Shown here piece after piece: positions 1 through 64,000 of a DNA stretch of 64,000 nt. How positions within the stretch are numbered: position 1 is the first letter of the stretch; each line of letters begins with the position of its first letter. The position numbers were made by a program, and so were the translations under genes. Origin of the DNA: Brevundimonas sp. M20 (GTDB taxonomy: Bacteria; Pseudomonadota; Alphaproteobacteria; Caulobacterales; Caulobacteraceae); assembly GCF_006547065.1 (NCBI RefSeq), contig NZ_CP041243.1, positions 2,309,001 to 2,373,000 on the forward strand. Reading direction: 5' to 3'. The notes below the pieces were generated by a model that was not told where the DNA came from, did no database searches, and was given only the letters and a program-made list of their open reading frames with translations.

Positions 1-61
1 CGCGCCCCGAGAATCTCAGGCTCCCAATTCAGCCGGGTTTGGTTAACGAGCCGTTTACAAT

Positions 62-76
62 CGGCAAATCCTGCCG
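62..76. promoter_or_regulatory. Palindrome upstream of flgF, candidate FlbD-type site
   Basis: CGGCA (62-66) and TGCCG (72-76) form a perfect inverted repeat around a 5-bp AT-rich spacer, about 55 bp upstream of a sigma-54 promoter. In Caulobacter, flagellar sigma-54 promoters are activated by FlbD bound at upstream ftr elements, and this position fits such an enhancer. The assignment is by position and symmetry only. Confidence 0.35.
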
Positions 77-130
77 GGCGCCAAAACCGGCTTTGCGGCT
101 GAAATGCCCGCCACCACTGGATTAACCCTG

Positions 131-147
131 TTGGCACGACCGTTGCG
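131..147 (+). promoter_or_regulatory. Sigma-54 (-24/-12) promoter of the flgF operon
   Basis: TTGGCACG at 131-138 and TTGC at 143-146 match the RpoN consensus TGGCAC-N5-TTGC exactly, with the invariant GG (133-134) and GC (145-146) at correct spacing. It lies about 28 bp before the flgF start. Sigma-54 control of middle and late flagellar operons is established in Caulobacter, so it probably drives flgF-flgG-flgA-flgH as one unit. Confidence 0.85.
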
Positions 148-173
148 AGGCGTTTGGGCGAAAGGAGCCGCCC

Positions 174-911
174 GTGGAAAACGCCGCCTACGTTGGATTG
201 TCACGCCAGATGACGCTTCGCCGCGAGCTGGACATCGTCGCGAACAACATCGCCAACGCTGACACCAACGGCTTCAAGGTCGAACAGCTGCTGGTCGGCG
301 AGGAGGTGGGCGAGCGCGCCCGCAACGCCTTCGTCCGCCCCGGCGTCAGCTTCGTGCTGGACAATGGCGTGGGCCGGGACTTCAGCCAGGGCTCGCTGGC
401 CCAGACCGGCCGCCCGCTGGATTTCGGCATCGAGGGCGAAGGCGCCTTCTTCACCGTGCAGGACGGCGCCGGGCTGGCCTACACCCGCGACGGGGCCTTC
501 ACCCTGGACCCGACCGGACGCCTGACCACCAAGCAGGGCGCGGCGGTCATGGGCGACGGCGGCGAGATCGTTCTGGACCCGACACGCGGCGAAATCTCGG
601 TCGGCGCCGACGGCACCATCACCCAGGACGAGGAAGTCGTCGGCCGCCTGTCGGTCGTGCGCTTCGACACCCTGGGGGCGCTCGAGAAGAGCGGCGACGG
701 CCTGTACCGCAACGCCTCCAACGCCGTGAGCACCGAGGCGACCGACGCCAGCGTTCGTCAGGGGATGCTGGAAGGCTCGAACGTCAATCCGATCCTCGAG
801 ATCACCAATCTGATCGAGATCCAGCGCGCCTACGAGAGCGTCAGCCGGATGATCGAGAACACCACCGACCTGTCCAAGCGCGCCGTCGAGCGCCTTGGTC
901 GGGCGTCCTAA
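174..911 (+). CDS. flgF: Flagellar proximal rod protein FlgF
   Basis: A 245-aa flagellar basal-body rod protein that builds the proximal rod in the periplasm. The N-terminal ANNIANADTNGFK block (about residues 23-35) is the rod-protein signature. The C-terminal helix with SNVNPILEITNLIEIQRAYE is the conserved FlgE/F/G export and assembly element. A GTG start was chosen because AAAGGAG lies at 161-167, 6 bp upstream. It is the first gene after the sigma-54 promoter and is followed by flgG after 14 bp. It lacks the longer insert of FlgG, which supports FlgF. Confidence 0.93.
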   Translation: MENAAYVGLSRQMTLRRELDIVANNIANADTNGFKVEQLLVGEEVGERARNAFVRPGVSFVLDNGVGRDFSQGSLAQTGRPLDFGIEGEGAFFTVQDGAGLAYTRDGAFTLDPTGRLTTKQGAAVMGDGGEIVLDPTRGEISVGADGTITQDEEVVGRLSVVRFDTLGALEKSGDGLYRNASNAVSTEATDASVRQGMLEGSNVNPILEITNLIEIQRAYESVSRMIENTTDLSKRAVERLGRAS

Positions 912-925
912 GGGAGGACCGGGAC

Positions 926-1714
926 ATGCGTGCGCTCAGAACCGCGGCTTCGGGCATGGCCGCCCAGCAGCTGAACGTCGAGGTCATCTCGAACAACATC
1001 GCGAACATGAACACCGTCGGCTACAAGCGCCAACGGGCCGAGTTCCAGGACCTGCTGTACCAGAACCTCGAGCGGATGGGCGCGCAGTCGTCCACGCAGG
1101 GGACCGTGGTGCCGACGGGCATCCAGATCGGCGCGGGCGTGAAGGCCGGGGCCGTGTATCGCGTGACCGATCAGGGCACCCCCACCCAGACCGGCGGCAT
1201 GTACGACATGGCCATCGACGGTCGCGGCTATTTCCAGGTGCTGATGCCCTCGGGCGAGACCGCCTACACCCGCGCGGGCAATTTCGCGATCAACGGCGAA
1301 GGTCAGCTGGTCACCGACGACGGCTATGCGGTGCAGCCGAACATCAACATCCCGCAGGATGCGGTTGATGTGCAGATTTCGAAGTCCGGTCAGGTGCAGG
1401 TCTTCACCGACGGCAACACCACCCCGCAGGTGGTCGGCCAGATCGAACTGGCCTCCTTCTTCAACGAGGCGGGTCTGGAAGCCATCGGTGACAATCTGCT
1501 GCTGGAGACGGCGGCGTCCGGCCCGGCCAATGTCGGCGCGCCCGGCGAGATCGGCTACGGCGACATCCTGCACAAGTTCACCGAAGCCTCGAACGTCGAT
1601 GCGGTGTCGGAAATCTCGGCCCTGATCATCGCCCAGCGGGCCTATGAGATGAACTCCAAGGTCATCACCACCGCCGATCAGATGCTGTCGGTCAGCGCGC
1701 AGGTGAAGTCGTGA
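926..1714 (+). CDS. flgG: Flagellar distal rod protein FlgG
   Basis: A 262-aa distal rod protein, of typical FlgG length. The N-terminus has the rod block SNNIANMNTVGYK (about residues 22-34) and the C-terminus the block SNVDAVSEISALIIAQRAYE. The start has GGGAGG 8 bp upstream. The stop codon overlaps the GTG start of flgA, suggesting translational coupling. FlgG assembles on the FlgB/C/F proximal rod and carries the P and L rings encoded by nearby genes. Confidence 0.95.
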   Translation: MRALRTAASGMAAQQLNVEVISNNIANMNTVGYKRQRAEFQDLLYQNLERMGAQSSTQGTVVPTGIQIGAGVKAGAVYRVTDQGTPTQTGGMYDMAIDGRGYFQVLMPSGETAYTRAGNFAINGEGQLVTDDGYAVQPNINIPQDAVDVQISKSGQVQVFTDGNTTPQVVGQIELASFFNEAGLEAIGDNLLLETAASGPANVGAPGEIGYGDILHKFTEASNVDAVSEISALIIAQRAYEMNSKVITTADQMLSVSAQVKS

Positions 1715-2328
1715 AGGCCCTGATCCTGGCCGCCGTCGGCGCCCTGACGTTCAGCCTGCCGCTGGCGTTCGCGGGCCCCGCCCTCGCCGGACCGGTGACG
1801 CTGAAGGCCAATCCGGTGGACGGCGACGGACAGGTGACGCTGGGCGACATCTTCGACGGCGCCGACGGCGCGGCGGGCGTCGTCGTGGGCCGCCGGGTCG
1901 GCCCCTCCATCGTGTTTGAAGCCGCCCAGTTGCAGAGCATGGCCCGTCAGGCCGGGCTGGAGTGGGCAAATCCGACCGGGCTGCGCCGGGTCGTGGTGCG
2001 TGACGCCGGCGCCGCGCCGGGCGGAGCCGCCACTCCCGCCCCCGTCGCCACCGCCGCCTTCGCCGGCGCGGCCCCCGCCCCCGCGCGCACGGCCCCCGGC
2101 CAGCGCGTGATCAGCCGCAACGACATGGTCGAGGTGCTGTACGAGACCGGCGGGGTGCGCCTGACCATCACGGGCCGGGCCGAAGGCAACGCCGCCGCCG
2201 GACAGCCGCTGGCCGTCCGCAACCTGCAATCCAACCGCGTCATCGACACCGTGGCCGTCGGCCCGGGACAGGCCATCGCCGGTCCCGCCGCCCAGGCCAC
2301 TCGCGCCCAACAGTTCGCCGCCCGATAA
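1711..2328 (+). CDS. flgA: Flagellar P-ring assembly chaperone FlgA
   Basis: A 205-aa exported protein with a signal peptide (hydrophobic residues about 4-26, ending in ALAG). The C-terminal half carries the FlgA/SAF-like pattern: ISRNDMVEVLYETGGVRLTITGRAEGNAAAG and LAVRNLQSNRVIDTVAVGPG are recognisable in short pieces. FlgA acts in the periplasm as chaperone for FlgI P-ring assembly. An Ala/Pro-rich linker of about 30 residues (about 100-130) separates N- and C-terminal parts. The GTG start overlaps the flgG stop. Confidence 0.85.
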   Translation: MKALILAAVGALTFSLPLAFAGPALAGPVTLKANPVDGDGQVTLGDIFDGADGAAGVVVGRRVGPSIVFEAAQLQSMARQAGLEWANPTGLRRVVVRDAGAAPGGAATPAPVATAAFAGAAPAPARTAPGQRVISRNDMVEVLYETGGVRLTITGRAEGNAAAGQPLAVRNLQSNRVIDTVAVGPGQAIAGPAAQATRAQQFAAR

Positions 2329-2339
2329 AGGGAAGTTCC

Positions 2340-3089
2340 ATGCGTTACGCCAAGACCCTGACCGTCGCCGCCGCCGCCCTGTCTCTGGGGGCCTGTTCGA
2401 CCGCCGTGGAGGCCGTCATGGGCCCCGAACTGGCGCCGATCGGCTATCCCGCCGCCCTGGTCCCGACTTCACAGGCCTATCTGCCCAGCCCGGAACAGCA
2501 GGCCGCGATCCGCGCCGACCGCGCCGCCAGCGCCAACAGCCTGTGGCGGACCGGCGCCCGCACCTTCTTCGGCGACCAGCGCGCGCGGCACGTGGGCGAC
2601 ATCCTGACGATCAACATCGACATCGACGACCGCGCGCAGACCAACAACTCGACCCAGCGCGCCCGCAGCAACGACGCCTCGGCGGGGCTGAGCAACTTCT
2701 TCGGCATGGAAAGCAGTCTGGGCCGCCTGTTCCCGGGCGGTTTCGACGCGGCGAACATGATCGGGCTGGAAGGGGAATCGAACTCCAACGGCTCCGGCTC
2801 GGTGAACCGGGCCGAAAAGGTCAGCCTGACCATCGCCGCCGTCGTCACCGACGTGCTGTCCAACGGCAACCTGATCATCCAGGGTCGGCAAGAAGTGCGC
2901 ACCAACCGCGAGGTCCGCGAACTGACCGTCGCCGGGATCGTGCGTCCGGAGGACATTTCCTCGGCCAACACCATCAACCACACCCAGATCGCTGAAGCCC
3001 GCATCAGCTATGGCGGCCGTGGCGACATCTCGCGCGTGCAAAGCGCCCCGGCGGTGCAGTCGGTGGTGGAGCGGTTCTCGCCGTTCTGA
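2340..3089 (+). CDS. flgH: Flagellar L-ring lipoprotein FlgH
   Basis: A 249-aa outer-membrane lipoprotein forming the L ring around the rod. The signal peptide ends in the lipobox LGAC, with lipidated Cys at about residue 19. Family motifs include SLWRTGARTFFGDQRARHVGDILT near residues 67-90 (seen in pieces), the NGNLIIQGRQEV segment and IRPEDI-like IVRPEDISSANTI. It lies 11 bp after flgA. No flgI follows, so the P-ring gene must be elsewhere. Confidence 0.93.
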   Translation: MRYAKTLTVAAAALSLGACSTAVEAVMGPELAPIGYPAALVPTSQAYLPSPEQQAAIRADRAASANSLWRTGARTFFGDQRARHVGDILTINIDIDDRAQTNNSTQRARSNDASAGLSNFFGMESSLGRLFPGGFDAANMIGLEGESNSNGSGSVNRAEKVSLTIAAVVTDVLSNGNLIIQGRQEVRTNREVRELTVAGIVRPEDISSANTINHTQIAEARISYGGRGDISRVQSAPAVQSVVERFSPF

Positions 3090-3137
3090 TCGCGCAATAA
3101 CAAGGGGCGGCCAACCGGCCCTGACGGCGGTCGGGAA

Positions 3138-3232
3138 GTGATTGGTGAGTGGTGAGTAGCGGTTGAACGGCTGGTTCCAAGTCATCTGCGCGCCGGGACT
3201 GATTGAACCACCAATCACCAATCACCAATCGC
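3138..3232. repeat. Long imperfect inverted repeat built of GATTGGT units
   Basis: The left arm (3138-3162) and right arm (3208-3232) match at about 20 of 25 positions when one is reverse-complemented. Each arm is itself a short tandem of GATTGGT(G)-like units. The intervening 45 bp could form a hairpin loop. It lies in the 298-bp gap between flgH and the next gene, with no ORF across it, and there is no T-tract after it. A dispersed REP/BIME-like element or a regulatory hairpin are both possible. Confidence 0.5.
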
Positions 3233-3387
3233 CGCCCGGGCTCACATCCTACCCGCCTGAGGCTGCCACCCGGGCAACCACCGCGCCCTTTGCGCCACAG
3301 CCCGGTTTTCGTCAGCCGCCGTTCAGCTGAGCCGTGAACTCTTAACGGACATCAACGTTTGCCCCCTTGAGAGGTGAGTGTCCGTCC

Positions 3388-3852
3388 ATGCTGAAGTTCG
3401 CAATTCCCGCCGTCGCCGCCCTTGGGCTGATCGCGTTCGCCGCGCAGTCCAGCGCGACCGACGTGGAGCGGGGAGAGCCGGGGATGGGCTGGCATCTGAG
3501 CCAGGAGGGCGCGATGGCCAAGCTGGCCTACGGCGTCGCCAACTCCGATCAGGTCGCCCTGATGATGACCTGCGAGCCGGGTCAGCAACAGCTGGCGGTC
3601 TATGGCGACGCCGTGCCCGCCACGCCGCGCCTGATGCGCGCCTCCATGACCGAGGCGGCGATTGATCCGCTGAGCGGCGATCTGGAAGAGGACATAGGCG
3701 TCTCACTGCGCGACCCGACGATGCAGGCCATGGCCCGCACCGGTCGCCTGACGGTCGAGGGAGACGCCGGGCGGTTCCAGCTGACGGCCACGCGGTCGGA
3801 GCGTGCGCTGATTGATCGCTTCTTCGCCTATTGCGGAACCGACCACGTCTGA
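3388..3852 (+). CDS. Small exported protein, first of three tandem paralogues
   Basis: A 154-aa protein of unknown function with a signal peptide (hydrophobic residues 4-20). It shares a layout with the next two genes: a W-H-L-S-Q-E-G start of the mature domain, a LAYGV strand, a MMTCEPG segment with a Cys, and a C-terminal RFFAYCG with a second Cys. The two Cys probably form a disulfide in the periplasm. The ATG at 3388 was chosen over TTG 3367 because the GAGAGGTGAG ribosome-binding stretch lies between them and the signal peptide starts here. Confidence 0.75.
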   Translation: MLKFAIPAVAALGLIAFAAQSSATDVERGEPGMGWHLSQEGAMAKLAYGVANSDQVALMMTCEPGQQQLAVYGDAVPATPRLMRASMTEAAIDPLSGDLEEDIGVSLRDPTMQAMARTGRLTVEGDAGRFQLTATRSERALIDRFFAYCGTDHV

Positions 3853-3892
3853 CCACGTCTTGTGGCCAGAAGCATCAGCGGGGGCTGAACCC

Positions 3893-4336
3893 ATGATCCC
3901 GATCCTGGCCGCCGTCGCGGCTCTGGCCTTGTGGCCGCAAAACGCCGCCGCTCCTGCCGAAGCCGCCTGGACCTGGACCCTGTACAGCGACGATCAGCCC
4001 GTGGTTCTGGCCAATGAGGTGCCTGACACCGCCAATCTGCGCACCACGCTGGAATGCGAGCCGGGCAGCAGCGTGGCCCGGTTGACGCTGTACGGCGGCG
4101 AAACCGGCGCCGGCATGGCGCGGGTGACGGCGGGCGACGCCGCCGCCGTGGCCGAGGCGCAAGGCGCGCGCGGCGGCGGGCTGAAGCTGGCCCTGCGCAC
4201 GGACCACCCTGTGTTCACGGCCTTCGGCGCCGGAGGACGGCTGGCCGTTGCCGTCGGCGAACAGCGCCGAACGGTCGAGGTTCCCGCCGCCCATCTTGCC
4301 AAGCTGCGTCGCTTCGCGGAACTTTGCTCCGGCTGA
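3893..4336 (+). CDS. Small exported protein, second of three tandem paralogues
   Basis: A 147-aa protein of unknown function with a short signal peptide (IPILAAVAALALWP). It shares the arrangement of its neighbours: a W-T-L-Y-S-D-D-Q opening strand, an L-E-C-E-P-G block, and a C-terminal RRFAELCSG. It is the most divergent copy. It starts 40 bp after the previous gene behind a GGGGGC stretch. The conserved Cys pair and exported location suggest a small disulfide-bonded periplasmic domain. Confidence 0.7.
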   Translation: MIPILAAVAALALWPQNAAAPAEAAWTWTLYSDDQPVVLANEVPDTANLRTTLECEPGSSVARLTLYGGETGAGMARVTAGDAAAVAEAQGARGGGLKLALRTDHPVFTAFGAGGRLAVAVGEQRRTVEVPAAHLAKLRRFAELCSG

Positions 4337-4349
4337 TCCGGAGACTCCC

Positions 4350-4853
4350 ATGCGCGCCCCTGCCCTGCTTGCCCTGTCCGGCCTGACGCTGGCTGTGGCG
4401 GCGTGCAACACCACCAACCAGCCGATGGGGCTGTCGGCGGCGTCGAGCGCCGCCCCCGCCCCGGTCGCCCATTATGACTGGTTCCTGCATCAGGACGGTC
4501 AGGAGGCGCGTCTGGCCTATGGGCTGGAGGAGAGCGACGACCTGAGGATCGGGCTGGACTGCCGCAAGAACTCGGGCCGGCTGGCGCTGAGCGCGGTCGC
4601 CCCGGAAGGCGCGGCGCACGAAATCCACCTGGAATCCGGCGGCGACACCGAACGCTATCCTGCCGAGGCCGAGCCGTCCGAGCTGAATGACGGCCTGTTC
4701 CTGACCGCCGAGGCCAAGGCGGGCGATCCGGTGTTCCAGCGCTTCCGCCGGGTCGGCTGGCTGGCGGTCTGGCAGGGCGAGGACCGCCACGCCTATGCGC
4801 CGCATCCGGGATCGAGCGACCGGGTCGAACGGTTCTTCGCCTTCTGCGGTTGA
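4350..4853 (+). CDS. Small lipoprotein, third of three tandem paralogues
   Basis: A 167-aa protein of unknown function. Its signal peptide ends in a lipobox (LAVAAC, Cys 19), so unlike its two neighbours it should be membrane-anchored. The mature domain has the shared WFLHQDGQEARLAYGL pattern, an LDC segment and a C-terminal RVERFFAFCG. It starts 13 bp after the second paralogue. The three genes look like a tandem duplication that diverged in localisation. Confidence 0.75.
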   Translation: MRAPALLALSGLTLAVAACNTTNQPMGLSAASSAAPAPVAHYDWFLHQDGQEARLAYGLEESDDLRIGLDCRKNSGRLALSAVAPEGAAHEIHLESGGDTERYPAEAEPSELNDGLFLTAEAKAGDPVFQRFRRVGWLAVWQGEDRHAYAPHPGSSDRVERFFAFCG

Positions 4854-4905
4854 CGGCGACGCCCGGCTCCGGTGCAGTCCCGCCCGCATCCGGGAGGGAG
4901 CCCCA

Positions 4906-6708
4906 ATGAAGACCATCATCCTCGCCGCCTCTGCGGCGGCCCTGCTGGCCGTCTGCGCCGCGCCCGCCGTCGCGCAGACCCCGCCGCCCGCCGCCGTCCG
5001 GCAGGCGGAGAACGCAAGGCTGGCGGCTATCCTGTCGGATTACGAAGCCTACCTGCGGTCCATCGATCCGATCACCGCGGGGATGGAGGGCGACCGTGCG
5101 GCGCAGGGGCGACTGCCCGACGCCTCACGCGCCTTCGAGGTGGCGCAGGAGCCGGTGCTGAAGGGATTCGCCGACCGGCTGGCGGCGCTGGACCCGGCGA
5201 CGCTGACGCCGGACGATCGGCTGAACCACGCCTTCCTGACCTATGTGCTGCAGCGCGCGCGAGACCGGATTCCGCTGGATACGGGACGTATCGAGGCCTT
5301 CAACTCCGAAGGCGGGCCGGGACAGACGGCGGGCTATCTGGCGGCGGTGACGCGGATCACGAACGCGCAGGACGCCGAACTGTACATCGCCCGGCTGGAG
5401 GCCCTGCCCCGCTTCTACAGCGACCAGCGGGCGGCGGCGCAGCGAGGGCTTGAGACCGGTCTGGTGCAGCCCCGCTCCATCGTCGAGAACGCCCTGAGCC
5501 TGATGGAGCCGGAGGCGGCGCTGACGCCGGAAACCGATCCGCTGCTCAAGCCCTTCGCCGCCCTGCCCGGCTCGATCCCGGCGGCGCAGCAGGCGGCCCT
5601 GACCGCGCGCGCCCGCGCCGTGGTGGCCGACCGCATCATGCCCGAGCGGCGCGAGTGGGTGCGGTTCCTGCGGCAGGACTATCTGCCCCGCGCGCCCGAG
5701 ACGCTGGGGCTGGCGCACCGCCCCGGCGGGCGCGACCTCTACGCCTTCCTGGTGCGGGGCTACACGACCACCGACATGACCCCGGACGAGGTGCACCAGC
5801 TGGGTCTGCAGGAGGTGGCGCGCATCCGGGCGCGGATGGACACGGAGATGCGGGCGGCGGGCTGGACCGGCGATTTCGCGAGCTTCCTGACCTTCCTGCG
5901 CACCGATCCACAGTTCTACGCCACCAGCCGCGAGCAACTTCTGGAGAAGGCGTCGGAGATGGCCAAGCGGTCGGACGACGGCCTGCCCGCCCTGTTCGGA
6001 ACCCTGCCGCGCACCCCGTACGGGGTGCGCCCGGTGCCGGCGGAGATCGAGGCCAACTACACCACCGGCCGCTACTTCCCCGGTTCGATGGAGAACGGGA
6101 TCGCCGGCGGCTACATGGTCAACACCAGCCGGCTGGATCAGCGCCCGCTGTACGAACTGCCCGCCCTGACCCTGCATGAGGCCGTGCCCGGCCACCATCT
6201 GCAGATCGCCCTGCAACAGGAAGCCGAGGCCGGGCCATACTTCCGGCGCGGGGTGGATGTGACTGCCTTCGTCGAGGGCTGGGGCCTGTACGCCGAGTTT
6301 CTGGGCGAGGAGATGGGCTTCTATCGCACGCCCTACGAACGGTTCGGGCGACTGAGCTACGAGATGTGGCGCGCCTGCCGTCTGGTGGCGGACACCGGCA
6401 TTCACTGGCTGGGCTGGGACATTGAACAGGCCCGCGCCTGCTTCCGCGACAACTCGGCGCTGGCCCCGCACAACATCGAGACCGAGCTGCAGCGCTACAT
6501 CGGCTGGCCGGGTCAGGCGACGGCCTACAAGGTCGGTGAAATTCGCCTGCGCGCCATCCGCACGCGGGCCGAGACCGATCTGGGCGACCGCTTCAACGTG
6601 CGCCGCTTCCACGACGCCCTGCTGGTCGACGGCCCCCTGCCGATGGCCCTGCTGGACGAGCGGATGGACCGCTGGATCGCGGAGGAGAAGGCGCGGCCCG
6701 CCCAATAG
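4906..6708 (+). CDS. DUF885-family exported metallohydrolase
   Basis: A 600-aa secreted protein with a signal peptide (MKTIILAASAAALLAVCAAP, then AVAQ). It belongs to the DUF885 family, which is related to zinc-dependent carboxypeptidases. The diagnostic H-E-A-V-P-G-H-H motif is at residues 424-431, followed downstream by an EGWGLYAE motif whose Glu would complete the metal site. Length is normal for the family. The ATG was chosen behind GGGAGGGAG, and in-frame codons upstream would put charged residues before the signal peptide. The substrate is unknown; peptide hydrolysis in the periplasm is likely. Confidence 0.85.
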   Translation: MKTIILAASAAALLAVCAAPAVAQTPPPAAVRQAENARLAAILSDYEAYLRSIDPITAGMEGDRAAQGRLPDASRAFEVAQEPVLKGFADRLAALDPATLTPDDRLNHAFLTYVLQRARDRIPLDTGRIEAFNSEGGPGQTAGYLAAVTRITNAQDAELYIARLEALPRFYSDQRAAAQRGLETGLVQPRSIVENALSLMEPEAALTPETDPLLKPFAALPGSIPAAQQAALTARARAVVADRIMPERREWVRFLRQDYLPRAPETLGLAHRPGGRDLYAFLVRGYTTTDMTPDEVHQLGLQEVARIRARMDTEMRAAGWTGDFASFLTFLRTDPQFYATSREQLLEKASEMAKRSDDGLPALFGTLPRTPYGVRPVPAEIEANYTTGRYFPGSMENGIAGGYMVNTSRLDQRPLYELPALTLHEAVPGHHLQIALQQEAEAGPYFRRGVDVTAFVEGWGLYAEFLGEEMGFYRTPYERFGRLSYEMWRACRLVADTGIHWLGWDIEQARACFRDNSALAPHNIETELQRYIGWPGQATAYKVGEIRLRAIRTRAETDLGDRFNVRRFHDALLVDGPLPMALLDERMDRWIAEEKARPAQ

Positions 6709-6738
6709 AACCGCGCATCCGAACGGAATGTGTAGGCC

Positions 6739-7257
6739 CTACGCCCCCGGCCCGTGGGGCATCATGTTCTCATAGGGCGTGGTCGGGACCTGACCAGGCG
6801 GCAATGCCGTCGGCGCAGGGTCGCCTTCGAGCGGCAGGGATTTGATGTAGCGATAGACCGCCCGCTTGTCGGCCTCGGCCATGGCGCGGACGCTGGGCCA
6901 GGGCATGGGCGGCAGGGCCTCGCGGGTGTTCAGCATCTCGACCCAGTCGTCCTCGCTCATCGCGGCCACGGTGCGGCGCAGGTTATGCGGATAGGTGGTG
7001 CCCCAAGGGCCGTAGAAGCCGCTCCCGGAGCCCTTGAGCCATTCGCTTTCAGGAATACGGCCGCCCCGCTGTGGATAGCCGGGGGTGTGGCAGTCGTTGC
7101 AGCCGCCGGTCAGCACCAGATAGCGCCCCGCCTCGATATCGCCGGCGGCTGCGACGTGCGGCTGATCGGTCGCCGCGCTGATCCTGGCCTCAGGCTGCCG
7201 GCAGGAACCGAGCGCGACCGCACAGGCGCCGAGCAGGATCAGGTGTCTGGCGATCAT
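6739..7257 (-). CDS. Monohaem cytochrome c lipoprotein
   Basis: A 172-aa exported protein. The signal sequence ends in VALGSC, a lipobox with Cys 19. A single haem-binding CNDCH motif is at residues 53-57. A Met in the LPPMPWP segment (about residue 117) is the probable sixth ligand. It resembles small cytochrome c subunits that pair with periplasmic dehydrogenases, but no dehydrogenase lies beside it. It converges on the DUF885 gene with a 30-bp gap. Confidence 0.85.
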   Translation of the reverse strand: MIARHLILLGACAVALGSCRQPEARISAATDQPHVAAAGDIEAGRYLVLTGGCNDCHTPGYPQRGGRIPESEWLKGSGSGFYGPWGTTYPHNLRRTVAAMSEDDWVEMLNTREALPPMPWPSVRAMAEADKRAVYRYIKSLPLEGDPAPTALPPGQVPTTPYENMMPHGPGA

Positions 7258-7336
7258 GATGTGTCTCCCCCGAGGGCGTCAGGAGACCATCGCTTGCCGA
7301 TTCAGACAAATTCCAAAAACCGGTGTTTTTGGAGCC

Positions 7337-7681
7337 TCAGCCCAGCCCCAGCTCGGCCCTCAGCTTGCGGGTCAGTTTGGCCGCGATGATCGAGTGGGCG
7401 ATGGCGAAATGCTCGGCCAGTTCATCGTCGGGCCAGGCGGAGGGGTCGGGCAGGTTCACCCATTTGGCTCGGGCCATGTAGGGGGCCGGACGCGCCCGGC
7501 CCTCCCCGGTCAGCACCTCATAAGCGATGTCGGAGACCTTGAAGGAGACACCGCCCTGTTCCCCCACCATGACGAACATCTTGCCGCCGACCTTGTAGGC
7601 GTCGTGGTCGTCGCCGAACGGATGGTCCAGCGTGGCTCCGGGCAGGGCCAGACAGACCCTGCCTATCCCTGCCCGGTCCAT
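7337..7681 (-). CDS. MmcQ/YjbR family protein
   Basis: A 114-aa protein of the MmcQ/YjbR fold. It shows the family pattern: a CLALPGATLDHPFGDDHDAYKVGGKMF-like N-terminal half (seen in pieces) and a W-V-N-L-P-D block before the C-terminal helix. The family has a double-wing DNA-binding-like fold, but its biochemical role is unsettled. It begins 2 bp after the msrA stop, so the two are co-transcribed. Confidence 0.85.
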   Translation of the reverse strand: MDRAGIGRVCLALPGATLDHPFGDDHDAYKVGGKMFVMVGEQGGVSFKVSDIAYEVLTGEGRARPAPYMARAKWVNLPDPSAWPDDELAEHFAIAHSIIAAKLTRKLRAELGLG

Positions 7682-7683
7682 GA

Positions 7684-8331
7684 TCAGGCCGAAACGCCGA
7701 TGCCGATCGGGCAGACCACGCCGGTTCCGCCGATACCGCAGTAGCCGGCCGGGTTCTTGGCCAGATAGCCCTGATGGTAGTCCTCGGCGAAGTAGTAGGG
7801 CCCGGCCTCGGTGATCTCTGTGGTGATCTGACCCCGGCCCGCCTTGTCGAGTGCGGACTGATAGGCGTCGCGCGAGGCCTCGGCCTCGGCCTTCTGCGCA
7901 TCGTTCAGATAATAGATGGCCGAGCGGTAGGTGGTGCCGATGTCATTGCCCTGACGCATGCCCTGGGTCGGGTCATGGTTTTCCCAGAAGGCCTTCAGCA
8001 GCTCGCCGTAGCTGATCTCCTTCGGGTTGAAGACAACCTTGACCACCTCGGCGTGGCCGGTCCGACCGGTGCAGGTCTCTTCATAAGTCGGATTGGGCGT
8101 CAGGCCGCCGGTATAGCCGACCGAGGTCACCCAGACGCCCGGCAGCTGCCAGAAGATCCGCTCGACGCCCCAGAAACAGCCCATGCCGAAAATGGCGGTC
8201 TCGAACCCTTCCGGGTAGGGGCCTTTCAGCGGGCGGCCGGTGACGAAATGGACTTCATCGGTGTGCAAGGGCTCGGCGCGGCCCGGCAGGGCGGTGTCGG
8301 CGGTCGGCAGGGTGGTTTTCTGCGAGAGCAT
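7684..8331 (-). CDS. msrA: Peptide-methionine (S)-S-oxide reductase MsrA
   Basis: A 215-aa enzyme that reduces methionine S-sulfoxide in oxidised proteins. The catalytic motif GCFWGVE is present (about residues 47-53), and the C-terminal [10 protein letters not shown] segment supplies candidate resolving cysteines. No signal peptide is seen, so it is cytoplasmic. The ATG at 8331 was preferred over one 33 bp upstream because GGAG lies 7 bp before it. It is the first gene of a two-gene unit with the YjbR-family gene. Confidence 0.93.
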
Positions 8332-8475
8332 GGGAGAACTCCGGACAAATCGTTCGCTGACCATATGGGGCCTAAACAGGCGCTTGCCGAGGGGGGCTGA
8401 CTGTTCTAATCAGCGCCCCTCGCCGGATGGACCGTCCGGCGCTGCGCGCAGGCCTTCGGGCGACGTCGTGGAAAC

Positions 8476-8565
8476 GGACAGGTGGCGGAGTGGTCGATCG
8501 CGCACGCTTGGAAAGCGTGTGTACGTGAAAGCGTACCGAGGGTTCGAATCCCTCTCTGTCCGCCA
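8476..8565 (+). tRNA. tRNA-Ser (anticodon GGA)
   Basis: The 90-nt sequence folds as a class II tRNA. The acceptor stem is GGACAGG with TCTGTCC, followed by discriminator G and an encoded CCA (8563-8565). The anticodon stem CACGC/GCGTG encloses TTGGAAA, giving anticodon GGA. A long variable arm and the GGTTCGAATCC T-arm follow. It reads UCC/UCU serine codons. Confidence 0.95.
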
Positions 8566-9125
8566 CGCGCCGGATCAAGTATCTCAATTTCTGCGACTTT
8601 CGGGGCACAGTGAGCTGATACCCCGCCTCATGCCCAACACCCTTCGACGCATCCGGACGTCAGCCTCGATGCTGAGATCGATCAGGGTCTATTCCCCCAT
8701 GTCCCGATCAACACGGATGTTGGCGCGGCAGGGCTTACGCAAAAAAGCTCCGAAGGCGTTTTGCGCGTCAACGTAGAGCCGCGGATCGAGGAAGCGTGAT
8801 CCGAGGCCAGGGAAGCGATGGCCTCCGGCCATCTCGGACGGCTCCGCCCCGCGACCGATCAAGGCGCCACGGAGGTCCGCGCGAACGCGCCGTCCTTCGC
8901 CAAGGCATCGGCGCTGGTGGCCACGCCGAACCGCTGGACTGGTTGGCCGCGCACCGCGATCTGGTCTGGACCACGACCCCGCAGGAGGCGCTGTATCACG
9001 CTGTCCGTCCCTGACGCCCGACCAAGCGCGCAGGATGCAAATCTCTCACGCGGGGGTTGAAGTAATCCGTAAGGTGCGCACTCTCCCGCCCCGGAGAGTC
9101 TTCGCCGAACGTTGGGACGGAGTTC
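8566..9125. other. Gene-poor 560-bp stretch after tRNA-Ser
   Basis: No reading frame here has a convincing start, ribosome-binding site or recognisable domain on either strand. An inverted repeat ACTCTCC (9080-9086) / GGAGAGT (9093-9099) lies just before the sensor kinase gene. Because 3' ends of tRNA genes are common integration sites, I looked for integrase remnants and for a second copy of the tRNA 3' end, and saw neither. Confidence 0.5.
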
Positions 9126-11618
9126 ATGCGACAACCGGTTCCGGTTTCCCGTCTGAGCCCCACGCTGCTGATCGCGGCGGTGGGGGTCATCGTCGTGGCG
9201 GCCCTGGCGGGCATCGGACTGGAGTTGACGCGCGAGTTCCGGCGCGAGGACGCCGTCCGGGCCGAGGTCGAGCGGTCACATGAGACGCGCACGCAGATCC
9301 TGAGCGTCTTCTCCCTGCTTCAGGACGCGGAGACGGGGCAGCGCGGCTATATCATCACCGGCGATGAACGGTTCCTGCAGCCCTATGATGAGGCCGAGAA
9401 GCGGCTGACCGCCCAGATGCGGCGGCTGGAGCGATTGTATGCGACCCAGCCGGCCCAGCAGGCGGATATCCGCACGCTGCAAACCCTCGTCGGTCGCAAG
9501 CAGAACACCCTGAGCACCGGCATACGGACCCGCCAGCAGCAGGGCCGGGACGCCGCCCTGGCCTATGTGGCCGAGGGCGCGGGCAAGGCGGCGATGGATG
9601 ACATCCGCGTCGTGGTCGACCGGATGGTGCAGACAGAGGCCAGGTCCCTGGACGGGCTGATCGGGCAGGCGACGGCGCAGGGCGCGGCGACGGAGCGGCT
9701 GGTCGCGGGTCTGTTCGCCCTGTTGCTGGGGACGGTGATCGGCACGGCCTTTCTGGTCTGGCGCTACATCAGCACCCGCCGCCGCCTGCTGGACGAGGTG
9801 CGCACCACGGCGGCGCGGCAGACGGCCATTTTCGACAGCGCCATCGATTCCATCCTGACCCTGAACCCCAGCGGCAGCATCGAGACGATGAATGACGCCG
9901 CCACGCGGATGTTCGGCTGGTCCGGGCCGGAGCTGGTGCGGCGCGACATCTCGGTGCTGCTGGACCTGAAGGAGAGCGGTGACGGGTCCAAGAGCTTCCT
10001 TAGCCGGCTGGGCTTCACCGACGGCGAACTGGCGAACGGGGTCGTGCGCGAACTGACCGCGCGACAGCGGGACGGCGGGACCTTCCCGGTGGACGTCGCC
10101 CTGAGCCTGATGCCCCTGCAGACAGGCGTGCACATGGTAGCCGTGGTGCGCGACATCTCGGAGCGGCGCCGGGTCGAGGAGATGAAGCAGCAGTTCGTCT
10201 CGACCGTCAGCCACGAACTGCGGACGCCCCTGACCTCCATCGCCGGATCGCTGGGCCTGCTGGCGGGCGGGGCGGCGGGAGAGATTCCGGACAAGGCCGC
10301 GCGGCTGATCAGCATCGCCCACTCCAACAGCCAGCGGCTGGTGCGGTTGATCAACGACATTCTGGATGTCGAGAAGCTGGAGTCCGGCCAGATGACGCTG
10401 GAGATGGCGCCGCTGGACCTGCGCGACATCGCCGTGCGTTCGATCGAGAATGTGCATGGACTGGCCGACGACCTGAGCGTGGTGGTGCGGCTGGAGCATG
10501 GAGAGACCGCGCCGGTTCGGGGCGACGCCGACCGGCTGATACAGGTGGTGGTGAACCTGCTGTCCAACGCAGTGAAGTTCTCGCCGGCGGGAAGCGAGGT
10601 CGAGGTCTCCGTCCAGCCGGAAACCCGGATCGCCCGGCTGAGCGTGCGGGACAACGGCCCGGGCATCCCCGACGAGTTCCGGGCCCGCATCTTCTCGAAA
10701 TTCGCACAGGCGGATTCTTCCGACACCCGCGCCAAGGGCGGGACGGGACTGGGGCTGGCCATCGCGCGCGAGATCGCGGAACGGCACGGCGGGCGGCTGT
10801 GGTTCGAGTCCGCCCCGGGCGAAGGCGCGACCTTCCATCTGGATCTGCCGCTGGAACTGGACGACGCCGAGACGGGCGGCGGCGCGGGACCGCATCTGCT
10901 GATCGTCGAGGACGACGCCGACGCCGCCCGGGTGCTGAAGACCATGCTGGCGCAGGACGGGTTCAGCGCCGACATCGCCGCGACGGCGCGCGAGGCCCTG
11001 AACGCCGTCCGCACCGACGCCTATGCCGCCGTTCTGGTCGATCTGCACCTGCCGGACGCCGACGGGGTGGGCCTGATTCGCACGCTGCGATCCGACGCAA
11101 GGACACGGGACATTCCGGTGGTCGTGGTGTCGGCCGACGTGGCGCGCGGGCGGGCGCGGGGACGGTCGCTGGAGGTCATCGACTGGCTGGAGAAGCCGTT
11201 TGACCAGACCCGGCTGCGCGGCGCGGTCGCCGGTATTCTGGAGCGGCTGAAGAAGCAGCGGCCGGTGGTGCTGCACGTCGACGACGACCCCGACATTCTG
11301 GCGGTGACGGCATCGGCCCTGTCCGGCGCGGCGGAGGTGACGGGGGCCCCGTCGCTGTCGGCCGCCCGCGAGGCGCTGAAGGCGCGCACGCCAGATCTGG
11401 TCATTCTGGATCTGGGCCTGCCGGACGGGTCCGGGCTGGAGTTGCTGGCCGATCTGGACGACGGCGAGGGCCAGTCCGTCCCGGTGATCGTCTATTCGGC
11501 GCAGGAAATGGACGCCGCCCTCGGCCACCGGGTCGAGGCGGTTCTGGTGAAGTCCCGCACGTCGCTGGCGGGACTGGTGCGGACGGTCCGCCGTCTGACG
11601 GGCAAGGGAGGCCGCTGA
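9126..11618 (+). CDS. Hybrid sensor histidine kinase: CHASE3, PAS, HisKA, HATPase and two receivers
   Basis: An 830-aa membrane-bound hybrid kinase. The order is TM1 (about residues 12-32), a periplasmic CHASE3-type domain (about 33-190, with DAETGQRGYIITG), TM2 (about 195-213), PAS (about 230-345), then HisKA with the SHELRTPL box and phospho-accepting His 363. The ATPase has VNLLSNAVKFSP (N box), DNGPGIP and GTGLGLAI. Two receivers follow, with phospho-acceptor Asp 639 and Asp 762. The second lacks a clear standard end (its expected K-P loop reads VKSRTS). The stop overlaps the next gene as TGATG. Confidence 0.93.
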   Translation: MRQPVPVSRLSPTLLIAAVGVIVVAALAGIGLELTREFRREDAVRAEVERSHETRTQILSVFSLLQDAETGQRGYIITGDERFLQPYDEAEKRLTAQMRRLERLYATQPAQQADIRTLQTLVGRKQNTLSTGIRTRQQQGRDAALAYVAEGAGKAAMDDIRVVVDRMVQTEARSLDGLIGQATAQGAATERLVAGLFALLLGTVIGTAFLVWRYISTRRRLLDEVRTTAARQTAIFDSAIDSILTLNPSGSIETMNDAATRMFGWSGPELVRRDISVLLDLKESGDGSKSFLSRLGFTDGELANGVVRELTARQRDGGTFPVDVALSLMPLQTGVHMVAVVRDISERRRVEEMKQQFVSTVSHELRTPLTSIAGSLGLLAGGAAGEIPDKAARLISIAHSNSQRLVRLINDILDVEKLESGQMTLEMAPLDLRDIAVRSIENVHGLADDLSVVVRLEHGETAPVRGDADRLIQVVVNLLSNAVKFSPAGSEVEVSVQPETRIARLSVRDNGPGIPDEFRARIFSKFAQADSSDTRAKGGTGLGLAIAREIAERHGGRLWFESAPGEGATFHLDLPLELDDAETGGGAGPHLLIVEDDADAARVLKTMLAQDGFSADIAATAREALNAVRTDAYAAVLVDLHLPDADGVGLIRTLRSDARTRDIPVVVVSADVARGRARGRSLEVIDWLEKPFDQTRLRGAVAGILERLKKQRPVVLHVDDDPDILAVTASALSGAAEVTGAPSLSAAREALKARTPDLVILDLGLPDGSGLELLADLDDGEGQSVPVIVYSAQEMDAALGHRVEAVLVKSRTSLAGLVRTVRRLTGKGGR

Positions 11619-12004
11619 TGAGCGCACTGGCGATCCTGCATGTGGACGACGAGCCCGACATCCGGGAAGTCGCGGCCTTCTCGCTGGAACTGGACCCGCA
11701 GATCGAGCTGACGACGGCGGAGTCCGGAGAGGTGGCGCTGGAGCTGCTGGAAGGCGGCCTGCGGCCCGACGTGATCCTGCTGGACGTGATGATGCCGCGT
11801 CTGGACGGGCCGGGAACCCTGGCCCGGCTGCGGGTGTTGCCCGGACTGGAACAAACTCCGGTGATCTTCATGACCGCGCGCGTGCAGAGCGGTGAACGCG
11901 ACCGTTATCTGGAGCTGGGCGCCGTGGGCGTGATCACCAAGCCGTTCGACCCCATGACGCTGGCCGGGCAGGTCCGCGACATCCTGATGGGACGCCCTGC
12001 ATGA
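11618..12004 (+). CDS. Single-domain response regulator (receiver only)
   Basis: A 128-aa stand-alone receiver of CheY type. The acidic pair is in HVDDEPD, the phospho-acceptor is Asp 56 in LLDVMMP, the conserved Thr is in FMTA, and the Lys-Pro pair is in ITKPFD. There is no output domain, so it acts by protein interaction or as a phosphorelay intermediate. It overlaps both the upstream kinase gene and the downstream Hpt gene, so the three are translated together. Confidence 0.92.
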   Translation: MSALAILHVDDEPDIREVAAFSLELDPQIELTTAESGEVALELLEGGLRPDVILLDVMMPRLDGPGTLARLRVLPGLEQTPVIFMTARVQSGERDRYLELGAVGVITKPFDPMTLAGQVRDILMGRPA

Positions 12005-12279
12005 GCGGTGACACGCTGGATGCGATCAGGCAACGGTTCCGCGAGCGGGCGCTGGCGGACGCGGACGCCCTGTCCGCCGCATTGAAGGCCGGTGACCGCG
12101 CCCGGATCGAAGCGCTGGCCCACGGGCTGGCGGGAGCGGCGGGCATTTTCGGCTTCAACGAGATCGGCGGGCAGGCCAAGGCGGTGGATCAGAAGTTCGC
12201 GGACGGCGGCACCCCCTCCTCCGCCCAGATCGAGGCGCTGATCGCGTCCATCCGACGCGATATGAACGCCTATTCGTAG
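12001..12279 (+). CDS. Hpt-domain phosphotransfer protein
   Basis: A 92-aa helical protein. It has the Hpt motif AHGLAGAAGIFGF, with candidate phospho-His 41. It overlaps the receiver gene by 4 bp (ATGA). With the hybrid kinase and single receiver it completes a His-Asp-His-Asp relay set. Its 3' end overlaps the convergent DUF4402 gene by 10 bp. The final output regulator is not encoded here. Confidence 0.85.
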   Translation: MSGDTLDAIRQRFRERALADADALSAALKAGDRARIEALAHGLAGAAGIFGFNEIGGQAKAVDQKFADGGTPSSAQIEALIASIRRDMNAYS

Positions 12280-12728
12280 TCGATGCTCAACGGCAGGGCG
12301 GCCATGGGCTCGGTCGCGCCGTCCAGCCGGACGCGCAAACGCCCGGACACCCGCAACAGGTCATGCCCCTGAAGGTCGAGGCGAGCCACGCGGGTTTCGG
12401 AGATGTCGCCGGAGGTCGCGCTCCAGATTTTCAGATCCTCGATGACCGCCACGTCCTGATCCCCGTCGTCCTGCGGCAGGCGGATGCGGTAGATGCGACC
12501 CGGATCGCCGCTGATCTGGATCATGGCCGGGGCGTCGACGAGGTTGGTCCCGCTGACGGACAGGGCGACGTTGGTCTCGTTCGGTTGCAAGCGCATGGGG
12601 CTGACGGTTGCGATGCTGAGGCCGCGCTGGACCGTCAGAGTCCCCGACCCGTTCTGCGACTGGGCGACGGCGGCGACAGGCAGGCCCGCGATCAGCACGG
12701 TCAGGAGCGGGAGGGCGAGGCGTTTCAT
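12270..12728 (-). CDS. DUF4402-like exported pilus subunit, last gene of the chaperone-usher operon
   Basis: A 152-aa exported protein with signal peptide MKRLALPLLTVLIAGLPVAAVAQ (cut after AQ). The mature start G-S-G-T-L-T-V-Q-R-G-L-S-I followed by a beta-rich domain resembles the DUF4402 pattern seen in the other two subunit genes of this operon. It overlaps the upstream subunit gene by 4 bp. It is probably a minor or tip subunit; this is inferred from gene order. Confidence 0.65.
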   Translation of the reverse strand: MKRLALPLLTVLIAGLPVAAVAQSQNGSGTLTVQRGLSIATVSPMRLQPNETNVALSVSGTNLVDAPAMIQISGDPGRIYRIRLPQDDGDQDVAVIEDLKIWSATSGDISETRVARLDLQGHDLLRVSGRLRVRLDGATEPMAALPLSIDYE

Positions 12729-13258
12729 GTCGTGAACTGCACGGTGATCATATAGTCGAAGGTCTGGACGCCGCCGGCGGCGCCGGCCGCGAGCTGGACA
12801 TCCATGCCCAGTTTGAAGGTCGCGGTGGTGAACAGACCCAGCGGATTGAGGTCGAACACCAGCGTCGAGGCCTCCGCGGGCGCCGAACCGGCGCGATAGA
12901 CGCCGCCCGTCATCGAACCGACCCGAAAGCGGGTGATCCGGGCCGGACTGGTCGCCACCGGGGTGATCGTCACCCGGATATGGCGCAGGGCGCACAGACC
13001 GCTCAGGTTCAGGAGGCCGCAGTTGATGGTGATGGTGGGCGTCGTCACCGAACTGCTGGACAGACGGATGGCATCGCCCGAGGTGCGGCTGACCGCGCCT
13101 GCCGTGGTGATCGAGAAGGTGGTGGCGCTGGCCCCTCGGATGGTCGTGCCGAGCACCGGCGCGGTTGCGGGCGAGCGGGTGACGGTCGGGTCGGCGTGGG
13201 CGGAGCCGGCGACGAGGACCATAAGGGCGGCGCTGACCGCCGCGATCAGACGCTTCAT
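12725..13258 (-). CDS. Exported pilus-like subunit, DUF4402-type
   Basis: A 177-aa exported protein. The signal peptide runs to about residue 22 (GSAHA). The mature part is Thr/Ser-rich and beta-predicted, ending in an alternating hydrophobic strand (T-F-D-Y-M-I-T-V-Q-F-T-T), as fimbrial subunits do. It has two Cys (NCGLL and GLCAL) that could form a disulfide. It overlaps both neighbouring genes by 4 bp, directly after the usher. Confidence 0.65.
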   Translation of the reverse strand: MKRLIAAVSAALMVLVAGSAHADPTVTRSPATAPVLGTTIRGASATTFSITTAGAVSRTSGDAIRLSSSSVTTPTITINCGLLNLSGLCALRHIRVTITPVATSPARITRFRVGSMTGGVYRAGSAPAEASTLVFDLNPLGLFTTATFKLGMDVQLAAGAAGGVQTFDYMITVQFTT

Positions 13259-15960
13259 GGATTGGCCTCCCCCGCAGTTTCGATGATGACGGCGCCGCCA
13301 CGGACGAAACCGCCGATGGCGGGGATCGTGACCTGAACGGGTTCGACCTGCTTCAGGTTCAACTGGCGGGACTGGGCCTCTTCCAGCCGCACGGTCCAGT
13401 CGCCGGGCGCGACGGCCTCGAAGAACAGAATACCGGCGTGGTCGCTGCGACCCGCGATGACGGTGCGGCCGTCGGCGGAGACCAGCTCGACGTTCAGGGC
13501 CGCCAGCGGGCGCAGCGAGCCATCGGCGCGGCGCAGGCGGGCGGACAGCTCCAGCTCGCCGCTGCGACGCATCGGATAGTCGATCACCGCCGTCCGGCCC
13601 GGACGCGGGGTGAAAGCCATCACGGGCGGCCCGGCCATCAGGAAGGGATCATCCACCCCCTCGGCATTCAGGCGGATCCGGGCCGAAGCGCCGTCGCCCA
13701 GCCCGACCGCGACCGCATGCCCGTTCGCGTCCGTATCGACCGGGCCCACGGGGGTATCGACGATCAGCCCGGGAACCCCCGGCTCGTCCGGCTGGCGGCG
13801 GCCATCCGCATTCTCATCGATCCAGGCGTTGACGGCCACGGCGCCGCCGGTCGCCGCGCCGGGACCGGTCACGCGATAGCCGCGCGCGAACGGGTCGTAG
13901 CCGAAGCCGAAGCCCATCTGGACCCCGACCCGCCATTCCTTGGATTCCGTTTCGTAGGAGGCGTTGAAGGCCAGGTCGAAGCGGTCAGCCCGCCACAGGT
14001 TCGACGCCTGCAAACTGGTTTCCGGGGACGGACCCAGCGTGCGGACGACGCCCAGACGCAGGGCGTTCCGCTCGGTGACCTGCCAGTCGAGGGTTGCGTA
14101 GGCGGTTTCGACGCGCGGATCAGGAGACAGTTCATAGGACAGACCGCCACGCAGTTGCAGCCGGGACGACAGAAGCGTCGCCACATCGGTCGAGCCCAGC
14201 CAACGCGGTCCGGCGCCATTGCTGGTGTCGTCCTGCCAGGCGACGCTGCTGGAGGCGTAGAGGCGGCCCAGCGGGGCCGAGGCGCGTAGCTCCGCGTCGG
14301 TCAGCACGATGCCGTCCATGCGGCGCAGCCGGCGCAGGTTGAACGACACCGGCGCCGCGAGACCACGCGGGCCCTTCACCTGACCATCGAGTCGCAGGTC
14401 GGTGGCGCTGCTCAGGGGGGCCAGATCGACCACGCCGAGCTGGCGGGTCTCGTCGATGAAGCCGCCCTGATACCCGGAATGGCGGGCGATGACCGAGACG
14501 CCGAACGGGCGGGCGGCGAAGCCGACCGTGCCGCCGCTGCCGCCAGCGCTATCGAAGGCGATGTCGATCTGGGCCGCGACCGGCCCCAGTGAACCCCGCA
14601 GGCCGACGGCGGCCAGCGACCGGGCCTCTGCGCCGTCAGGCGTGAACCGCGCCAGACCCGCGCTGATCGTCAGGCCGGGGGTCAGGCCGTAGTCGGCCAT
14701 GACCGCCAGACGCGCTTCGCCGGTGGACGGACTGACCGTCCGCTGGCCGACGTTGAACACGGTCAGCCCCTGCTCGACCGCGCCGAAGCGAAAGACCAGA
14801 CGCCCGTGTTCTACCTGACCGGCGCCGAAATTGATCCGGCGGACGACCTCCCGCCGCTGTCCCTGCGAGCCGTAGAAGACCAGACGGATGGTGTTCAGCC
14901 CGAAGGCCAGCGGCACGTCGAGGAACTCGTAGCGTCCCTGAACCGGCGAGGTCTGCGCGGCCTGGAGCACCTCGTTGATGTAAAGCTCGACCTCCTCGCC
15001 CAGCGCCAGTTCGCCGCGCAGGTTCAGGGGGGTGGCGAGGTCGAGGTTCTCCAGCGGAGCCGAGGTGTAGAACAGGCCCCGCCCGGCGAAGCCCGCCGCG
15101 CCGATGGGCATGGACGGGGTGAAGACGTCGCCCAGCCCCGCCCGCGTGCCGCCCAATGGCCCCAGCGCGCGGCCGTCCGGATCCTTGCGGGTCAGGACGA
15201 CGCGGACATCGTTCACCTCCCCGTCTTCATTCGAGCCGAGGTAGCCCTCGAACCCGGCCCACAGCAGGTCGGAGGCGGCGCGCACGTCATAGCGCCCGGC
15301 CTGATCGACGCCGTCCCGGCCGAGAAGTCCGCCCAGATTCACGTCGAACGATGGCGGCGTGAAGACCGTATAGGGGGTGTCGATACGGACGGGTTCCGGC
15401 TCGTCCGGTGCTCCGCCCAGGGCGGCCTGTCGCCGCTCGCGATCCGCCCGTTGCTGGAACGGCAAGGCCTCGGTCGGAGTCAGGTCCATGACCTGCGCGG
15501 CCGTGTCGGGGCTGAGCCGCAGCGGCAGAAGCTGTTGTAGCAGGTCGATGCGGACGTAGAGGTCGTCGTTGTAGATGGCCGCCTGTTCGGCGGCGAAGCG
15601 GACGGTGCGGCCGTCGATGCGCGCTTCACCCGAGGCGAGGTCCACGACCAGCCGACGATCCGGGGAGATCACCCAGCCTTCGGCGCGACGCTGGGCCGGG
15701 AAGACGCCGACGGCGAGGTCCAGCACCCGCGACAGTTCGCCCAGTGGCACATAGACGCCGGAGCGGGAGGCGTAGACGTTCAGGCTGTCGGTCAGTTTCA
15801 CATCGCCCGAGCGGACCTCCATCCACAGCAGGTCGTCCGGGCTGAAAGGCTGGGGATCGGCGGCGATCAACAGGTTGCGCGCCAGCTCCTGCCCCACCGC
15901 TTCGGCGGGCACGGCCGCCAGCGATAGGGCCGCGAGACCGGCGCGCACGGCCAGCCTCAC
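13255..15960 (-). CDS. Outer-membrane fimbrial usher
   Basis: A 901-aa outer-membrane protein with a signal peptide (to about residue 22, AVG). The N-terminal region (about 25-190) would recruit chaperone-subunit complexes. The central beta-barrel has an internal plug-like ELYINEVLQAAQTSPVQGRYEF segment (read in pieces), typical of ushers. The C-terminal region has a DENADGRRQPDEPGVPGL segment and carboxypeptidase-like beta domains. It secretes and polymerises the DUF4402 subunits. It overlaps the chaperone and subunit genes by 4 bp each. It is clearly divergent from PapC/FimD. Confidence 0.82.
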   Translation of the reverse strand: MRLAVRAGLAALSLAAVPAEAVGQELARNLLIAADPQPFSPDDLLWMEVRSGDVKLTDSLNVYASRSGVYVPLGELSRVLDLAVGVFPAQRRAEGWVISPDRRLVVDLASGEARIDGRTVRFAAEQAAIYNDDLYVRIDLLQQLLPLRLSPDTAAQVMDLTPTEALPFQQRADRERRQAALGGAPDEPEPVRIDTPYTVFTPPSFDVNLGGLLGRDGVDQAGRYDVRAASDLLWAGFEGYLGSNEDGEVNDVRVVLTRKDPDGRALGPLGGTRAGLGDVFTPSMPIGAAGFAGRGLFYTSAPLENLDLATPLNLRGELALGEEVELYINEVLQAAQTSPVQGRYEFLDVPLAFGLNTIRLVFYGSQGQRREVVRRINFGAGQVEHGRLVFRFGAVEQGLTVFNVGQRTVSPSTGEARLAVMADYGLTPGLTISAGLARFTPDGAEARSLAAVGLRGSLGPVAAQIDIAFDSAGGSGGTVGFAARPFGVSVIARHSGYQGGFIDETRQLGVVDLAPLSSATDLRLDGQVKGPRGLAAPVSFNLRRLRRMDGIVLTDAELRASAPLGRLYASSSVAWQDDTSNGAGPRWLGSTDVATLLSSRLQLRGGLSYELSPDPRVETAYATLDWQVTERNALRLGVVRTLGPSPETSLQASNLWRADRFDLAFNASYETESKEWRVGVQMGFGFGYDPFARGYRVTGPGAATGGAVAVNAWIDENADGRRQPDEPGVPGLIVDTPVGPVDTDANGHAVAVGLGDGASARIRLNAEGVDDPFLMAGPPVMAFTPRPGRTAVIDYPMRRSGELELSARLRRADGSLRPLAALNVELVSADGRTVIAGRSDHAGILFFEAVAPGDWTVRLEEAQSRQLNLKQVEPVQVTIPAIGGFVRGGAVIIETAGEANP

Positions 15961-16778
15961 GGCGCGACGAGGGTCGCCGTCGCCAGGATTTCACCGGGAC
16001 GGGCGTCGTCGTCGCGATAGACCACGGTTACGGTCTGACCGGGGGCCAGCGCTGTCTGCAACGGCGTCACCACCGTGCGGCGGCCGATCTCGGGATAGAC
16101 GGCCACGCCCCGCACTGCGGTCGCCAGAGGCGCGTCGGGGCCGGCGCCCAGATGGATTTCCACATCCCCGTAGACCGAGCTGTCGCCCAGTCGGACGAGG
16201 TCGAGGGACAGGACCTGCGCCCCGTTCTCGGCCCGCAGGACCGACAGGTTCTCGACAGCGGCGCGGGCGTCGGCGGGGCCGTCACGGACGATGACCGGGA
16301 TGCTGACGCTGAACAGGGCGATGACCTGCACCGCAACCTCGTCCGCGCCGGGCTGGACCGCCTGTTCGACGGTGAAGCCGGCGGTCTCGGACGGCAGGGC
16401 CGTGACGGTCAGGTGCGTGCGATGCTCGCCCCCGGCGCCCGGACGGGCGCGGACACGGATCGCCTGACTTTCGCGCGGCTGGAGCGTGATCCGGCGCGGC
16501 GTGTACTGAACAAGGTCGGCGGCGGAATCGAGCGTGGCCCCGGGCTGGTCCGCGGCGGCCACGATCTGGCCGTCAGCGAGCATGACCCGGTCGACCAGCT
16601 CGACCGAATAGGTCGCGGCCTGATCACCCTGATTGAAGATATAGACGGTGGCGCTGCGCTCGCCCGGTTCGAACACCACCCGCTTGGGCGAGATGTTCAG
16701 ATCCGCGCCGACCTGGGCCCCGGCGGGGCCCGCGATCAGCAGCAGAAACGCGGCCGAAAGAACAAGACGCATCGACAT
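15957..16778 (-). CDS. Periplasmic pilus chaperone (PapD-like)
   Basis: A 273-aa periplasmic protein with signal peptide MSMRLVLSAAFLLLIAGPAGA. The N-terminal Ig-like domain has the PapD pattern: a LNISPKRVVFEPGERSATVYIFN start (in pieces), then Y-T-P-R-R-I-T-L-Q-P and a Q-A-I-R-V-R strand. The ATG at 16778 was chosen over an upstream in-frame start because the signal peptide begins here. It is co-transcribed with the usher (4-bp overlap), which fits subunit capture and delivery. Confidence 0.85.
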   Translation of the reverse strand: MSMRLVLSAAFLLLIAGPAGAQVGADLNISPKRVVFEPGERSATVYIFNQGDQAATYSVELVDRVMLADGQIVAAADQPGATLDSAADLVQYTPRRITLQPRESQAIRVRARPGAGGEHRTHLTVTALPSETAGFTVEQAVQPGADEVAVQVIALFSVSIPVIVRDGPADARAAVENLSVLRAENGAQVLSLDLVRLGDSSVYGDVEIHLGAGPDAPLATAVRGVAVYPEIGRRTVVTPLQTALAPGQTVTVVYRDDDARPGEILATATLVAP

Positions 16779-16894
16779 CACGACGACCTTCTTCAGTCCA
16801 TCCTGAGCGCGAAGGTAGTTCTCGCGAACAACCGATGCGTTAACGACGGGACAGGCCGACCGGACTTCCCGCAGCGGAAACACCGGATCGCCGA

Positions 16895-17419
16895 TCAGTT
16901 ATAGGCCGCCGAAACGGTGAAGGCGCCGGTGTAGACTCCGGTCGGCGAGGTGGAGGCGACCGGGACGCTGCCGCCGACGCGGAAGCTCAGCGAACCGGCC
17001 GAACCCAGGGCGTTGCTGAGGGTCTGGGCGGCGGCCGAACCGGTCAGGTTGTTCGAGGTGGTGACGGTGAGGGTGTCCGTGCCGTTGGCGATCGAGAAGG
17101 TCGCGGGGATGGTGACCGAAATCGACTGGCCGCCTTCGCCGTCGACGGTGAACTGGGCGGCCTGCGGTGTGTCGCCCGAGTTCAGGCCGACGACGCCGCC
17201 GGCCACCGAACGCGCGCCGGCGGCGCTGACGGTCACGGTGCCCGATCCGGTCGAGGGACGCACCACCGTGCCGAACTTCAGGTCGGCGTTCTTGGTGATG
17301 GTCAGCGGGCGGATGACGGTGATGGAGCCCGTCCCCGTGGTGGACGCCGACTGGGCCATGGCCGGGGCGGCGATAGCGACAGTCAGAAGGGCGGCGGCGG
17401 CGGCAAGCGACTTGATCAT
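16895..17419 (-). CDS. DUF4402 exported protein, likely major pilus subunit
   Basis: A 174-aa exported protein with signal peptide MIKSLAAAAALLTVAIAAP and cleavage near AMAQ. The mature domain is a typical DUF4402: G-T-G-S-I-T-V-I-R-P-L-T-I near the start, L-K-F-G-T-V-V, and a C-terminal SPTGVYTGAFTVSAAYN strand. The ATG has GGAG 8 bp upstream. It is the promoter-proximal gene, separated from the chaperone by 116 bp, and so is probably the most highly expressed subunit. Confidence 0.85.
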   Translation of the reverse strand: MIKSLAAAAALLTVAIAAPAMAQSASTTGTGSITVIRPLTITKNADLKFGTVVRPSTGSGTVTVSAAGARSVAGGVVGLNSGDTPQAAQFTVDGEGGQSISVTIPATFSIANGTDTLTVTTSNNLTGSAAAQTLSNALGSAGSLSFRVGGSVPVASTSPTGVYTGAFTVSAAYN

Positions 17420-17664
17420 TTTCGATCTCCAACGACGAGGGGCCTCGTCTGCGTTGGCGTCCAAATCATCCTGATCGGCGTGCAGGTCCACAACCCGCCC
17501 CGCTGAAATGGTGCAAATCGAACCAAAGTTATAGGTTGAGACGAGAATCCCGCTCCCGCAAAAATGGTCAGTTTTCGGGTAGGCAAACCTGCTGTTAGGA
17601 CTCACACTCGCAATCTGACCGTGCGAATTGGCGTATAGCCAAGGTTGATATCGGAGGATCAGCT
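17420..17664. promoter_or_regulatory. Divergent control region between pilus operon and LuxR-type regulator
   Basis: This 245-bp AT-richer stretch separates the 5' ends of the DUF4402 gene (minus) and the LuxR-type regulator gene (plus), so it must carry both promoters. A TATAAC-like hexamer reading toward the pilus operon lies near 17528-17533, but no matching -35 element is clear. The regulator start has a GGAGG ribosome-binding site. Confidence 0.4.
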
Positions 17665-18309
17665 GTGCGCTGGATCGTTCTGATCGTCGATGACCACCCC
17701 TTGGTGGGACAGGCCTTTGAGCTGTCGATCAAGGCCGCCTATCCCCATCTGGACGTGGGCCGCGTGACCTCGGCGACCGAGGCGGACGCCTATGTCCGCC
17801 TGCATGGGCCCAGGGTGAAGCTGGTGATGCTGGACCTGATGCTGCCCGATGCCGAGGGCTTCAGCGCCCTGCTACGGCTTCAGCAGATCCTGCCGGACGG
17901 AAAGATCGCCATTGTCTCGGCGCGGACGGACCATCATTCGCTGTCAATGGCGCGGGCGTTCGGGGTCGACTCCTATTTGTCCAAGTCGGAACCGGTGGAG
18001 ACGCTGGTGAACGCGGTGGGCGCGATCCTGCGGGGCGAGACCCTGTTCCCCGAAAATGTCGAGCCGGACCCGAGGGCGGTCGATTTCCACCGTCGCATCT
18101 CGACCCTGTCAGCGGCCCAGCTGCGGATCATGCGGGCACTGGTGGACGGCAAGCTGAACAAGCAGATCGCGGGTGACATGAATCTGACGGAGGGCACGGT
18201 GAAACAGCACGTCTCGGCCATCCTGAAGAAGCTGCAGGTCAACAATCGCAGTCAGGCGATCCTGGCGGCGGCGCCGGTGTTGAGAAACGATCAGGCGCCG
18301 ACGGGCTGA
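17665..18309 (+). CDS. LuxR/NarL-family response regulator
   Basis: A 214-aa regulator. The receiver has D9/D10 in VDDHP and phospho-acceptor Asp 57 in MLDLMLP. The C-terminal LuxR helix-turn-helix (about residues 149-205) has L-N-K-Q-I-A and L-T-E-G-T-V-K-Q-H-V. The GTG start follows a GGAGG site. No kinase is adjacent. It is divergent from the DUF4402 chaperone-usher operon and likely controls it. Its 3' end overlaps plsX by 19 bp on the other strand. Confidence 0.9.
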   Translation: MRWIVLIVDDHPLVGQAFELSIKAAYPHLDVGRVTSATEADAYVRLHGPRVKLVMLDLMLPDAEGFSALLRLQQILPDGKIAIVSARTDHHSLSMARAFGVDSYLSKSEPVETLVNAVGAILRGETLFPENVEPDPRAVDFHRRISTLSAAQLRIMRALVDGKLNKQIAGDMNLTEGTVKQHVSAILKKLQVNNRSQAILAAAPVLRNDQAPTG

Positions 18310-19379
18310 CTGACCGGCGCCTCTTCCGGCGTGGCTTCCGGCGTGGCTTCCATGATGTCGCCCAGTCGCTCCAGACCGGCGGCGACCTTGGCCAGATAGT
18401 CGCTGCGCGCGAGATCGACCGCCACCCGGATAGCCGAGGCGAAACCGGCGGCGTTGGTGCTGCCGTGGCTTTTCACCACCAGACCGTTCAGGCCCAGCAA
18501 AGGCGCGCCGTTGTAGCGGCCCGGGTCGATGCGGTGGACCATGGTCCGCAGGGCGGGCTTCACCATGAGGGCGCCGACCTTGCCCAGGGTGGTGGAGGTC
18601 AGCGATTCCTTGAGCAGGGTCAGCAGGAAGCGGATCGTGCCCTCGGTGGTCTTGAGCGCGATATTGCCGGTGAAGCCGTCGGTGACGATGATGTCGACCG
18701 TTCCCTTGGCGATGTCGTCGCCCTCGACGAAGCCGCGATAGTCGAGACCCTGCCCCCATTCGCGCAGGATGCGGTGGGCCTCGCGCACCTCGTCATGGCC
18801 CTTGTTGTCCTCTGACCCGACGTTCAGCAGGCCGATGGTGGGGCGGGTGGAGCCATGGACGGCGGCGTGGAAGGACTCGCCCATGATGGCGAACTCAACC
18901 AGCTGACGCGCGCCGCAGTCGATGTTCGCGCCGACATCCAGCACCACGCTGATGCCGCGCGCGGTCGGCCAATTGGCGACGATGGCCGGGCGCTCCAGCG
19001 CGGGCACGGCCATGCGCAGGATCAGTTTGGAGATGGCCATCATGGCGCCGGTGTTTCCGGCGGAGACGGCGGCGTGGGCCTCGCCCGCGCGGATCGACTC
19101 AACGGCGTTCCAAAGGCTGGTTCCCTTGCCCCGGCGCAAGGCCTGGGCGGGCTTCTCGCCCATCGGGATGACCTTGTCGGTATGTCGGATGTCCATGTTC
19201 CCGCCCGACAATTTCAGCCGGGCCATCTCGGCGCGGATGGCGGTCTCGTCCCCGTGCAGCAGGAAGCGCAGGTTCCGGCCATCGTGGGCCTTCAGATACT
19301 CGTGGACCCCGCCGATGATCGCCGGCGGCCCCTGATCGCCACCCATGACGTCAAGCGAGATTGTCGTAGCGGATGGCAA
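18291..19379 (-). CDS. plsX: Phosphate acyltransferase PlsX
   Basis: A 362-aa enzyme converting acyl-ACP to acyl-phosphate for phospholipid synthesis. Family blocks are D-V-M-G-G-D at the start, S-A-G-N-T-G-A near the active region, L-D-V-G-A-N, and T-D-G-F-T-G-N. A TTG start at 19379 is proposed because the I-S-L-D strand before MGGD belongs to the fold and CGGAG lies about 10 bp upstream. In many alphaproteobacteria plsX sits between rpmF and fabH; neither is here. The C-terminus has a short EATP repeat. Confidence 0.88.
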   Translation of the reverse strand: MPSATTISLDVMGGDQGPPAIIGGVHEYLKAHDGRNLRFLLHGDETAIRAEMARLKLSGGNMDIRHTDKVIPMGEKPAQALRRGKGTSLWNAVESIRAGEAHAAVSAGNTGAMMAISKLILRMAVPALERPAIVANWPTARGISVVLDVGANIDCGARQLVEFAIMGESFHAAVHGSTRPTIGLLNVGSEDNKGHDEVREAHRILREWGQGLDYRGFVEGDDIAKGTVDIIVTDGFTGNIALKTTEGTIRFLLTLLKESLTSTTLGKVGALMVKPALRTMVHRIDPGRYNGAPLLGLNGLVVKSHGSTNAAGFASAIRVAVDLARSDYLAKVAAGLERLGDIMEATPEATPEEAPVSQPVGA

Positions 19380-19477
19380 GGGCGGGAAACTCCGGGCGCC
19401 GAGGGGTCTTAAGCCCCTTCTGTCGGCAAGGGTATCGTCGTGTCGCGGGGATGGGAACCGGGAGGTCAGGCCGAAAG

Positions 19478-19933
19478 TCAGGCGAGGGCGATCATCAGGA
19501 CGCCGTCGATCAGCACGGCGCCGCCGACCGTCTCCAGCGCGAACTCGTACTGCAAGGCGGCGCCGGTGCGCGCGATCTGGGTGGCGCCGACCCGCAACGG
19601 GCCGTTGATGTCGTCCAGACGGTCCACATGCCAGTTGATGTTCGACAGGACCGCCAGGCTGCCGCCACGCCCCGGTTCGGCCTTGTCGCCGGTGAGAGAG
19701 GAGTGGATGGCGGCGGCCTGCGCCGCATACTCGATGCCGGCGGTGATCGGCAGGCGGTCGTGCGAGCGCAGGGGATTGTCGTCGGACAGATGCGAATTCG
19801 CCTCGCACAGGATGGCCGCGCCCTCGACCTTCAACACCCGCGCCAGCAGGCGCATGGCCCCGTCGTGGGGAACCAGCCGATGCAGTTCGGCGCCTTGCAG
19901 AATCGGTGCGTCAGACGCCCCCGTGGTCGCCAT
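19478..19933 (-). CDS. ApeP-like 3-hydroxyacyl-ACP dehydratase of the resorcinol module
   Basis: A 151-aa hotdog-fold dehydratase of the ApeP group. It has the L-V-P-H-D-G-A-M-R-L-L opening with the candidate catalytic His, and an I-E-Y-A-A-Q-A-A-A helix. It is paralogous to the apeP gene at 37226. It would dehydrate 3-hydroxyacyl-ACP intermediates. The ATG at 19933 was preferred over upstream in-frame starts because homologous length is about 150 aa. It is divergent from the next hotdog gene. Confidence 0.8.
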   Translation of the reverse strand: MATTGASDAPILQGAELHRLVPHDGAMRLLARVLKVEGAAILCEANSHLSDDNPLRSHDRLPITAGIEYAAQAAAIHSSLTGDKAEPGRGGSLAVLSNINWHVDRLDDINGPLRVGATQIARTGAALQYEFALETVGGAVLIDGVLMIALA

Positions 19934-20016
19934 GGTCAAGGCAGCCCCCCTTGCTTGCCAAGTCTTTGACCGTTCCATAAACCTGACCACGGTGGTTGGC
20001 GAGCAGTGAGCGATTG

Positions 20017-20304
20017 ATGAAACCGGCGCTGTCCGTCCCCCTCGACCACCCTGCCCTGCCGGGACACTTTCCGGGCAATCCGCTGGTGCCGGGCGTGATG
20101 ATCCTCGATCTTCTGGCTGACGACTGGCGTGAACTGTCGCCGGACAGGCCCTTGCGCGGGATCCGGAAGGCCAAATTCCAGCGGATGCTGGCTCCCGGAG
20201 AAAAGCTGAGCGTGGAGTGGGCCGAAATTCGTGACGACAAGGTCAGTTTTCGTGCCTTTGTCGGGGACGAAATTCTCGCTACAGGTCAGTTTGCACTGGC
20301 ATAA
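20017..20304 (+). CDS. ApeI/FabZ-like hotdog dehydratase of the resorcinol module
   Basis: A 95-aa hotdog protein. The H-P-A-L-P-G-H-F-P-G-N-P-L-V-P-G-V segment is the FabZ/ApeI signature containing the catalytic His. It is short for the family but retains the hot-dog helix and following strands. ApeI and ApeP act together as a dehydratase pair in aryl polyene synthesis, and this divergent gene pair repeats that partnership. The start has a weak GTGAG site. Confidence 0.75.
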   Translation: MKPALSVPLDHPALPGHFPGNPLVPGVMILDLLADDWRELSPDRPLRGIRKAKFQRMLAPGEKLSVEWAEIRDDKVSFRAFVGDEILATGQFALA

Positions 20305-20312
20305 CGTGGAAA

Positions 20313-20333
20313 ACGCTCGCCCCGCGCGAGCGT
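20313..20333 (+). terminator. Hairpin between hotdog gene and darA
   Basis: ACGCTCGC (20313-20320) pairs with GCGAGCGT (20326-20333) over a 5-nt loop, giving a strong 8-bp GC-rich stem 8 bp after a stop codon. No T-tract follows on the plus strand, so it may be a weak terminator, an attenuator or an mRNA-stabilising stem before darA. Confidence 0.4.
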
Positions 20334-20406
20334 AACCGCACCCGTCCGCGGGCGCCGGTGGAGTGGTTGTAGGGTTTTATGTGACTCTCGGGGGAGAATG
20401 CTCACG

Positions 20407-21357
20407 ATGCGCAAGGTGCTGGTCGTCTATTATTCGCAGACGGGACAGTTGGCCGACATCGTCGATGCGACGATCGCGCCGCTGAGGGCGAACGCGGACA
20501 TCGAGGTCACCGTCTCCGAGCTCAAGCCGAACAAGCCCTGGCCCTTCCCCTGGCCCTTCTTCCGCTTCTTCAACACCTTCCCAGAGACTGTCTATGAAGA
20601 CGTCGAACCGGCGGAGGCGCCCGGCGTCGATCCGGACGCCGACTATGATCTGGTGATCCTGGCCTATCAGGTCTGGTTCCTGTCCCCGTCCCTGCCGACC
20701 ATCGCTTTCCTGAAGTCCGAGGGCGCGCGCAAGCTGCTGGCCGGGAAGCCCGTCGTGACGCTGATCGGTTGCCGCAACATGTGGCTGATGGCGCAGGAGC
20801 GGATGAAGACACTGATCAGCGAACTGGGCGGGCGACTGGTCGACAACATCGTACTGACCGACAGCGCGCACAGCGCCTTCACCTTCGTCTCGACCCCGAT
20901 GTGGATGCTGACCGGCAAGAAGGGCCCGTTCCTGAACGGGCTGATCCCCGAGGCCGGGGTATCGAAGGAAGATGTCGCCGGCTGCGCCCGCTTCGGCCGC
21001 GCCATCGCCGCCGCCCTGCCGAAGCGCAAGCGCGAGGACAGCAGCCCGATGCTGGGCGGTCTGGGCGCCGTCACGGTGCGTGAGGGCCTGATCGAATCCG
21101 AGAAGACCGCCAAGCGCAGCTTCATGATCTGGGGCAAGCTTCTGCGCGCCACCGGCACGCCGTCGTCGGCCCTGCGTCAGCTGGTCATCGTGATCTATGT
21201 GCTGTTCCTGATCACCCTGATCCTGACGGTCGTGCCGCTGCTGGCCATCATCAAGGCGCTGCTCAAGCCGTTCCTGAAAGCCCATGTCGCCCGGCAACGG
21301 GCCTATTTCGCCGCTCCCTCCGGGGAATCCATGCAACTGATGGAAAGCCCCTCTTGA
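20407..21357 (+). CDS. darA: DarA-like dialkylresorcinol aromatase (flavodoxin-like)
   Basis: A 316-aa protein with an N-terminal flavodoxin-like fold. VLVVYYSQTGQ is the phosphate-binding loop, and a Y-Q-V-W-F-L-S-P segment follows at about residue 87. A C-terminal hydrophobic segment (about 263-292) predicts membrane attachment. DarA enzymes oxidise the cyclohexanedione made by DarB to a dialkylresorcinol. The second ATG (20407) is preferred because GGGGGAG sits about 10 bp before it; the first is at 20398. The stop overlaps the TTG start of darB. Confidence 0.82.
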   Translation: MRKVLVVYYSQTGQLADIVDATIAPLRANADIEVTVSELKPNKPWPFPWPFFRFFNTFPETVYEDVEPAEAPGVDPDADYDLVILAYQVWFLSPSLPTIAFLKSEGARKLLAGKPVVTLIGCRNMWLMAQERMKTLISELGGRLVDNIVLTDSAHSAFTFVSTPMWMLTGKKGPFLNGLIPEAGVSKEDVAGCARFGRAIAAALPKRKREDSSPMLGGLGAVTVREGLIESEKTAKRSFMIWGKLLRATGTPSSALRQLVIVIYVLFLITLILTVVPLLAIIKALLKPFLKAHVARQRAYFAAPSGESMQLMESPS

Positions 21358-22499
21358 CCCGCCCTGTCTACATTACGCGTACCGCCGCCTTCCTGCCGAA
21401 CGCCCCGGTGGGCAATGACGACATGGAGCGGATTCTGGGGCAGGTCGGGCCGCGTCCGTCGCGCGCCCGCCGCACCATCCTGCGTTCGAACGGCATCAAG
21501 AGCCGCCACTATGCGATCGACCCCGAGACGCTGAAGCCGACCCACACCAACGCCCAGCTGGCGGCCGAGGCCGTGCGCCTGCTGGATACCGATCTGGACG
21601 CTGTCGAATGCCTGGCGTGCGGCACCTCCAACCCCGACCAGATCATGCCGGGTCACGCCTCCATGGTGCAGGGTGAACTGGGTTTGCAGGACGTTCAGTC
21701 GGTTTCGACCGCAGGCGTGTGCATGAGCGGCATGGCTTCGCTGAAGTACGCCTGGCTGTCGGTCGCCGCGGGCGACACCGACGCGGCGGTGGCGACGGGA
21801 TCGGAAACCGCCTCGGCCGTGATGTCGGCGGCCAACTTCACGCCCGAGATCGACGCCCGGGTGGATGCGCTGGAAGATAACCCGGAGATCGCCTTCGAGA
21901 AGGATTTCCTGCGCTGGATGCTGTCGGACGCCGCGGGCGCCTTGCTGCTGGAGCCGGAGGCGCGAGCGGGCGCGCTGAACCTGCGCGTGGACTGGATCGA
22001 CCTGCACTCCTTCTCGGGCGAGATGGACACCTGCATGTACATGGGCGGGGTCAAGAACGAGGACGGCAGCATCACCGGCTGGGCCCAGTTCACGGCCGAG
22101 GAACGGGCCGCCCAATCCGTTCTGACCGTCAAGCAGGACGTGCGCCTGCTGAACGACAACGTCCTGCGCTACACGCTGGAGAAGCCCCTGCCCGGCATGG
22201 CCGCAAAGCGCGGCCTGAAGCCCTCGGATGTGGATTTCTTCCTGCCCCACTATTCGTCGGAGTTCTTCCGGGACCGGCTGTACCAGTCGATGCTGAACGT
22301 CGATTTCGACATCCCGCAGGAGCGCTGGTTCACCAATCTGACGACGCGCGGCAACACCGGCTCGGCCTCGATCTATGTAATGATCGACGAACTGCTGGCC
22401 AGCGGCCGGCTGAAGCCGGGTCATCGCCTGCTGTGCTGGGTGCCGGAAAGCGGCCGGTTCTCCGGCAGCTTCATGCACCTGACCGTGGTGCAGGGCTGA
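21354..22499 (+). CDS. darB: DarB-like ketosynthase/cyclase (KAS III fold)
   Basis: A 381-aa thiolase-fold ketosynthase. The nucleophile is Cys 123 in S-T-A-G-V-C-M-S-G. The catalytic His is in F-L-P-H-Y-S-S, and Asn in T-R-G-N-T-G-S. DarB condenses two acyl units and cyclises them to a 1,3-cyclohexanedione, the precursor of dialkylresorcinols. A TTG start overlaps the darA stop (TTGA). Length and motifs are normal for DarB. Confidence 0.87.
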   Translation: MTRPVYITRTAAFLPNAPVGNDDMERILGQVGPRPSRARRTILRSNGIKSRHYAIDPETLKPTHTNAQLAAEAVRLLDTDLDAVECLACGTSNPDQIMPGHASMVQGELGLQDVQSVSTAGVCMSGMASLKYAWLSVAAGDTDAAVATGSETASAVMSAANFTPEIDARVDALEDNPEIAFEKDFLRWMLSDAAGALLLEPEARAGALNLRVDWIDLHSFSGEMDTCMYMGGVKNEDGSITGWAQFTAEERAAQSVLTVKQDVRLLNDNVLRYTLEKPLPGMAAKRGLKPSDVDFFLPHYSSEFFRDRLYQSMLNVDFDIPQERWFTNLTTRGNTGSASIYVMIDELLASGRLKPGHRLLCWVPESGRFSGSFMHLTVVQG

Positions 22500-22502
22500 C
22501 CG

Positions 22503-22913
22503 ATGAAGACCGATGAGGTCCCGCAAGACCCATCCCTGACCCACGCGGGACAGCGCAAGCTGTTCTACGCCGTCGATGAACAGGGCGATTACACCGAGGT
22601 TCAGTCGCTGGGCTGGGATGTGGAATCCTACGCCACCCTGGCCGCCGTCGAGGTGCTGAACCAGCAGCGGGACGATGCATGGGAACGGGCGAAGGCGGGC
22701 CTGACCGCGCCGCTGGAGTACCATATGTACCGACGCCGCATGGACCGGGCCAGCTTCGCTTCGGCCACCGGCTTCTGGCGCTGGCGGACCTCGCGCCACT
22801 TCAAGCCCGCCGTGTTCGCCCGCCTGCCGGACACGATCCTGAACCGTTACGCAGAGGTGCTCGGCATGAGCGTCGAGGGCCTGCGGAGCCTCCCTGCCGC
22901 GCCGGACGCCTGA
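22503..22913 (+). CDS. Unrecognised 136-aa protein between darB and the btrH-like gene
   Basis: Function not recognised. It is a soluble, charged 136-aa protein with no signal peptide or membrane segment. Visible landmarks are R-K-L-F-Y-A-V-D near residue 20, H-M-Y-R-R-R-M-D in the middle, and F-W-R-W-R-T near residue 90. It starts 3 bp after darB and ends 4 bp before the btrH-like gene. This strict coupling suggests a partner or accessory enzyme in resorcinol formation or esterification. Confidence 0.75.
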   Translation: MKTDEVPQDPSLTHAGQRKLFYAVDEQGDYTEVQSLGWDVESYATLAAVEVLNQQRDDAWERAKAGLTAPLEYHMYRRRMDRASFASATGFWRWRTSRHFKPAVFARLPDTILNRYAEVLGMSVEGLRSLPAAPDA

Positions 22914-22917
22914 GCCC

Positions 22918-23904
22918 ATGAGCGACTTCCACCACCGTCAGTCCGCGCATTGCGAAAGCGGCGTGGTCGCGAACATGCTGACCCACCACGGCCTGCCGAT
23001 GAGCGAGCCGATGGCCTTTGGTCTGTCGGCCTCGCTGACCTTCGCCTACATGCCGATCATCAAGCTGGCCGGGATGCCGCTGATCGCCTACCGCATGTTG
23101 CCGGGGAACATCATCAAGGGCGTCGAGAAGCGTGTCGGCATGCGCTGGGAGCGCACACGGTTCAGCGACCCGGCCGAGGCCGAACGGGCGCTGGACGCCG
23201 CGCTGGACGCCGGGCGGGCGGTCGGGCTGCAAACCTGCGTCTACTGGCTGCCCTATTTCCCGGAGCAGATGCGGTTTCACTTCAACGCCCACAATCTGGT
23301 GGTCTACGGGCGCGAGGGGGACGACTATCTGGTCAGCGATCCGCTGTTCGAAACCACCGTCCGCTGTGATCGCGCCTCGATGCAGCGCGCCCGCTTCGCC
23401 AAGGGCGACATGGAGCCGAAGGGGCTGATGTACTACCCGACCGGCACACCGGGCGAGGTCGACTACGCGACCGAAATCCCCAAGGCCATCCGCTGGAACG
23501 CCAAAACGATGCAGGCCCCGGTGCCGATCGCCGGGGTGAAGGGCATCCGCTTCCTGGGGCGGAACATCGTGAAGCTGTCGCGCGATGCGAACCGCGACAC
23601 CTACCTGCCGCTCTATCTGGGCCACATCGTGCGGATGCAGGAGGAGATCGGGACCGGCGGGGCCGGGTTCCGCTTCATCTATGCATCCTTCCTGCAGGAG
23701 GCGAGCCGCCTGCTGGGCCAGCCCGCGCTGGCCGACGCAGCGAAGGACCTGACGGCGGCGGGCGACGAGTGGCGGCGGTTCGCCCTGCGCGCCAGCAAGA
23801 TGTGCCGGGGGCGGGCGCAGATGGATGTGCACGAGCTGGACGCCATCCTGAACGGCATCGCCGACAGGGAACTGGCCGTCTGGAAGAGCCTCCGGCACGT
23901 TTAA
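22918..23904 (+). CDS. BtrH-like acyltransferase, candidate ester synthase
   Basis: A 328-aa cytosolic protein with a BtrH N-terminal domain. The H-C-E-S-G-V-V motif near residue 11 supplies a Cys-protease-like nucleophile, and F-N-A-H-N-L-V-V-Y near residue 121 supplies the His. The C-terminal half matches the helical DUF4872 partner domain. BtrH transfers an acyl group from an ACP to an amine in butirosin synthesis. Here the likely reaction is transfer of an aryl polyene from ACP to a resorcinol hydroxyl. It overlaps the convergent KS-like gene by 4 bp. Confidence 0.75.
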   Translation: MSDFHHRQSAHCESGVVANMLTHHGLPMSEPMAFGLSASLTFAYMPIIKLAGMPLIAYRMLPGNIIKGVEKRVGMRWERTRFSDPAEAERALDAALDAGRAVGLQTCVYWLPYFPEQMRFHFNAHNLVVYGREGDDYLVSDPLFETTVRCDRASMQRARFAKGDMEPKGLMYYPTGTPGEVDYATEIPKAIRWNAKTMQAPVPIAGVKGIRFLGRNIVKLSRDANRDTYLPLYLGHIVRMQEEIGTGGAGFRFIYASFLQEASRLLGQPALADAAKDLTAAGDEWRRFALRASKMCRGRAQMDVHELDAILNGIADRELAVWKSLRHV

Positions 23905-24785
23905 CCGCGCCGGACCTCCAGCAGGATGGCCGCATAGCCGCCGCTGTCGTTGGCGTTGACCTGAAGCAGCACCTCGGCGTCGCCGTCGCGGATGAAGTCG
24001 CCCAGGGCGCCGACGCTCTGGCTGTCGTAGCAGGCGCGGCCGTCGGCGGCGTCGGTCAGGCGGCTCAGCCCCGCCTCACGCATCACGCCCGCGACCTCAT
24101 CCGACGGCAGATACTGGCCGCGGTTGAAGACGGTGCGCGCCGGGTCCAGCGTCTGTTTCGCCAGCCAGTCGGACAGGGCCGCGCGGTCCGCGAAGAAGTC
24201 GACCGAACGCAGGGCTGACGGCCCCTGTCCGTCCGCGCGGAGCCAGAGCCAGTGACTGGCCTCGGCGACCGGCGTGCCGTCCTCCAGTCGCAGGCGGCGG
24301 CGGTGCACCTCCATCGGCCCCGTGGCGATATCGACCGAACCGACCAGCGCCGAGCTGACCAGCCCCGTCTCGATATCCAGCAGGGCCAGCTGAAGCGCCG
24401 TCTCGAAGCTGAAGTGGGTGTTGCTGAGGAAGCAGCTGCGTCCATGCAGGCCGAAATGGCGCGCGACGTAGAAGCAGGCGGCGTTCGACACCGTGTTGAT
24501 GAAGCTGAGCGGCTTGGGCGGTTCGCCGTGTTTGAACAGCGGCTCCATCACTTCCAGCGTCACCTCCAGATCGCCCCGGCGCGAAGCCATGTAGACGGCG
24601 GTTTCGGCAGGCGGGGTCTCCGCGCCGACGCAGCGGGCGGCGCCGATCAGGGCCGACTGGATGAAGCGGCCGATCCGACGCACCGGCTTGCCGGTTTCGG
24701 CGGTCAGCAGGGCGCGCAGGTCCGGCGGGATGTCTTCGACGGGGGCGTAATAGTCGCCCAGGGCGTGGATCAGGACTTCAGTCAT
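23901..24785 (-). CDS. Ketosynthase-like protein lacking the active-site Cys
   Basis: A 294-aa beta-ketoacyl-synthase-like protein, shorter than a full ketosynthase. The region aligning with the nucleophile elbow reads F-L-S-N-T-H-F-S-F-E, where the normal Cys position is His. It should therefore not condense acyl groups by itself and may act as a chain-length-factor subunit of the ketosynthase encoded just upstream. It overlaps that gene by 8 bp. ApeC is the analogous subunit in the aryl polyene set. Confidence 0.75.
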   Translation of the reverse strand: MTEVLIHALGDYYAPVEDIPPDLRALLTAETGKPVRRIGRFIQSALIGAARCVGAETPPAETAVYMASRRGDLEVTLEVMEPLFKHGEPPKPLSFINTVSNAACFYVARHFGLHGRSCFLSNTHFSFETALQLALLDIETGLVSSALVGSVDIATGPMEVHRRRLRLEDGTPVAEASHWLWLRADGQGPSALRSVDFFADRAALSDWLAKQTLDPARTVFNRGQYLPSDEVAGVMREAGLSRLTDAADGRACYDSQSVGALGDFIRDGDAEVLLQVNANDSGGYAAILLEVRRG

Positions 24786-25959
24786 CGACGTTCGCGATCA
24801 CGAGCGAGGTGTTGTTTCCGCCGAAGCCGAAATAGTTGAGCATGAAGACGCCCGGCGCCATGGGCTGCGGGGTCTGGAACAGGCTGATCCCCAGTTCGCC
24901 CGGCTCGGCGCAGACGCCCGGGACGGCCGGGAAATACCCCTGCTCCAGCAGGGCGCAGAACAGGATCAGTTCATTCAGGCCGCAGGCGCCGAAGGTGTGG
25001 CCGATGAAGGGCTTGAGCGCGCAGAGCGGCGGCACGGTCCCGAAGGCGCGGGCCATGCCGGCGGCCTCGGCCTCGTCATTCAGCAGGCTTGCGGTGCCGT
25101 GGGTCTTGATGCCCGCGATGCGTCCGGCCTCGACGCCCGCCGAGTCGAGGGCGCGCTGGATGACCTCAAGCACGGTGCTGCCGTCCGGGTTGGCGGCGGA
25201 CATGCCGAAGATGTCGCAAAGGTTGGCGGCGCCGCGCAGGTGGAAGCCCGAGCTCGCCAAGGCCCCCGCCCCGTTCCCCCGCCGCTTGCCGCCGCTGACC
25301 ACCACCGCGCCGCAGCCCTCGCCGGGAACCAGTCCGCCGCGCGCGCTGTCAAACGGCTTCATCGTGCCGGTCTTCGACAGCAGGTTCAGTCCCTGGAAGC
25401 CCATGGCCGTGATGATGTTCAGGCTCTCGGAACTGACCACCAACGCATGTCCGGCCCGGCCGCTGCGGATCAGGGCGTCGCCGTAGATCAGGGCGTTGGC
25501 GCTGGCCGTGCAGGCGGTCGAAACGGTGTAGTCCGGGCCGCCCAGACCGAAACGGCGACGCAGCCGCTCGGCCAGACGGCCGAGGTTGTTGTTGTGGGTC
25601 AACGGATGGGCGTCCAGCCCTTCAGCCAGTTCGCGTTGATAGATCGCCTCGGACCGCGAGATATCGACCGACGACGAACCGAGCAGAAGGATCGTGTCGG
25701 CGCGCTCCGCGGCGGTGAGGCCGGCGGCCTCGATCGCCTCGGCGCAAACGGCCTCCAACACCGATTCTAGCCGGTTTTCGATATCGACGAGCGGTCGATC
25801 CTTGAGCAGCAGGGCGGGCACGACCGCGCGCAGTCCGCCCGCCTCAAGCGGGACGGACGCGGCGTCCGGGGGTGGCGCGAACAGGGCCGCGACATTGGCG
25901 GCGACGTCCTGTCCAAGGCAGGTGTGGAGCCCCGCCCCGACGAAATAGCTCCGGCTCAT
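24778..25959 (-). CDS. Beta-ketoacyl-ACP synthase (FabF-type) of the resorcinol module
   Basis: A 393-aa FabF-like ketosynthase with complete catalytic residues: Cys 150 in V-S-T-A-C-T-A-S, His in K-T-H-G-T-A-S and His in I-G-H-T-F-G-A-C-G. The end N-Y-F-G-F-G-G-N-N-T-S is family-typical. It overlaps the ACP gene (4 bp) and the KS-like gene (8 bp), forming an ACP-KS-CLF-like unit. It probably elongates the acyl chains consumed by DarB or those of a second polyene. Confidence 0.88.
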   Translation of the reverse strand: MSRSYFVGAGLHTCLGQDVAANVAALFAPPPDAASVPLEAGGLRAVVPALLLKDRPLVDIENRLESVLEAVCAEAIEAAGLTAAERADTILLLGSSSVDISRSEAIYQRELAEGLDAHPLTHNNNLGRLAERLRRRFGLGGPDYTVSTACTASANALIYGDALIRSGRAGHALVVSSESLNIITAMGFQGLNLLSKTGTMKPFDSARGGLVPGEGCGAVVVSGGKRRGNGAGALASSGFHLRGAANLCDIFGMSAANPDGSTVLEVIQRALDSAGVEAGRIAGIKTHGTASLLNDEAEAAGMARAFGTVPPLCALKPFIGHTFGACGLNELILFCALLEQGYFPAVPGVCAEPGELGISLFQTPQPMAPGVFMLNYFGFGGNNTSLVIANVDD

Positions 25960-26246
25960 GCGGGCGGCGCGGCCTTGGCGGCGATAATGAAGTCAGCCAG
26001 CGCATTGATACTGGCGAAGGCCTTGCGTCCGTCCGGCCCGCCCTCGATCCGCACGCCGTACTGCTTTTGAATCGCCAGACTGACCTGGAGTGCGTCGAGC
26101 GAATCGAGATCCAGTGATCCGCCCATCAGCGGTTCATCGACCGGCATGTCGGCGGGGTCGATATCCTTGTCGCACTCTTCGATGATGAGGCGTTTCAGCG
26201 CCTCGACCAGTTCGTTGTGGTCCATCGGGCTTGTCATCGGGCTCAC
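25956..26246 (-). CDS. Acyl carrier protein of the resorcinol module
   Basis: A 96-aa acyl carrier protein. The phosphopantetheine attachment site is Ser 49 in L-D-L-D-S-L-D-A-L. It is acidic with helical ends. A GTG start overlaps the upstream transporter stop (GTGA), and the gene overlaps the ketosynthase gene by 4 bp. It would carry the chain for the adjacent KS pair after activation by the phosphopantetheinyl transferase at 43898. Confidence 0.88.
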   Translation of the reverse strand: MSPMTSPMDHNELVEALKRLIIEECDKDIDPADMPVDEPLMGGSLDLDSLDALQVSLAIQKQYGVRIEGGPDGRKAFASINALADFIIAAKAAPPA

Positions 26247-27442
26247 TCTCGAAGGCGGAAACGGACCAGGGCCAGGACCATGGCGACCGCCCCGAAGGCG
26301 GTCAGTTTGAAGAGTTCAGGCAGAATGTCCACGACGTCGCCGCCGTTCAGCAGCAGAGCCAGGAAACCGTCGACGCCCCACGACATGGGCGACAGCTCGG
26401 CGATGCGCTGCATCACCTCGGGCATGACGAATTTGGGCACCATCACCCCACCGATGGCGGCCAGAACGATGCTGCCCAGACCGGCCAGAAGGGTCGCCTG
26501 CTCGGTCGTCCGGGCGCTGACCGCGATCAGCAAGGCCAGGCCCAGCGCGGCGATACTGAGCGCCGCCGACAGGGCGATCAGGGCCGGGAGGGAGCCGTTG
26601 ATCCTGAGCGCATCACCGCCCAGCAGCGGCACCAGCCAGACCCCCGCGGCGAGCATCAGGACGACCTGAAGCTGGTTGATGCCGAAATAGGGGATCAGCT
26701 TGCCGAAGAACTGGGCCAGCGGGCCGATGTTGGTCGTCCGGAGCCGGCGTTGGGCGCCGACCTGACGCTCACGGATGAAGCTGTTGGAGAAGGGCACGGC
26801 GACGAAGAACAGGGCGAACACCAGCCATGCCGGGACGCTCTGCTGGACCGAACTGGGCGCGGCGTCATGGCCCGCATCGGCGTAGGCGTAGTTGACCGCG
26901 ACCCGCCCGCCGGTCCCGCGCTTCTCGTTCTCCGGCATGGGGTAGCCGACGCGTTCGAGGATGCGTTCGGAGCGCTGGCGGCCGACGGCCTCGTTCACGG
27001 CGGCGACGAAGATTTTCTCGATCTGGCGATTGGTGTCGGCGGCGGTGGTGACAGTGACCAGCGGGGACGGATCGTCCGACGACAGCTCGGCGATGCGGGT
27101 CTCGTAGCCCGCCCCGACGTCCAGCAGGAAGGCCGCGTCCTCGGTCCGGAGCAGGGCCTTGGCGGCCTCCGGTCCCGGCTGGACCGACACGGCGCGCAGG
27201 TCGAAGGCGTCGTTGGCCTTCAGCCGGTCGATGAAGTCCCGTGACTGTTCCTGGCCGTCCCGATTGACGAACAACACGGCGACGCCCGCGCCGCCGCGCG
27301 TCTCGAACATGTCCTGAAGCGCCAGAGACATGATCAGGATGAAGGTCAGGGGCAGGATGAACAGCAGCGCGAGGCCGTGGATATCCCGCGACAGCAACCG
27401 CAATTCCTTGACGAAGGACGCCATCAGGGCGGAGCGCTTCAT
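26243..27442 (-). CDS. ABC-2 type exporter permease
   Basis: A 399-aa membrane protein of the ABC-2/YhgE-like export type. TM1 is at about residues 25-43. A large periplasmic loop follows (about 45-220). Five further membrane segments lie in the C-terminal half, ending near residue 395. A F-V-K-E-L-R-L-L-S-R-D start is typical. It overlaps the ATPase gene by 4 bp and the ACP gene by 4 bp, so export is part of the resorcinol operon. Confidence 0.87.
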   Translation of the reverse strand: MKRSALMASFVKELRLLSRDIHGLALLFILPLTFILIMSLALQDMFETRGGAGVAVLFVNRDGQEQSRDFIDRLKANDAFDLRAVSVQPGPEAAKALLRTEDAAFLLDVGAGYETRIAELSSDDPSPLVTVTTAADTNRQIEKIFVAAVNEAVGRQRSERILERVGYPMPENEKRGTGGRVAVNYAYADAGHDAAPSSVQQSVPAWLVFALFFVAVPFSNSFIRERQVGAQRRLRTTNIGPLAQFFGKLIPYFGINQLQVVLMLAAGVWLVPLLGGDALRINGSLPALIALSAALSIAALGLALLIAVSARTTEQATLLAGLGSIVLAAIGGVMVPKFVMPEVMQRIAELSPMSWGVDGFLALLLNGGDVVDILPELFKLTAFGAVAMVLALVRFRLRE

Positions 27443-28545
27443 GACGCCGCTCCCTGATCGAGGATCGCCAGATAGGCCTTCTCGAGCCGGGCCACGCCAT
27501 AGGCGGCCTGTGCGACCTGCGCCTCAGCGCGGGCCAGCAGGGCGAAGGCCCCGGCGGGACCGGCCGCGTCGGACACCGGCAGGGTCAGCGTCAGATCATC
27601 AGCCCAGACGACGCCGCCCTCCGACAGGATCGCCCTGCCCTGCGCCGACACCGGCGACAGGAGCCGGACTTCGAGCGCGCCGTGGGCGTAGCGGGTCAGC
27701 ACCTCCGCCTTCGAGCCGATGGCCAGCACCCGCCCGCGGTCGATGATCGCGAGGTGGTCACACAGCGCCTCGACCTCCTCCATGTAGTGAGAGGTGTAGA
27801 TGACGGTCACGCCCTCCGCCTTCAGCGCGGCGATGGCCTCAATGATGGTCTGGCGCGAACGCGCGTCGATGCCGACGGTGGGTTCATCGAGATAGAGCAC
27901 GCGCGGCGCGTTCAGCAGGGCGATGGCCAGATTGAGCCGCCGCTTCTCCCCGCCCGAGAAGGTTTCAGCGCGGCGATCCAGCAGGTCCTGCAATTGACAG
28001 GTCTCGACGGCCGCGGCGAAGCGCTCGCGCCAGACGGCGCTGGACAGGCGACAGGCGCCGGCGAAGAAGGACAGGTTCTCGCGCGCCGTGAGGTCCGGAT
28101 AGAAGGCCAGATTCTGTGGCGCCAAGGCGCCGATCTGGCGCACCGCCTTGAGATCGCGGCGGATCGACAGGCCGTCGATCCTGATCTCGCCCTTCTGTGG
28201 AGCCAACAGGCCGGTCAGCAGGCCGAACATCGTGCTCTTGCCCGCGCCGTTCGGCCCCAGCAGGCCGAAGCAGCCGCCCCGCCGCACCGTGAACGAGACG
28301 TCGGACAGGGCGTCGCGATCCGCACCGCGATGCCGGTAGAAAAGGTCGGACACCGTGATGAAGCCATCGTCCCCGACCGGGACGGACGCCGGGGTCAGAG
28401 GGGGCGACGGGGTCGCGGGGAAGACGTCGTCCTGAATGCCGGCACCCTGTATTCGCGCGGCCAGTCCCCCCAGCCCGGAGCCCGAGCTTTGAAGTCGAAC
28501 ACCGTGACCGTCAAGGCGGGAACCAGCGGCGGATTGTCCGGTCAC
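27439..28545 (-). CDS. ABC exporter ATP-binding protein
   Basis: An ATPase with Walker A G-P-N-G-A-G-K-S-T, Q-loop A-P-Q-N-L-A, signature F-S-G-G-E-K-R-R, Walker B V-L-Y-L-D-E-P-T and H-loop Y-T-S-H. A C-terminal extension of about 80 residues is typical of drug/lipid export ATPases. The start is ambiguous: GTG 28545 keeps the first beta strand but adds about 60 low-complexity residues, while GTG 28353 cuts into that strand. It pairs with the overlapping permease. Confidence 0.88.
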   Translation of the reverse strand: MTGQSAAGSRLDGHGVRLQSSGSGLGGLAARIQGAGIQDDVFPATPSPPLTPASVPVGDDGFITVSDLFYRHRGADRDALSDVSFTVRRGGCFGLLGPNGAGKSTMFGLLTGLLAPQKGEIRIDGLSIRRDLKAVRQIGALAPQNLAFYPDLTARENLSFFAGACRLSSAVWRERFAAAVETCQLQDLLDRRAETFSGGEKRRLNLAIALLNAPRVLYLDEPTVGIDARSRQTIIEAIAALKAEGVTVIYTSHYMEEVEALCDHLAIIDRGRVLAIGSKAEVLTRYAHGALEVRLLSPVSAQGRAILSEGGVVWADDLTLTLPVSDAAGPAGAFALLARAEAQVAQAAYGVARLEKAYLAILDQGAAS

Positions 28546-28546
28546 A

Positions 28547-28576
28547 TTGCCTGTCGAGGGCGGCCGTCGATATAAG
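28547..28576 (+). promoter_or_regulatory. Possible promoter for the acyltransferase-lyase operon
   Basis: TTGCCT (28547-28552) and TATAAG (28571-28576) are separated by 18 bp, a plausible housekeeping-sigma arrangement, 25 bp before the GTG start at 28601. It lies in the divergent region between the ABC exporter genes and the aryl polyene genes. Two hexamers alone are weak evidence. Confidence 0.3.
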
Positions 28577-28600
28577 ACCCCCCTGTCATCAGGAGGGGTT

Positions 28601-29566
28601 GTGGCGACTGCGGGGGAAGACCGGCGGCATTGGGCCGACATGAGAGAGCGTGGCGCCGCCTGGGGCCCGGCCCTGATGGGCTTCATCTATCGCGTCCTGG
28701 GCCGCACAGGCTGCCGGATCGTCGCGACGCCGGTGATTCTGTACTTCTATCTGGCGGGACGGCGGCAGCGGCTGGCGTCGCTGGATTACCTGCGTCGGGT
28801 CTGGAAGGCGCAGGGGCGAACGGATCGTCCGGGGCACCCGCAGGCCATCAGGCATTTCCTGGCCTTCGGCGAATCCCTCATCGACAAGATGGAGGCCTGG
28901 ATCGGTCGCATCGACCGACTGCAGGTGGACGAGATCGAGGGTGACGGTTTCGAGCAGCTGCGCAACGACAAACGCGGGACACTGGTGCTGTCGGCCCACG
29001 TCGGCGCCACCGAGATCGTCAGGGCCATCGCCTCGCGACACCAGAAGCGCCGCATCACCATCCTGATCCATTCCCCGCACGCGAAGCGGTACAACGCCCT
29101 GATCCAGCGCTACGCGCCACAAAGTCAGATTTCGTTGGTGCAGGTTTCGGCGTTCAATGTGGCCACAGCGGCCGCGCTTTCGGGCTGCATCGAGCGCGGC
29201 GAGTGGGTGGTGGTCATGGCCGACCGCATGCCCGTGACCGACACCGGGCGGGCGATCATGGCCGATTTTCTGGGCGCGCCGGCGGCCTTCCCCGAAGGCC
29301 CGTTCGTGCTGGCGACAGCCCTCAAATGCCCTGTCTATACGATGTTCTGCTATAAGTTGAACGGTCGTTACCGGGCGCAGGTTTCCCTGTTGAACGACGG
29401 GGTCGCCATCCCCCGGGGACAGAGGCAAGCCGCCTTGCAGGAACTGGTGCGTGGCTATGTTGATGCACTGCAAAAACTGGTGCTGGCGGCGCCCTACCAA
29501 TGGTTCAATTTCTATGCTTATTGGCCTGACGTTGGGGATGCGTCGGGGAACCGCATAAGTGACTAA
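28601..29566 (+). CDS. LpxL/HtrB-type acyltransferase of the aryl polyene cluster
   Basis: A 321-aa membrane-associated acyltransferase of the lauroyl/myristoyl-transferase type. It has an N-terminal hydrophobic anchor (about residues 20-55), an L-S-A-H-V-G-A-T-E segment corresponding to the H-x4-E/D motif, and A-P-Y-Q-W-F-N-F-Y at the C-terminus. In many APE clusters this domain is fused to a family-2 glycosyltransferase; here the two are separate (compare 44402-45139). The GTG at 28601 was chosen because AGGAGG lies directly upstream. It overlaps the lyase gene by 8 bp. Confidence 0.82.
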   Translation: MATAGEDRRHWADMRERGAAWGPALMGFIYRVLGRTGCRIVATPVILYFYLAGRRQRLASLDYLRRVWKAQGRTDRPGHPQAIRHFLAFGESLIDKMEAWIGRIDRLQVDEIEGDGFEQLRNDKRGTLVLSAHVGATEIVRAIASRHQKRRITILIHSPHAKRYNALIQRYAPQSQISLVQVSAFNVATAAALSGCIERGEWVVVMADRMPVTDTGRAIMADFLGAPAAFPEGPFVLATALKCPVYTMFCYKLNGRYRAQVSLLNDGVAIPRGQRQAALQELVRGYVDALQKLVLAAPYQWFNFYAYWPDVGDASGNRISD

Positions 29567-31103
29567 AATCGTTGAATTTGGCGCCCGGGATTTGACCGTA
29601 CACGAGGTCTGGTCCCTCTCCCGGCGCGAGGCGGACGCGCGCCTGAGCGAGGCTGCGCTGGAGCGGGTCGCCCGCTCGTCGAACCACATCGACACCCTGC
29701 TGGCGCGGGATGGTGAAATCTATGGCGTGACCACCGGCTACGGCGACAGCTGCACGACGCAAATCCCCGCCGAACTGGTCGCCGCACTGCCCCTGCACCT
29801 GACGCGTTTCCACGGCGTCGGCATGGGCCGCTTCCTGAATCCGGAAGAGACCCGCGCTGTTATGGCGGTGCGTCTGGCCGCCCTGCTGCGCGGCTGGTCG
29901 GGCATCTCGACCGATCTGGCGACTCTGCTGACCGACATGCTGCGCCACGACATCCTGCCGCTGATCCCGGCGGAAGGTTCGGTCGGCGCCAGTGGCGACC
30001 TGACGCCGCTCAGCTATATCGCCGGTTCGCTGATCGGCGAGCGGGACGTGCTGTACAAGGGTCAGGTGATGACCGCGTCGGAGGCCTTCGCCCAGACCGG
30101 CCTGAAGCCCATCGTCCTGCGGCCCAAGGAAGGGCTGGCGGTGATGAACGGGACGTCGGTGATGACCGGTCTGGCCGCGCTGGCCCTGCATCGCGCCGAA
30201 GGACTGGCGCGCCTGTCGGCCCGCCTGACCGCCATGGCGACCATCGGCCTGCTGGGCAATCCGAAGCATTTCGATCCGCGCCTGTCGCTGGCCAAGCCGC
30301 ACAGCGGTCAGGGCCGGTTCGCCGCGCGCGTGGCCGAGGACCTGGCGCCGTTCGCGGAACTTCACGCGCCGACCCGTTTGCAGGACCGCTATTCGATCCG
30401 CTGCGCGCCGCACGTCGTCGGCGTGCTGGAGGACATGATCGAGCCGTTCCGCCAGATGATCGAGATCGAGATCAACAGCGCCAACGACAACCCGCTGTTC
30501 GACCCCGAGACTGGCGACGTTCTGCACGGCGGCCACTTCTACGGCGGCCATATCGCCTTCGCGATGGACAGCCTGAAGAACCTCGTGGCCAACGTGGCGG
30601 ACCTGCTGGACCGTCAGTTCGCCCTGCTGGCCGATGTACGCAGCAACAACGGCCTGCCGCCCAACCTGTCGGGCGCGACCGGCGCCCGCGCCGCGATCAA
30701 CCACGGCCTGAAGGCGCTGCAGATCGGCGTGTCCGCCTGGACCGCCGAGGCGCTGAAGGGCACCATGCCCGCCAGCGTCTTCTCGCGCTCCACCGAGTGT
30801 CACAACCAGGACAAGGTCTCGATGGGCACCATCGCCGCGCGCGACGCCCTGCGGGTGCTGGAGCTGACCGAACAGGTCGCCGCCGCCCACATGGTCGCCT
30901 GCGGGCAGGCCCTGCGCCTGCGTCTGAAGTCCGGCGAGATCACCGAGGACATGATCGGCCCCGGCATGGCCGCTCTTGTCGAGGCGGTTCCCTTTATCGA
31001 GGAAGACACGCCGCTGGACCGCCGACTGGTCGCCCTGACCGCCCGGATCGCCGAGCGCGACATCCCGCTCGACTGGGCGGAGGACGCGGGAACGAAGGCG
31101 TGA
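29559..31103 (+). CDS. Aromatic amino acid ammonia lyase (MIO type), likely TAL/HAL-like
   Basis: A 514-aa lyase of the histidine/phenylalanine/tyrosine ammonia-lyase family. The self-forming MIO cofactor triad Ala144-Ser145-Gly146 sits in G-A-S-G-D-L. The catalytic Tyr is at about residue 61 in T-T-G-Y-G-D, and N-S-A-N-D-N-P-L-F and S-R-S-T-E-C-H-N-Q-D are present. The selectivity loop reads R-F-H-G-V-G-M-G (83-90), unlike classical HAL. It probably makes the 4-hydroxycinnamate (or cinnamate) starter. The GTG start overlaps the acyltransferase stop, and its stop overlaps apeK. Confidence 0.92.
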   Translation: MTKIVEFGARDLTVHEVWSLSRREADARLSEAALERVARSSNHIDTLLARDGEIYGVTTGYGDSCTTQIPAELVAALPLHLTRFHGVGMGRFLNPEETRAVMAVRLAALLRGWSGISTDLATLLTDMLRHDILPLIPAEGSVGASGDLTPLSYIAGSLIGERDVLYKGQVMTASEAFAQTGLKPIVLRPKEGLAVMNGTSVMTGLAALALHRAEGLARLSARLTAMATIGLLGNPKHFDPRLSLAKPHSGQGRFAARVAEDLAPFAELHAPTRLQDRYSIRCAPHVVGVLEDMIEPFRQMIEIEINSANDNPLFDPETGDVLHGGHFYGGHIAFAMDSLKNLVANVADLLDRQFALLADVRSNNGLPPNLSGATGARAAINHGLKALQIGVSAWTAEALKGTMPASVFSRSTECHNQDKVSMGTIAARDALRVLELTEQVAAAHMVACGQALRLRLKSGEITEDMIGPGMAALVEAVPFIEEDTPLDRRLVALTARIAERDIPLDWAEDAGTKA

Positions 31104-31528
31104 AAACCATCGTCAGCGCATCGGCGTCCGCGGTCCCGCAGTTCTTCGACCTCGACCCGATGAACATCGTCTGGCACGGCAACTACCCCCGGTTCCTCGA
31201 ACTCGGTCGTGTTGCCGTGATGGAGCGGATTGGGTACAGCTATGAGGAGATGGTCGAGAGCGGGTTCGCTTGGCCGATCATTGACTTACGGATGCGATAT
31301 ATTCGGCCGATGCGGCTGAATCAGCCGGTGAAGATCACCGCAGGGATTGTCGAATGGGAGAGCATACTTCGGATCACCTATCTGGTTCAGAACGAGGCAA
31401 CCGGAGAGAGGGTGATGCGAGCCAGTTCGTCCCAGGTCGCGTTGCGCATCAACACGCAGGAAATGCTCTGGGTTACGCCGCCCGTGTTGCGGGCGCGCTT
31501 GGAGCCGTTCTTGTCGCCGGCTGGCTGA
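31100..31528 (+). CDS. apeK: ApeK-like acyl thioesterase (4HBT hotdog)
   Basis: A 142-aa hotdog thioesterase. The F-F-D-L-D-P-M-N-I-V-W-H-G-N-Y segment is the 4-hydroxybenzoyl-CoA-thioesterase pattern with the catalytic Asp. The GTG start overlaps the lyase stop. In APE clusters this protein is thought to hydrolyse acyl-ACP or edit stalled chains. Gene order thioesterase-LolA-MMPL matches apeK-L-M of Xenorhabdus and Escherichia clusters. Confidence 0.85.
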   Translation: MKTIVSASASAVPQFFDLDPMNIVWHGNYPRFLELGRVAVMERIGYSYEEMVESGFAWPIIDLRMRYIRPMRLNQPVKITAGIVEWESILRITYLVQNEATGERVMRASSSQVALRINTQEMLWVTPPVLRARLEPFLSPAG

Positions 31529-32040
31529 CGGTCACGCCGGCGCAGGCCGCCTGCGCCAACCCCGAACGCCTGCCCGCCGAGCGCGGCGCCCTGAACTTCG
31601 TCCAGACCCGGAACCTGTCGGGCGTGCGCGCGCCGCTGGTGTCGCGCGGTCAGGCCCGGATCACCGACAACCGCGTCGACTGGCACGTCACCGACCCGCT
31701 GGACGTCCGCACCGTCATCACGCCGTCCGGCGTGACCCAGTCGGTCGAGAACGGGCCGGCCCAGCGCATGGGAGCCCAGGGCGGTGAAGCCTTCCTGTCG
31801 ACCGGCCTGCTGGACCTGCTGTCGGGCGACATCGCGGCCATGCGCCGTCACTACAACATCACCCGCCGTCCGGCGGGACCGGGCGGCAGCTGGCGTCTGC
31901 GCCTGACGCCGCGCGCCCCGGCGCTGGCCCGTCAGCTTTCGTCCATCGACATCTCGGGCTGCGAACGGGTCAACTCCGTCGAGGTGCTGCAGGCCAACGG
32001 CGACCGTATGCAAATCGCGCTTACCCCGGCCCGGAGATAA
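31468..32040 (+). CDS. apeL: ApeL-like periplasmic LolA-family carrier
   Basis: An about 190-aa exported protein. The signal peptide has hydrophobic core V-A-G-A-L-G-A-V-L-V-A-G-W and cleavage near PAQAA. The mature domain fits the LolA-like carrier of APE clusters, which would move lipid-like product across the periplasm. The start is uncertain. The only in-frame ATG nearby (31354) overlaps the thioesterase gene by 175 bp and adds a 38-residue polar leader. A CTG at 31468 lies 5 bp after AGGAA and gives a normal signal peptide. Confidence 0.75.
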   Translation: MGYAARVAGALGAVLVAGWLTVTPAQAACANPERLPAERGALNFVQTRNLSGVRAPLVSRGQARITDNRVDWHVTDPLDVRTVITPSGVTQSVENGPAQRMGAQGGEAFLSTGLLDLLSGDIAAMRRHYNITRRPAGPGGSWRLRLTPRAPALARQLSSIDISGCERVNSVEVLQANGDRMQIALTPARR

Positions 32041-32043
32041 GAC

Positions 32044-34257
32044 TTGTTCCGGATCGGGGCGGCGGTTCTTTGTGCGCTGTGGTGCCTCGTCGCCTGCGTT
32101 TCGATCGGCCTGCGCGTGCAGCAGCCCAACGCCTTCGACGTCGACATCCAGAACCTGCTGCCGCGCACCGCGCTTGAACCCGTCATCCGGGCGGCCGTCG
32201 CCGACGCCGGAACCACGGCCTCGCAGCGGGTCGCCGTGCTGGTATCGGCCGAAGACCCGGCCCGCGCGCAGGAAGCCGCCGCCGATCTGGAGCGCAGCTT
32301 CGTCGCCGCCGGTTTCGCGCCGGACCACGCCCAGGGCGAGGCGCTGGGCCGCTGGATGTTCGCCAACCGCAACCAGCTGTCGTGCAGCGCCGACCCGGCG
32401 AGCTTCGACGCGGCGGCGGTCGAGCGGCGGTCGCAGGTTCTGCTCTATTCCCCCCTGGCCCCGGTCTCGGGCGGCATGCTGGAGAAGGACCCGTTCCTTC
32501 TGACCCTGCAACTGGCCGAATGCCTTGCGCCGCCTTCGGGCGGACAGATCGGGGACTCGGTTCTGGTGTCCGGCGTGCTGACCGCGTCGGCCTACCGCAT
32601 CGACGTACAGGACCGGATCGCCGAGACCTTCACCGGCTGGCAGGGCCGCTGGCCGGGCGTCGAGGCGTCGCGCGCCGGGGTCGTCTTCTTCGCCGAGGAC
32701 GCGGCCAAGCAGACCCGCAACGAGATGGCCCTGATCACCGGGATCTCCGGCGTGGTCATCCTCGCCCTGCTGCTGGCCTGTTTCCGGCGGCCGCACGCGA
32801 TTCTGGGCACCTTCGCCGTGACGACCGCGGGCGCCGCGGGGTCGCTGGGCGCCGCCTTCCTGTTCTTCCCCAGCGTTCATGTGCTGGTCTTCGTCTTCGG
32901 CTCGGCCCTGATCGGGGTCACGTCCGACTATGCGCTGCACTACCTCGCCACCGGTCCGCAGACAGGCTGGGCCAGCCGTAAGGAACGGCTGAAGGTCATC
33001 CGTCGTCCGCTGGCCGTCTGTGCGCTGAGCACCTCGCTGGGCTTCGCCGGGCTGGGCCTGTTCGGCGTCGAGGTCTTCAATCAGGTGGCGGTCTTCTCGG
33101 TGGCGGGCATCCTGACGGCCTGGTGGTTCACCATGACCCTCCTGCCGTACCTCGATCCGAAGCCGAGGAAGAACGCCGAAAAGCTGACGGCCTGGTGGAA
33201 CTGGCTGGAGCGCCCGTTCCTCGCCTTCCGCTGGAAGCGCGCCTATTCGGTCGTCGGCCTGCTGATCGTGCTGGGCGCCGTCGGCGCGGGCGTGGTGCGC
33301 TTCAACGTGCTGGACGACGTGCGCCAGTTCCAGCCGCGATCGGCCCAGCTGTCCGCCGAGGAGGCGAAGGTGCGCGAAGCCGTGGGCTTCAGCTCCTCGC
33401 CTCAGTTCCTGTTGTCCTTCGGCGCCGACGCACAGGAGGCTCGACGTCGCGAGGAAGCCCGGCTGGCCGGCTGGCCGGCGGATGCGGCCCGCGATGTGCT
33501 CGCGGTCAGCCGCTTCGACCCGTCGAACGCACGGCGCGCCGAAAACGAAGCGCGCCTGCGCACGGAACTGTTCGAGCCCCGCCTCGCCGCCCGGGCGCAG
33601 GATCTGGGCCTGACAACGGTTGATGCGTTCGCCACGACCGTTCCCGCCCCTGCCCTGCCGCCGCTGATCGCCAATCTGGAAGGCTCGGCCGGCGGACTGC
33701 ACTATCTCGTGGCGCCGCTGGGGCCGACGGCCGTGAACCAGCCGAAGGAAGACCGTGAAGGCTCACGCGTGGTCGACCCGACGGCGCGCTACACCCAGGC
33801 CTTCGCCACCTTCCGCGGACTGGCGGCGGGCGCGGTGCTGGCGACGTTCGCCGCCTGCGCGGTTCTGGTTCTGGTGCTGTACCGGACCTGGCGCGCGCTC
33901 GCTATTCTGGCCGCGCCGACCGTCGGCGTGCTGATGGCGGTTGCCCTGCCCTCGGCGCTGGGCATGCCGGTGTCCTTCTTCTCGGTCGCGGCGCTGTTCG
34001 TCGTCATCGGCGTGGGCATCGACCATTCGGTCTTCCTGTTCGAGGCGAAAGAGACCGACGGGGAGTCAAAGGAGCTCGTGGTCTTCCTTGCCGGCTTGAC
34101 CACCATCCTTTCGATGGGGCTTCTGGGGCTGAGCGGGACCTTCCCGGTCGCCAGTTTCGGGATCGCGGTCGCCGTCGGGGTGACTGCCGCGTACCTGTGT
34201 TCATTCGTGCCGATCAAAGTGAGGGGGAAGTTGGCTCATGCAAACAAGCAGGACTGA
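32044..34257 (+). CDS. apeM: ApeM-like MMPL/RND-family exporter
   Basis: A 737-aa inner-membrane transporter of the MMPL type, with two repeats each of one N-terminal TM, a periplasmic domain and five clustered TMs (clusters about residues 235-410 and 590-730). Motifs include G-V-T-S-D-Y-A-L-H-Y in the first half and G-V-G-I-D-H-S-V-F in the second, carrying the proton-relay Asp. A TTG start follows GGAG by 8 bp. Together with ApeL and ApeN it should export the polyene lipid to the outer membrane. Confidence 0.9.
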   Translation: MFRIGAAVLCALWCLVACVSIGLRVQQPNAFDVDIQNLLPRTALEPVIRAAVADAGTTASQRVAVLVSAEDPARAQEAAADLERSFVAAGFAPDHAQGEALGRWMFANRNQLSCSADPASFDAAAVERRSQVLLYSPLAPVSGGMLEKDPFLLTLQLAECLAPPSGGQIGDSVLVSGVLTASAYRIDVQDRIAETFTGWQGRWPGVEASRAGVVFFAEDAAKQTRNEMALITGISGVVILALLLACFRRPHAILGTFAVTTAGAAGSLGAAFLFFPSVHVLVFVFGSALIGVTSDYALHYLATGPQTGWASRKERLKVIRRPLAVCALSTSLGFAGLGLFGVEVFNQVAVFSVAGILTAWWFTMTLLPYLDPKPRKNAEKLTAWWNWLERPFLAFRWKRAYSVVGLLIVLGAVGAGVVRFNVLDDVRQFQPRSAQLSAEEAKVREAVGFSSSPQFLLSFGADAQEARRREEARLAGWPADAARDVLAVSRFDPSNARRAENEARLRTELFEPRLAARAQDLGLTTVDAFATTVPAPALPPLIANLEGSAGGLHYLVAPLGPTAVNQPKEDREGSRVVDPTARYTQAFATFRGLAAGAVLATFAACAVLVLVLYRTWRALAILAAPTVGVLMAVALPSALGMPVSFFSVAALFVVIGVGIDHSVFLFEAKETDGESKELVVFLAGLTTILSMGLLGLSGTFPVASFGIAVAVGVTAAYLCSFVPIKVRGKLAHANKQD

Positions 34258-35470
34258 TGTCTTGATCATCGGGGCCGGGCCTGCGGGCTCGCTCGCCGCA
34301 GCGCTTCTGGCCCGCAAGGGCCATAAGGTCGAGATGATCGAGCGCACCCATTTCCCGCGCTTCTCGATCGGCGAAAGCCTGCTGGCCCAGTCGCTGGAGT
34401 TCCTGGGCGACGCCGGTCTGCTGGAGGACATCGAGGCCCACGGCTTCCAGTTCAAGGACGGCGTCGTCTTTGAACGCGCGGGCGTGACCACCCCGATCTA
34501 TTTCCCCGACAAGAGCGCACCAGGCCGGTCCACGACCTTCCAGGTCATGCGTTCGGAGTTCGACGACCTGCTGGCCAAGGGCGCGGTCAAACAGGGCGCG
34601 ACGGCCAGCTTCGGTCAGGAAGTCATCGCCTTCGAGAGCGATGACGACGGCGCGGTGGTGACCGTGCGTGACGAAGCCGGCGAGACCCGCCGCATCGAGG
34701 CCCGCTTCGTGCTGGACGCCAGCGGCTTCGGGCGGACGCTGAGCAAGCTGTGCGATCTGGAAACCCCGTCGGACTTCCCCACCCGTCGCGCGGTCTTCGG
34801 TCAGGTGAAGGACAACATCACCGCCCCGCACTTCGACCGGAACAAGATCCTGGTCACCATCCACCCCGAGAACCCGGTCATCTGGTACTGGCTGATCCCG
34901 CTGGCCAACGGCATCTCGTCGGTCGGCGTGGTCGGACCACAGGACGACATCGAGGCCGCCGGCGCGACCGATCACGAACGCCTGTGGAACCTGATCGCCA
35001 AGGTTCCGCACAAGCAGGACATCCTGAAGGACGCCGAGGTCTATCGCCCCGCCGCGACCATCGTGGGCTATGCCTGCAATGTGAAGAGCCTGCACGGCCC
35101 GAGCTTCGCCCTGCTGGGCAATGCGGCCGAGTTCCTGGACCCGGTCTTCTCGTCGGGCGTGACCATCGCCTTCAAGTCCGCGACCCTCGCCGCCGGTCTG
35201 GTGGACCGCCAACTCAAGGGCGAGACCATCGACTGGCAGGAGGAGTTCTCCAGGGAGCTCTACGTCGGCATCGACACCTTCCGGGAGTGCGTGGACGCCT
35301 GGTACACGGGCGCCCTGCAGACGATCATCTTCAATCGGCCGAAGGAGATGAACGACATCACCCGCCAGCTGACCTCGGTGCTGGCCGGCTATGCCTGGGA
35401 TCGCAGCAACATCTTCGTCAAGTCGCCCAAGCGGACGATGCGGACCGTGGAGCAGTGGTGCCTCGCCTGA
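34238..35470 (+). CDS. Flavin-dependent halogenase-like oxidoreductase
   Basis: A 410-aa FAD enzyme. G-A-G-P-A-G (12-17) is the dinucleotide fold. Three features match flavin-dependent halogenases. W-Y-W-L-I-P (216-221) fits WxWxIP. F-L-D-P-V-F-S-S-G (299-307) fits FxxPxxSxG. Lys 73 in F-Q-F-K-D-G is a candidate catalytic lysine. I-G-E-S-L near residue 45 is typical of phenolic or carrier-bound substrates. It overlaps apeM by 20 bp and apeN by 13 bp. Halogenation or hydroxylation of the aryl head group is likely; sequence alone cannot decide. Confidence 0.85.
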   Translation: MQTSRTDVLIIGAGPAGSLAAALLARKGHKVEMIERTHFPRFSIGESLLAQSLEFLGDAGLLEDIEAHGFQFKDGVVFERAGVTTPIYFPDKSAPGRSTTFQVMRSEFDDLLAKGAVKQGATASFGQEVIAFESDDDGAVVTVRDEAGETRRIEARFVLDASGFGRTLSKLCDLETPSDFPTRRAVFGQVKDNITAPHFDRNKILVTIHPENPVIWYWLIPLANGISSVGVVGPQDDIEAAGATDHERLWNLIAKVPHKQDILKDAEVYRPAATIVGYACNVKSLHGPSFALLGNAAEFLDPVFSSGVTIAFKSATLAAGLVDRQLKGETIDWQEEFSRELYVGIDTFRECVDAWYTGALQTIIFNRPKEMNDITRQLTSVLAGYAWDRSNIFVKSPKRTMRTVEQWCLA

Positions 35471-36063
35471 GGCTGGCGTCAGCGCTGGGCCTGACGGTCC
35501 TGCTGCTGACGGTCACGGGGTGCGCGACCGCGCCCCGTGAGCCCTCACACGCGACGGCGGGCGCCGAGTTGCAGGCGCGGATCGCGCCGGACATCGTCCT
35601 GACGCTGCCCAGCCCGCCGGCCTATCCGCAGACCCGCACGCTGATGCAGGCCGGACAGATTCGGCATGGCGACCGTCAGGCGGCCTTTGAGTCGATCCTG
35701 GCGCTGTCCCCCGACGAGGTGGAGATCGTCATCACCATGGCGGGCGGCGGCTTGCGGCTGTCGACCATCACCTGGACCGCCGCAGGTGTGCGCGAGACCC
35801 GTTCGCCCATCGCTCCGGACAGTATTCCGGTGGCGAACATTCTGGCGGACATCTTCATTGCCCTGTGGCCCGCGGAGGCGATCAACGCCGCCCTTCCCGA
35901 GGGTGTGACCCTGACCGAAACCGCCGACGGCGGGCGTCAGGTCCGTCGCGGTGATGAACTGATCTCCGAGATCGTGCCGGACGCCGCCAATCCGGCCCGT
36001 CGCGTGTCCCGCAATCTGGCCTTCGGTTACGAAGTCACCATCACCAGCCGGTCGCTGGACTGA
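35458..36063 (+). CDS. apeN: ApeN-like DUF3261 lipoprotein
   Basis: A 201-aa lipoprotein. The signal peptide ends in L-T-V-T-G-C with lipidated Cys about 22. The mature domain follows the DUF3261 layout found in APE clusters between the MMPL exporter and the first ketosynthase. A GTG start lies inside the halogenase-like gene (13-bp overlap), and the stop overlaps apeO (TGATG). It likely anchors or receives the pigment at the outer membrane; this is inferred from context. Confidence 0.8.
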   Translation: MPRLRLASALGLTVLLLTVTGCATAPREPSHATAGAELQARIAPDIVLTLPSPPAYPQTRTLMQAGQIRHGDRQAAFESILALSPDEVEIVITMAGGGLRLSTITWTAAGVRETRSPIAPDSIPVANILADIFIALWPAEAINAALPEGVTLTETADGGRQVRRGDELISEIVPDAANPARRVSRNLAFGYEVTITSRSLD

Positions 36064-37229
36064 TGGCGACGCCGATCCATATCGCCGACTATTCGGTCGC
36101 CTGTGCGCTCGGTGCGGACCGGGAGGCGGTCGCCGCCGCCCTGTTCGCCGCCGAGCCCGTCCGACTGTCGGGTGAAGCCACCCTGACCACGGGCCGGGTC
36201 GTGCCGGTCGGACGGCTGCCCTTCGATCTGGACGGCCCGGCGCACGAGACCCGCACCAACCAGATTCTGGCCCACTGCTTTGCGCCCCTGAAGGACGCCG
36301 TCGAGGCGGCCAAGGCGCGCTACGGCGCCGACCGGATCGGCGTGGTGATCGGCACCTCGACCTCCGGCATCGGCGAAGCCGGCGAGGCCCTGAAAGCCAG
36401 GCTGGCGACCGACCAATGGCCCGAAGGCTTCTCGATCAGGCCACAACAACTGGGCGACAGCGCCGCCTTCACCGCCAGACTGGCCGGTGTTCAGGGCCCG
36501 TATTTCTCGGTCTCGACCGCCTGCACCTCGGGCGGACGGGCGTTGGCCTCGGCCGCGCGGCTGATCCAGTCGGGTCTGTGCGACGTGGTGATCTGTGGCG
36601 GCGCGGACTCGCTGTGCGACCTGACCCTGAACGGCTTTTCGGCTCTGGGCTCGCTGTCGGGCGTGGTCTGCGCCCCGATGAGCGCGAACCGGGACGGGCT
36701 GAACCTCGGCGAGGGCGGCGCCCTGTTCCTGCTGACCCGCGAGCCCGGCCCCTACCGACTGGCGGGATGGGCCGGCAGCGTCGACGGGCACCATATGTCG
36801 GCGCCGGACCCCACGGGCCGTGGGGCGGAGGCGGCCATGCGCGCCGCCCTGACCATGGCGGGCCTTAAGGGCGACGCCGGACGCAACGCGGTGGACTTCA
36901 TCCACCTGCACGGCACGGCGACGCCGCTGAACGACCAGATGGAGGCCCATGTGGTCGAGCGGGTGTTCGGACTGGACACCCCCGCCGCCTCGACCAAGGC
37001 CCTGACCGGACACACCCTCGGCGCCGCCGGGGCGATCCAGGCGGCCCTGTGCCTGCTGGCGATGGAGCAGGGACAATTGCCGCCGCATGTCTGGGACGGC
37101 GAACGCGATCCCGAACTGCCGGTGATCCGGCTGGCGCAAGCGGGCGAAACCGCCTCGCTGAAGGCGATCCTGAGCGCCAGCTATGCGTTCGGCGGCAACA
37201 ACGTCGCGCTGGTTCTGACCGCCGCATGA
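36063..37229 (+). CDS. apeO: ApeO-like beta-ketoacyl-ACP synthase
   Basis: A 388-aa FabF-type ketosynthase with intact catalysis: Cys 154 in V-S-T-A-C-T-S-G, His in L-H-G-T-A-T, and His in T-G-H-T-L-G-A-A-G. It closes with Y-A-F-G-G-N-N. In characterised APE systems ApeO pairs with the Cys-less ApeC to elongate the polyene. It overlaps apeN by 1 bp and apeP by 4 bp. Confidence 0.92.
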   Translation: MATPIHIADYSVACALGADREAVAAALFAAEPVRLSGEATLTTGRVVPVGRLPFDLDGPAHETRTNQILAHCFAPLKDAVEAAKARYGADRIGVVIGTSTSGIGEAGEALKARLATDQWPEGFSIRPQQLGDSAAFTARLAGVQGPYFSVSTACTSGGRALASAARLIQSGLCDVVICGGADSLCDLTLNGFSALGSLSGVVCAPMSANRDGLNLGEGGALFLLTREPGPYRLAGWAGSVDGHHMSAPDPTGRGAEAAMRAALTMAGLKGDAGRNAVDFIHLHGTATPLNDQMEAHVVERVFGLDTPAASTKALTGHTLGAAGAIQAALCLLAMEQGQLPPHVWDGERDPELPVIRLAQAGETASLKAILSASYAFGGNNVALVLTAA

Positions 37230-37681
37230 CCGAGTTCCCCCCCATTGAGGCGCTGATCGTCCACCGTGCCGGCATGCTGCTGATCGACCGGATCATCGGC
37301 CGGGAGGACGAGGTCGTGACCAGCGAGGTGGTGATCCGTTCTGACCAGCTCTTCTTTCAGCCCGGACGCGGCGTACCCGCCTATGTCGGCTTCGAGCTGA
37401 TGGCGCAGACGATCAGCGCCTCGGACGGACTGGACCGACGCGACGAAGGTTTGCCGCCCGTCGTCGGCCTGCTGCTGGGTTGTCGGAAATATGCTGTCTC
37501 CCGCACCTTCTTCACCCAGGGCGAGCGGCTGGTGACCGAGGTGACGCCCCTGATCAGCGACGAGGGCATGACCGCCTTCCGCTGCCGGATTCTGGACGAC
37601 GCCGGGGAAGAACTGGCCAGCGCCACCATCAACGCCTACCGCCCCGACGACCTGTCGGCCTTCCTGCGATCACAGCAATGA
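37226..37681 (+). CDS. apeP: ApeP-like dehydratase
   Basis: A 151-aa hotdog-fold dehydratase. It shows the I-V-H-R-A-G-M-L-L-I-D-R start and F-E-L-M-A-Q-T-I-S-A helix. ApeP forms a complex with ApeI that dehydrates 3-hydroxyacyl-ACP to build the conjugated chain. It overlaps apeO and apeQ by 4 bp each. The gene at 19478 is a second copy of this type. Confidence 0.88.
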   Translation: MTEFPPIEALIVHRAGMLLIDRIIGREDEVVTSEVVIRSDQLFFQPGRGVPAYVGFELMAQTISASDGLDRRDEGLPPVVGLLLGCRKYAVSRTFFTQGERLVTEVTPLISDEGMTAFRCRILDDAGEELASATINAYRPDDLSAFLRSQQ

Positions 37682-38412
37682 CACAAGACAACCTGAAGCG
37701 ACCCGTTCTGGTCACCGGCGCCAGCAAGGGCATCGGCCGCGAGGTCGCCCTGCATCTGGCGCGCGCCGGTCATCCCGTCACAGTCCACTACGGCGGCGAC
37801 CGCGCCGGCGCCGAGGCCGTGGTTCAGGCCATCGTTGAGGCGGGCGGCGTGGCGGATGTGCTGGGCTTCGACGTCCGGGACCGTGACGCCACGCGTGACG
37901 CCCTGGTCGCCCGCATCGGGGAGGACGGCTTCTGGGGCGTGGTGCTGAGCGCCGGGGTGACCCGCGACAACGCCTTCCCCGCCATCGACGGAGCCGACTG
38001 GGATGTGGTCCTGCGGACCAATCTGGACGGCTTCTACAATGTGCTGCAGCCGCTGATCATGCCGATGATCCGGCGTCGGGACGGCGGGCGGATCGTGGCC
38101 ATCGCCTCGGTCTCCGGCGTGATCGGCAACCGCGGACAGGTGAACTACAGCGCCTCCAAGGCCGGGCTGATCGGCGCCGCCAAGGCGCTGGCGGTCGAGC
38201 TGGCCAAACGCAAGATCACCGTCAACTGCGTCGCCCCCGGCCTGGTCGAAACGGCCATGAGCGACGAGATCCCCAAGGAGATCGTGGACGCCGTTCCGAT
38301 GCAGCGCATGGGCACGGTGCGCGAAGTCGCGGCGGCCGTCGGGTTTCTGTTTTCACCGGACGCGGGCTATATCACCCGTCAGGTTCTGGGCGTGAACGGG
38401 GGGTTGATTTGA
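37678..38412 (+). CDS. apeQ: ApeQ-like 3-ketoacyl-ACP reductase (FabG family)
   Basis: A 244-aa short-chain dehydrogenase. The cofactor loop is T-G-A-S-K-G-I-G, the catalytic Ser is in I-A-S-V-S-G, and Tyr/Lys are in N-Y-S-A-S-K. The C-terminal V-L-G-V-N-G-G motif is FabG-like. It reduces the 3-keto group after each condensation. It is the only ketoreductase in the cluster, so it may also serve the resorcinol module, which lacks one. Confidence 0.92.
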   Translation: MTQDNLKRPVLVTGASKGIGREVALHLARAGHPVTVHYGGDRAGAEAVVQAIVEAGGVADVLGFDVRDRDATRDALVARIGEDGFWGVVLSAGVTRDNAFPAIDGADWDVVLRTNLDGFYNVLQPLIMPMIRRRDGGRIVAIASVSGVIGNRGQVNYSASKAGLIGAAKALAVELAKRKITVNCVAPGLVETAMSDEIPKEIVDAVPMQRMGTVREVAAAVGFLFSPDAGYITRQVLGVNGGLI

Positions 38413-39638
38413 CGCGTCGTGTCGTGGTGACCGGCATGGCCGGCGTCACCGCCCTGGGGGGCGAATGGGCTGAAATCGAGCGCCGCATGCGCGCAGGCGA
38501 GACCGGCACGCGCCGCATCGCCGACTGGGAGCGCCTGACGGACCTGACCTGCAAGGTCGGCGCCCCGGCGTCCTGGTTCGTCCACGAAGGCCGCTATCAC
38601 CGCCAGAAGTCCCGCTCGATGGGCCGGGTCGGCATCATGGCGGTCGACTCGGTCGAGCGCGCGTTAGCCCAGGCCGGCCTCACCGATGATCCGGTGCTGA
38701 AGACCGGCCGGACGGGCGTGGCCTGCGGTTCATCGTTCGGCTCGACCGACCCGATCCGGGACTTCGTGCACTTCCTCGAAACGGGCAAGGCGGGCGGGCT
38801 CAACGCCACCAGCTATATCCGCATGATGGCGCACACGGCCGCGGTGAACATCAGCGTCTTCTTCGGCCTGACCGGCCGGGTGATCACCACCTCCTCGGCC
38901 TGCACCTCGGGCTCGCAGGGCGTGGGCTACGGTTATGAGACCATCCTGCACAATCAGGCGGACATCATGATCGTGGGCGGGACCGAAGAGTTCTGTCCCA
39001 GCATGGCGATGGTCTTCGACCGCCTGTACGCCACCAGCTCGAACGGCAACGATACGCCGGAATCCGCCTGCCGCCCGTTCGAAGCCAGCCGCGACGGCAT
39101 GGTGACAGGCGAAGGCGCGGGCTTCCTGATCCTTGAGGAGCGGGAGCACGCGCTGGCGCGCGGCGCGACCATTCTGGCCGAGGTGACGGGCTTCGCCACC
39201 AACGCCGACGGCGCCCACATCTCGCACCCGGCGCGGGAGACCCAGGAACGGGTCATGCGTCAGGCCATGGAAATGGCCGGGATCGGCGTCAGCGACATCG
39301 CCTTCATCAGCGGGCACGGCACCGCGACCGTCGCGGGCGACGTGGTCGAGAGCCAGGCCACCCAGGCGGTCTATGGCAAGGACGTGCCTTTCCACACCCT
39401 GAAGGGCCATTTCGGTCACTCGCTGGGGGCCTGTGGCGGCATCGAGGCCTGGCTGGGCGTGGAGATGCTGCGGACGGGGTGGATCTCGCCCATCGCCAAC
39501 TTCCACGAGCACGACCCGCGTTGCGCCGAACTGGACTACGTCGGCGTGGGCGGACGCGTGATCGACGGGGACTACTTCGTGTCCAACAACTTCGCCTTCG
39601 GCGGCATCAACACCTCGCTGGTGTTCAAGCGGGCCTGA
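38409..39638 (+). CDS. apeR: ApeR-like beta-ketoacyl-ACP synthase
   Basis: A 409-aa FabF-type ketosynthase with Cys 165 in T-S-S-A-C-T-S-G, His in G-H-G-T-A-T and His in F-G-H-S-L-G-A-C-G. It starts at TTG overlapping the apeQ stop (TTGA). ApeR is the second, independent ketosynthase of APE systems. It ends the plus-strand operon 18 bp before the convergent apeI stop. Confidence 0.92.
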   Translation: MTRRVVVTGMAGVTALGGEWAEIERRMRAGETGTRRIADWERLTDLTCKVGAPASWFVHEGRYHRQKSRSMGRVGIMAVDSVERALAQAGLTDDPVLKTGRTGVACGSSFGSTDPIRDFVHFLETGKAGGLNATSYIRMMAHTAAVNISVFFGLTGRVITTSSACTSGSQGVGYGYETILHNQADIMIVGGTEEFCPSMAMVFDRLYATSSNGNDTPESACRPFEASRDGMVTGEGAGFLILEEREHALARGATILAEVTGFATNADGAHISHPARETQERVMRQAMEMAGIGVSDIAFISGHGTATVAGDVVESQATQAVYGKDVPFHTLKGHFGHSLGACGGIEAWLGVEMLRTGWISPIANFHEHDPRCAELDYVGVGGRVIDGDYFVSNNFAFGGINTSLVFKRA

Positions 39639-39656
39639 CCTCAGCCCGGACCGGCA

Positions 39657-40022
39657 TCAGGCCAGATCGCCGACGTCGCCCTGTGAGGCCGGCGACCCGT
39701 TCAGCTTGAACACAAACGACAGCCCGCCCGTCGACGGGTAGTGGCGCAGCTCCAGCACCACGACGTCGCCGGGCGCCAGCACGCGGCGGAATTTCAGCCG
39801 CGAGATGGTCGCGCTGGACGGCCAGCCGCCCCATACCCGCTCGGCCAGCAGCACGGCCAGATGAGCCTGTGACACGCCCGGCAGGATGGGCTGGCCGGGG
39901 AAATGGCCGTCGAAATAGATCAGCTCGGGGACGAGGGTGAAGGCGATCTCCGCCGTCGTCTCGCCGGTGCGCCGGATATCCAGATCAAGCACGTCCAGCG
40001 GACTGGAAGCAGTCGGGGTCAT
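39657..40022 (-). CDS. apeI: ApeI-like dehydratase
   Basis: A 121-aa hotdog dehydratase. D-G-H-F-P-G-Q-P-I-L-P-G-V is the catalytic-His motif. It is the partner of ApeP. It is the last gene of the minus-strand operon and overlaps apeH by 4 bp. The conserved motif matches the protein at 20017, which is shorter. Confidence 0.88.
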   Translation of the reverse strand: MTPTASSPLDVLDLDIRRTGETTAEIAFTLVPELIYFDGHFPGQPILPGVSQAHLAVLLAERVWGGWPSSATISRLKFRRVLAPGDVVVLELRHYPSTGGLSFVFKLNGSPASQGDVGDLA

Positions 40023-41338
40023 GGGCGGCTCCCCTGCGGCGCGCCGAACAGGGCGCTGAGCGTGGACAGGATACGCTTGCCCTGGCTGTTGGTCTCGATG
40101 CGGTCAACGAAGCGCCAGTATTTCGGGCGTTCGGCGCTCTCCAGCAGGGGAGAGACAGCGGCGCGCAGGCGGCGGGACAGGCGGAATGTCCCCTCCTCCG
40201 CCAGCACGGCCTGACCGGCGAGGGTCAGCTCGACCACCGCGCCCAGCGCGCCCTTGTGATCCGACAGCGAAAGGGCGGCGACGGCCGCGATCTCTGGCAG
40301 TCGGCCCAGCATGTCCTCGACCCGGGCCAGCGAGACCCGCTTGCCGTCGATCTTCACGATCCGGTCACCGCGCGGCTTCAAACGAAAGCGGCCGTCGGGC
40401 TGCTGGTCGATGACGTCGCCCGTCCGCTCGGGCCCGTCGTCCTGCAGATAGGGCGAGCGGACGATCAGGGCCTGCGTCTCATCCGCGGTGATCGAGACGT
40501 CCGGGAATGGGGTCCAGAGGGCATCAGGCGCGGTCTGACGGCGCCAGGCGAGGCCGCCCGTCTCGGTCGAGCCGAGCACCTCGGTGGCCGGGCGACCGAA
40601 GACCGTCACGCACTCAGCCGCCGCATCGGTCGGCAGGAGCTGGCCGGAGGAAAAGATCAGACCGGGCGTCGGCTGGTACATCTCCACGCGCGGCGACAGA
40701 CGGGTCAAATGGGCCGGGCTTGAGACCAGCGTGCCCCCCCCGAAACGGCCTTCGAGGTTCTCCCAATAGACGGCGGGAGCGTCGTCGCTGACCCGACCGG
40801 ACATGATCGGCCAGACCACGCGGAAGAGGAAGCCGTAGAAATGTTGATGGGAGACGGTCGAAATGACCGGCCCCGCCTCCGCGCCCCAAAGGTTGTCCAG
40901 AGCTCGCGCCTCGACCTCAAGCCGGGACAGGTTCTTGCGGACACGCTTGGGCGCGCCCGAGGAGCCCGAGGTGAAGAAATCGATGACCGGGTCCGTGACG
41001 GCGTCAGCCAGCGCGGCGACATCGCCATCCAGCAGACCCCCGAAAAGGTCGTCGGTGATCAGGGCCTCGGGCGGACAGCCGATCTCGGCCAGATACTCCG
41101 GCTGGGCGTGGGCGGGCATGGCGATCATCCGCCCGGCCGCGGCGGCGGCGAGAAGACTGGCGGTCAGGTGCGCGGCGGACGCCACGCTGAGGAAGACCGT
41201 GTCGCGCGTGGCCTGTACACGCGGCAGAAGGGCGGCGGCCAGACGTCGGACGTCGCCCGCCGTCACGACCTCGCCGTCGCGCTGGAACAGCGGACGGGCG
41301 GCGTCGGTCTGGATCAGGGTCTGGATAAGGCCGTTCAT
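40019..41338 (-). CDS. apeH: ApeH-like acyl-AMP ligase
   Basis: A 439-aa AMP-binding enzyme. The phosphate loop is F-F-T-S-G-S-S-G-A-P-K. An E-V-L-G-S-T-E-T-G segment (motif A5) and a R-T-G-D region follow, with C-terminal Lys in N-S-Q-G-K-R. In APE synthesis it activates the aromatic starter, such as 4-hydroxycinnamate or 4-hydroxybenzoate, and loads it on an ACP. The substrate should come from the lyase at 29559. It overlaps apeI and apeG by 4 bp. Confidence 0.88.
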   Translation of the reverse strand: MNGLIQTLIQTDAARPLFQRDGEVVTAGDVRRLAAALLPRVQATRDTVFLSVASAAHLTASLLAAAAAGRMIAMPAHAQPEYLAEIGCPPEALITDDLFGGLLDGDVAALADAVTDPVIDFFTSGSSGAPKRVRKNLSRLEVEARALDNLWGAEAGPVISTVSHQHFYGFLFRVVWPIMSGRVSDDAPAVYWENLEGRFGGGTLVSSPAHLTRLSPRVEMYQPTPGLIFSSGQLLPTDAAAECVTVFGRPATEVLGSTETGGLAWRRQTAPDALWTPFPDVSITADETQALIVRSPYLQDDGPERTGDVIDQQPDGRFRLKPRGDRIVKIDGKRVSLARVEDMLGRLPEIAAVAALSLSDHKGALGAVVELTLAGQAVLAEEGTFRLSRRLRAAVSPLLESAERPKYWRFVDRIETNSQGKRILSTLSALFGAPQGSRP

Positions 41339-41904
41339 CGTGCTTCCATGGCGCGCCGGGCTAAGGGACGCACCACCAGCTCGCCGACGATCAGGACACC
41401 GATCAGCCCATAGGAGACGCCGGCGTTGTAGAGGGTCCAGACATGCCAGTCGGCCCAGATGGCGGTCCAGACCGCGACGGCGCCGTTCAGAACGAAGAAG
41501 CCGGTCCAGATCATGGTGACCACGCGGGTGTAGGCGACTCCGCTGGGCGGCAGGTCCGGATCGGTCATCCGCGCGAACCGCTCGATCATGCTGGGACCGC
41601 GCAGAAGCGTCTGACCGAAGGCGAGGAACATCGCCGCGTTCATGAAGGCCGGATAGAGCCGGACCGACAGCTCGCGATCAAACAGGGCCACCGTCACCAG
41701 CCCCCCCGCCGCCAGCAACAGCCCCAAGGTCAGGGCTCCGGGCGTGCGACGGGCGCGGTCAGACAGGGTGCGCAGAAGCAGGAAGGCCAGCAGCCCGCCG
41801 ACCACCCATCCGGGTCCGACGGTGCGCACCGCGATCGCGGCGACGACAGGGTAGAGTACCGAGGTTGCGACTAGCAGAACCGCCGGTACATCAACCTTGG
41901 GCAT
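41335..41904 (-). CDS. apeG: ApeG-like multi-pass membrane protein (COG4648 type)
   Basis: A 189-aa integral membrane protein with about six hydrophobic segments (about residues 6-24, 28-46, 57-75, 85-100, 128-150 and 155-178). It matches the small predicted membrane protein always found between ACP and AMP-ligase genes in APE clusters. Its biochemical role is unknown; assembly of enzymes at the membrane is possible. It overlaps apeF by 14 bp and apeH by 4 bp. Confidence 0.8.
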   Translation of the reverse strand: MPKVDVPAVLLVATSVLYPVVAAIAVRTVGPGWVVGGLLAFLLLRTLSDRARRTPGALTLGLLLAAGGLVTVALFDRELSVRLYPAFMNAAMFLAFGQTLLRGPSMIERFARMTDPDLPPSGVAYTRVVTMIWTGFFVLNGAVAVWTAIWADWHVWTLYNAGVSYGLIGVLIVGELVVRPLARRAMEAR

Positions 41905-42151
41905 GCTTCTTCTGGGCGAGGTTCAGCACGTCGTCGATCGTGCGGATGCCGCGGAACTCGTCCGGTTCGATCTTGCGGCCGGTGATTTCCTTCAGCTGGA
42001 CCATCAGATCGATCGCGTCGATCGAGTCGAGGTTGAGCTGCTCCACCAGATCGGCTTCGGGCGTGATCAGGTCACGGGGCACGTCGAAGGCGGAGACGAG
42101 ATACTCCTTGATCTCGGAATAGATGGTCTCACGTTCCATGACGGCGCTCAT
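41891..42151 (-). CDS. apeF: ApeF-like acyl carrier protein
   Basis: An 86-aa ACP. The phosphopantetheine site is Ser 43 in L-N-L-D-S-I-D-A-I. It is acidic and helical. Its ATG overlaps the stop of apeE. Two adjacent ACP genes are characteristic of APE clusters; one is thought to carry the starter and the other the growing chain. Confidence 0.92.
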   Translation of the reverse strand: MSAVMERETIYSEIKEYLVSAFDVPRDLITPEADLVEQLNLDSIDAIDLMVQLKEITGRKIEPDEFRGIRTIDDVLNLAQKKHAQG

Positions 42152-42420
42152 TGCTTCAGGGCCTTCTGCTGGGCCACGAAGGCGATCAGGGCGTTGATCG
42201 TCTGGAAGTGGCTGTGCAGTTGCTTGTCATCAACATCGATCTTGATGTCGAACTTCTTCTGCAGCGCGACCCCGATCTCCAGCGCGTCGATGGAATCGAG
42301 CGCCAGACCGGTATTGCCGAACAGATCCTCGTCGGCGCCGATGTCATCCGGGGTGATGTCCTCGAGGTTCAGGACCTCGATGATCGCGGATTTCATCTCG
42401 AATTCGGTGGGTGTCGTCAT
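42148..42420 (-). CDS. apeE: ApeE-like acyl carrier protein
   Basis: A 90-aa ACP with Ser 43 in L-A-L-D-S-I-D-A-L as the attachment site. The ATG at 42420 was chosen over an upstream in-frame start because it overlaps the apeD stop (ATGA) and gives a normal ACP length. It is the second of three carrier proteins in the window. Confidence 0.92.
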   Translation of the reverse strand: MTTPTEFEMKSAIIEVLNLEDITPDDIGADEDLFGNTGLALDSIDALEIGVALQKKFDIKIDVDDKQLHSHFQTINALIAFVAQQKALKQ

Positions 42421-43178
42421 GCGGCAAGCAGTTCTTCTATTCGGCGCTCCACCTGCATGCACAGGCTCCTGGCGGCGATGGCGGATTGAATGGATTGGTC
42501 CGGAACGTCAATATGTTCATGGACCTGGATGACCCAGTGAGCGCGCCGACTGGGGACTTTGTACCACGGCTCGCCCTTCAGCAGGGTCGGCGGACTGCAG
42601 GTGATGGTGACCAGTCGGACCGGCGCCTGTGAGCGGTGGGCGATATAGGCGAAGCCCCGCTGGTACTTCGGCTTGACGCCCGGCGGCGTGCGCGAACCCT
42701 CGGGGAAGATGACCAGATTGTTCCCGGCCTCCAGCGCCGCGACACAGTCCTCGATCAGCCGCTCGGGATCGTTCTCGTTGGGAATATAGTTGGCCGCCGT
42801 CACCACGCCGCGCATGAACGGATTGCGCCAGACCCCCGCCTTCACCACGCATTGGGTCCGCTCCATCAGCGACATGATGAAGACGATGTCGAGCAGGGAG
42901 GGGTGGTTGGCGATGACCAGTGTGCCCCGGTCATTCCGCAGCAGCTCGGCGCCGTGAACCTCGTAGGAAACGGCCCCGAGGAAGACCATGATCCGCACAT
43001 AGGTGCGCCAGACGCGGTGTACGGTCTGCTGGGCGATGCGGGTCCGCTGCTCCCGATCGCGGACAAGCAGGTTGATCAGCGGGAAGACCACGATGGCGAG
43101 GAACAGCCCCCCCAGCCCGAACAGGGCGAAGGACGTGCCCGTCGCGATCAGCAGCCAGAATCTTGCGAGCGCCTTCAT
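42417..43178 (-). CDS. apeD: ApeD-like 1-acylglycerol-3-phosphate-type acyltransferase
   Basis: A 253-aa membrane acyltransferase of the PlsC type. An N-terminal TM lies at about residues 10-38. The acyltransferase motif N-H-P-S-L-L-D is near residue 92, followed by the F-P-E-G-S-R block near residue 160. It probably transfers the polyene chain to a lipid or glycolipid acceptor. It overlaps apeC and apeE by 4 bp each. Confidence 0.88.
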   Translation of the reverse strand: MKALARFWLLIATGTSFALFGLGGLFLAIVVFPLINLLVRDREQRTRIAQQTVHRVWRTYVRIMVFLGAVSYEVHGAELLRNDRGTLVIANHPSLLDIVFIMSLMERTQCVVKAGVWRNPFMRGVVTAANYIPNENDPERLIEDCVAALEAGNNLVIFPEGSRTPPGVKPKYQRGFAYIAHRSQAPVRLVTITCSPPTLLKGEPWYKVPSRRAHWVIQVHEHIDVPDQSIQSAIAARSLCMQVERRIEELLAA

Positions 43179-43825
43179 GCCGCCAGCGCGTCCAGTCGCG
43201 GCGGCGAGAAGGTCAGACGCGTCTGTCCGGCCCTCAGGGCGTTGACCACCGCCAGTGCGCCGGTGCGCCCGGGGGTGACCACGACGCCCTCCCCGCCGTC
43301 ACCCACCAGGGCGAGGGTCATGGCGATGAACACGCCGGGGGTGGCCTCATCCAGATCGGCGTAGAGGCCCGAAAGGCGCTCGTCGGCGTGCACCAGAACG
43401 ATGGAGGAGGCCTCCCCGGTCGTCAGCTGGGCCCAGGCCTCGACCAGACCGGCCGACAGGGTCGCCGTATCGCCGCCGATGGAAATCTGATCGCCCGGAC
43501 CTTCAATGGACAGGCTCAGCGCGCCCAGCGGGGCGTTATGGACCGACAGGCCGAACAGGGACGGCGACAGCAACTCGTTCCGCGCGATGTCGCTGAGCAG
43601 GGTCACGGTGCTGTCGAGATCGCCGTTGGGGCTGGACAGCACTACCGGCGTTCCGGGCCGATCGCGCAGCAGCGGCAGGGCGCATTGAAGGACATTGCGG
43701 GTGAAGGCAGGCAGGCGGCGGCGTTGCTGCACAGGGATGGCGGAGGCGTCCTCAGCCACGCCAAAACGCTCATCGCTCTCTGAAGAGAGGATGGCGCCCC
43801 ATGCGGTCACACCCAACGCTAGCAC
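43175..43825 (-). CDS. apeC: ApeC-like chain-length factor (Cys-less ketosynthase)
   Basis: A 216-aa truncated ketosynthase-like protein of the length typical for ApeC. The position of the active Cys lies in I-S-I-G-G-D-T-A-T-L-S, without Cys. In APE systems it forms the KS-CLF complex with ApeO. GTG 43825 was preferred over GTG 43849 because a G-rich ribosome-binding stretch lies 8-14 bp upstream of it; both are possible. It is the first gene of the apeC-I operon. Confidence 0.82.
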   Translation of the reverse strand: MLALGVTAWGAILSSESDERFGVAEDASAIPVQQRRRLPAFTRNVLQCALPLLRDRPGTPVVLSSPNGDLDSTVTLLSDIARNELLSPSLFGLSVHNAPLGALSLSIEGPGDQISIGGDTATLSAGLVEAWAQLTTGEASSIVLVHADERLSGLYADLDEATPGVFIAMTLALVGDGGEGVVVTPGRTGALAVVNALRAGQTRLTFSPPRLDALAA

Positions 43826-43897
43826 TGTCCCACATCCCCCGACGTTCACCTTGCAACCTATATGGCTGCACGGGGCAGTTCAATATAATCCGGGGTA

Positions 43898-44419
43898 ATG
43901 CAGCGCACCCATCGATCCCTGACGGCGAGCTATGCTGTTCGATTTATAGCAAAGTTTCCCCGCGACGCCCGCGTGCCGCGCCCGATCCAGAGCGAAGCGG
44001 CGGCGAGCCTGCTGGCCGAATTGAGGGCTGGAACCGGACTGTTCGAAGGTCCGTCGTCCAGGGCGCACAGCCGGAACGGGATCGCCGTGGCCGCGACGCC
44101 GGAAGGCCGGATCGGCATCGACATCGAGCATCGTCTTCCAACGCGGCCGATCCGGGACATCGCCCGGCTGCTGATGGACGCCACGCCGACGGACGACGAC
44201 GCCGCCTGGCGGGTGTTCACCTTCCACGAAGCCTACTTCAAGGCGTTCGGCGAGATGGCGGGCCCAGCGCGACTGCGCGCTGTGGCGGGCACGACAACCC
44301 CGACCTACCGCACGACGGAGGGGCTGAACGTCCTGCATGAGACTGTCGACGGAGATTTCGCCCTGACGCTGGTCTGGGACGGCCCCGTTGAAGCGGTCCG
44401 ACTACCGGGCGAAGACTGA
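43898..44419 (+). CDS. 4'-phosphopantetheinyl transferase
   Basis: A 173-aa Sfp-like transferase. R-I-G-I-D-I-E-H (Asp 75, Glu 77) is the Mg-binding motif. F-H-E-A-Y-F-K-A-F-G (Glu 111, Lys 115) is the second motif, with His in place of the usual Lys before Glu. It activates ACPs by adding the phosphopantetheine arm. It is divergent from apeC, so it probably serves the three cluster ACPs. The 3' end overlaps the convergent glycosyltransferase by 18 bp. Confidence 0.88.
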   Translation: MQRTHRSLTASYAVRFIAKFPRDARVPRPIQSEAAASLLAELRAGTGLFEGPSSRAHSRNGIAVAATPEGRIGIDIEHRLPTRPIRDIARLLMDATPTDDDAAWRVFTFHEAYFKAFGEMAGPARLRAVAGTTTPTYRTTEGLNVLHETVDGDFALTLVWDGPVEAVRLPGED

Positions 44420-45139
44420 AACCCACAGCTTGCGGATCAGGCGGAACGGGGCCTGCAACGCCAGCCGGGTGTGCATCTTCGATATCCGCACATTGTCGGC
44501 CAGCATCTCGAAATTGGAGACGTTGTCCGGCGGATAGATGACCTTGGTCGGCAGGTTCACCACGGGCGTCCCGCGCCAATGCATGTGCACGGCCATTTCG
44601 GTGTCGAAATCCATGCGCGAGCCGATTCTGGTCCCCGCGATGACCTCGGCCACCTTGGGCAGCGGGTAGAGGCGGAAGCCGCACATCGAGTCGGCGATGG
44701 CCAGCGAAGCGGTCTCGATCCACACCCAGACGTGGGTGATCCATCGACCGATCTTGCGCGCCCTGGGCACGCTTTCGTCATAGACCGCCTGACCGCAAAT
44801 CAGGGCCTCGGGCCGCTGCCGCGAGGCCTCGATGAAGCGGTGGACGTCCTCGATGTCATGCTGACCGTCGGCGTCGATCTGGAGGGCGTGGGTGAAGCCC
44901 TGGGCGATGGCTTCGCGGAAGCCCGTCAGGACCGCCACGCCCTTGCCCGCATTGACGTCCAGCCGCAGGACCTGAACGCCGTTGGAGGGATCATGCAGGG
45001 CGGCGATTTCAGAGCGCACGGGCTCCGTATTGCCGTCGTCAACAATCAGGACGTGGTCGCAAAGCTCAACCAGCCGTCGCGACAGACGCGGCAGCTGGCT
45101 GACATGGCGATAACTCGGAACAACGGCGCACAAGCGCAT
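44402..45139 (-). CDS. Family 2 glycosyltransferase of the aryl polyene cluster
   Basis: A 245-aa GT2 enzyme. V-V-P-S-Y-R-H, the I-V-D-D-G segment, and Q-I-D-A-D-G-Q-H-D give the nucleotide-sugar and metal site. Dolichyl-phosphate-mannose-synthase-like architecture is present without a TM domain. In APE clusters this domain is often fused to an LpxL-like acyltransferase. Here it is a separate gene on the other side of the cluster. It may glycosylate the lipid anchor. Confidence 0.83.
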   Translation of the reverse strand: MRLCAVVPSYRHVSQLPRLSRRLVELCDHVLIVDDGNTEPVRSEIAALHDPSNGVQVLRLDVNAGKGVAVLTGFREAIAQGFTHALQIDADGQHDIEDVHRFIEASRQRPEALICGQAVYDESVPRARKIGRWITHVWVWIETASLAIADSMCGFRLYPLPKVAEVIAGTRIGSRMDFDTEMAVHMHWRGTPVVNLPTKVIYPPDNVSNFEMLADNVRISKMHTRLALQAPFRLIRKLWVSVFAR

Positions 45140-45157
45140 ACTGTGCGCCGCCTGAAA

Positions 45158-45616
45158 TCAGCGAAGGCTGACCATGTCGCCCTTCAGGGCGACGCCGGCC
45201 ATCAGGAAGCCCGCCGAGCACTTGTACTGGGTGCGGCTGGACCATTCGACATTGTCCCAGTTGGACCGGACGTTGATGACGGCGTTGCCGCCGTTGGCCA
45301 GGGTCTGGTTCTTCAGGCGGATCAGGGCCGACAGCATGACCCACTGGCAGGATTCCTCGGCCGAGCGGCCGAAGCGGCGGCTGCGTTGCGAGGTGGTGGC
45401 GTCAGCCTCGATGCGGCGCGCGACACGGGGGTGCGGCGCGTCGCCGAAATAGAAGGTCACGCCTTCCAGTTGCGAAGCGTATTCGGGACGCTCCAGCACA
45501 TTGGCGATTTCGTGGATGGTGACCTCGTCAGCCGGGGCGGCCGCCATCGGCGTCGTCGGGGCCGCCAGAAGAGCAGCGGAAAGGACCACACCAGTCACAA
45601 GGATGCCGGGCTTCAT
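45158..45616 (-). CDS. Small exported protein of the excinuclease-ATPase-like mis-named family
   Basis: A 152-aa exported protein with a signal peptide (MKPGILVTGVVLSAALLAAP). The mature part has Y-F-G-D-A-P-H-P, E-S-C-Q-W and Y-K-C-S-A-G, with two Cys for a probable disulfide. Similar exported proteins are often labelled excinuclease ATPase subunit in databases, although no ATPase motif exists. Function is unknown. The start follows AGGAGAG. It is 18 bp upstream of the glycosyltransferase gene on the same strand and may be co-transcribed. Confidence 0.75.
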   Translation of the reverse strand: MKPGILVTGVVLSAALLAAPTTPMAAAPADEVTIHEIANVLERPEYASQLEGVTFYFGDAPHPRVARRIEADATTSQRSRRFGRSAEESCQWVMLSALIRLKNQTLANGGNAVINVRSNWDNVEWSSRTQYKCSAGFLMAGVALKGDMVSLR

Positions 45617-45867
45617 CGATTCTCTCCTGTCAGAGCGCCGTTCGTTCGCGACTTTCTGGCACGGGCAGACGGGCGCGGCAACCTTGCCGGGCAAAGCTTC
45701 CGGGGGGCGGAATTCAATCGGCGGGCCTCCCCTTGCAACCCCCGGATTCTTGAATAACCTCACGGAATCCCGGCCTTCGACGGCGCTTGCGTCGCGACCT
45801 TCAGGCGTCCGTCCATATCCTCGGCAGGGCGCGCCCGGTCCGGGACCGCTACAATAAGGTGAGAACC

Positions 45868-46452
45868 ATGTTCGTCCGCACTTGCGCCCTGCTGACCTGC
45901 ACCGCCGCCCTCGCCCTCGCGGGACAGGCCCGGGCCCAGACCGCGCCGGAATTCCGGCTGGTCGACGAGGTTCGCTTCGCCGTGCTTCAGCACGACACCG
46001 GCGTGATCGGCGAGAACCGGGAGGACGGTGTCGATCTGGGTGTTGAAGTCCTGTCCACGCCCATCGAAGCCTTGCGTCTGATCGGTTCACCGAAGGTCGT
46101 GGCCGGCGCGCTGGTGAACACCGACGGCTACACCAACCAGATCTATCTCGGCCTGCAGGCCGAACGGACCCTGGCATCCCAGGTCTTCAGCCCGAACGAC
46201 GCCATCTATCTGGAAGGCATGGTCGGCGCCGCCTGGCACGACGGCAAGCTGGACGTCAGCGGCACGCCGCTGGAGGACGAATGGAAATCGCACGGCAGCC
46301 GTGTGGTGTTCCGCACCGGTTTCGGCGTCGGCTATCGCTTCAATGAAAAATGGTCGCTGACGGCCACCTTCCACCACATCTCGAACGCCGACACCTCGCT
46401 GCCGAACGAAGGCTCGAACGACATCGGCCTGCGTCTGGGCATGAAGCTCTGA
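45868..46452 (+). CDS. PagL-like lipid A 3-O-deacylase
   Basis: A 194-aa outer-membrane protein with a signal peptide (to about residue 23, GQARA). The catalytic F-H-H-I-S-N segment (168-173) carries His 170 and Ser 172 in the PagL arrangement. An eight-strand barrel is expected. It removes a 3-hydroxyacyl chain from lipid A. The ATG follows AAGGTGAG by 4 bp. It is not clearly part of the pigment cluster. Confidence 0.85.
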   Translation: MFVRTCALLTCTAALALAGQARAQTAPEFRLVDEVRFAVLQHDTGVIGENREDGVDLGVEVLSTPIEALRLIGSPKVVAGALVNTDGYTNQIYLGLQAERTLASQVFSPNDAIYLEGMVGAAWHDGKLDVSGTPLEDEWKSHGSRVVFRTGFGVGYRFNEKWSLTATFHHISNADTSLPNEGSNDIGLRLGMKL

Positions 46453-46460
46453 TCAGCGAA

Positions 46461-46494
46461 AGGCCGCACCGGCGCCCGGGCGTCGGTGCGGCCT
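46461..46494. terminator. Bidirectional hairpin between PagL-like and OmpW-like genes
   Basis: AGGCCGCACCG (46461-46471) pairs perfectly with CGGTGCGGCCT (46484-46494) over a 12-nt loop, and AAAGG precedes the first arm. It lies between two convergent genes (stops at 46452 and 46502), so it should end transcription from both sides. T-tracts are short. Confidence 0.75.
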
Positions 46495-46501
46495 GATCAG
46501 C

Positions 46502-47164
46502 CTAGAATTTGCGGCTGACACCGACCGAGACGACCCACGGATCAAGGTCGACGTCGCTGTGCAGGGCGCCGTTGTTCACGTCGGCGTCCGTGTTGAACCA
46601 GATCTTCTTCACATCGACGTTGACGCTCCACGGCCCCTGAATGCCGATGTCCGCGCCCGCCTGCAGCGCGTAGCCGAAGCCGTCATCCAGATCGACGGTG
46701 AAGCCGTTCTTGTCGTCGCCGCTGTAGAACAGCATGTAGTTCACGCCCGCGCCGACGTAGGGGCTGACACGCCCGCCGCTCAGGGGGCGGTATTGCAGGG
46801 TGACCACCGGCGGCAGCACCCAGGTCTCATGCACGGCGACATCGGTCCCGCCGCCCTGGGCGCGGATCTCATGCTGCGTCGTGCCGAGGATGCCCTCGAT
46901 CGCGAAATGGTCGGTCAGGAAGTAGGTGAAGCCGAGGGTCGGCATGACACTGTCGCCCACATCGACATGCAGGCCGCTGTCGGCGCCGGCGCTGGTCAGG
47001 ATGGCGTTGTCCGCGCCCGAGAAGACGTCGGTGACACGGCCGGTGACCAGCCAGTCGCCCTTGCGCGGGGCCTCCCAGGTGTTGGCGGTCTGGGCCATCG
47101 CCGGAGCGGCGAAGGCGGTCGCCGCGGCGGCGGCGGCGGCGAGGATCAGGGTCCTGAAGTTCAT
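46502..47164 (-). CDS. OmpW-family outer-membrane protein
   Basis: A 220-aa outer-membrane beta-barrel. The signal peptide runs to about residue 26 (AMAQ). The mature protein has the OmpW pattern of strands: G-D-W-L-V-T-G-R, T-Y-F-L-T-D-H-F-A-I-E, R-P-L-S-G-G-R-V-S-P-Y-V-G-A-G, and a terminal V-S-V-G-V-S-R-K-F with C-terminal Phe. The ATG at 47164 was preferred over 47173 because GGGGA lies 8 bp upstream. It is probably a small hydrophobic-solute channel. Confidence 0.87.
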   Translation of the reverse strand: MNFRTLILAAAAAAATAFAAPAMAQTANTWEAPRKGDWLVTGRVTDVFSGADNAILTSAGADSGLHVDVGDSVMPTLGFTYFLTDHFAIEGILGTTQHEIRAQGGGTDVAVHETWVLPPVVTLQYRPLSGGRVSPYVGAGVNYMLFYSGDDKNGFTVDLDDGFGYALQAGADIGIQGPWSVNVDVKKIWFNTDADVNNGALHSDVDLDPWVVSVGVSRKF

Positions 47165-47295
47165 CTCTTTCATCCCCGACGCCCGGGGTCGCCTCATGCG
47201 GCCGGTTGCGAGCGTCTTGGAAGAGTGATGCGCGCCTATGCCGAACACGGCATTGATCCAGCGCAAACCCCTGTCTGGCCGGGCAATTTATCCGG

Positions 47296-48672
47296 TCAGA
47301 CGACGCGGGCGTGCCGCTGCTGGATGCGGGCCGCATCCGGGTCGAAGGCAGCGCAGACAGCCCTTACGAAGGGTCGTCCAGGAGGGGTCACGTCCACCCT
47401 GCCCTCATCGACCCGAACCAGGCCGTCGCGCTGGAACCGGCGGAGGGCCGGCCACGCGCCGGCGACCTCGGACAGAGGCTGTCCGCGCCGGTCAGCTATC
47501 GCCGGGACATCGACGGTGAAGTCGCACATCAGCCGTTCGATAATCTCGCCGATCAAGGCGTCCCGTTCGGTCAGGACCACGCCACGCGCGATGGGCAGTT
47601 CGCCCCGTTCGACGGCGGCGCGCCAGTCGCGTTCGACGGTATGGTTCTGGGCGAAGCCGCCGGGCGCATGGCTGATCGCCGACGCGCCCAGCCCGATCAG
47701 CACCTCGGCCTCATCCGTCGTATAACCCTGGAAGTTCCGGCGCAGCCGCCCGGCGCGCTCCGCCGCCGCGAGCGAGTCGTGCGGCAGGGCGAAGTGGTCC
47801 AGTCCGATCGCTGCCCAGCCCTTGCCGGTCAGATAGCGCGCGGCGGACTGGCTCTGGGCGAAGCGCACCTCGGCGCCCGGCAGGTCGGCGTCGTGGATCA
47901 GCTTCTGGTGCGGCTTCATCCACGGCACATGGGCGTAGCCGAACAGGGCGATCCGCTCGGGCCGCAGCGTCGTCACCAGACCCAAAGTCGTGACCACATG
48001 CTCGATGGTCTGAAGCGGCAGCCCGTACATCAGGTCCAGATTGATGGAGGTGACGCCCTGCTCCCGCAGCGCCGCCACCGCCCACTGGATGGTCTCGAAC
48101 CGTTCGGGCCGGTTCACCGCGGCCTGAACGTCCGGCGACAGGTCCTGCACGCCCAGACTGGCGCGGCTCAGGCCGATGCGCCCCGCCGCCTCGATCCAGT
48201 CCTGCGTCAGGACCTCGGGGTCCAGTTCAGCGGCGACCTCGAAACAGTCGGTCAGGTCAAAGCGTTCGGCCAGACCGGCGTACAGCCGCTCCAGCTCGAC
48301 CGGCGGCAGCATGTTCGGCGTGCCGCCGCCGAAATGGATCGAGCCGACGCGCGGGCGCCGCCCCATCCGCGCCACCACCAGATCGGCCTCACGCAGCAGC
48401 AGATCGACGTAGCTGGTGATCACGCTTTCGCGGTTCACCGCGCGGGTGTTGCAGCCGCAGTACCAGCACAGCCGCTTGCAGAACGGGATGTGCAGATACA
48501 GCGACACCGCGCGATCCGGACGGGCGGCCACTAGCCAGCCGCTCCAGTCGTCCGCTCCGACGGCGGGCGTGAACTGCGCCGCCGTCGGGTAGGAGGTGTA
48601 ACGCGGGGCGTGGGCGTCGTAGCGCGCGATCAGCTCCCGCGTTTTCAGGCCTGCGGGACTAGAGGGGAACAT
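47296..48672 (-). CDS. hemN: Oxygen-independent coproporphyrinogen III oxidase HemN
   Basis: A 458-aa radical SAM enzyme. The cluster-binding C-K-R-L-C-W-Y-C motif is at residues 65-72, with Cys 74 following. Y-L-H-I-P-F-C precedes it, and F-G-G-G-T-P-N follows. It makes protoporphyrinogen IX without oxygen. The start at 48672 is inside cydX (14-bp overlap), with GAGGG just upstream. Its place after cydABX indicates low-oxygen expression along with the bd oxidase. Confidence 0.93.
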   Translation of the reverse strand: MFPSSPAGLKTRELIARYDAHAPRYTSYPTAAQFTPAVGADDWSGWLVAARPDRAVSLYLHIPFCKRLCWYCGCNTRAVNRESVITSYVDLLLREADLVVARMGRRPRVGSIHFGGGTPNMLPPVELERLYAGLAERFDLTDCFEVAAELDPEVLTQDWIEAAGRIGLSRASLGVQDLSPDVQAAVNRPERFETIQWAVAALREQGVTSINLDLMYGLPLQTIEHVVTTLGLVTTLRPERIALFGYAHVPWMKPHQKLIHDADLPGAEVRFAQSQSAARYLTGKGWAAIGLDHFALPHDSLAAAERAGRLRRNFQGYTTDEAEVLIGLGASAISHAPGGFAQNHTVERDWRAAVERGELPIARGVVLTERDALIGEIIERLMCDFTVDVPAIADRRGQPLSEVAGAWPALRRFQRDGLVRVDEGRVDVTPPGRPFVRAVCAAFDPDAARIQQRHARVV

Positions 48673-48808
48673 CGCCCTCTTTCGACGCATCGGGGGTGGA
48701 CAGGCCCTCATCGCCTTCATCGAACAGGGCGAACTCATGCCACAGGCCATTCAGGACGCCGAACGCCACCGCCAGACCAAGGCCAAGGATCCAGGCAAAA
48801 TACCACAT
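48659..48808 (-). CDS. cydX: CydX, small subunit of cytochrome bd oxidase
   Basis: A 49-aa single-TM protein beginning M-W-Y-F-A-W-I-L-G, the typical CydX/YbgT start. The TM covers residues 4-22, with N-G-L-W-H-E at its end, then an acidic tail. It stabilises the haem site in the CydAB complex. The ATG follows GGAG by 9 bp, 20 bp after the cydB stop. It overlaps hemN by 14 bp. Confidence 0.88.
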   Translation of the reverse strand: MWYFAWILGLGLAVAFGVLNGLWHEFALFDEGDEGLSTPDASKEGDVPL

Positions 48809-48828
48809 GGGTCAGATCTCCTCGGGGT

Positions 48829-49977
48829 TCAGTACAAGTCGGGGTTGGTCTTGAGCGCCGCCGTCGAGGTCCGGCCCCACAGCACCTTGTAGACCCAAGC
48901 GGTGTAGAGCAGGACCAGTGGCAGGAAGACGATGGTCACCAACAGCATGATGAACAGCGTCAGGTGGCTGGAGGACGCGTTCCAGACCGTCAGGCTGGAC
49001 TGCGGATTGATCGAACTGGGCAGGATGAAGGGGAACATCGACAGGCCGACTGTCGAGATGATGCCCACCGCCGAGGCCGAGGAGCCGCCGAAGGCCAGCG
49101 GGGCGGAGCGGCGCCACATGCCGATCAGGCCCGCCAGAGCGCCGAGGAAGCCCAGCGCCGGAGCGATCAGCATCCAGGGATAGCGGCTGTAGTTGTCCAG
49201 CCAGGCGCCGGGAGCGGCCTCCACCGTTGTGCGGAGCGGGTTGGAGAAGCCGTTCGGGTCCAGCGCGCCGGTGATGCGGTAACCCATGTCTCCGAAGGCG
49301 ATGAACAGACCGCCGACCGCGAACAGGACCAGAGCCAGCACGCCGGCGATGGTGCCGTAAAGGCGGGCCCGTTCCAGCACCGGCCCATGTTCGGCCTTCA
49401 CCGACAGCCAGGCGGCGCCGTGCAGGACCAGCATGCAGACCGACAGCAGGCCCGCGATCAGGCTGAACGGGGTGAACAGGCCCAGCAGATTGCCGTCGTA
49501 GAAGGAGCGCAGGTCGGCATCGAGCCGGAAGGGGGCGCCCAGCAGGACGTTGCCGACGGCGACGCCGAAGACCAGCGAGGGCACGAAGCCGCCGATGAAC
49601 AGGCCCCAGTCCCACATCGTGCGCCAGGTCTTCGAGGCCCGCTTGGAGCGGTATTTGAACGAGACCGGCCGCAGGATCAGGGCGGACAAGACCAGGAACA
49701 TGGCCAGGTAGAAGCCCGAGAAACTGACCGCGTAGACGAAGGGCCAGGCCGCGAAGATCGCGCCGCCGCCGAGGATGAACCACACCTGGTTGCCCTCCCA
49801 GGTCGCGCCGACGGTGTTGATCACCATGCGCCGCTCTTCATCCGTTTTTGCGACGAAGGGCAAAAGGGCGCCGACGCCGAGATCAAACCCGTCCGTCAGG
49901 GCGAAGGCGATCAGCAGCACGCCCAGCAGTCCCCACCAGATCAGGCGGAGCGTGGCGAAGTCGATAGGAAGTTCCAT
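48829..49977 (-). CDS. cydB: Cytochrome bd ubiquinol oxidase subunit II CydB
   Basis: A 382-aa membrane protein of normal CydB length. It starts with R-L-I-W-W-G-L-L-G-V-L and has D-G-F-D-L-G-V-G near residue 29. It has about eight to nine TMs. It supports the haem b and d binding subunit CydA. It lies 24 bp after cydA and is followed by cydX. Confidence 0.95.
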   Translation of the reverse strand: MELPIDFATLRLIWWGLLGVLLIAFALTDGFDLGVGALLPFVAKTDEERRMVINTVGATWEGNQVWFILGGGAIFAAWPFVYAVSFSGFYLAMFLVLSALILRPVSFKYRSKRASKTWRTMWDWGLFIGGFVPSLVFGVAVGNVLLGAPFRLDADLRSFYDGNLLGLFTPFSLIAGLLSVCMLVLHGAAWLSVKAEHGPVLERARLYGTIAGVLALVLFAVGGLFIAFGDMGYRITGALDPNGFSNPLRTTVEAAPGAWLDNYSRYPWMLIAPALGFLGALAGLIGMWRRSAPLAFGGSSASAVGIISTVGLSMFPFILPSSINPQSSLTVWNASSSHLTLFIMLLVTIVFLPLVLLYTAWVYKVLWGRTSTAALKTNPDLY

Positions 49978-50001
49978 GATCGGATGTCCTGAAGGTCTGG
50001 G

Positions 50002-51585
50002 TCAGGCCACGGCCGGCGCGGGGGCGCGCTCGCCGGGCTGCTCGGGGTCGGTCTCGCCGAACGTCTCCTGTTCGTGGAACGGACCCTTCTTGATGGCTTG
50101 AAGCATCAGCTTCACTTCGACGACGGCCAGTGTGCCGTACAGTAGGGTGAAGCCCGCGATGGTCGCCCACAGCTGCGGCACGGTCAGGCTGGACGCGCCG
50201 AGGAAGGTCGGCAGCACGCCCTCGACCGCCCAGGGCTGGCGCCCGAACTCGGCCAGAATCCAGCCGAACTCGATGGCGATCCACGGCAGGGGGATGGCCA
50301 GCACCGCGATCCGCAGGAACCATTTCGTCTGGTGCTTGCGCAGCGTGCACAGCACGAACGCCGTGCCGAACAGCGCGATCATGAACATCCCGATGCCCGC
50401 CATGACGCGGAAGCTCCAGAACAGGACCGGCACGTTCGGCACCGTCTCCCACGCCGTCTGACGGATCAGCTCCGGCGTGGCCTGACGCGGATCGGCGACG
50501 TGACGCCTCAGCAGCAGGCCGTAGCCCAGGTCGCGACGGTGGGTTTCGAACAGACCGCGGGCGGCCATGTCCTGCGGGTTGGCCTTCACCTTCTGCAGCG
50601 CGTCATAGGCGATCACCCCGGATTCGATCCGCGTCTCGGCGGTGGCGACCAGTTCGAAGATGCCCTCGACCGGCTTGTCGATGGTGCGGGTGGCGATCAG
50701 GCCCATAACCCACGGCACATGCACGCCGTAGTGAGTGGTGCGATCCTCCATACTGGGGATGCCCACCAGCGTCAGACCGGCCGGGGCCGGCTCCGTGCGC
50801 CACATGGCCTCCAGCGCCGCCAGCTTCATTTTCTGGTTGTCGGTCAGCGCGTAGCCGGACTGGTCGCCCAGCACGACGACCGAGAGAGAGGCGGCCAGAC
50901 CGAAGGCGGCGGCGACGGTCATCGACCGCTTGGCGAAGCCGACGTGCTTGTTCCGCAGCAGGTAGAAGGCCGAGACGCCGAGCACGAAGACGGCGGCGCA
51001 AACATAGCCGGCGCTGACGGTGTGCACGAACTTGGCCTGGGCGACCGGGTTGAACAGCACGGCCATGAAGTCGGTCACTTCCATGCGCATGGTGTCGGGA
51101 TTGAAGGCCGCGCCGACCGGGTTCTGCATCCAGCCGTTGGCGATCAGGATCCACAGGGCCGACAGGTTGGTGCCCAGCGCCACCATGAAGGTGACGAACA
51201 GGTGGGCGTGCGGCTTCAGCTTGTCCCAGCCGAAGAACATCAGTCCAACGAAGGTGGCCTCGAGGAAGAAGGCCATCAGCCCCTCGATGGCCAGCGGGGC
51301 CCCGAAGATGTCGCCGACGTAGTGGCTATAGTAGCTCCAGTTCATCCCGAACTGGAATTCCATGGTGATGCCGGTGGCGACGCCGAGAACGAAGTTGATG
51401 CCGAAGAGGACGCCCCAGAACCGGGTGATGGTCCGCCAGATCGGCCGGCGGGTCATCACATAGATCGACTCCATGATCACCAGCATGAACGACAACCCCA
51501 AGGTCAGGGGCACGAACAGGAAATGGTACAGGGCTGTCAGCGCGAACTGCAGCCGGGAGAGGTCGACGACCGCGAGGTCGATCAT
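50002..51585 (-). CDS. cydA: Cytochrome bd ubiquinol oxidase subunit I CydA
   Basis: A 527-aa haem subunit. His near residue 20 in T-A-L-Y-H-F-L-F-V-P is a haem ligand. K-F-V-H-T-V-S-A-G-Y holds the His of the b558 site, and V-M-A-G-I-G-M its Met. A long Q-loop (about residues 250-380) binds quinol. It oxidises quinol and reduces oxygen to water at low oxygen. The start follows GGAG by 8 bp. A FixK/FNR box lies 74-87 bp upstream. Confidence 0.95.
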   Translation of the reverse strand: MIDLAVVDLSRLQFALTALYHFLFVPLTLGLSFMLVIMESIYVMTRRPIWRTITRFWGVLFGINFVLGVATGITMEFQFGMNWSYYSHYVGDIFGAPLAIEGLMAFFLEATFVGLMFFGWDKLKPHAHLFVTFMVALGTNLSALWILIANGWMQNPVGAAFNPDTMRMEVTDFMAVLFNPVAQAKFVHTVSAGYVCAAVFVLGVSAFYLLRNKHVGFAKRSMTVAAAFGLAASLSVVVLGDQSGYALTDNQKMKLAALEAMWRTEPAPAGLTLVGIPSMEDRTTHYGVHVPWVMGLIATRTIDKPVEGIFELVATAETRIESGVIAYDALQKVKANPQDMAARGLFETHRRDLGYGLLLRRHVADPRQATPELIRQTAWETVPNVPVLFWSFRVMAGIGMFMIALFGTAFVLCTLRKHQTKWFLRIAVLAIPLPWIAIEFGWILAEFGRQPWAVEGVLPTFLGASSLTVPQLWATIAGFTLLYGTLAVVEVKLMLQAIKKGPFHEQETFGETDPEQPGERAPAPAVA

Positions 51586-51658
51586 GGCAATGCTCCAGCG
51601 CGCCGGGCACGACGACCGGCGTTTCAGTGTGCCTTAAAATCGCGGCGAGGCACGCGCC

Positions 51659-51672
51659 TTGATTTCGATCAA
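51659..51672. promoter_or_regulatory. Perfect FNR/FixK box between cydA and cydD
   Basis: TTGATTTCGATCAA is an exact match to TTGAT-N4-ATCAA. It is in the 195-bp divergent region, about 80 bp upstream of cydA and 115 bp upstream of cydD. The Fnr-type protein at 55028-55765 has the expected recognition helix. It likely activates cydABX-hemN at low oxygen, and may also affect cydDC. Confidence 0.88.
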
Positions 51673-51780
51673 AGCTCTCGTCCGCGCGGGAATTTAATGG
51701 GACGCATTGTCCCGGGACATTTCGTCCAGCGGCGCTTTGTCCAGTAGCGTCGGGCGGCCCCGGGGCGTTGGAGTGAGACG

Positions 51781-53388
51781 ATGACCGCCGCGCCTATCAG
51801 CAACGACACGCCGGCCGGCTGGCTGAAGCGCGCCGGACGGCCCTGGAAGCGACTGGCGGGCCTCGCCGGACTTCTGGCCGTGGCGGATGTGATCCCGGCC
51901 ATCGGGTTCGCGGCCGGGCTGGCGATGATGATCGCCCGGTTCGAGAACGGTCTGAACGCCGCCCTGCCTTGGCTGGGGCTAGCGGTGGCCAGCCTGCTGC
52001 TGCGCGGCCTGATCGGACAGGCCGCCGTGGTGGTGGGCGCCCGGATGGGCCGGGCGGTGAAGTCCGATACGCGCGAGCGCCTGTTGACCGATCTGTTCGG
52101 TCGGGGGCGCCGCTCGACCGACCGGTTGACCGCCGTGGTTGAGGGGGTTGAGGCGCTGGACGGTTACTATTCCCGCTTCGCCCCCCTGCGTATGGCGGCC
52201 GCCGTGTCGCCCCTGCTGGTCATCGCCGCCGCCGCCTTCGCCAGCCCGGTCGCGGCGGGCGTGCTGGTCTTCACCCTGTTCCCCTTCATCTGCGGGATGG
52301 CGCTGGCCGGCACCGCCGCAGCATGGGAGAGCCGCAAGCAGTTCGAGGCGCTTGAACGGCTGTCGGGCCTGTTCATCGACCGGGTCCGCGCCCTGCCCGC
52401 CGTCCTGTCCTTCGGCGCGGTCGAGCGGACGACAACGGAGATCGCGCGGGGCGCCGACGAACTGGAGAAGCGCACCAACCGCGTCATGCGGATCGCCTTC
52501 GTCTCGTCCGGCGTGCTGGAGTTCTTCTCGGCGCTCGCTGTGGCGCTGATCGCCGTCTACTGCGGCTTCAACCTGCTGGGCCTGCTGCCCTTCCCCGTGC
52601 CGGAGCAGCTGACGCTGGCGCAGGCCTTCTTCGTGCTGGCGCTTGCCCCGGAAGTCTATCAGCCCCTGCGCCGTCTGGCCGCCGCCTATCATGACCGTCA
52701 GGCCGCCGAGGCGGCCGCCCCGGCCCTGACGGTGGACGAGCCTGAAGCCCGCACGGCCGCCGCCCTCGGAGAGCTTGCGCCGGCGATCCGGTTCCGGGAT
52801 GTGACCATCGCCCATGATCCCGCCGTCCCGCCGGTGCTGACGGGCTTCAATCTGGATATCGCGCCCGGCCAAAGCGTGGCCCTGCTGGGCGCCAGCGGCG
52901 CGGGCAAGTCCAGCCTGCTGCATCTGCTGCTGGGCATGGCTCCATTAAGCCGGGGCGAGGTCGAGATCGGCGGCGCGCGGCTGAGCGAAACCGGCGGCGT
53001 CGCCGGACAGGTCGCCTTCGCGGGACAGGCGCCGGTCGTCGTGCCCGGATCGCTGGGTGAAAACATCGCCGTGGCCGATCCGTCCGCCTGCCCCGGCCGG
53101 TTATCCATGGCCGCGCGCACCGCCGGTCTGACCGCCGATCTGGATCGCCCCATCGACGAGCGCGGCGGCGGCCTGTCGGGCGGCGAACGGCGGCGGCTCG
53201 GCTTGGCTCGCGCCATTCTGAAGCGCGCCCCGATCCTGCTGCTTGATGAGCCGACGGCCAATCTGGATCCCGCGTCCGAACAGGCGATGCTGACAGTGAT
53301 CCGTGCCGCCGCGCAAGGCCGCACCACCCTGATCGCCACCCATTCCGAAGCCGTCGCGGCGCTCGCCGACAAGGTGGTTCGCCTGTGA
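51781..53388 (+). CDS. cydD: CydD, cytochrome bd assembly ABC transporter subunit
   Basis: A 535-aa half-transporter with an N-terminal six-TM domain (about residues 25-310) and C-terminal ATPase: Walker A G-A-S-G-A-G-K-S-S, signature L-S-G-G-E-R-R-R, Walker B L-L-L-D-E-P-T and switch A-T-H. CydDC exports reduced thiols such as glutathione and cysteine and is needed to assemble cytochrome bd. It overlaps cydC by 4 bp. Confidence 0.93.
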   Translation: MTAAPISNDTPAGWLKRAGRPWKRLAGLAGLLAVADVIPAIGFAAGLAMMIARFENGLNAALPWLGLAVASLLLRGLIGQAAVVVGARMGRAVKSDTRERLLTDLFGRGRRSTDRLTAVVEGVEALDGYYSRFAPLRMAAAVSPLLVIAAAAFASPVAAGVLVFTLFPFICGMALAGTAAAWESRKQFEALERLSGLFIDRVRALPAVLSFGAVERTTTEIARGADELEKRTNRVMRIAFVSSGVLEFFSALAVALIAVYCGFNLLGLLPFPVPEQLTLAQAFFVLALAPEVYQPLRRLAAAYHDRQAAEAAAPALTVDEPEARTAAALGELAPAIRFRDVTIAHDPAVPPVLTGFNLDIAPGQSVALLGASGAGKSSLLHLLLGMAPLSRGEVEIGGARLSETGGVAGQVAFAGQAPVVVPGSLGENIAVADPSACPGRLSMAARTAGLTADLDRPIDERGGGLSGGERRRLGLARAILKRAPILLLDEPTANLDPASEQAMLTVIRAAAQGRTTLIATHSEAVAALADKVVRL

Positions 53389-55031
53389 AGCCACACACCC
53401 ATATCCGCGACCTGATCCTCGACCAGCGCCGCGTCCAGCGGGATCAGCTCAGGCTGGCCGCCGCCTCGGGCGCGCTGGTGTCGGTGGCGGCCGTCTGCCT
53501 GCTGGGGCTGTCAGGCTGGTTCATCACGGGCGCGGCGCTGGCAGGCGTCGCGGGATCGGCCGCCGTGCACGCCTTCAACTATATGATGCCCAGTGCGATC
53601 ATCCGCCTGCTGGCGATCCTGCGGACCGGCGCGCGCTACATTGAACGCGTCGCAGGGCATCGGGCGGCGCTGAAGGCCCTCGCTCGCTTGCGGCCCCAAC
53701 TTTTCGACGCCCTCGCCCGGGGACCGCTCCACAATGCGCTGGGCCTGTCGTCCGGGGAGCTGTCGGCGCGACTGGTTCAGGACATAGACGCCGTTCAGAC
53801 CGTGTTCGTGCGCCGATCCGCGCCGTGGAGCTTCGGCGCCGGGCTGACGGCCTCGGTCGCGCTGGCCATGATCGCCAGCCCATGGGCGGGTCTGGCGCTG
53901 GCGGCGGGCATGGCGACCGCCTGCGGGGTCAGCGTGTTGATCGCCCGCGCCCTGTCGGCTCCGGCGGGACGGCAGGCGCAGACCGCCATGGGCGCGCTGA
54001 AGGAACGGCTGGCCTCGCTGGAAGCCGCCGCGCCGGAACTGAAGGCCTATGGTCTGGACCGTTGGGCGGCGCGCGAGGTGGCTGCCGGCGCCGCCGAGTC
54101 AGACCGCGCGCAGATCGCGATGGCCCGCGCCGGCGGCTGGATCGCCGCCTGGCAGGCCGCCGCGACCGCCCTGACCATCATCGGGGTCGCCGTCGCCGCC
54201 CGAAATGCGGACCTGCCGATGATCGCGCTGGCGGTGCTGGCGGCGGTGATGGGCATCGAGGCCGCCGGCGGCCTGACCGGCGCCCTGCACCTGAACGGCC
54301 GTGCGGAGGAGGCGCTGGACAGGCTGGACGCCGCCCTGCCGGCGGCCCCGGTGTCCCGTGGCCATGTTCCGCACGACGCCGGGGTGGCGCTGATCGCGCT
54401 GGATCAGCCCCTGTCGCCACCGATACGTCTGGGCCTGCACGGGCCGTCAGGCGCGGGCAAGACCAGCCTGATCGAACGGCTGTGCGGTCTGCGCGACGCC
54501 CGGCCGGGCGAAGCGATGCTGGGCGGTTTTGACGTCGCGGAGATCACGCCGGACATCCGACGGGACCTGTTCGCCTATGCGGCGCAGGACGTGCGGCTGC
54601 TGGACGACACGATCCGGCGCAACCTGCTGCTGGCTGGGCCGGCGGATGATGCTGCCCTGTGGGCTGCGCTCGAAGACGCCCAACTGGCCGACCGGGTACG
54701 CGCCGATCCACTGGGGCTGAACGCGCCGATCGGCCCGAACGGCGAGCGACTGTCAGGCGGGGAGCGCCGCCGTCTCGGCCTTGCCCGCGCCTATCTGAGA
54801 GATGCGCCCTGGCTGGTTCTGGATGAGCCGACCGAGGGACTGGACGCCGAAACCGAAGACCGGGTGCTGGCCGCTCTGGACAAGCGGATGACGGCGAGCG
54901 GACAAGGGCTGATCCTCGTCAGCCACCGCGCGGCGCCGATGGGGCTGTGCACCGTGCAGGCGCGGATCGAGGGCGCGGAGGCCGATGGCCGAATCAGGCT
55001 GACGCCCGGTTGCCGCCCGGCCGCGGCTTAA
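53385..55031 (+). CDS. cydC: CydC, cytochrome bd assembly ABC transporter subunit
   Basis: A 548-aa half-transporter. The membrane domain is at about residues 20-300, with Walker A G-P-S-G-A-G-K-T-S, signature L-S-G-G-E-R-R-R and Walker B L-V-L-D-E-P-T. The ATPase lacks some linker compared with typical CydC, but all motifs are present. It forms a heterodimer with CydD. The stop overlaps the convergent fnr gene by 4 bp. Confidence 0.92.
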   Translation: MKPHTHIRDLILDQRRVQRDQLRLAAASGALVSVAAVCLLGLSGWFITGAALAGVAGSAAVHAFNYMMPSAIIRLLAILRTGARYIERVAGHRAALKALARLRPQLFDALARGPLHNALGLSSGELSARLVQDIDAVQTVFVRRSAPWSFGAGLTASVALAMIASPWAGLALAAGMATACGVSVLIARALSAPAGRQAQTAMGALKERLASLEAAAPELKAYGLDRWAAREVAAGAAESDRAQIAMARAGGWIAAWQAAATALTIIGVAVAARNADLPMIALAVLAAVMGIEAAGGLTGALHLNGRAEEALDRLDAALPAAPVSRGHVPHDAGVALIALDQPLSPPIRLGLHGPSGAGKTSLIERLCGLRDARPGEAMLGGFDVAEITPDIRRDLFAYAAQDVRLLDDTIRRNLLLAGPADDAALWAALEDAQLADRVRADPLGLNAPIGPNGERLSGGERRRLGLARAYLRDAPWLVLDEPTEGLDAETEDRVLAALDKRMTASGQGLILVSHRAAPMGLCTVQARIEGAEADGRIRLTPGCRPAAA

Positions 55032-55765
55032 TCCAGCCCCTCGGCGATATCGCGCAGACGGTCAGGCTGAAGCACCAGAAGCTCGTGCAGGGACAGAAGG
55101 CGGATCACACCGGCGGCCTTCAGCTTGCTCAGTTCCCGGCTGACCGTCTCGATGGTCAGGCCCAGATAGTCGGCGATCTCTGAACGGGTCATCGGCAGGC
55201 GGATGTGACCTTCGGTCTGGGGCCGGATCGGATCCCGCTCAGGCAGGTCCAGCAGGAAGGAGGCGATCCGCTCCTGCGCCCGCTTGCGCCCCAGCAACAG
55301 CATCTGGTTCTGCGCCGCCGCCAGTTCATGCGTGGCGCGGTCCAGCAGGGCCTCTTCCAGCGCCGGAAGCTCGCGGATTAGGGCGCGATACTCGGTCTTG
55401 CGGAACCGGCAGAGGGTCACGTCCTCGATGGCCTCGGCGGCGAAGGCGTAGTCCGACCCGCTGGCCAGCCCGACGAAGTCTCCGGCGAACAGGAAGCCGG
55501 TGATCTGGCGGCGCCCGTCCGGCAGCAGCTTGTAGACCCGCACCGAGCCGGAGGTGATGTTGAAGACGTGGGTCGCCGGATCGCCCTCGCGGGTCAGGCT
55601 GTCGCCCGCCTTCAGCGCCGTGCGCTCCACGATGGCGTCCAGCCGGGCCAGATCGGTGGGCGCGAGGCTTCCGCACACGCTGAACGCCCGCGCGCCGCAG
55701 CCGACACAGGCCGTTTCGCTACGCCGTTTCGCGCAATCATTGGGGAGGGTGCGGAGTTCGAGCAT
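55028..55765 (-). CDS. fnr: Fnr-type oxygen-sensing Crp/Fnr-family regulator
   Basis: A 245-aa regulator. N-terminal cysteines 11, 20, 23 and 31, with Cys 119 in the sensory domain, match the [4Fe-4S] ligand set of FNR. A cNMP-binding-like domain lies in the middle (about 35-150). The C-terminal HTH has I-A-D-Y-L-G-L-T-I-E-T-V-S-R-E, with E and S-R for TTGAT recognition. ATG 55765 gives the expected Cys spacing; ATG 55789 is also possible. A FixK-like box upstream suggests autoregulation. Confidence 0.9.
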   Translation of the reverse strand: MLELRTLPNDCAKRRSETACVGCGARAFSVCGSLAPTDLARLDAIVERTALKAGDSLTREGDPATHVFNITSGSVRVYKLLPDGRRQITGFLFAGDFVGLASGSDYAFAAEAIEDVTLCRFRKTEYRALIRELPALEEALLDRATHELAAAQNQMLLLGRKRAQERIASFLLDLPERDPIRPQTEGHIRLPMTRSEIADYLGLTIETVSRELSKLKAAGVIRLLSLHELLVLQPDRLRDIAEGLD

Positions 55766-55813
55766 GGGAGGGCGGCAGTTTACGTCCATGGCCGCCGTCG
55801 ACGCAAACCGGGA

Positions 55814-55827
55814 TTGACCGAAATCAA
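55814..55827. promoter_or_regulatory. Near-consensus FNR/FixK box upstream of fnr
   Basis: TTGACCGAAATCAA differs from TTGAT-N4-ATCAA at one base. It lies 49 bp upstream of the proposed fnr start and 35 bp upstream of the divergent gene at 55862. It could mediate fnr autoregulation and low-oxygen control of that gene. Confidence 0.7.
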
Positions 55828-55861
55828 GGCGCGGGACGTCCGGACCGGGCATAGGATCGAT

Positions 55862-56263
55862 ATGCTCCTCGACGTGCGCCTGTTGACCCCGGAAGACGCC
55901 CTGCCGACCTATGCGTTGGCGCGGCTGTATGATCCGGCGCTGACCCTGCCGGACTGGACCGCGCAACTGGCCCGCTCCGTGACGGAAGAAGGCACGTTCG
56001 GCGCCTTTCGAGGGACCACCGCCCGCGCCCTTCTACGATACATCGTCACCCGGGCGGCGGATGGAGCGGAGGTCGCGGTGATCCGATGGGTGACCGCCTT
56101 CGACCTGATTGACCCGGAACAGGTGGCCGAAGATCTGGTCACCGCCGTGCGGAAGCTTGAGGACGCCGAAAGCCGTCTGACCGCCTGGGCCCCGAACGCG
56201 CGCCGGACTCCGGGCTTCGACAAGGCCGTCGCCGGGGAGGCGGTGCTGCACTCGGTGCTATAG
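55862..56263 (+). CDS. Unrecognised 133-aa protein sharing the FNR-box region
   Basis: Function not recognised. It is a soluble alpha/beta-looking protein with no signal peptide, and its end reads A-V-A-G-E-A-V-L-H-S-V-L. The ATG follows AGGA by 7 bp. It is divergent from fnr across a 96-bp gap containing the FixK-like box, which suggests an oxygen-responsive gene. Confidence 0.7.
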   Translation: MLLDVRLLTPEDALPTYALARLYDPALTLPDWTAQLARSVTEEGTFGAFRGTTARALLRYIVTRAADGAEVAVIRWVTAFDLIDPEQVAEDLVTAVRKLEDAESRLTAWAPNARRTPGFDKAVAGEAVLHSVL

Positions 56264-56316
56264 CCGCCACCGACGGGCTAGATTTCGCCTTTATTGCAGG
56301 GCTATGGCCCGCGCTG

Positions 56317-56850
56317 ATGGACGCGTCATCCGACATTCCGCCCACGGGACCGGCCGCAGGGCTCGAAGCGGTCTTCGCGGACATGCGCCCGGCCCTGATG
56401 CGGCGGGCGCGGGCCATGGGCGTGGGCGAAGACGCCGAGGACGTGGTTCAGGATGTGTGGCTGAAAATCCGTCACGCCGAGGGACCGATCGCCAACCCGC
56501 AGGCCTATCTGCTGCGCATGGTCTACACCGCCGTGCTGGATCGGCGGCGGGGCATGCGGCGCACGGCGGCGCGGGATGCGGCCTGGCAGAGCCCGGCCAA
56601 CCTGCCCGAGGACAGCGTTGAAAGCGCCGACGCGGAACGCCGGCTGATCGCGGCGCAGACCCTGGCGGAAGTGCAGGCCCGACTGGACGCCATCGGGGAT
56701 CCCGCCGCCGCCCTGTTCCGCCGTCACCGCATCGACGGCGTCACCCAGCGGGAACTGGCGGTCGAGTTCGGCATGGGGTTGAGTACGGTCGAGAAGCACC
56801 TGCGACGGGTTTATGCGGCCATTCTCGATCTTTCGGGGGATCGGGCATGA
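56317..56850 (+). CDS. ECF RNA polymerase sigma factor, FecI-like
   Basis: A 177-aa ECF sigma factor. Region 2 has E-D-A-E-D-V-V-Q-D-V-W and a following R-R-R-segment for -10 recognition. Region 4 has V-T-Q-R-E-L-A-V-E-F-G-M-G-L-S-T-V-E-K-H. It is followed by fecR-like and STN-receptor genes, the standard iron-uptake signalling order. The ribosome-binding site is weak. Confidence 0.9.
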   Translation: MDASSDIPPTGPAAGLEAVFADMRPALMRRARAMGVGEDAEDVVQDVWLKIRHAEGPIANPQAYLLRMVYTAVLDRRRGMRRTAARDAAWQSPANLPEDSVESADAERRLIAAQTLAEVQARLDAIGDPAAALFRRHRIDGVTQRELAVEFGMGLSTVEKHLRRVYAAILDLSGDRA

Positions 56851-56887
56851 GGCAAGATCGTTTCGGCGGCGTCCTTGGGGGATGGGG

Positions 56888-57817
56888 ATGAGCGCCACGG
56901 ACATGAAGATTGAACAGGCGGCGCTGGACTGGCTGGTCCGCGTCAACGATCCCGCGTTCGACCAATGGGACGCGTGGGAGGCCTGGCTGGCCGCCGATGC
57001 GCGCCACGCCGAGACCTACTGGCGGTTGGCGGAGGCCGAGGGCGAGGCCGTCGAGGCCCTGAAGTCCGCGCCGCCGCGCCGGGCCGCGCCCGTCATCCGA
57101 CGGGGCGTTCAGTTCCCCCTGCCCCGCCGCGCGGTGATGGCCGCCGCCGTCGGCGCGCTGGCCGTGGGTCTGGGCTGGATCGGCTGGACGCAGACGCCCC
57201 GTCCATGGTCGGTCGAGACCGCGCCGGGCGAGCAGCGCACGGTGTCTCTGGCTGACGGCTCGAAGATCACGCTGGACGGGGGCACCCGCCTGAGCATGGA
57301 CCGGCGCAAGCCGCGTGAGGTGACGCTGGAAGGCGGCCGCGCCCTGTTCGACGTGGTGCATGACGACGCCCGCCCCTTCATCGTCGGCGTGGGGGAAGCG
57401 ATCCTGACCGATCTGGGCACGGTGTTCGACGTCACCCATCTGCAGAACGGCGCGCGGGTCGCGGTCTCCGAAGGCTCGGTCCGGGTCGATGCGCGCGGCG
57501 ACACCGCGACCCTGAATCCCGGCGACAGTGTCGTGGCTTCCCCCCGCGGTCTGGAGCGTCGTCCGGTGGATATCGAGGCCGTCGATGACTGGCGCGAAGG
57601 CCGACTGTCGTGGAACGGCGAGCGGCTGGACGTGGTGGCGCAGGATCTGGCCCGCGCCCTGAACCGCCCGATCCGGATCGCCCCCGCCCTGGCCGGGCGT
57701 TCGTTCAGCGGCAGCCTGAACATCGGACCGGACGCCCGCGATCAGCGCGAGCGGATCGCCCTTCTGCTGGGCGTGACCGTCATCGAGGACGGTGAAGGCT
57801 GGCGGCTGGAGCCGTGA
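56888..57817 (+). CDS. FecR-like transmembrane anti-sigma regulator
   Basis: A 309-aa membrane regulator. An N-terminal DUF4880-type domain (about residues 8-55, with W-E-A-W-L-A-A-D-A-R-H) binds sigma. One TM lies at about residues 84-102. The periplasmic FecR domain (about 115-205, T-V-S-L-A-D-G-S) and a C-terminal secretin-like domain (about 240-300) contact the receptor. ATG 56888 follows a G-rich site. It overlaps the receptor gene by 4 bp. Confidence 0.9.
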   Translation: MSATDMKIEQAALDWLVRVNDPAFDQWDAWEAWLAADARHAETYWRLAEAEGEAVEALKSAPPRRAAPVIRRGVQFPLPRRAVMAAAVGALAVGLGWIGWTQTPRPWSVETAPGEQRTVSLADGSKITLDGGTRLSMDRRKPREVTLEGGRALFDVVHDDARPFIVGVGEAILTDLGTVFDVTHLQNGARVAVSEGSVRVDARGDTATLNPGDSVVASPRGLERRPVDIEAVDDWREGRLSWNGERLDVVAQDLARALNRPIRIAPALAGRSFSGSLNIGPDARDQRERIALLLGVTVIEDGEGWRLEP

Positions 57818-60144
57818 GCGTCGCCGCGTGGCTGGCCGCCGGGCTGCTGACGCTGCAGGCCGGGACTCCGCAGAGTTTTGACCTGAGCCCTGGTCCCGCC
57901 GTGCCGGCGATCAACCGACTGGCGGCGCAGGCGGGGATCGACGTGGTGATCACCGCCGACCTTTCCGGGCGGCGCACACGCGCATTGAGGGGGCGAATGT
58001 CGCCGGAGGCGGCCCTGGACCAACTGCTGGAGCCGTTGGGCGCGCGGGCCGTGCGGATCGGCGACGGTGTCTACCGCATCGAGACCGCGCCGCGACGCCC
58101 GGCCTCGCCCCGCCCTGCTTCAACGCCGTCCCCGCCCCCCTTCGTCATCCCTGAACCCACCACGCTGAGTGAGGTGGTCGTGACCGCCGTGCCGCCGGTC
58201 GGCCTGCGCGACTCCACCGGCCGCAGCCTGATCACCCCGGGCGCTCTGGAAAGAATAGAGGGAACCGGCGCCAGCGACGCGGTCGCCGATCTGTCGTCCA
58301 CGGTCGACTCCACCCGTCAGGGCACGGGGCGCAACAAGCTGTTCGTGCGGGGACTGGCGGACTCTGCCATGAACGGCCCGCTACAGGCGACCGTCGGCCA
58401 GTATTTCGGCGACCTGCGGCTGGGCTACGGCTCGCCCGATCCCGACCTGACCCTGATCGACATCCGCCGAATCGAAGTGTTCGAGGGCCCGCAGGGGACG
58501 CGGTTCGGCGCGGGCTCCATCGGCGGGGTGCTGCGTATCCAGCCGGAGCCGCCCGCCCTGTCCGAACGCTCGGGCCGGATCATCGTCGGCGGCGGCGCCA
58601 CGTCAGGCGGAGATCCCAGTCACGAGGCGGCGCTGGTGCTCAATCAAGGCTTCGGGGATCAGGCCGCCGCGCGTCTGGTCGCCTATGCGCGGAGGGACGG
58701 CGGCTTTCTGAACGACCCGGACGCCGATCTGGACGCCACGGACGGCATCGATACGGTCGGCGGGCGACTGGCCCTGCGCTGGACCGACGGCGACTGGAGC
58801 CTTGATCTGGCCGGCGCGGTGCAGACCGTGTCCGCCGACGACTCCCAGACCATTCCGGCCGGCCAGATCGGTTTCAGCCGGTCAGGGCAGGTGCTGGAGC
58901 CCTATGAGAGCAGTATCCGGATTCTGGGACTGACCGCCCGGCGCGAGATGGGGCGTTCGACCCTGATCTCCGCCACCAGCATGTCGCGACAAAGCCTGAC
59001 CGAGCGGTTCGACGCCAGCCAGCCCGGCGATCCCTTCCCCAGCGCGGTGGACCGGCGTCAGAGACTTTTCGCCCTCTCGTCCGAGACCCGGGTGGACTAT
59101 CGCGCGGACGGCGGCTGGACCCTGTCGGGCGGCGGTAGCGTGGCTTTGGGCGAAACGCGGGTGGAGCGCCGCCGTCTTGACCTGTCCCCGGCGCCGGGTC
59201 CGGAGCAGGGCATGGACCTGACCCGCAGCTTCGCCGAACTCGCGGCCTTTGGGGAGGCCGCCCTGTCCCCCAGCCCGGACTGGCGCGTCGCCATCGGCGC
59301 ACGTTTGTCGGCGGTGCGCATCGACAGTGATATTGAGGACGTGGCGTACGGCGTGCGTATCGCGGATGACCGCCGGGGCATGACCTGGCGACTGACGCCC
59401 AGCCTGTCGGCCCGCTGGAACGCCCTGCCCGCCTTCGCCCTGTATGGCCGGTTCGAACAATCGGTCCGTCCCGCCGGGGTCAACGAAGCGAACGGCGCCT
59501 TCGCCCGCTATCAGGGCGACCGGGTCACCCTGCTGGAAGTCGGCGCCCGCAGCCGCGACAGCTGGCACGGCCTGTCCGGCGAGGTCTCCGTCGGCTGGGT
59601 CGACTGGCGCGATGTGCAGGCGGACATCGTCACCGAAGGCGGCGATCTGGTCACAGACAACGTCGGCGACGGCGTGATCCAGTTCATCGCCCTGAAGGCG
59701 GCCTGGCGGCCGCTGGAGACCCTCGATCTGTCCGGCGGAGTTTTCCTGAACGAAAGCCGCCTGACACGAACGCGCTTCAGCACCATCGGCGGCGGCACGA
59801 CCGACATCCCCAACGTCGCCCCGTTCGGCGCGCAGCTGAGTCTGGATTGGGAGCCGGGCGAGGTGCTGGACCTGCCGCTGAGACTGGGCGCGGACTTCCG
59901 TTACATCGGCCAATCGAGGCTGGGCGTCGGCCCGATGCTGGACGTGCCGCAGGGCGGCTATCTGCAATCGGCCCTGACGGCGCGGTGGGGCGACGAGCGA
60001 CGGGCGGCCGTGCTGCGCGTCTCCAACCCGTTCGACACCCGCGGCATCCGCTACGGCATCGGCTCGCCCTATCAGCTGTCCGAGCCCGAGGCGGCTCCGG
60101 TTCGCCCGCTGACCGTGCGACTGACGCTGGAAGCCGCGTTCTGA
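57814..60144 (+). CDS. TonB-dependent receptor with STN signalling domain
   Basis: A 776-aa outer-membrane receptor. After a signal peptide there is an STN domain (about residues 25-88), which touches FecR. A TonB box-like segment (S-E-V-V-V-T-A) lies near residue 115. The plug domain has I-R-R-I-E-V-F-E-G-P-Q-G-T-R-F-G near residues 215-230, and the barrel ends in V-R-L-T-L-E-A-A-F. It probably takes up a siderophore or another large nutrient and signals through FecR to the sigma factor. Confidence 0.92.
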   Translation: MSVAAWLAAGLLTLQAGTPQSFDLSPGPAVPAINRLAAQAGIDVVITADLSGRRTRALRGRMSPEAALDQLLEPLGARAVRIGDGVYRIETAPRRPASPRPASTPSPPPFVIPEPTTLSEVVVTAVPPVGLRDSTGRSLITPGALERIEGTGASDAVADLSSTVDSTRQGTGRNKLFVRGLADSAMNGPLQATVGQYFGDLRLGYGSPDPDLTLIDIRRIEVFEGPQGTRFGAGSIGGVLRIQPEPPALSERSGRIIVGGGATSGGDPSHEAALVLNQGFGDQAAARLVAYARRDGGFLNDPDADLDATDGIDTVGGRLALRWTDGDWSLDLAGAVQTVSADDSQTIPAGQIGFSRSGQVLEPYESSIRILGLTARREMGRSTLISATSMSRQSLTERFDASQPGDPFPSAVDRRQRLFALSSETRVDYRADGGWTLSGGGSVALGETRVERRRLDLSPAPGPEQGMDLTRSFAELAAFGEAALSPSPDWRVAIGARLSAVRIDSDIEDVAYGVRIADDRRGMTWRLTPSLSARWNALPAFALYGRFEQSVRPAGVNEANGAFARYQGDRVTLLEVGARSRDSWHGLSGEVSVGWVDWRDVQADIVTEGGDLVTDNVGDGVIQFIALKAAWRPLETLDLSGGVFLNESRLTRTRFSTIGGGTTDIPNVAPFGAQLSLDWEPGEVLDLPLRLGADFRYIGQSRLGVGPMLDVPQGGYLQSALTARWGDERRAAVLRVSNPFDTRGIRYGIGSPYQLSEPEAAPVRPLTVRLTLEAAF

Positions 60145-60257
60145 AGAAAAACGGGTTGAAACCGTAAGGCGTCTGATCGCCGACGGCGTCCTGAAGACAA
60201 GGCCGCACTCGTGGCCCCGCCTCCCCCCGGCATTGTCTTTCCGACGACGAGTTTCCC

Positions 60258-60791
60258 ATGTTCAAGACCGCCATCGCGGCCTCCGCCCTTGTTCTGACCG
60301 CCCTGCCGGTCGCCGCCCACGCTCAGGATGAAAGCCGCTTCTACGGCAGCGTCGGCTACAGCGCCGTCAGCACCGACCAGGCCGATCTGGGCGCCGTCAC
60401 CGGCCGCTTCGGCTACAAGATCCTGCCTTGGGTCGGCGCAGAGGCCGAAGCCAGCTTCGGCGTGAAGGATGAGGGCTATGACGTCTCCATCGGCGGCGGC
60501 TCGGGCGCTATCGAGCTGAAGCACGACGCCGCCGCCTACGCCGTCGCCTTCCTGCCGCTGGGCGAGAATTTTGAACTGTTCGCCCGCGCCGGCTACGGCA
60601 CGTCGGCGATCGAGGCCACCTCTTCCGGCGTGACCGTCCAGAGCGACGGCGAAAGCTTCAACTACGGCGTCGGCGCCACCGCCTTCTTCAGAAACGACGG
60701 TCTGCGGGTTGACTGGACCCGACGTGACTTCACCGACGAGGGCGCCGGCGAAGCCGATGTCTGGTCGGTCAGCTACGTCCGCCGCTTCTGA
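60258..60791 (+). CDS. Small outer-membrane beta-barrel protein
   Basis: A 177-aa exported protein. The signal peptide runs to about residue 22 (A-H-A). The mature protein has alternating strands starting G-S-V-G-Y-S-A-V and ending V-S-Y-V-R-R-F with C-terminal Phe, as in OmpA/OmpX-like eight-strand barrels. It lies 113 bp after the receptor gene. Function unknown. Confidence 0.8.
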   Translation: MFKTAIAASALVLTALPVAAHAQDESRFYGSVGYSAVSTDQADLGAVTGRFGYKILPWVGAEAEASFGVKDEGYDVSIGGGSGAIELKHDAAAYAVAFLPLGENFELFARAGYGTSAIEATSSGVTVQSDGESFNYGVGATAFFRNDGLRVDWTRRDFTDEGAGEADVWSVSYVRRF

Positions 60792-60849
60792 TGGAAGGGA
60801 TGGGCGCGCTTTCCGCCCCCGATCAGCGCGCCCATTCTCCCCTTTTCTG

Positions 60850-61296
60850 ATGCACCCCTCATCAGACGATCCGCATCGGCGCGACAGGCGGCTGGCCCAG
60901 CTGTATCGCCGCGACCCGCGCGCGGAGGGCCGCTTCTGGTGTTCCGTCGTGACCACCGGCGTCTACTGCCGCCCGACCTGCCCGTCGCGCCATGCCCGCC
61001 CCGAGAACATCCGGCTGCACGACACCTTGTCCGAGGCGCGCGCCACCGGCTTTCGCCCCTGCGGCCGGTGCCTCCCGGAGGAGCCCTCATTGCTGGACCG
61101 GCAAAGGGCGCTGATCGAGACGGCCTGCCGCCTGATCGACCGGAATGGCCCGATGTCCCATGCCGCACTGGCCGAGGCCACCGGCCTGAGCGCGTCGCAG
61201 TTCTACAAGCTGTTTCGCCGGTTCACGGACACGACGCCGACCGGCTGGGCCAAGCGGCGTGAAGGCGAACCCGGCTGGCCGCCGACGCCCCAGTGA
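60850..61296 (+). CDS. AdaA-like methylphosphotriester-DNA methyltransferase/regulator
   Basis: A 148-aa protein. The Ada zinc domain has V-Y-C-R-P-T-C and C-G-R-C, with ligands Cys 40, 44, 71 and 74; Cys 40 is the candidate methyl acceptor. An AraC-like HTH follows (A-L-A-E-A-T-G-L-S-A-S-Q-F-Y-K-L-F). It is short because only one AraC helix-turn-helix is evident and no O6-methylguanine domain is fused. It may regulate repair of alkylated DNA. The ATG is 58 bp after the upstream gene. Confidence 0.85.
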   Translation: MHPSSDDPHRRDRRLAQLYRRDPRAEGRFWCSVVTTGVYCRPTCPSRHARPENIRLHDTLSEARATGFRPCGRCLPEEPSLLDRQRALIETACRLIDRNGPMSHAALAEATGLSASQFYKLFRRFTDTTPTGWAKRREGEPGWPPTPQ

Positions 61297-61309
61297 AACC
61301 TCGCAATCG

Positions 61310-63043
61310 TCAGGCCCAGGGATCGACGGCGTTGAACGGACCGTGGTGACCGGCGTCGTCGCCGTGGAAGATGTCAAGGATATGCTGGATTTCCGGCGCC
61401 GCGTTATGAGCCGCCGCGATCCAGACCGGATCGGACAGACCGTCGTCCAGCACCAGGAAGTCGTCGAACACCGGCGGCAGGGTCTGCGGTCCGAAATCCA
61501 CCCCGCCCAGATCAAGGAAGGCGTCGTCGATGACGCCCGGCAACACCTGGGCGTCGCCGTAATCCGCCTTGTCGATCAGCTCGGAGGGCGCGGGTGGCGG
61601 CGTGTAGCTGAGGGTGCGGGTCGTACCGTCCGCCTCGAACAGCACGGTCTCGATACCGGTCACATAGGTAGAGCCGTCGCGGCCCGGAACGGCGTCAACA
61701 ATCCGATAGCCGACGCCATCGCCGGTGATGGTGTAGTCGCCGGCGGCGCCGCGCAGCACGACGGTATCATCACCCCGGCCGCCATAGAGGTGATCATCGC
61801 CGCCCCCGCCGCGCAGGACGTCGTTCAGGTCACCGCCGTAGATATTGTTGTTTCCGGCGTTGCCCGTGCCGTTGAAGGTCGTCTGGCCGACGTACTCCAT
61901 GTTCTCAAGATTGGCCGCCATCACATAGGCGCCGATATGAACCTCGACGGTGTCGAACCCTTCGCCCGCCAGCTCCACGATCGTGTCGTTGGCGTCGAGA
62001 ATGTAGCGGTCGTCGCCCACCCCGCCCTGAAGCGTATTGGCCACGCCCTGACCGCCACTCAGGACATCGTTCCCGGTGCCGCCCAGCAGGGTGTCCCGAC
62101 CGAGGCCGCCGGACAGATGGTCGTTCAGCGCGCCGCCGACCAGCAGATCGTCGAAGGCGGAGCCGACAATGGCCTCGATATCCACATAGGTGTCGACCCC
62201 GCCGTCGCCGTCGTTGAAGGCGGTCATGTAGTCCAGTCGGGCGTGTATCCCCGCCGCGGCGGTGGAATAGTCGGCGGTGTCCATGCCGCCCCGACCGTTC
62301 AGGGTGTCGTTGCCGACCCCGCCGCGCAGGACGTCGTTGCCCGATCCGCCGGTGATGACATTGTCTCCAGCATTGCCGTTGCCGGTGAAATCCTGCGGAC
62401 CGTCGTACCAGAGGTTCTCGACATTGGCGGCCAGGTTCACCAGTGTGAGGGAGGTCCGGACGGTGTCGATACCGCCGCCCGCCAGTTCCACGACCGTGTC
62501 GTTGGCGTCGAGATAGAAGGTGTCGTCGCCCGCGCCACCGTACAGCTCGTTGGCCGCGCCGACGCCGCCGTAGATGCGGTCATTACCGGCCCCGCCGATC
62601 AGGACATCGTATCCCGCGCCGCCGACCAACAGGTTGTCCTGCCCGTCGCCGATCAACACGTCGTTGAAGGCCGAGCCGTACAACCGCTCGATAGAGTTCA
62701 GGATATCGACGCCGCCGTCGCCGTCATTGGTCGCCCGGCCGATATCCAGACGCGCTGTCACGCCGGACGCCGCGGCCGAATAGTCCCCGGTGTCTATGCC
62801 GTCGCCGCCGTTGAACACATCGTTCCCGGCGCCGCCGATCAGCCAGTCGTAACCGTCTTCGCCATTCAGGACGTCGTTCCCCGCCATACCGTTCAGGGTG
62901 TCGTCGTTGTGCGTGCCGTAGAGGAAGTTGTCGCCCGCATCGCCGGTTTCGGTGATGCCCGGCGCGAACCGGTCATCGGCCATCAGCGGCAAGGTCGGCG
63001 GCAAGGCTGTCCCGGCCGGAAGCGCGGCAGTGCGATCAGACAA
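61310..63043 (-). CDS. RTX calcium-binding repeat protein
   Basis: A 577-aa acidic, Gly/Asp-rich protein with many G-G-x-G-x-D-x-L nonapeptide repeats (for example near residues 52-80, 140-172, 232-252 and 320-345), which form calcium-filled beta-rolls. No N-terminal signal is seen, so type I secretion through a C-terminal signal is expected; no T1SS genes are adjacent. Two blocks of about 171 residues are near-duplicates (84-254 and 255-425). The C-terminal 100 residues are not repetitive. No catalytic domain is recognised. Confidence 0.87.
   Translation of the reverse strand: MSDRTAALPAGTALPPTLPLMADDRFAPGITETGDAGDNFLYGTHNDDTLNGMAGNDVLNGEDGYDWLIGGAGNDVFNGGDGIDTGDYSAAASGVTARLDIGRATNDGDGGVDILNSIERLYGSAFNDVLIGDGQDNLLVGGAGYDVLIGGAGNDRIYGGVGAANELYGGAGDDTFYLDANDTVVELAGGGIDTVRTSLTLVNLAANVENLWYDGPQDFTGNGNAGDNVITGGSGNDVLRGGVGNDTLNGRGGMDTADYSTAAAGIHARLDYMTAFNDGDGGVDTYVDIEAIVGSAFDDLLVGGALNDHLSGGLGRDTLLGGTGNDVLSGGQGVANTLQGGVGDDRYILDANDTIVELAGEGFDTVEVHIGAYVMAANLENMEYVGQTTFNGTGNAGNNNIYGGDLNDVLRGGGGDDHLYGGRGDDTVVLRGAAGDYTITGDGVGYRIVDAVPGRDGSTYVTGIETVLFEADGTTRTLSYTPPPAPSELIDKADYGDAQVLPGVIDDAFLDLGGVDFGPQTLPPVFDDFLVLDDGLSDPVWIAAAHNAAPEIQHILDIFHGDDAGHHGPFNAVDPWA
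61769..62794 (-). repeat. Two-copy tandem duplication inside the RTX gene
   Basis: Two adjacent units of about 513 bp encode matching series D-T-G/A-D-Y-S, N-D-G-D-G-G-V-D, G-S-A-F-N/D-D, L-D-A-N-D-T and E-L-A-G. The DNA copies differ throughout but the protein order is the same, indicating an old intragenic duplication. Confidence 0.7.
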
Positions 63044-63148
63044 TCCCGGCCCTCCTTGCCTTCGGGTTGGCGTGCGAACGTGGATCAGGAACCGACTTTA
63101 AGCACTTCGCGCTTCAGATTTGAACCCGGATCACCGGGAGCCGCCGCG

Positions 63149-64000
63149 TCAGGCCGCGCTGAGGGCGTCCTGACGCAAGCGATCGGGGTGATTGACCTCG
63201 TGGGTGTACTGGGCGGCGCCGGATTCCGGGACCTGCTCGCCCGCACGGTCGGAGATACGGCCCCATTGCGCGTCGATCCGGTCCGCCGCATCAGGCGCGG
63301 CGCCGATGTGAACGCCCTGCGTCATGGTGATATGCGCCTGCTCGAACGCCCCCGCCCCGGCCAGCAGTATGGTCCGCGTCGGCGCGCTTTCCGCCGCCAG
63401 GGCGACGACGCCGGGGCTGACCAGATCGGTGGACAGGCCGTTCAGATCCTCCTCGGCATAGAGCCCTTCAGTCATCTGCGTCGCCGCGCTGGGCGCCAGA
63501 CAGTTGACGTGGATGCCGGACTTGCGCCCTTCCAGTGCGAGGGTCTGCATCAGACCGACCAGCGCCATCTTGGCCGCGCCGTAGTTCGACTGGCCAAAGT
63601 TGCCGTACAGGCCCGACGAGGAGGTGGTGAAGATCACCCGGCCGTAGCCGCGCTCGCGCATATGGTCCCAAGCGGCCTTGGTCAGATTGACCGAGCCCAT
63701 CAGGTGCACGTCCAGCACCAGTTCGAAATCGTCCAGGTCCATCTTGGCGAAGGTCCTGTCGCGCAGGATGCCCGCGTTGTTCACCAGAATATCGACCTGA
63801 CCCCAGTGCGCGATGACGTCCTGGACCATGGCGAAGACGCCGTCCCGGTCGGTCACGCTGCACGGCCACGACAGGGCCTCGCCGCCCGCGGCGGTGATTT
63901 CCGCCGCGACCGCGTCGCAGGCGGCGGACTGCAGATCGTTGACAACCACCCTGGCGCCGTAGCGGGCCAGAGCCAGCGCATGACTGCGTCCCAGACCGCC
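63149..64000 (-). CDS. Short-chain dehydrogenase, 5' end beyond the window
   Basis: The visible 283 codons lack the start and the first glycine-rich residues but show G-G-L-G-R-S-H-A-L, V-V-V-N-D-L, an N-N-A-G-I-L motif, catalytic S-S-S-G and Tyr/Lys in N-Y-G-A-A-K. The V-N-D-L segment and long C-terminus resemble the 3-hydroxyacyl-CoA dehydrogenase branch of the family. It probably oxidises or reduces a fatty acyl-CoA or alcohol; the substrate is unknown. Confidence 0.87.
   Translation of the reverse strand, partial: GGLGRSHALALARYGARVVVNDLQSAACDAVAAEITAAGGEALSWPCSVTDRDGVFAMVQDVIAHWGQVDILVNNAGILRDRTFAKMDLDDFELVLDVHLMGSVNLTKAAWDHMRERGYGRVIFTTSSSGLYGNFGQSNYGAAKMALVGLMQTLALEGRKSGIHVNCLAPSAATQMTEGLYAEEDLNGLSTDLVSPGVVALAAESAPTRTILLAGAGAFEQAHITMTQGVHIGAAPDAADRIDAQWGRISDRAGEQVPESGAAQYTHEVNHPDRLRQDALSAA

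Follow-up and report, generated by a model that had tools for sequence, protein, structure and literature searches.

Pigments that combine an aryl polyene (APE) with a dialkylresorcinol (DAR) are already known from other bacteria, and the cluster described here adds a member to this group. For arcuflavin, the pigment of Azoarcus sp. BH72, a DAR-polyene ester was proposed from mass spectrometry (MS), placing both parts in one pigment; mutants were reported in the polyene genes, not in the dar genes, and in 2014 the authors described clusters of this kind as widespread (PMC3949708). The flexirubin clusters of Chitinophaga pinensis and Flavobacterium johnsoniae also pair DAR with an aryl polyene, the starter of which is supplied via an ammonia-lyase and an AMP ligase (PMC3992019). 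In what these two founding papers say on how the polyene becomes linked to the resorcinol, no tested enzyme appears (PMC3949708, PMC3992019). The APE clusters of E. coli CFT073, Xenorhabdus and Acinetobacter share an ApeC-I and K-R gene set, and their descriptions make no mention of DAR genes (PMC8253772, PMC8358021).

The locus in the window (the whole 64,000-nucleotide stretch analysed, from Brevundimonas sp. M20) shares features with all three systems. Like the arcuflavin cluster, it carries the darA, B, D, E, F, I, C, J and K set, an APE-type type II system, a halogenase-like gene, and LolA and exporter genes (PMC3949708). An earlier note on this DNA had named flexirubin and arcuflavin as joined pigments, and arcuflavin is the right precedent. 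However, the Azoarcus DAR locus and two arc loci are unlinked, whereas here all genes lie in one locus; the arcuflavin polyene starts from 3-hydroxybenzoate (XanB2-type ArcB) and bears a methionine-derived methyl group (PMC3949708), whereas the present locus has a MIO lyase. With flexirubin, the locus has in common the DAR and aryl polyene genes and the lyase-ligase route to the starter. In contrast, FlxA is reported with a HAL-like motif and the window lyase has Phe-His, in C. pinensis the head group comes from tyrosine and bears a methyl group, and the phylum differs (PMC3992019). The ApeC-I and K-R set and its order are as in the APE clusters, and ApeO, ApeC and ApeR are closest to solved APE-cluster proteins, including the ApeO-ApeC structure 6qsp and an ApeR, 4ewg; unlike the present locus, those clusters use a 4-hydroxybenzoate start and include DAR genes nowhere in their descriptions (PMC8253772, PMC8358021). 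ApeB in E. coli and another enzyme in Xenorhabdus are methyltransferases, of which none, ApeB-type or other, was found in this cluster, and the functions of E. coli ApeJ appear here in two distinct genes, an LPLAT and a GT2, with 15 kb between them (PMC8253772, PMC8358021).

Gene content of the two modules

All gene classes claimed in the earlier note (ape, dar, BtrH-like, lyase, exporter and phosphopantetheinyl transferase) are present, most with family or structure matches (Table 1), and the codon-position G+C of the named genes is typical of coding sequence. Judged from sequence, the locus encodes the core enzymes of the DAR and APE pathways alike, with catalytic residues kept where checked. 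The DAR side comprises the DarB ketosynthase and the DarA aromatase; the APE side comprises the ApeO-ApeC ketosynthase/chain-length-factor (KS/CLF) pair, ApeR, the ApeH ligase, two acyl carrier proteins (ACPs), ApeQ, ApeI, ApeP, and LolA/exporter genes. A KS/CLF-like pair is present in each of the two modules. Of the solved relatives, 7f27 and 7f28 are the A. baumannii proteins.

Table 1. Features of the locus, with window coordinates.
Feature	Position	Strand	Basis
Hybrid pigment cluster	19478-45139		DAR and APE modules, head to tail, with MIO ammonia-lyase
hd1, hot-dog dehydratase-like, head of DAR module	19478..19990	-	resemblance and place; start codon uncertain; no HMM match (Pfam/NCBIfam-type profile searches)
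hd2, FabZ/ApeI-like dehydratase	19996..20304	+	PF07977 26.2 bits, cut-off 23
darA, DAR aromatase (dialkylresorcinol condensing enzyme)	20398..21357	+	87% identity to Brevundimonas sp. protein so named; no HMM match in profile libraries searched
darB, DAR-forming ketosynthase	21354..22499	+	NF005293 581.8 bits, cut-off 450
darG (darD in Azoarcus naming)	22503..22913	+	NF053536 166 bits, cut-off 70; C-terminal part predicted Xre/Cro-like helix-turn-helix
darH (darE in Azoarcus naming), BtrH-like	22918..23904	+	NF053550 (DarH_acyl) 480.4 bits, curated cut-off 300; BtrH_N + DUF4872
darK, ketosynthase-like partner	23901..24785	-	PF00109 25.9 bits, cut-off 20.8; alignment places His and Glu where a KS has its catalytic Cys and its first His
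darJ, ketosynthase with intact Cys	24778..25959	-	PF00109/PF02801
darC, acyl carrier protein	25956..26246	-	PF00550 26.4 bits; LDSLD
darI-type ABC-2 permease	26243..27442	-	PF12698 116 bits
darF-type ABC ATPase	27439..28374	-	PF00005 112 bits; start codon as chosen in annotation
Lipid A-type acyltransferase (LPLAT; acyltransferase half of ApeJ function)	28679..29566	+	PF03279 39.6 bits; start as chosen in annotation
MIO aromatic amino acid ammonia-lyase	29559..31103	+	PF00221 521 bits; ASGD; Phe-His dyad; motif 2 Gln (NQD)
apeK-type 4HBT thioesterase	31106..31528	+	PF13279 37.2 bits
apeL, LolA-like carrier (LolA_3)	31525..32040	+	PF19574 26.9 bits, cut-off 23
apeM, RND/HpnN-like exporter	32044..34257	+	HpnN weak, 55.9 bits, far below cut-off; SecD_SecF_C 24.1, cut-off 20.5
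Halogenase-like FAD enzyme	34238..35470	+	PF04820 87 bits; Lys73 and WYWLIP kept; best PDB match 3nix, 319 bits
apeN, DUF3261 protein	35467..36063	+	PF11659 85 bits
apeO, ketosynthase	36063..37229	+	NF006618 431 bits, cut-off 407; best solved relatives 6qsp_A, 7f28_B
apeP, dehydratase	37226..37681	+	PF22817 50.5 bits, cut-off 27
apeQ, FabG-type ketoreductase	37678..38412	+	TIGR01831 350.6 bits, cut-off 338.85
apeR, ketosynthase	38409..39638	+	best PDB 4ewg 445 bits, 7f27 421 bits
apeI, dehydratase	39657..40022	-	PF22818 40.9 bits, cut-off 28.5
apeH, AMP-forming aryl-ACP ligase	40019..41338	-	PF00501 31.2 bits, cut-off 29.9; best NCBIfam match 4-coumarate-CoA ligase, 109 bits, below cut-off
apeG, membrane protein	41335..41904	-	position and homology (homologues in APE loci); no HMM match in profile searches
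apeF, ACP	41891..42151	-	NF003757 94 bits, cut-off 65
apeE, ACP	42148..42411	-	NF006617 72 bits, cut-off 70
apeD, PlsC-type acyltransferase	42417..43178	-	PF01553 61 bits
apeC, chain-length-factor partner of ApeO	43175..43849	-	PF13723 120 bits; best solved relatives 6qsp_B, 7f28_A
Probable phosphopantetheinyl transferase	43898..44419	+	PF01648 22.7 bits, weak, under cut-off 25
Family 2 glycosyltransferase (GT2; GT half of ApeJ function)	44402..45139	-	PF00535 51 bits
Small secreted protein, perhaps part of APE locus	45158..45640	-	start uncertain; no Pfam match

The plus strand reads K L M (FAD) N O P Q R and the minus strand I H G F E D C. The canonical ape order claimed earlier holds within the K-R and C-I sets, apart from the halogenase-like FAD gene inserted between M and N. 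The 20 genes from LPLAT to GT2 recur in identical order, at 49-80% identity, in another genome (G573), a repetition that excludes chance. The right edge of the cluster may extend to 45640, including the small secreted protein, homologues of which occur in two Pseudomonas loci and, within the order, in 8 of the 11 APE segments; both segments of the nearest group lack one.

In the GTDB genome set, 286 stretches encode DarH relatives, and conservation of the DAR module was assessed in the best 80 of them. There, darA, B, G and H occur together in 70 loci, and Cys123, His299 and Asn334 of DarB are invariant in the alignment with 69; DarB scores 480 of 550 bits under the stricter resorcinol_DarB model (NF053539). 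Matches by tblastn were obtained in 16 of these 80 loci for hd1, usually adjoining hd2-darA, and in 22 for hd2, a count that may include cross-hits to ApeI. The hd2 protein perhaps supplies an enoyl thioester for DarB.

A flexirubin in the strict sense would have a tyrosine-derived 4-hydroxyphenyl head and change colour in alkali. The lyase has Phe at the Tyr/Phe selectivity position; the flexirubin paper warns that ammonia-lyase specificity cannot be told from sequence (PMC3992019). Three flexirubin models were missed: the lyase scores 313 of 700 bits under the FlxA tyrosine ammonia-lyase model, and FlxB and flexirubin_DarG reach 242 of 340 and 127 of 170 bits. The cluster is consequently not filed as a flexirubin cluster, although it may work like one. 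The lyase also falls short of the curated histidine ammonia-lyase (HutH) score (386 of 539 bits), and it carries NQD at motif 2. The Phe-His dyad, the failure to find a methyltransferase and the three missed flexirubin-specific NCBIfam models all speak against a plain flexirubin.

DarH as candidate joining enzyme

Cys12, His125 and Asp141 of DarH are invariant in all 80 loci (best 80 of 286). The predicted model (pLDDT 88.4) matches CtaG, CcbD and the AziU2-U3 chain over its full length, and the three residues are placed as in C39 folds, judged by secondary structure. The link is one of fold: identities are only 9-20% over the alignments, and sequence searches with DarH found no CtaG, CcbD or AziU2-U3 relative. 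CtaG and CcbD are carrier-protein-dependent joining enzymes, and the model suggests that DarH is probably a carrier-protein-dependent acyltransferase. It is proposed to act as the polyene-resorcinol ester synthase, forming a phenolic ester rather than an amide, in which it would differ from the CtaG, CcbD and AziU2-U3 group. A different enzyme for this step, the ligase-like FlxW, was suggested in the flexirubin paper, and that suggestion counts against DarH (PMC3992019).

Distribution and origin

In a sample of 398 genomes of the order, DarH occurs in 10, distributed over 7 of 59 genera, and all 10 carry ApeO. Within the genus, it is present in 1 of 131 genomes, the other 130 giving no DarH or ApeP match. 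The earlier note considered the lineage unusual; this does not stand in general, given the 286 DarH stretches, the 10 of 398 genomes and the description of such clusters as widespread (PMC3949708), but a narrower rarity does, namely a single DarH genome among the 131 of the genus, and a shared locus for the two modules, which was seen in one of the 12 further DarH genomes examined in the order. A MIO lyase orthologue was found in all 13 DarH genomes examined, and comparison of APE loci indicates that it tracks APE rather than the hybrid.

The APE genes of the window group with another family and DarH is confined to one genus genome; therefore, the cluster was probably gained horizontally. In the DAR tree, the window joins a relative labelled Caulobacteraceae, so that this tree gives no clean evidence of between-family transfer.

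Outside the order, ApeP was matched in only 26 of 50 DarH genomes, 22 of them above cut-off. Judged by record title, the remaining 24 comprise 10 Desulfobulbales-type, 11 Campylobacterota-type, 1 Rhodocyclaceae, 1 Gallionella and 1 unplaced genome. These misses may stem from sequence divergence or from gaps in MAGs; alternatively, they could reflect DAR without APE.

Proposed pathway and alternative readings

The locus is best read as a single-locus APE-DAR hybrid pigment cluster operating by the mechanism below, at a probability of about 0.77. The product would be a flexirubin/arcuflavin-type pigment, probably yellow, in which an ester links the DAR to an aryl polyene that is started from cinnamate or 4-coumarate and carried on an ACP until the joining step. 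The hybrid pathway claimed earlier thus remains the best reading, including a joining step inside the cluster, on the basis of the DarH fold and the co-occurrence of DarH with ApeO. The MIO lyase would deaminate either Tyr, giving 4-coumarate, or Phe, giving cinnamate; ApeH would adenylate the resulting acid and load it onto an Ape ACP. Extension with malonyl units by ApeO-ApeC and ApeR, with reduction by ApeQ and dehydration by ApeI-ApeP, would yield an aryl polyenoyl-ACP. Acyl partners supplied by DarJ-DarK, together with DarC and both hot-dog proteins, would be joined and cyclised by DarB and aromatised by DarA to a 2,5-dialkylresorcinol. The polyenoyl group would then move from the ACP to Cys12 of DarH, acting with His125 and Asp141, and on to a resorcinol hydroxyl, giving a phenyl ester that would reach the outer membrane by way of the ABC-2 exporter and ApeL/M/N. 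Tailoring of the head group may fall to the halogenase-like FAD enzyme, and no methyl group is expected on the product.

A more specific version is doubtful as a whole: DarH as a general APE-DAR phenolic-ester synthase of C39 fold and carrier-protein dependence, a phenylalanine-type lyase, and an unmethylated phenyl-polyene-DAR ester without alkaline shift as a new compound class, with DarG perhaps an Xre-like regulator.

It is unlikely that the locus makes two separate pigments, with the APE lipid-anchored via ApeD, LPLAT and GT2, the DAR exported by ABC-2 as a free lipid, and the modules adjoining by chance or because both products are outer-membrane lipids. All three ApeJ-like functions are present, and attachment to a lipid anchor was proposed in E. 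coli (PMC8253772). The absence of DarH from 7 of 17 ApeO genomes, the separation of DAR and APE in 11 of 12 further DarH genomes examined in the order and the 24 DarH genomes outside it in which ApeP was not found also fit two pigments, but DarH and DarB above cut-off never occur without ApeO in the order sample. Moreover, a free DAR would not need a protein of the DarH fold, which is that of carrier-protein-dependent acyl-joining enzymes. The studied strain with the same DAR set has a pigment that holds both parts by MS (PMC3949708). A decayed or silent cluster making no pigment is very improbable: presence in the genus is sporadic, but all genes are open without internal stops, the checked KS, ACP, MIO and DarH residues are intact, and copies 96% (lyase) and 98% (DarA) identical, though possibly from the same species, occur in other data sets.

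For the hybrid reading, the DarH fold, its invariant residues and its co-occurrence with APE in the order provide one testable candidate for the joining enzyme. The presence of both modules together in one species of the genus suits gene-removal tests and cluster transfer. More broadly, the locus adds to the argument, already put forward in the arcuflavin paper, against treating flexirubin-type pigments as a Bacteroidota marker (PMC3949708).

A hybrid of two pigment modules

As the earlier note proposed, an aryl polyene (APE) plus dialkylresorcinol (DAR) hybrid cluster is real: the DAR module is followed by the APE module, both assigned by gene family profile matches, with sequence comparison to solved structures on the APE side. 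The cluster appears complete. It lies in a single-contig genome of 3.3 Mb (window 2309001-2373000 of that contig), its G+C is flat (67.3% vs 68.0% in the whole window), and its DarA is 87% identical to a DarA named Brevundimonas sp., which makes Brevundimonas the probable genus.

Features of the cluster and its edges
Feature	Position (strand)	Content
APE-DAR cluster	19478-45139	both modules
DAR module		hd1 (-); hd2-darA-darB-darG-darH (+); darK-darJ-darC-permease-ATPase (-)
APE module, first block	(+)	LPLAT, MIO lyase, thioesterase, LolA, exporter, FAD enzyme, apeN-O-P-Q-R
APE module, remainder		apeI-H-G-F-E-D-C (-); PPTase (+); GT2 (-)
MIO lyase	29559-31103 (+)
FAD enzyme	34238-35470 (+)	halogenase-like
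DUF4402/large-gene region	12270-17605 (-), 17665-18309 (+), 9126-11618 (+)	putative usher-like
Second plsX	18291-19325 (-)
Small secreted protein	45158-45640 (-)	no Pfam family
PagL-type lipid A deacylase	45787-46452 (+)
OmpW	46502-47266 (-)

The cluster belongs to an already known APE-DAR pigment type, and the DarG and DarH families are already in NCBIfam 20.0. In the Azoarcus arcuflavin paper (PMC3949708), the DAR set comprises darA, B, D, E, F, I, C, J and K, and the window carries the same set; darD and darE there correspond to darG and darH here, the paper's own darG and darH being other genes. The Azoarcus DAR locus is separate from two polyene loci, whereas in the window the modules adjoin. 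According to the same paper, MS detected a DAR-polyene pigment, polyene mutants lacked colour, and the pigment showed no alkaline shift. It counts DAR genes in 16 of the 39 polyene-cluster genomes that it lists; in nine of the 16 they lie inside or beside the polyene cluster. It calls such pigments commoner than had been recognised.

Starter unit and tailoring

The lyase has the ASGD motif. Across an alignment of the query and 120 matches (121 rows), motif 2 carries NQD in every row, and the selectivity dyad is Phe-His in 107 and Tyr-His in 14. As a rule, His in an ammonia-lyase dyad points to Tyr as the substrate, Phe to Phe, and Ser-His to His. The Phe-His dyad of the lyase thus leans towards phenylalanine. 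Because the flexirubin lyase FlxA is itself an exception to this rule (PMC3992019), cinnamate and 4-coumarate both remain candidates, and the starter may be either. Seven ApeO genomes lack DarH; among the three whose APE loci were read, the lyase still accompanies APE in two (G235, G514), while the part of the third locus that was read (G572) does not contain it.

By alignment, the FAD enzyme retains Lys73 and WYWLIP, features that halogenases keep. Azoarcus likewise has a halogenase-like gene, arcA, yet its pigment is described as unbrominated (PMC3949708). Halogenation of the head group is uncertain. A profile search found no methyltransferase among the scanned genes of the cluster, and the head group is expected to be unmethylated.

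Joint retention of the modules

Of the 398 genomes sampled from the order, 17 encode ApeO at E 1e-80 or better (with four candidates scored per genome), among them all 10 with DarH. DarB at E 1e-60 is found in 41: it exceeds its cut-off in nine, every one DarH-positive, lies in two pieces in the tenth DarH genome, and in the remaining 31 is represented by matches of 277-357 bits that look like a different ketosynthase. This StlD/DarB-like ketosynthase, below the family cut-off, also occurs in 10 window-genus genomes without DarH, and the control genome Caulobacter vibrioides matches the same search.

All 13 DarH genomes examined, including the window's, encode both ApeO and the lyase. ApeO is 47-69% identical in the 12 others and the lyase 62-77%; a frame change breaks one lyase copy, and another has one stop. 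In G554 (contigs C8 and C5; loci L144, L145, L196, L206), both DarB and the lyase are broken across two frames, possibly through sequencing errors or decay. The modules adjoin only in the window and G533; they lie 0.40 Mb (G247) and 1.84 Mb (G477) apart on one contig, and on different contigs in the other nine. Because both modules are kept while unlinked, joint function explains their retention better than hitch-hiking does. Counting against joint function, ApeP is found in only 26 of 50 DarH genomes outside the order (22 over cut-off); of the 24 misses, 21 carry Desulfobulbales- or Campylobacterota-type labels, the remaining three being a Rhodocyclaceae, a Gallionella and an unplaced MAG.

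Distribution, origin and edges

A DarH relative is encoded by 286 stretches of the GTDB genome set, of which the best 80 were fetched. These 80 are labelled Alpha-, Gamma- and Betaproteobacteria, Desulfobulbales-type bacteria and Campylobacterota; 70 have darA, B, G and H together, 64 have both ABC genes, and at least 10, many contigs being short, have two or more clear APE genes in their 10-kb flanks (L016, L028, L029, L035, L060, L070, L073, L079, L084, L088). DarH occurs in 10/398 genomes and 7/59 genera of the order, in 5/390 genomes of the family (the other four all in one genus, g13) and in 1/131 of the genus, the same single genome that has ApeP (1/131).

The cluster was probably acquired horizontally. 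In a tree of six APE proteins (13 rows), the window and two genomes from a different family (f3, genus g33) form a group with support 100, and FastTree concurs; a clade with g13, of the window's own family, was rejected (AU p 0.00025), the group put to this test having been chosen once the FastTree result was known. The DAR tree groups the window with one of the two g33 genomes and locus L009; because L009 is labelled Caulobacteraceae, this tree alone does not demonstrate between-family transfer. Synteny with the genus genomes read holds on the right flank but not on the left.

At the edges, the second plsX shares 61-69% identity with 11 copies from the genus and with the other copy in its own genome (C1:1853628, beside a fabH-like gene), a set whose members are 70-98% identical to each other; plsX had no match in the best 80 of the 286 DarH loci. 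The small secreted protein recurs in 8 of the order's 11 APE segments and in two Pseudomonas APE loci, with six divergent tandem copies in one genome (L221:1771-4588). The DUF4402 protein adjoins large genes without a clear Pfam family; a CHASE3 hybrid histidine kinase and a response regulator of LuxR type are encoded next to them. Of the four genus stretches read, two have OmpW in synteny, and PagL had no match in any of the four.

The useful lead from the cluster is DarH as a putative ester synthase joining polyene and resorcinol, a case built on its modelled fold.
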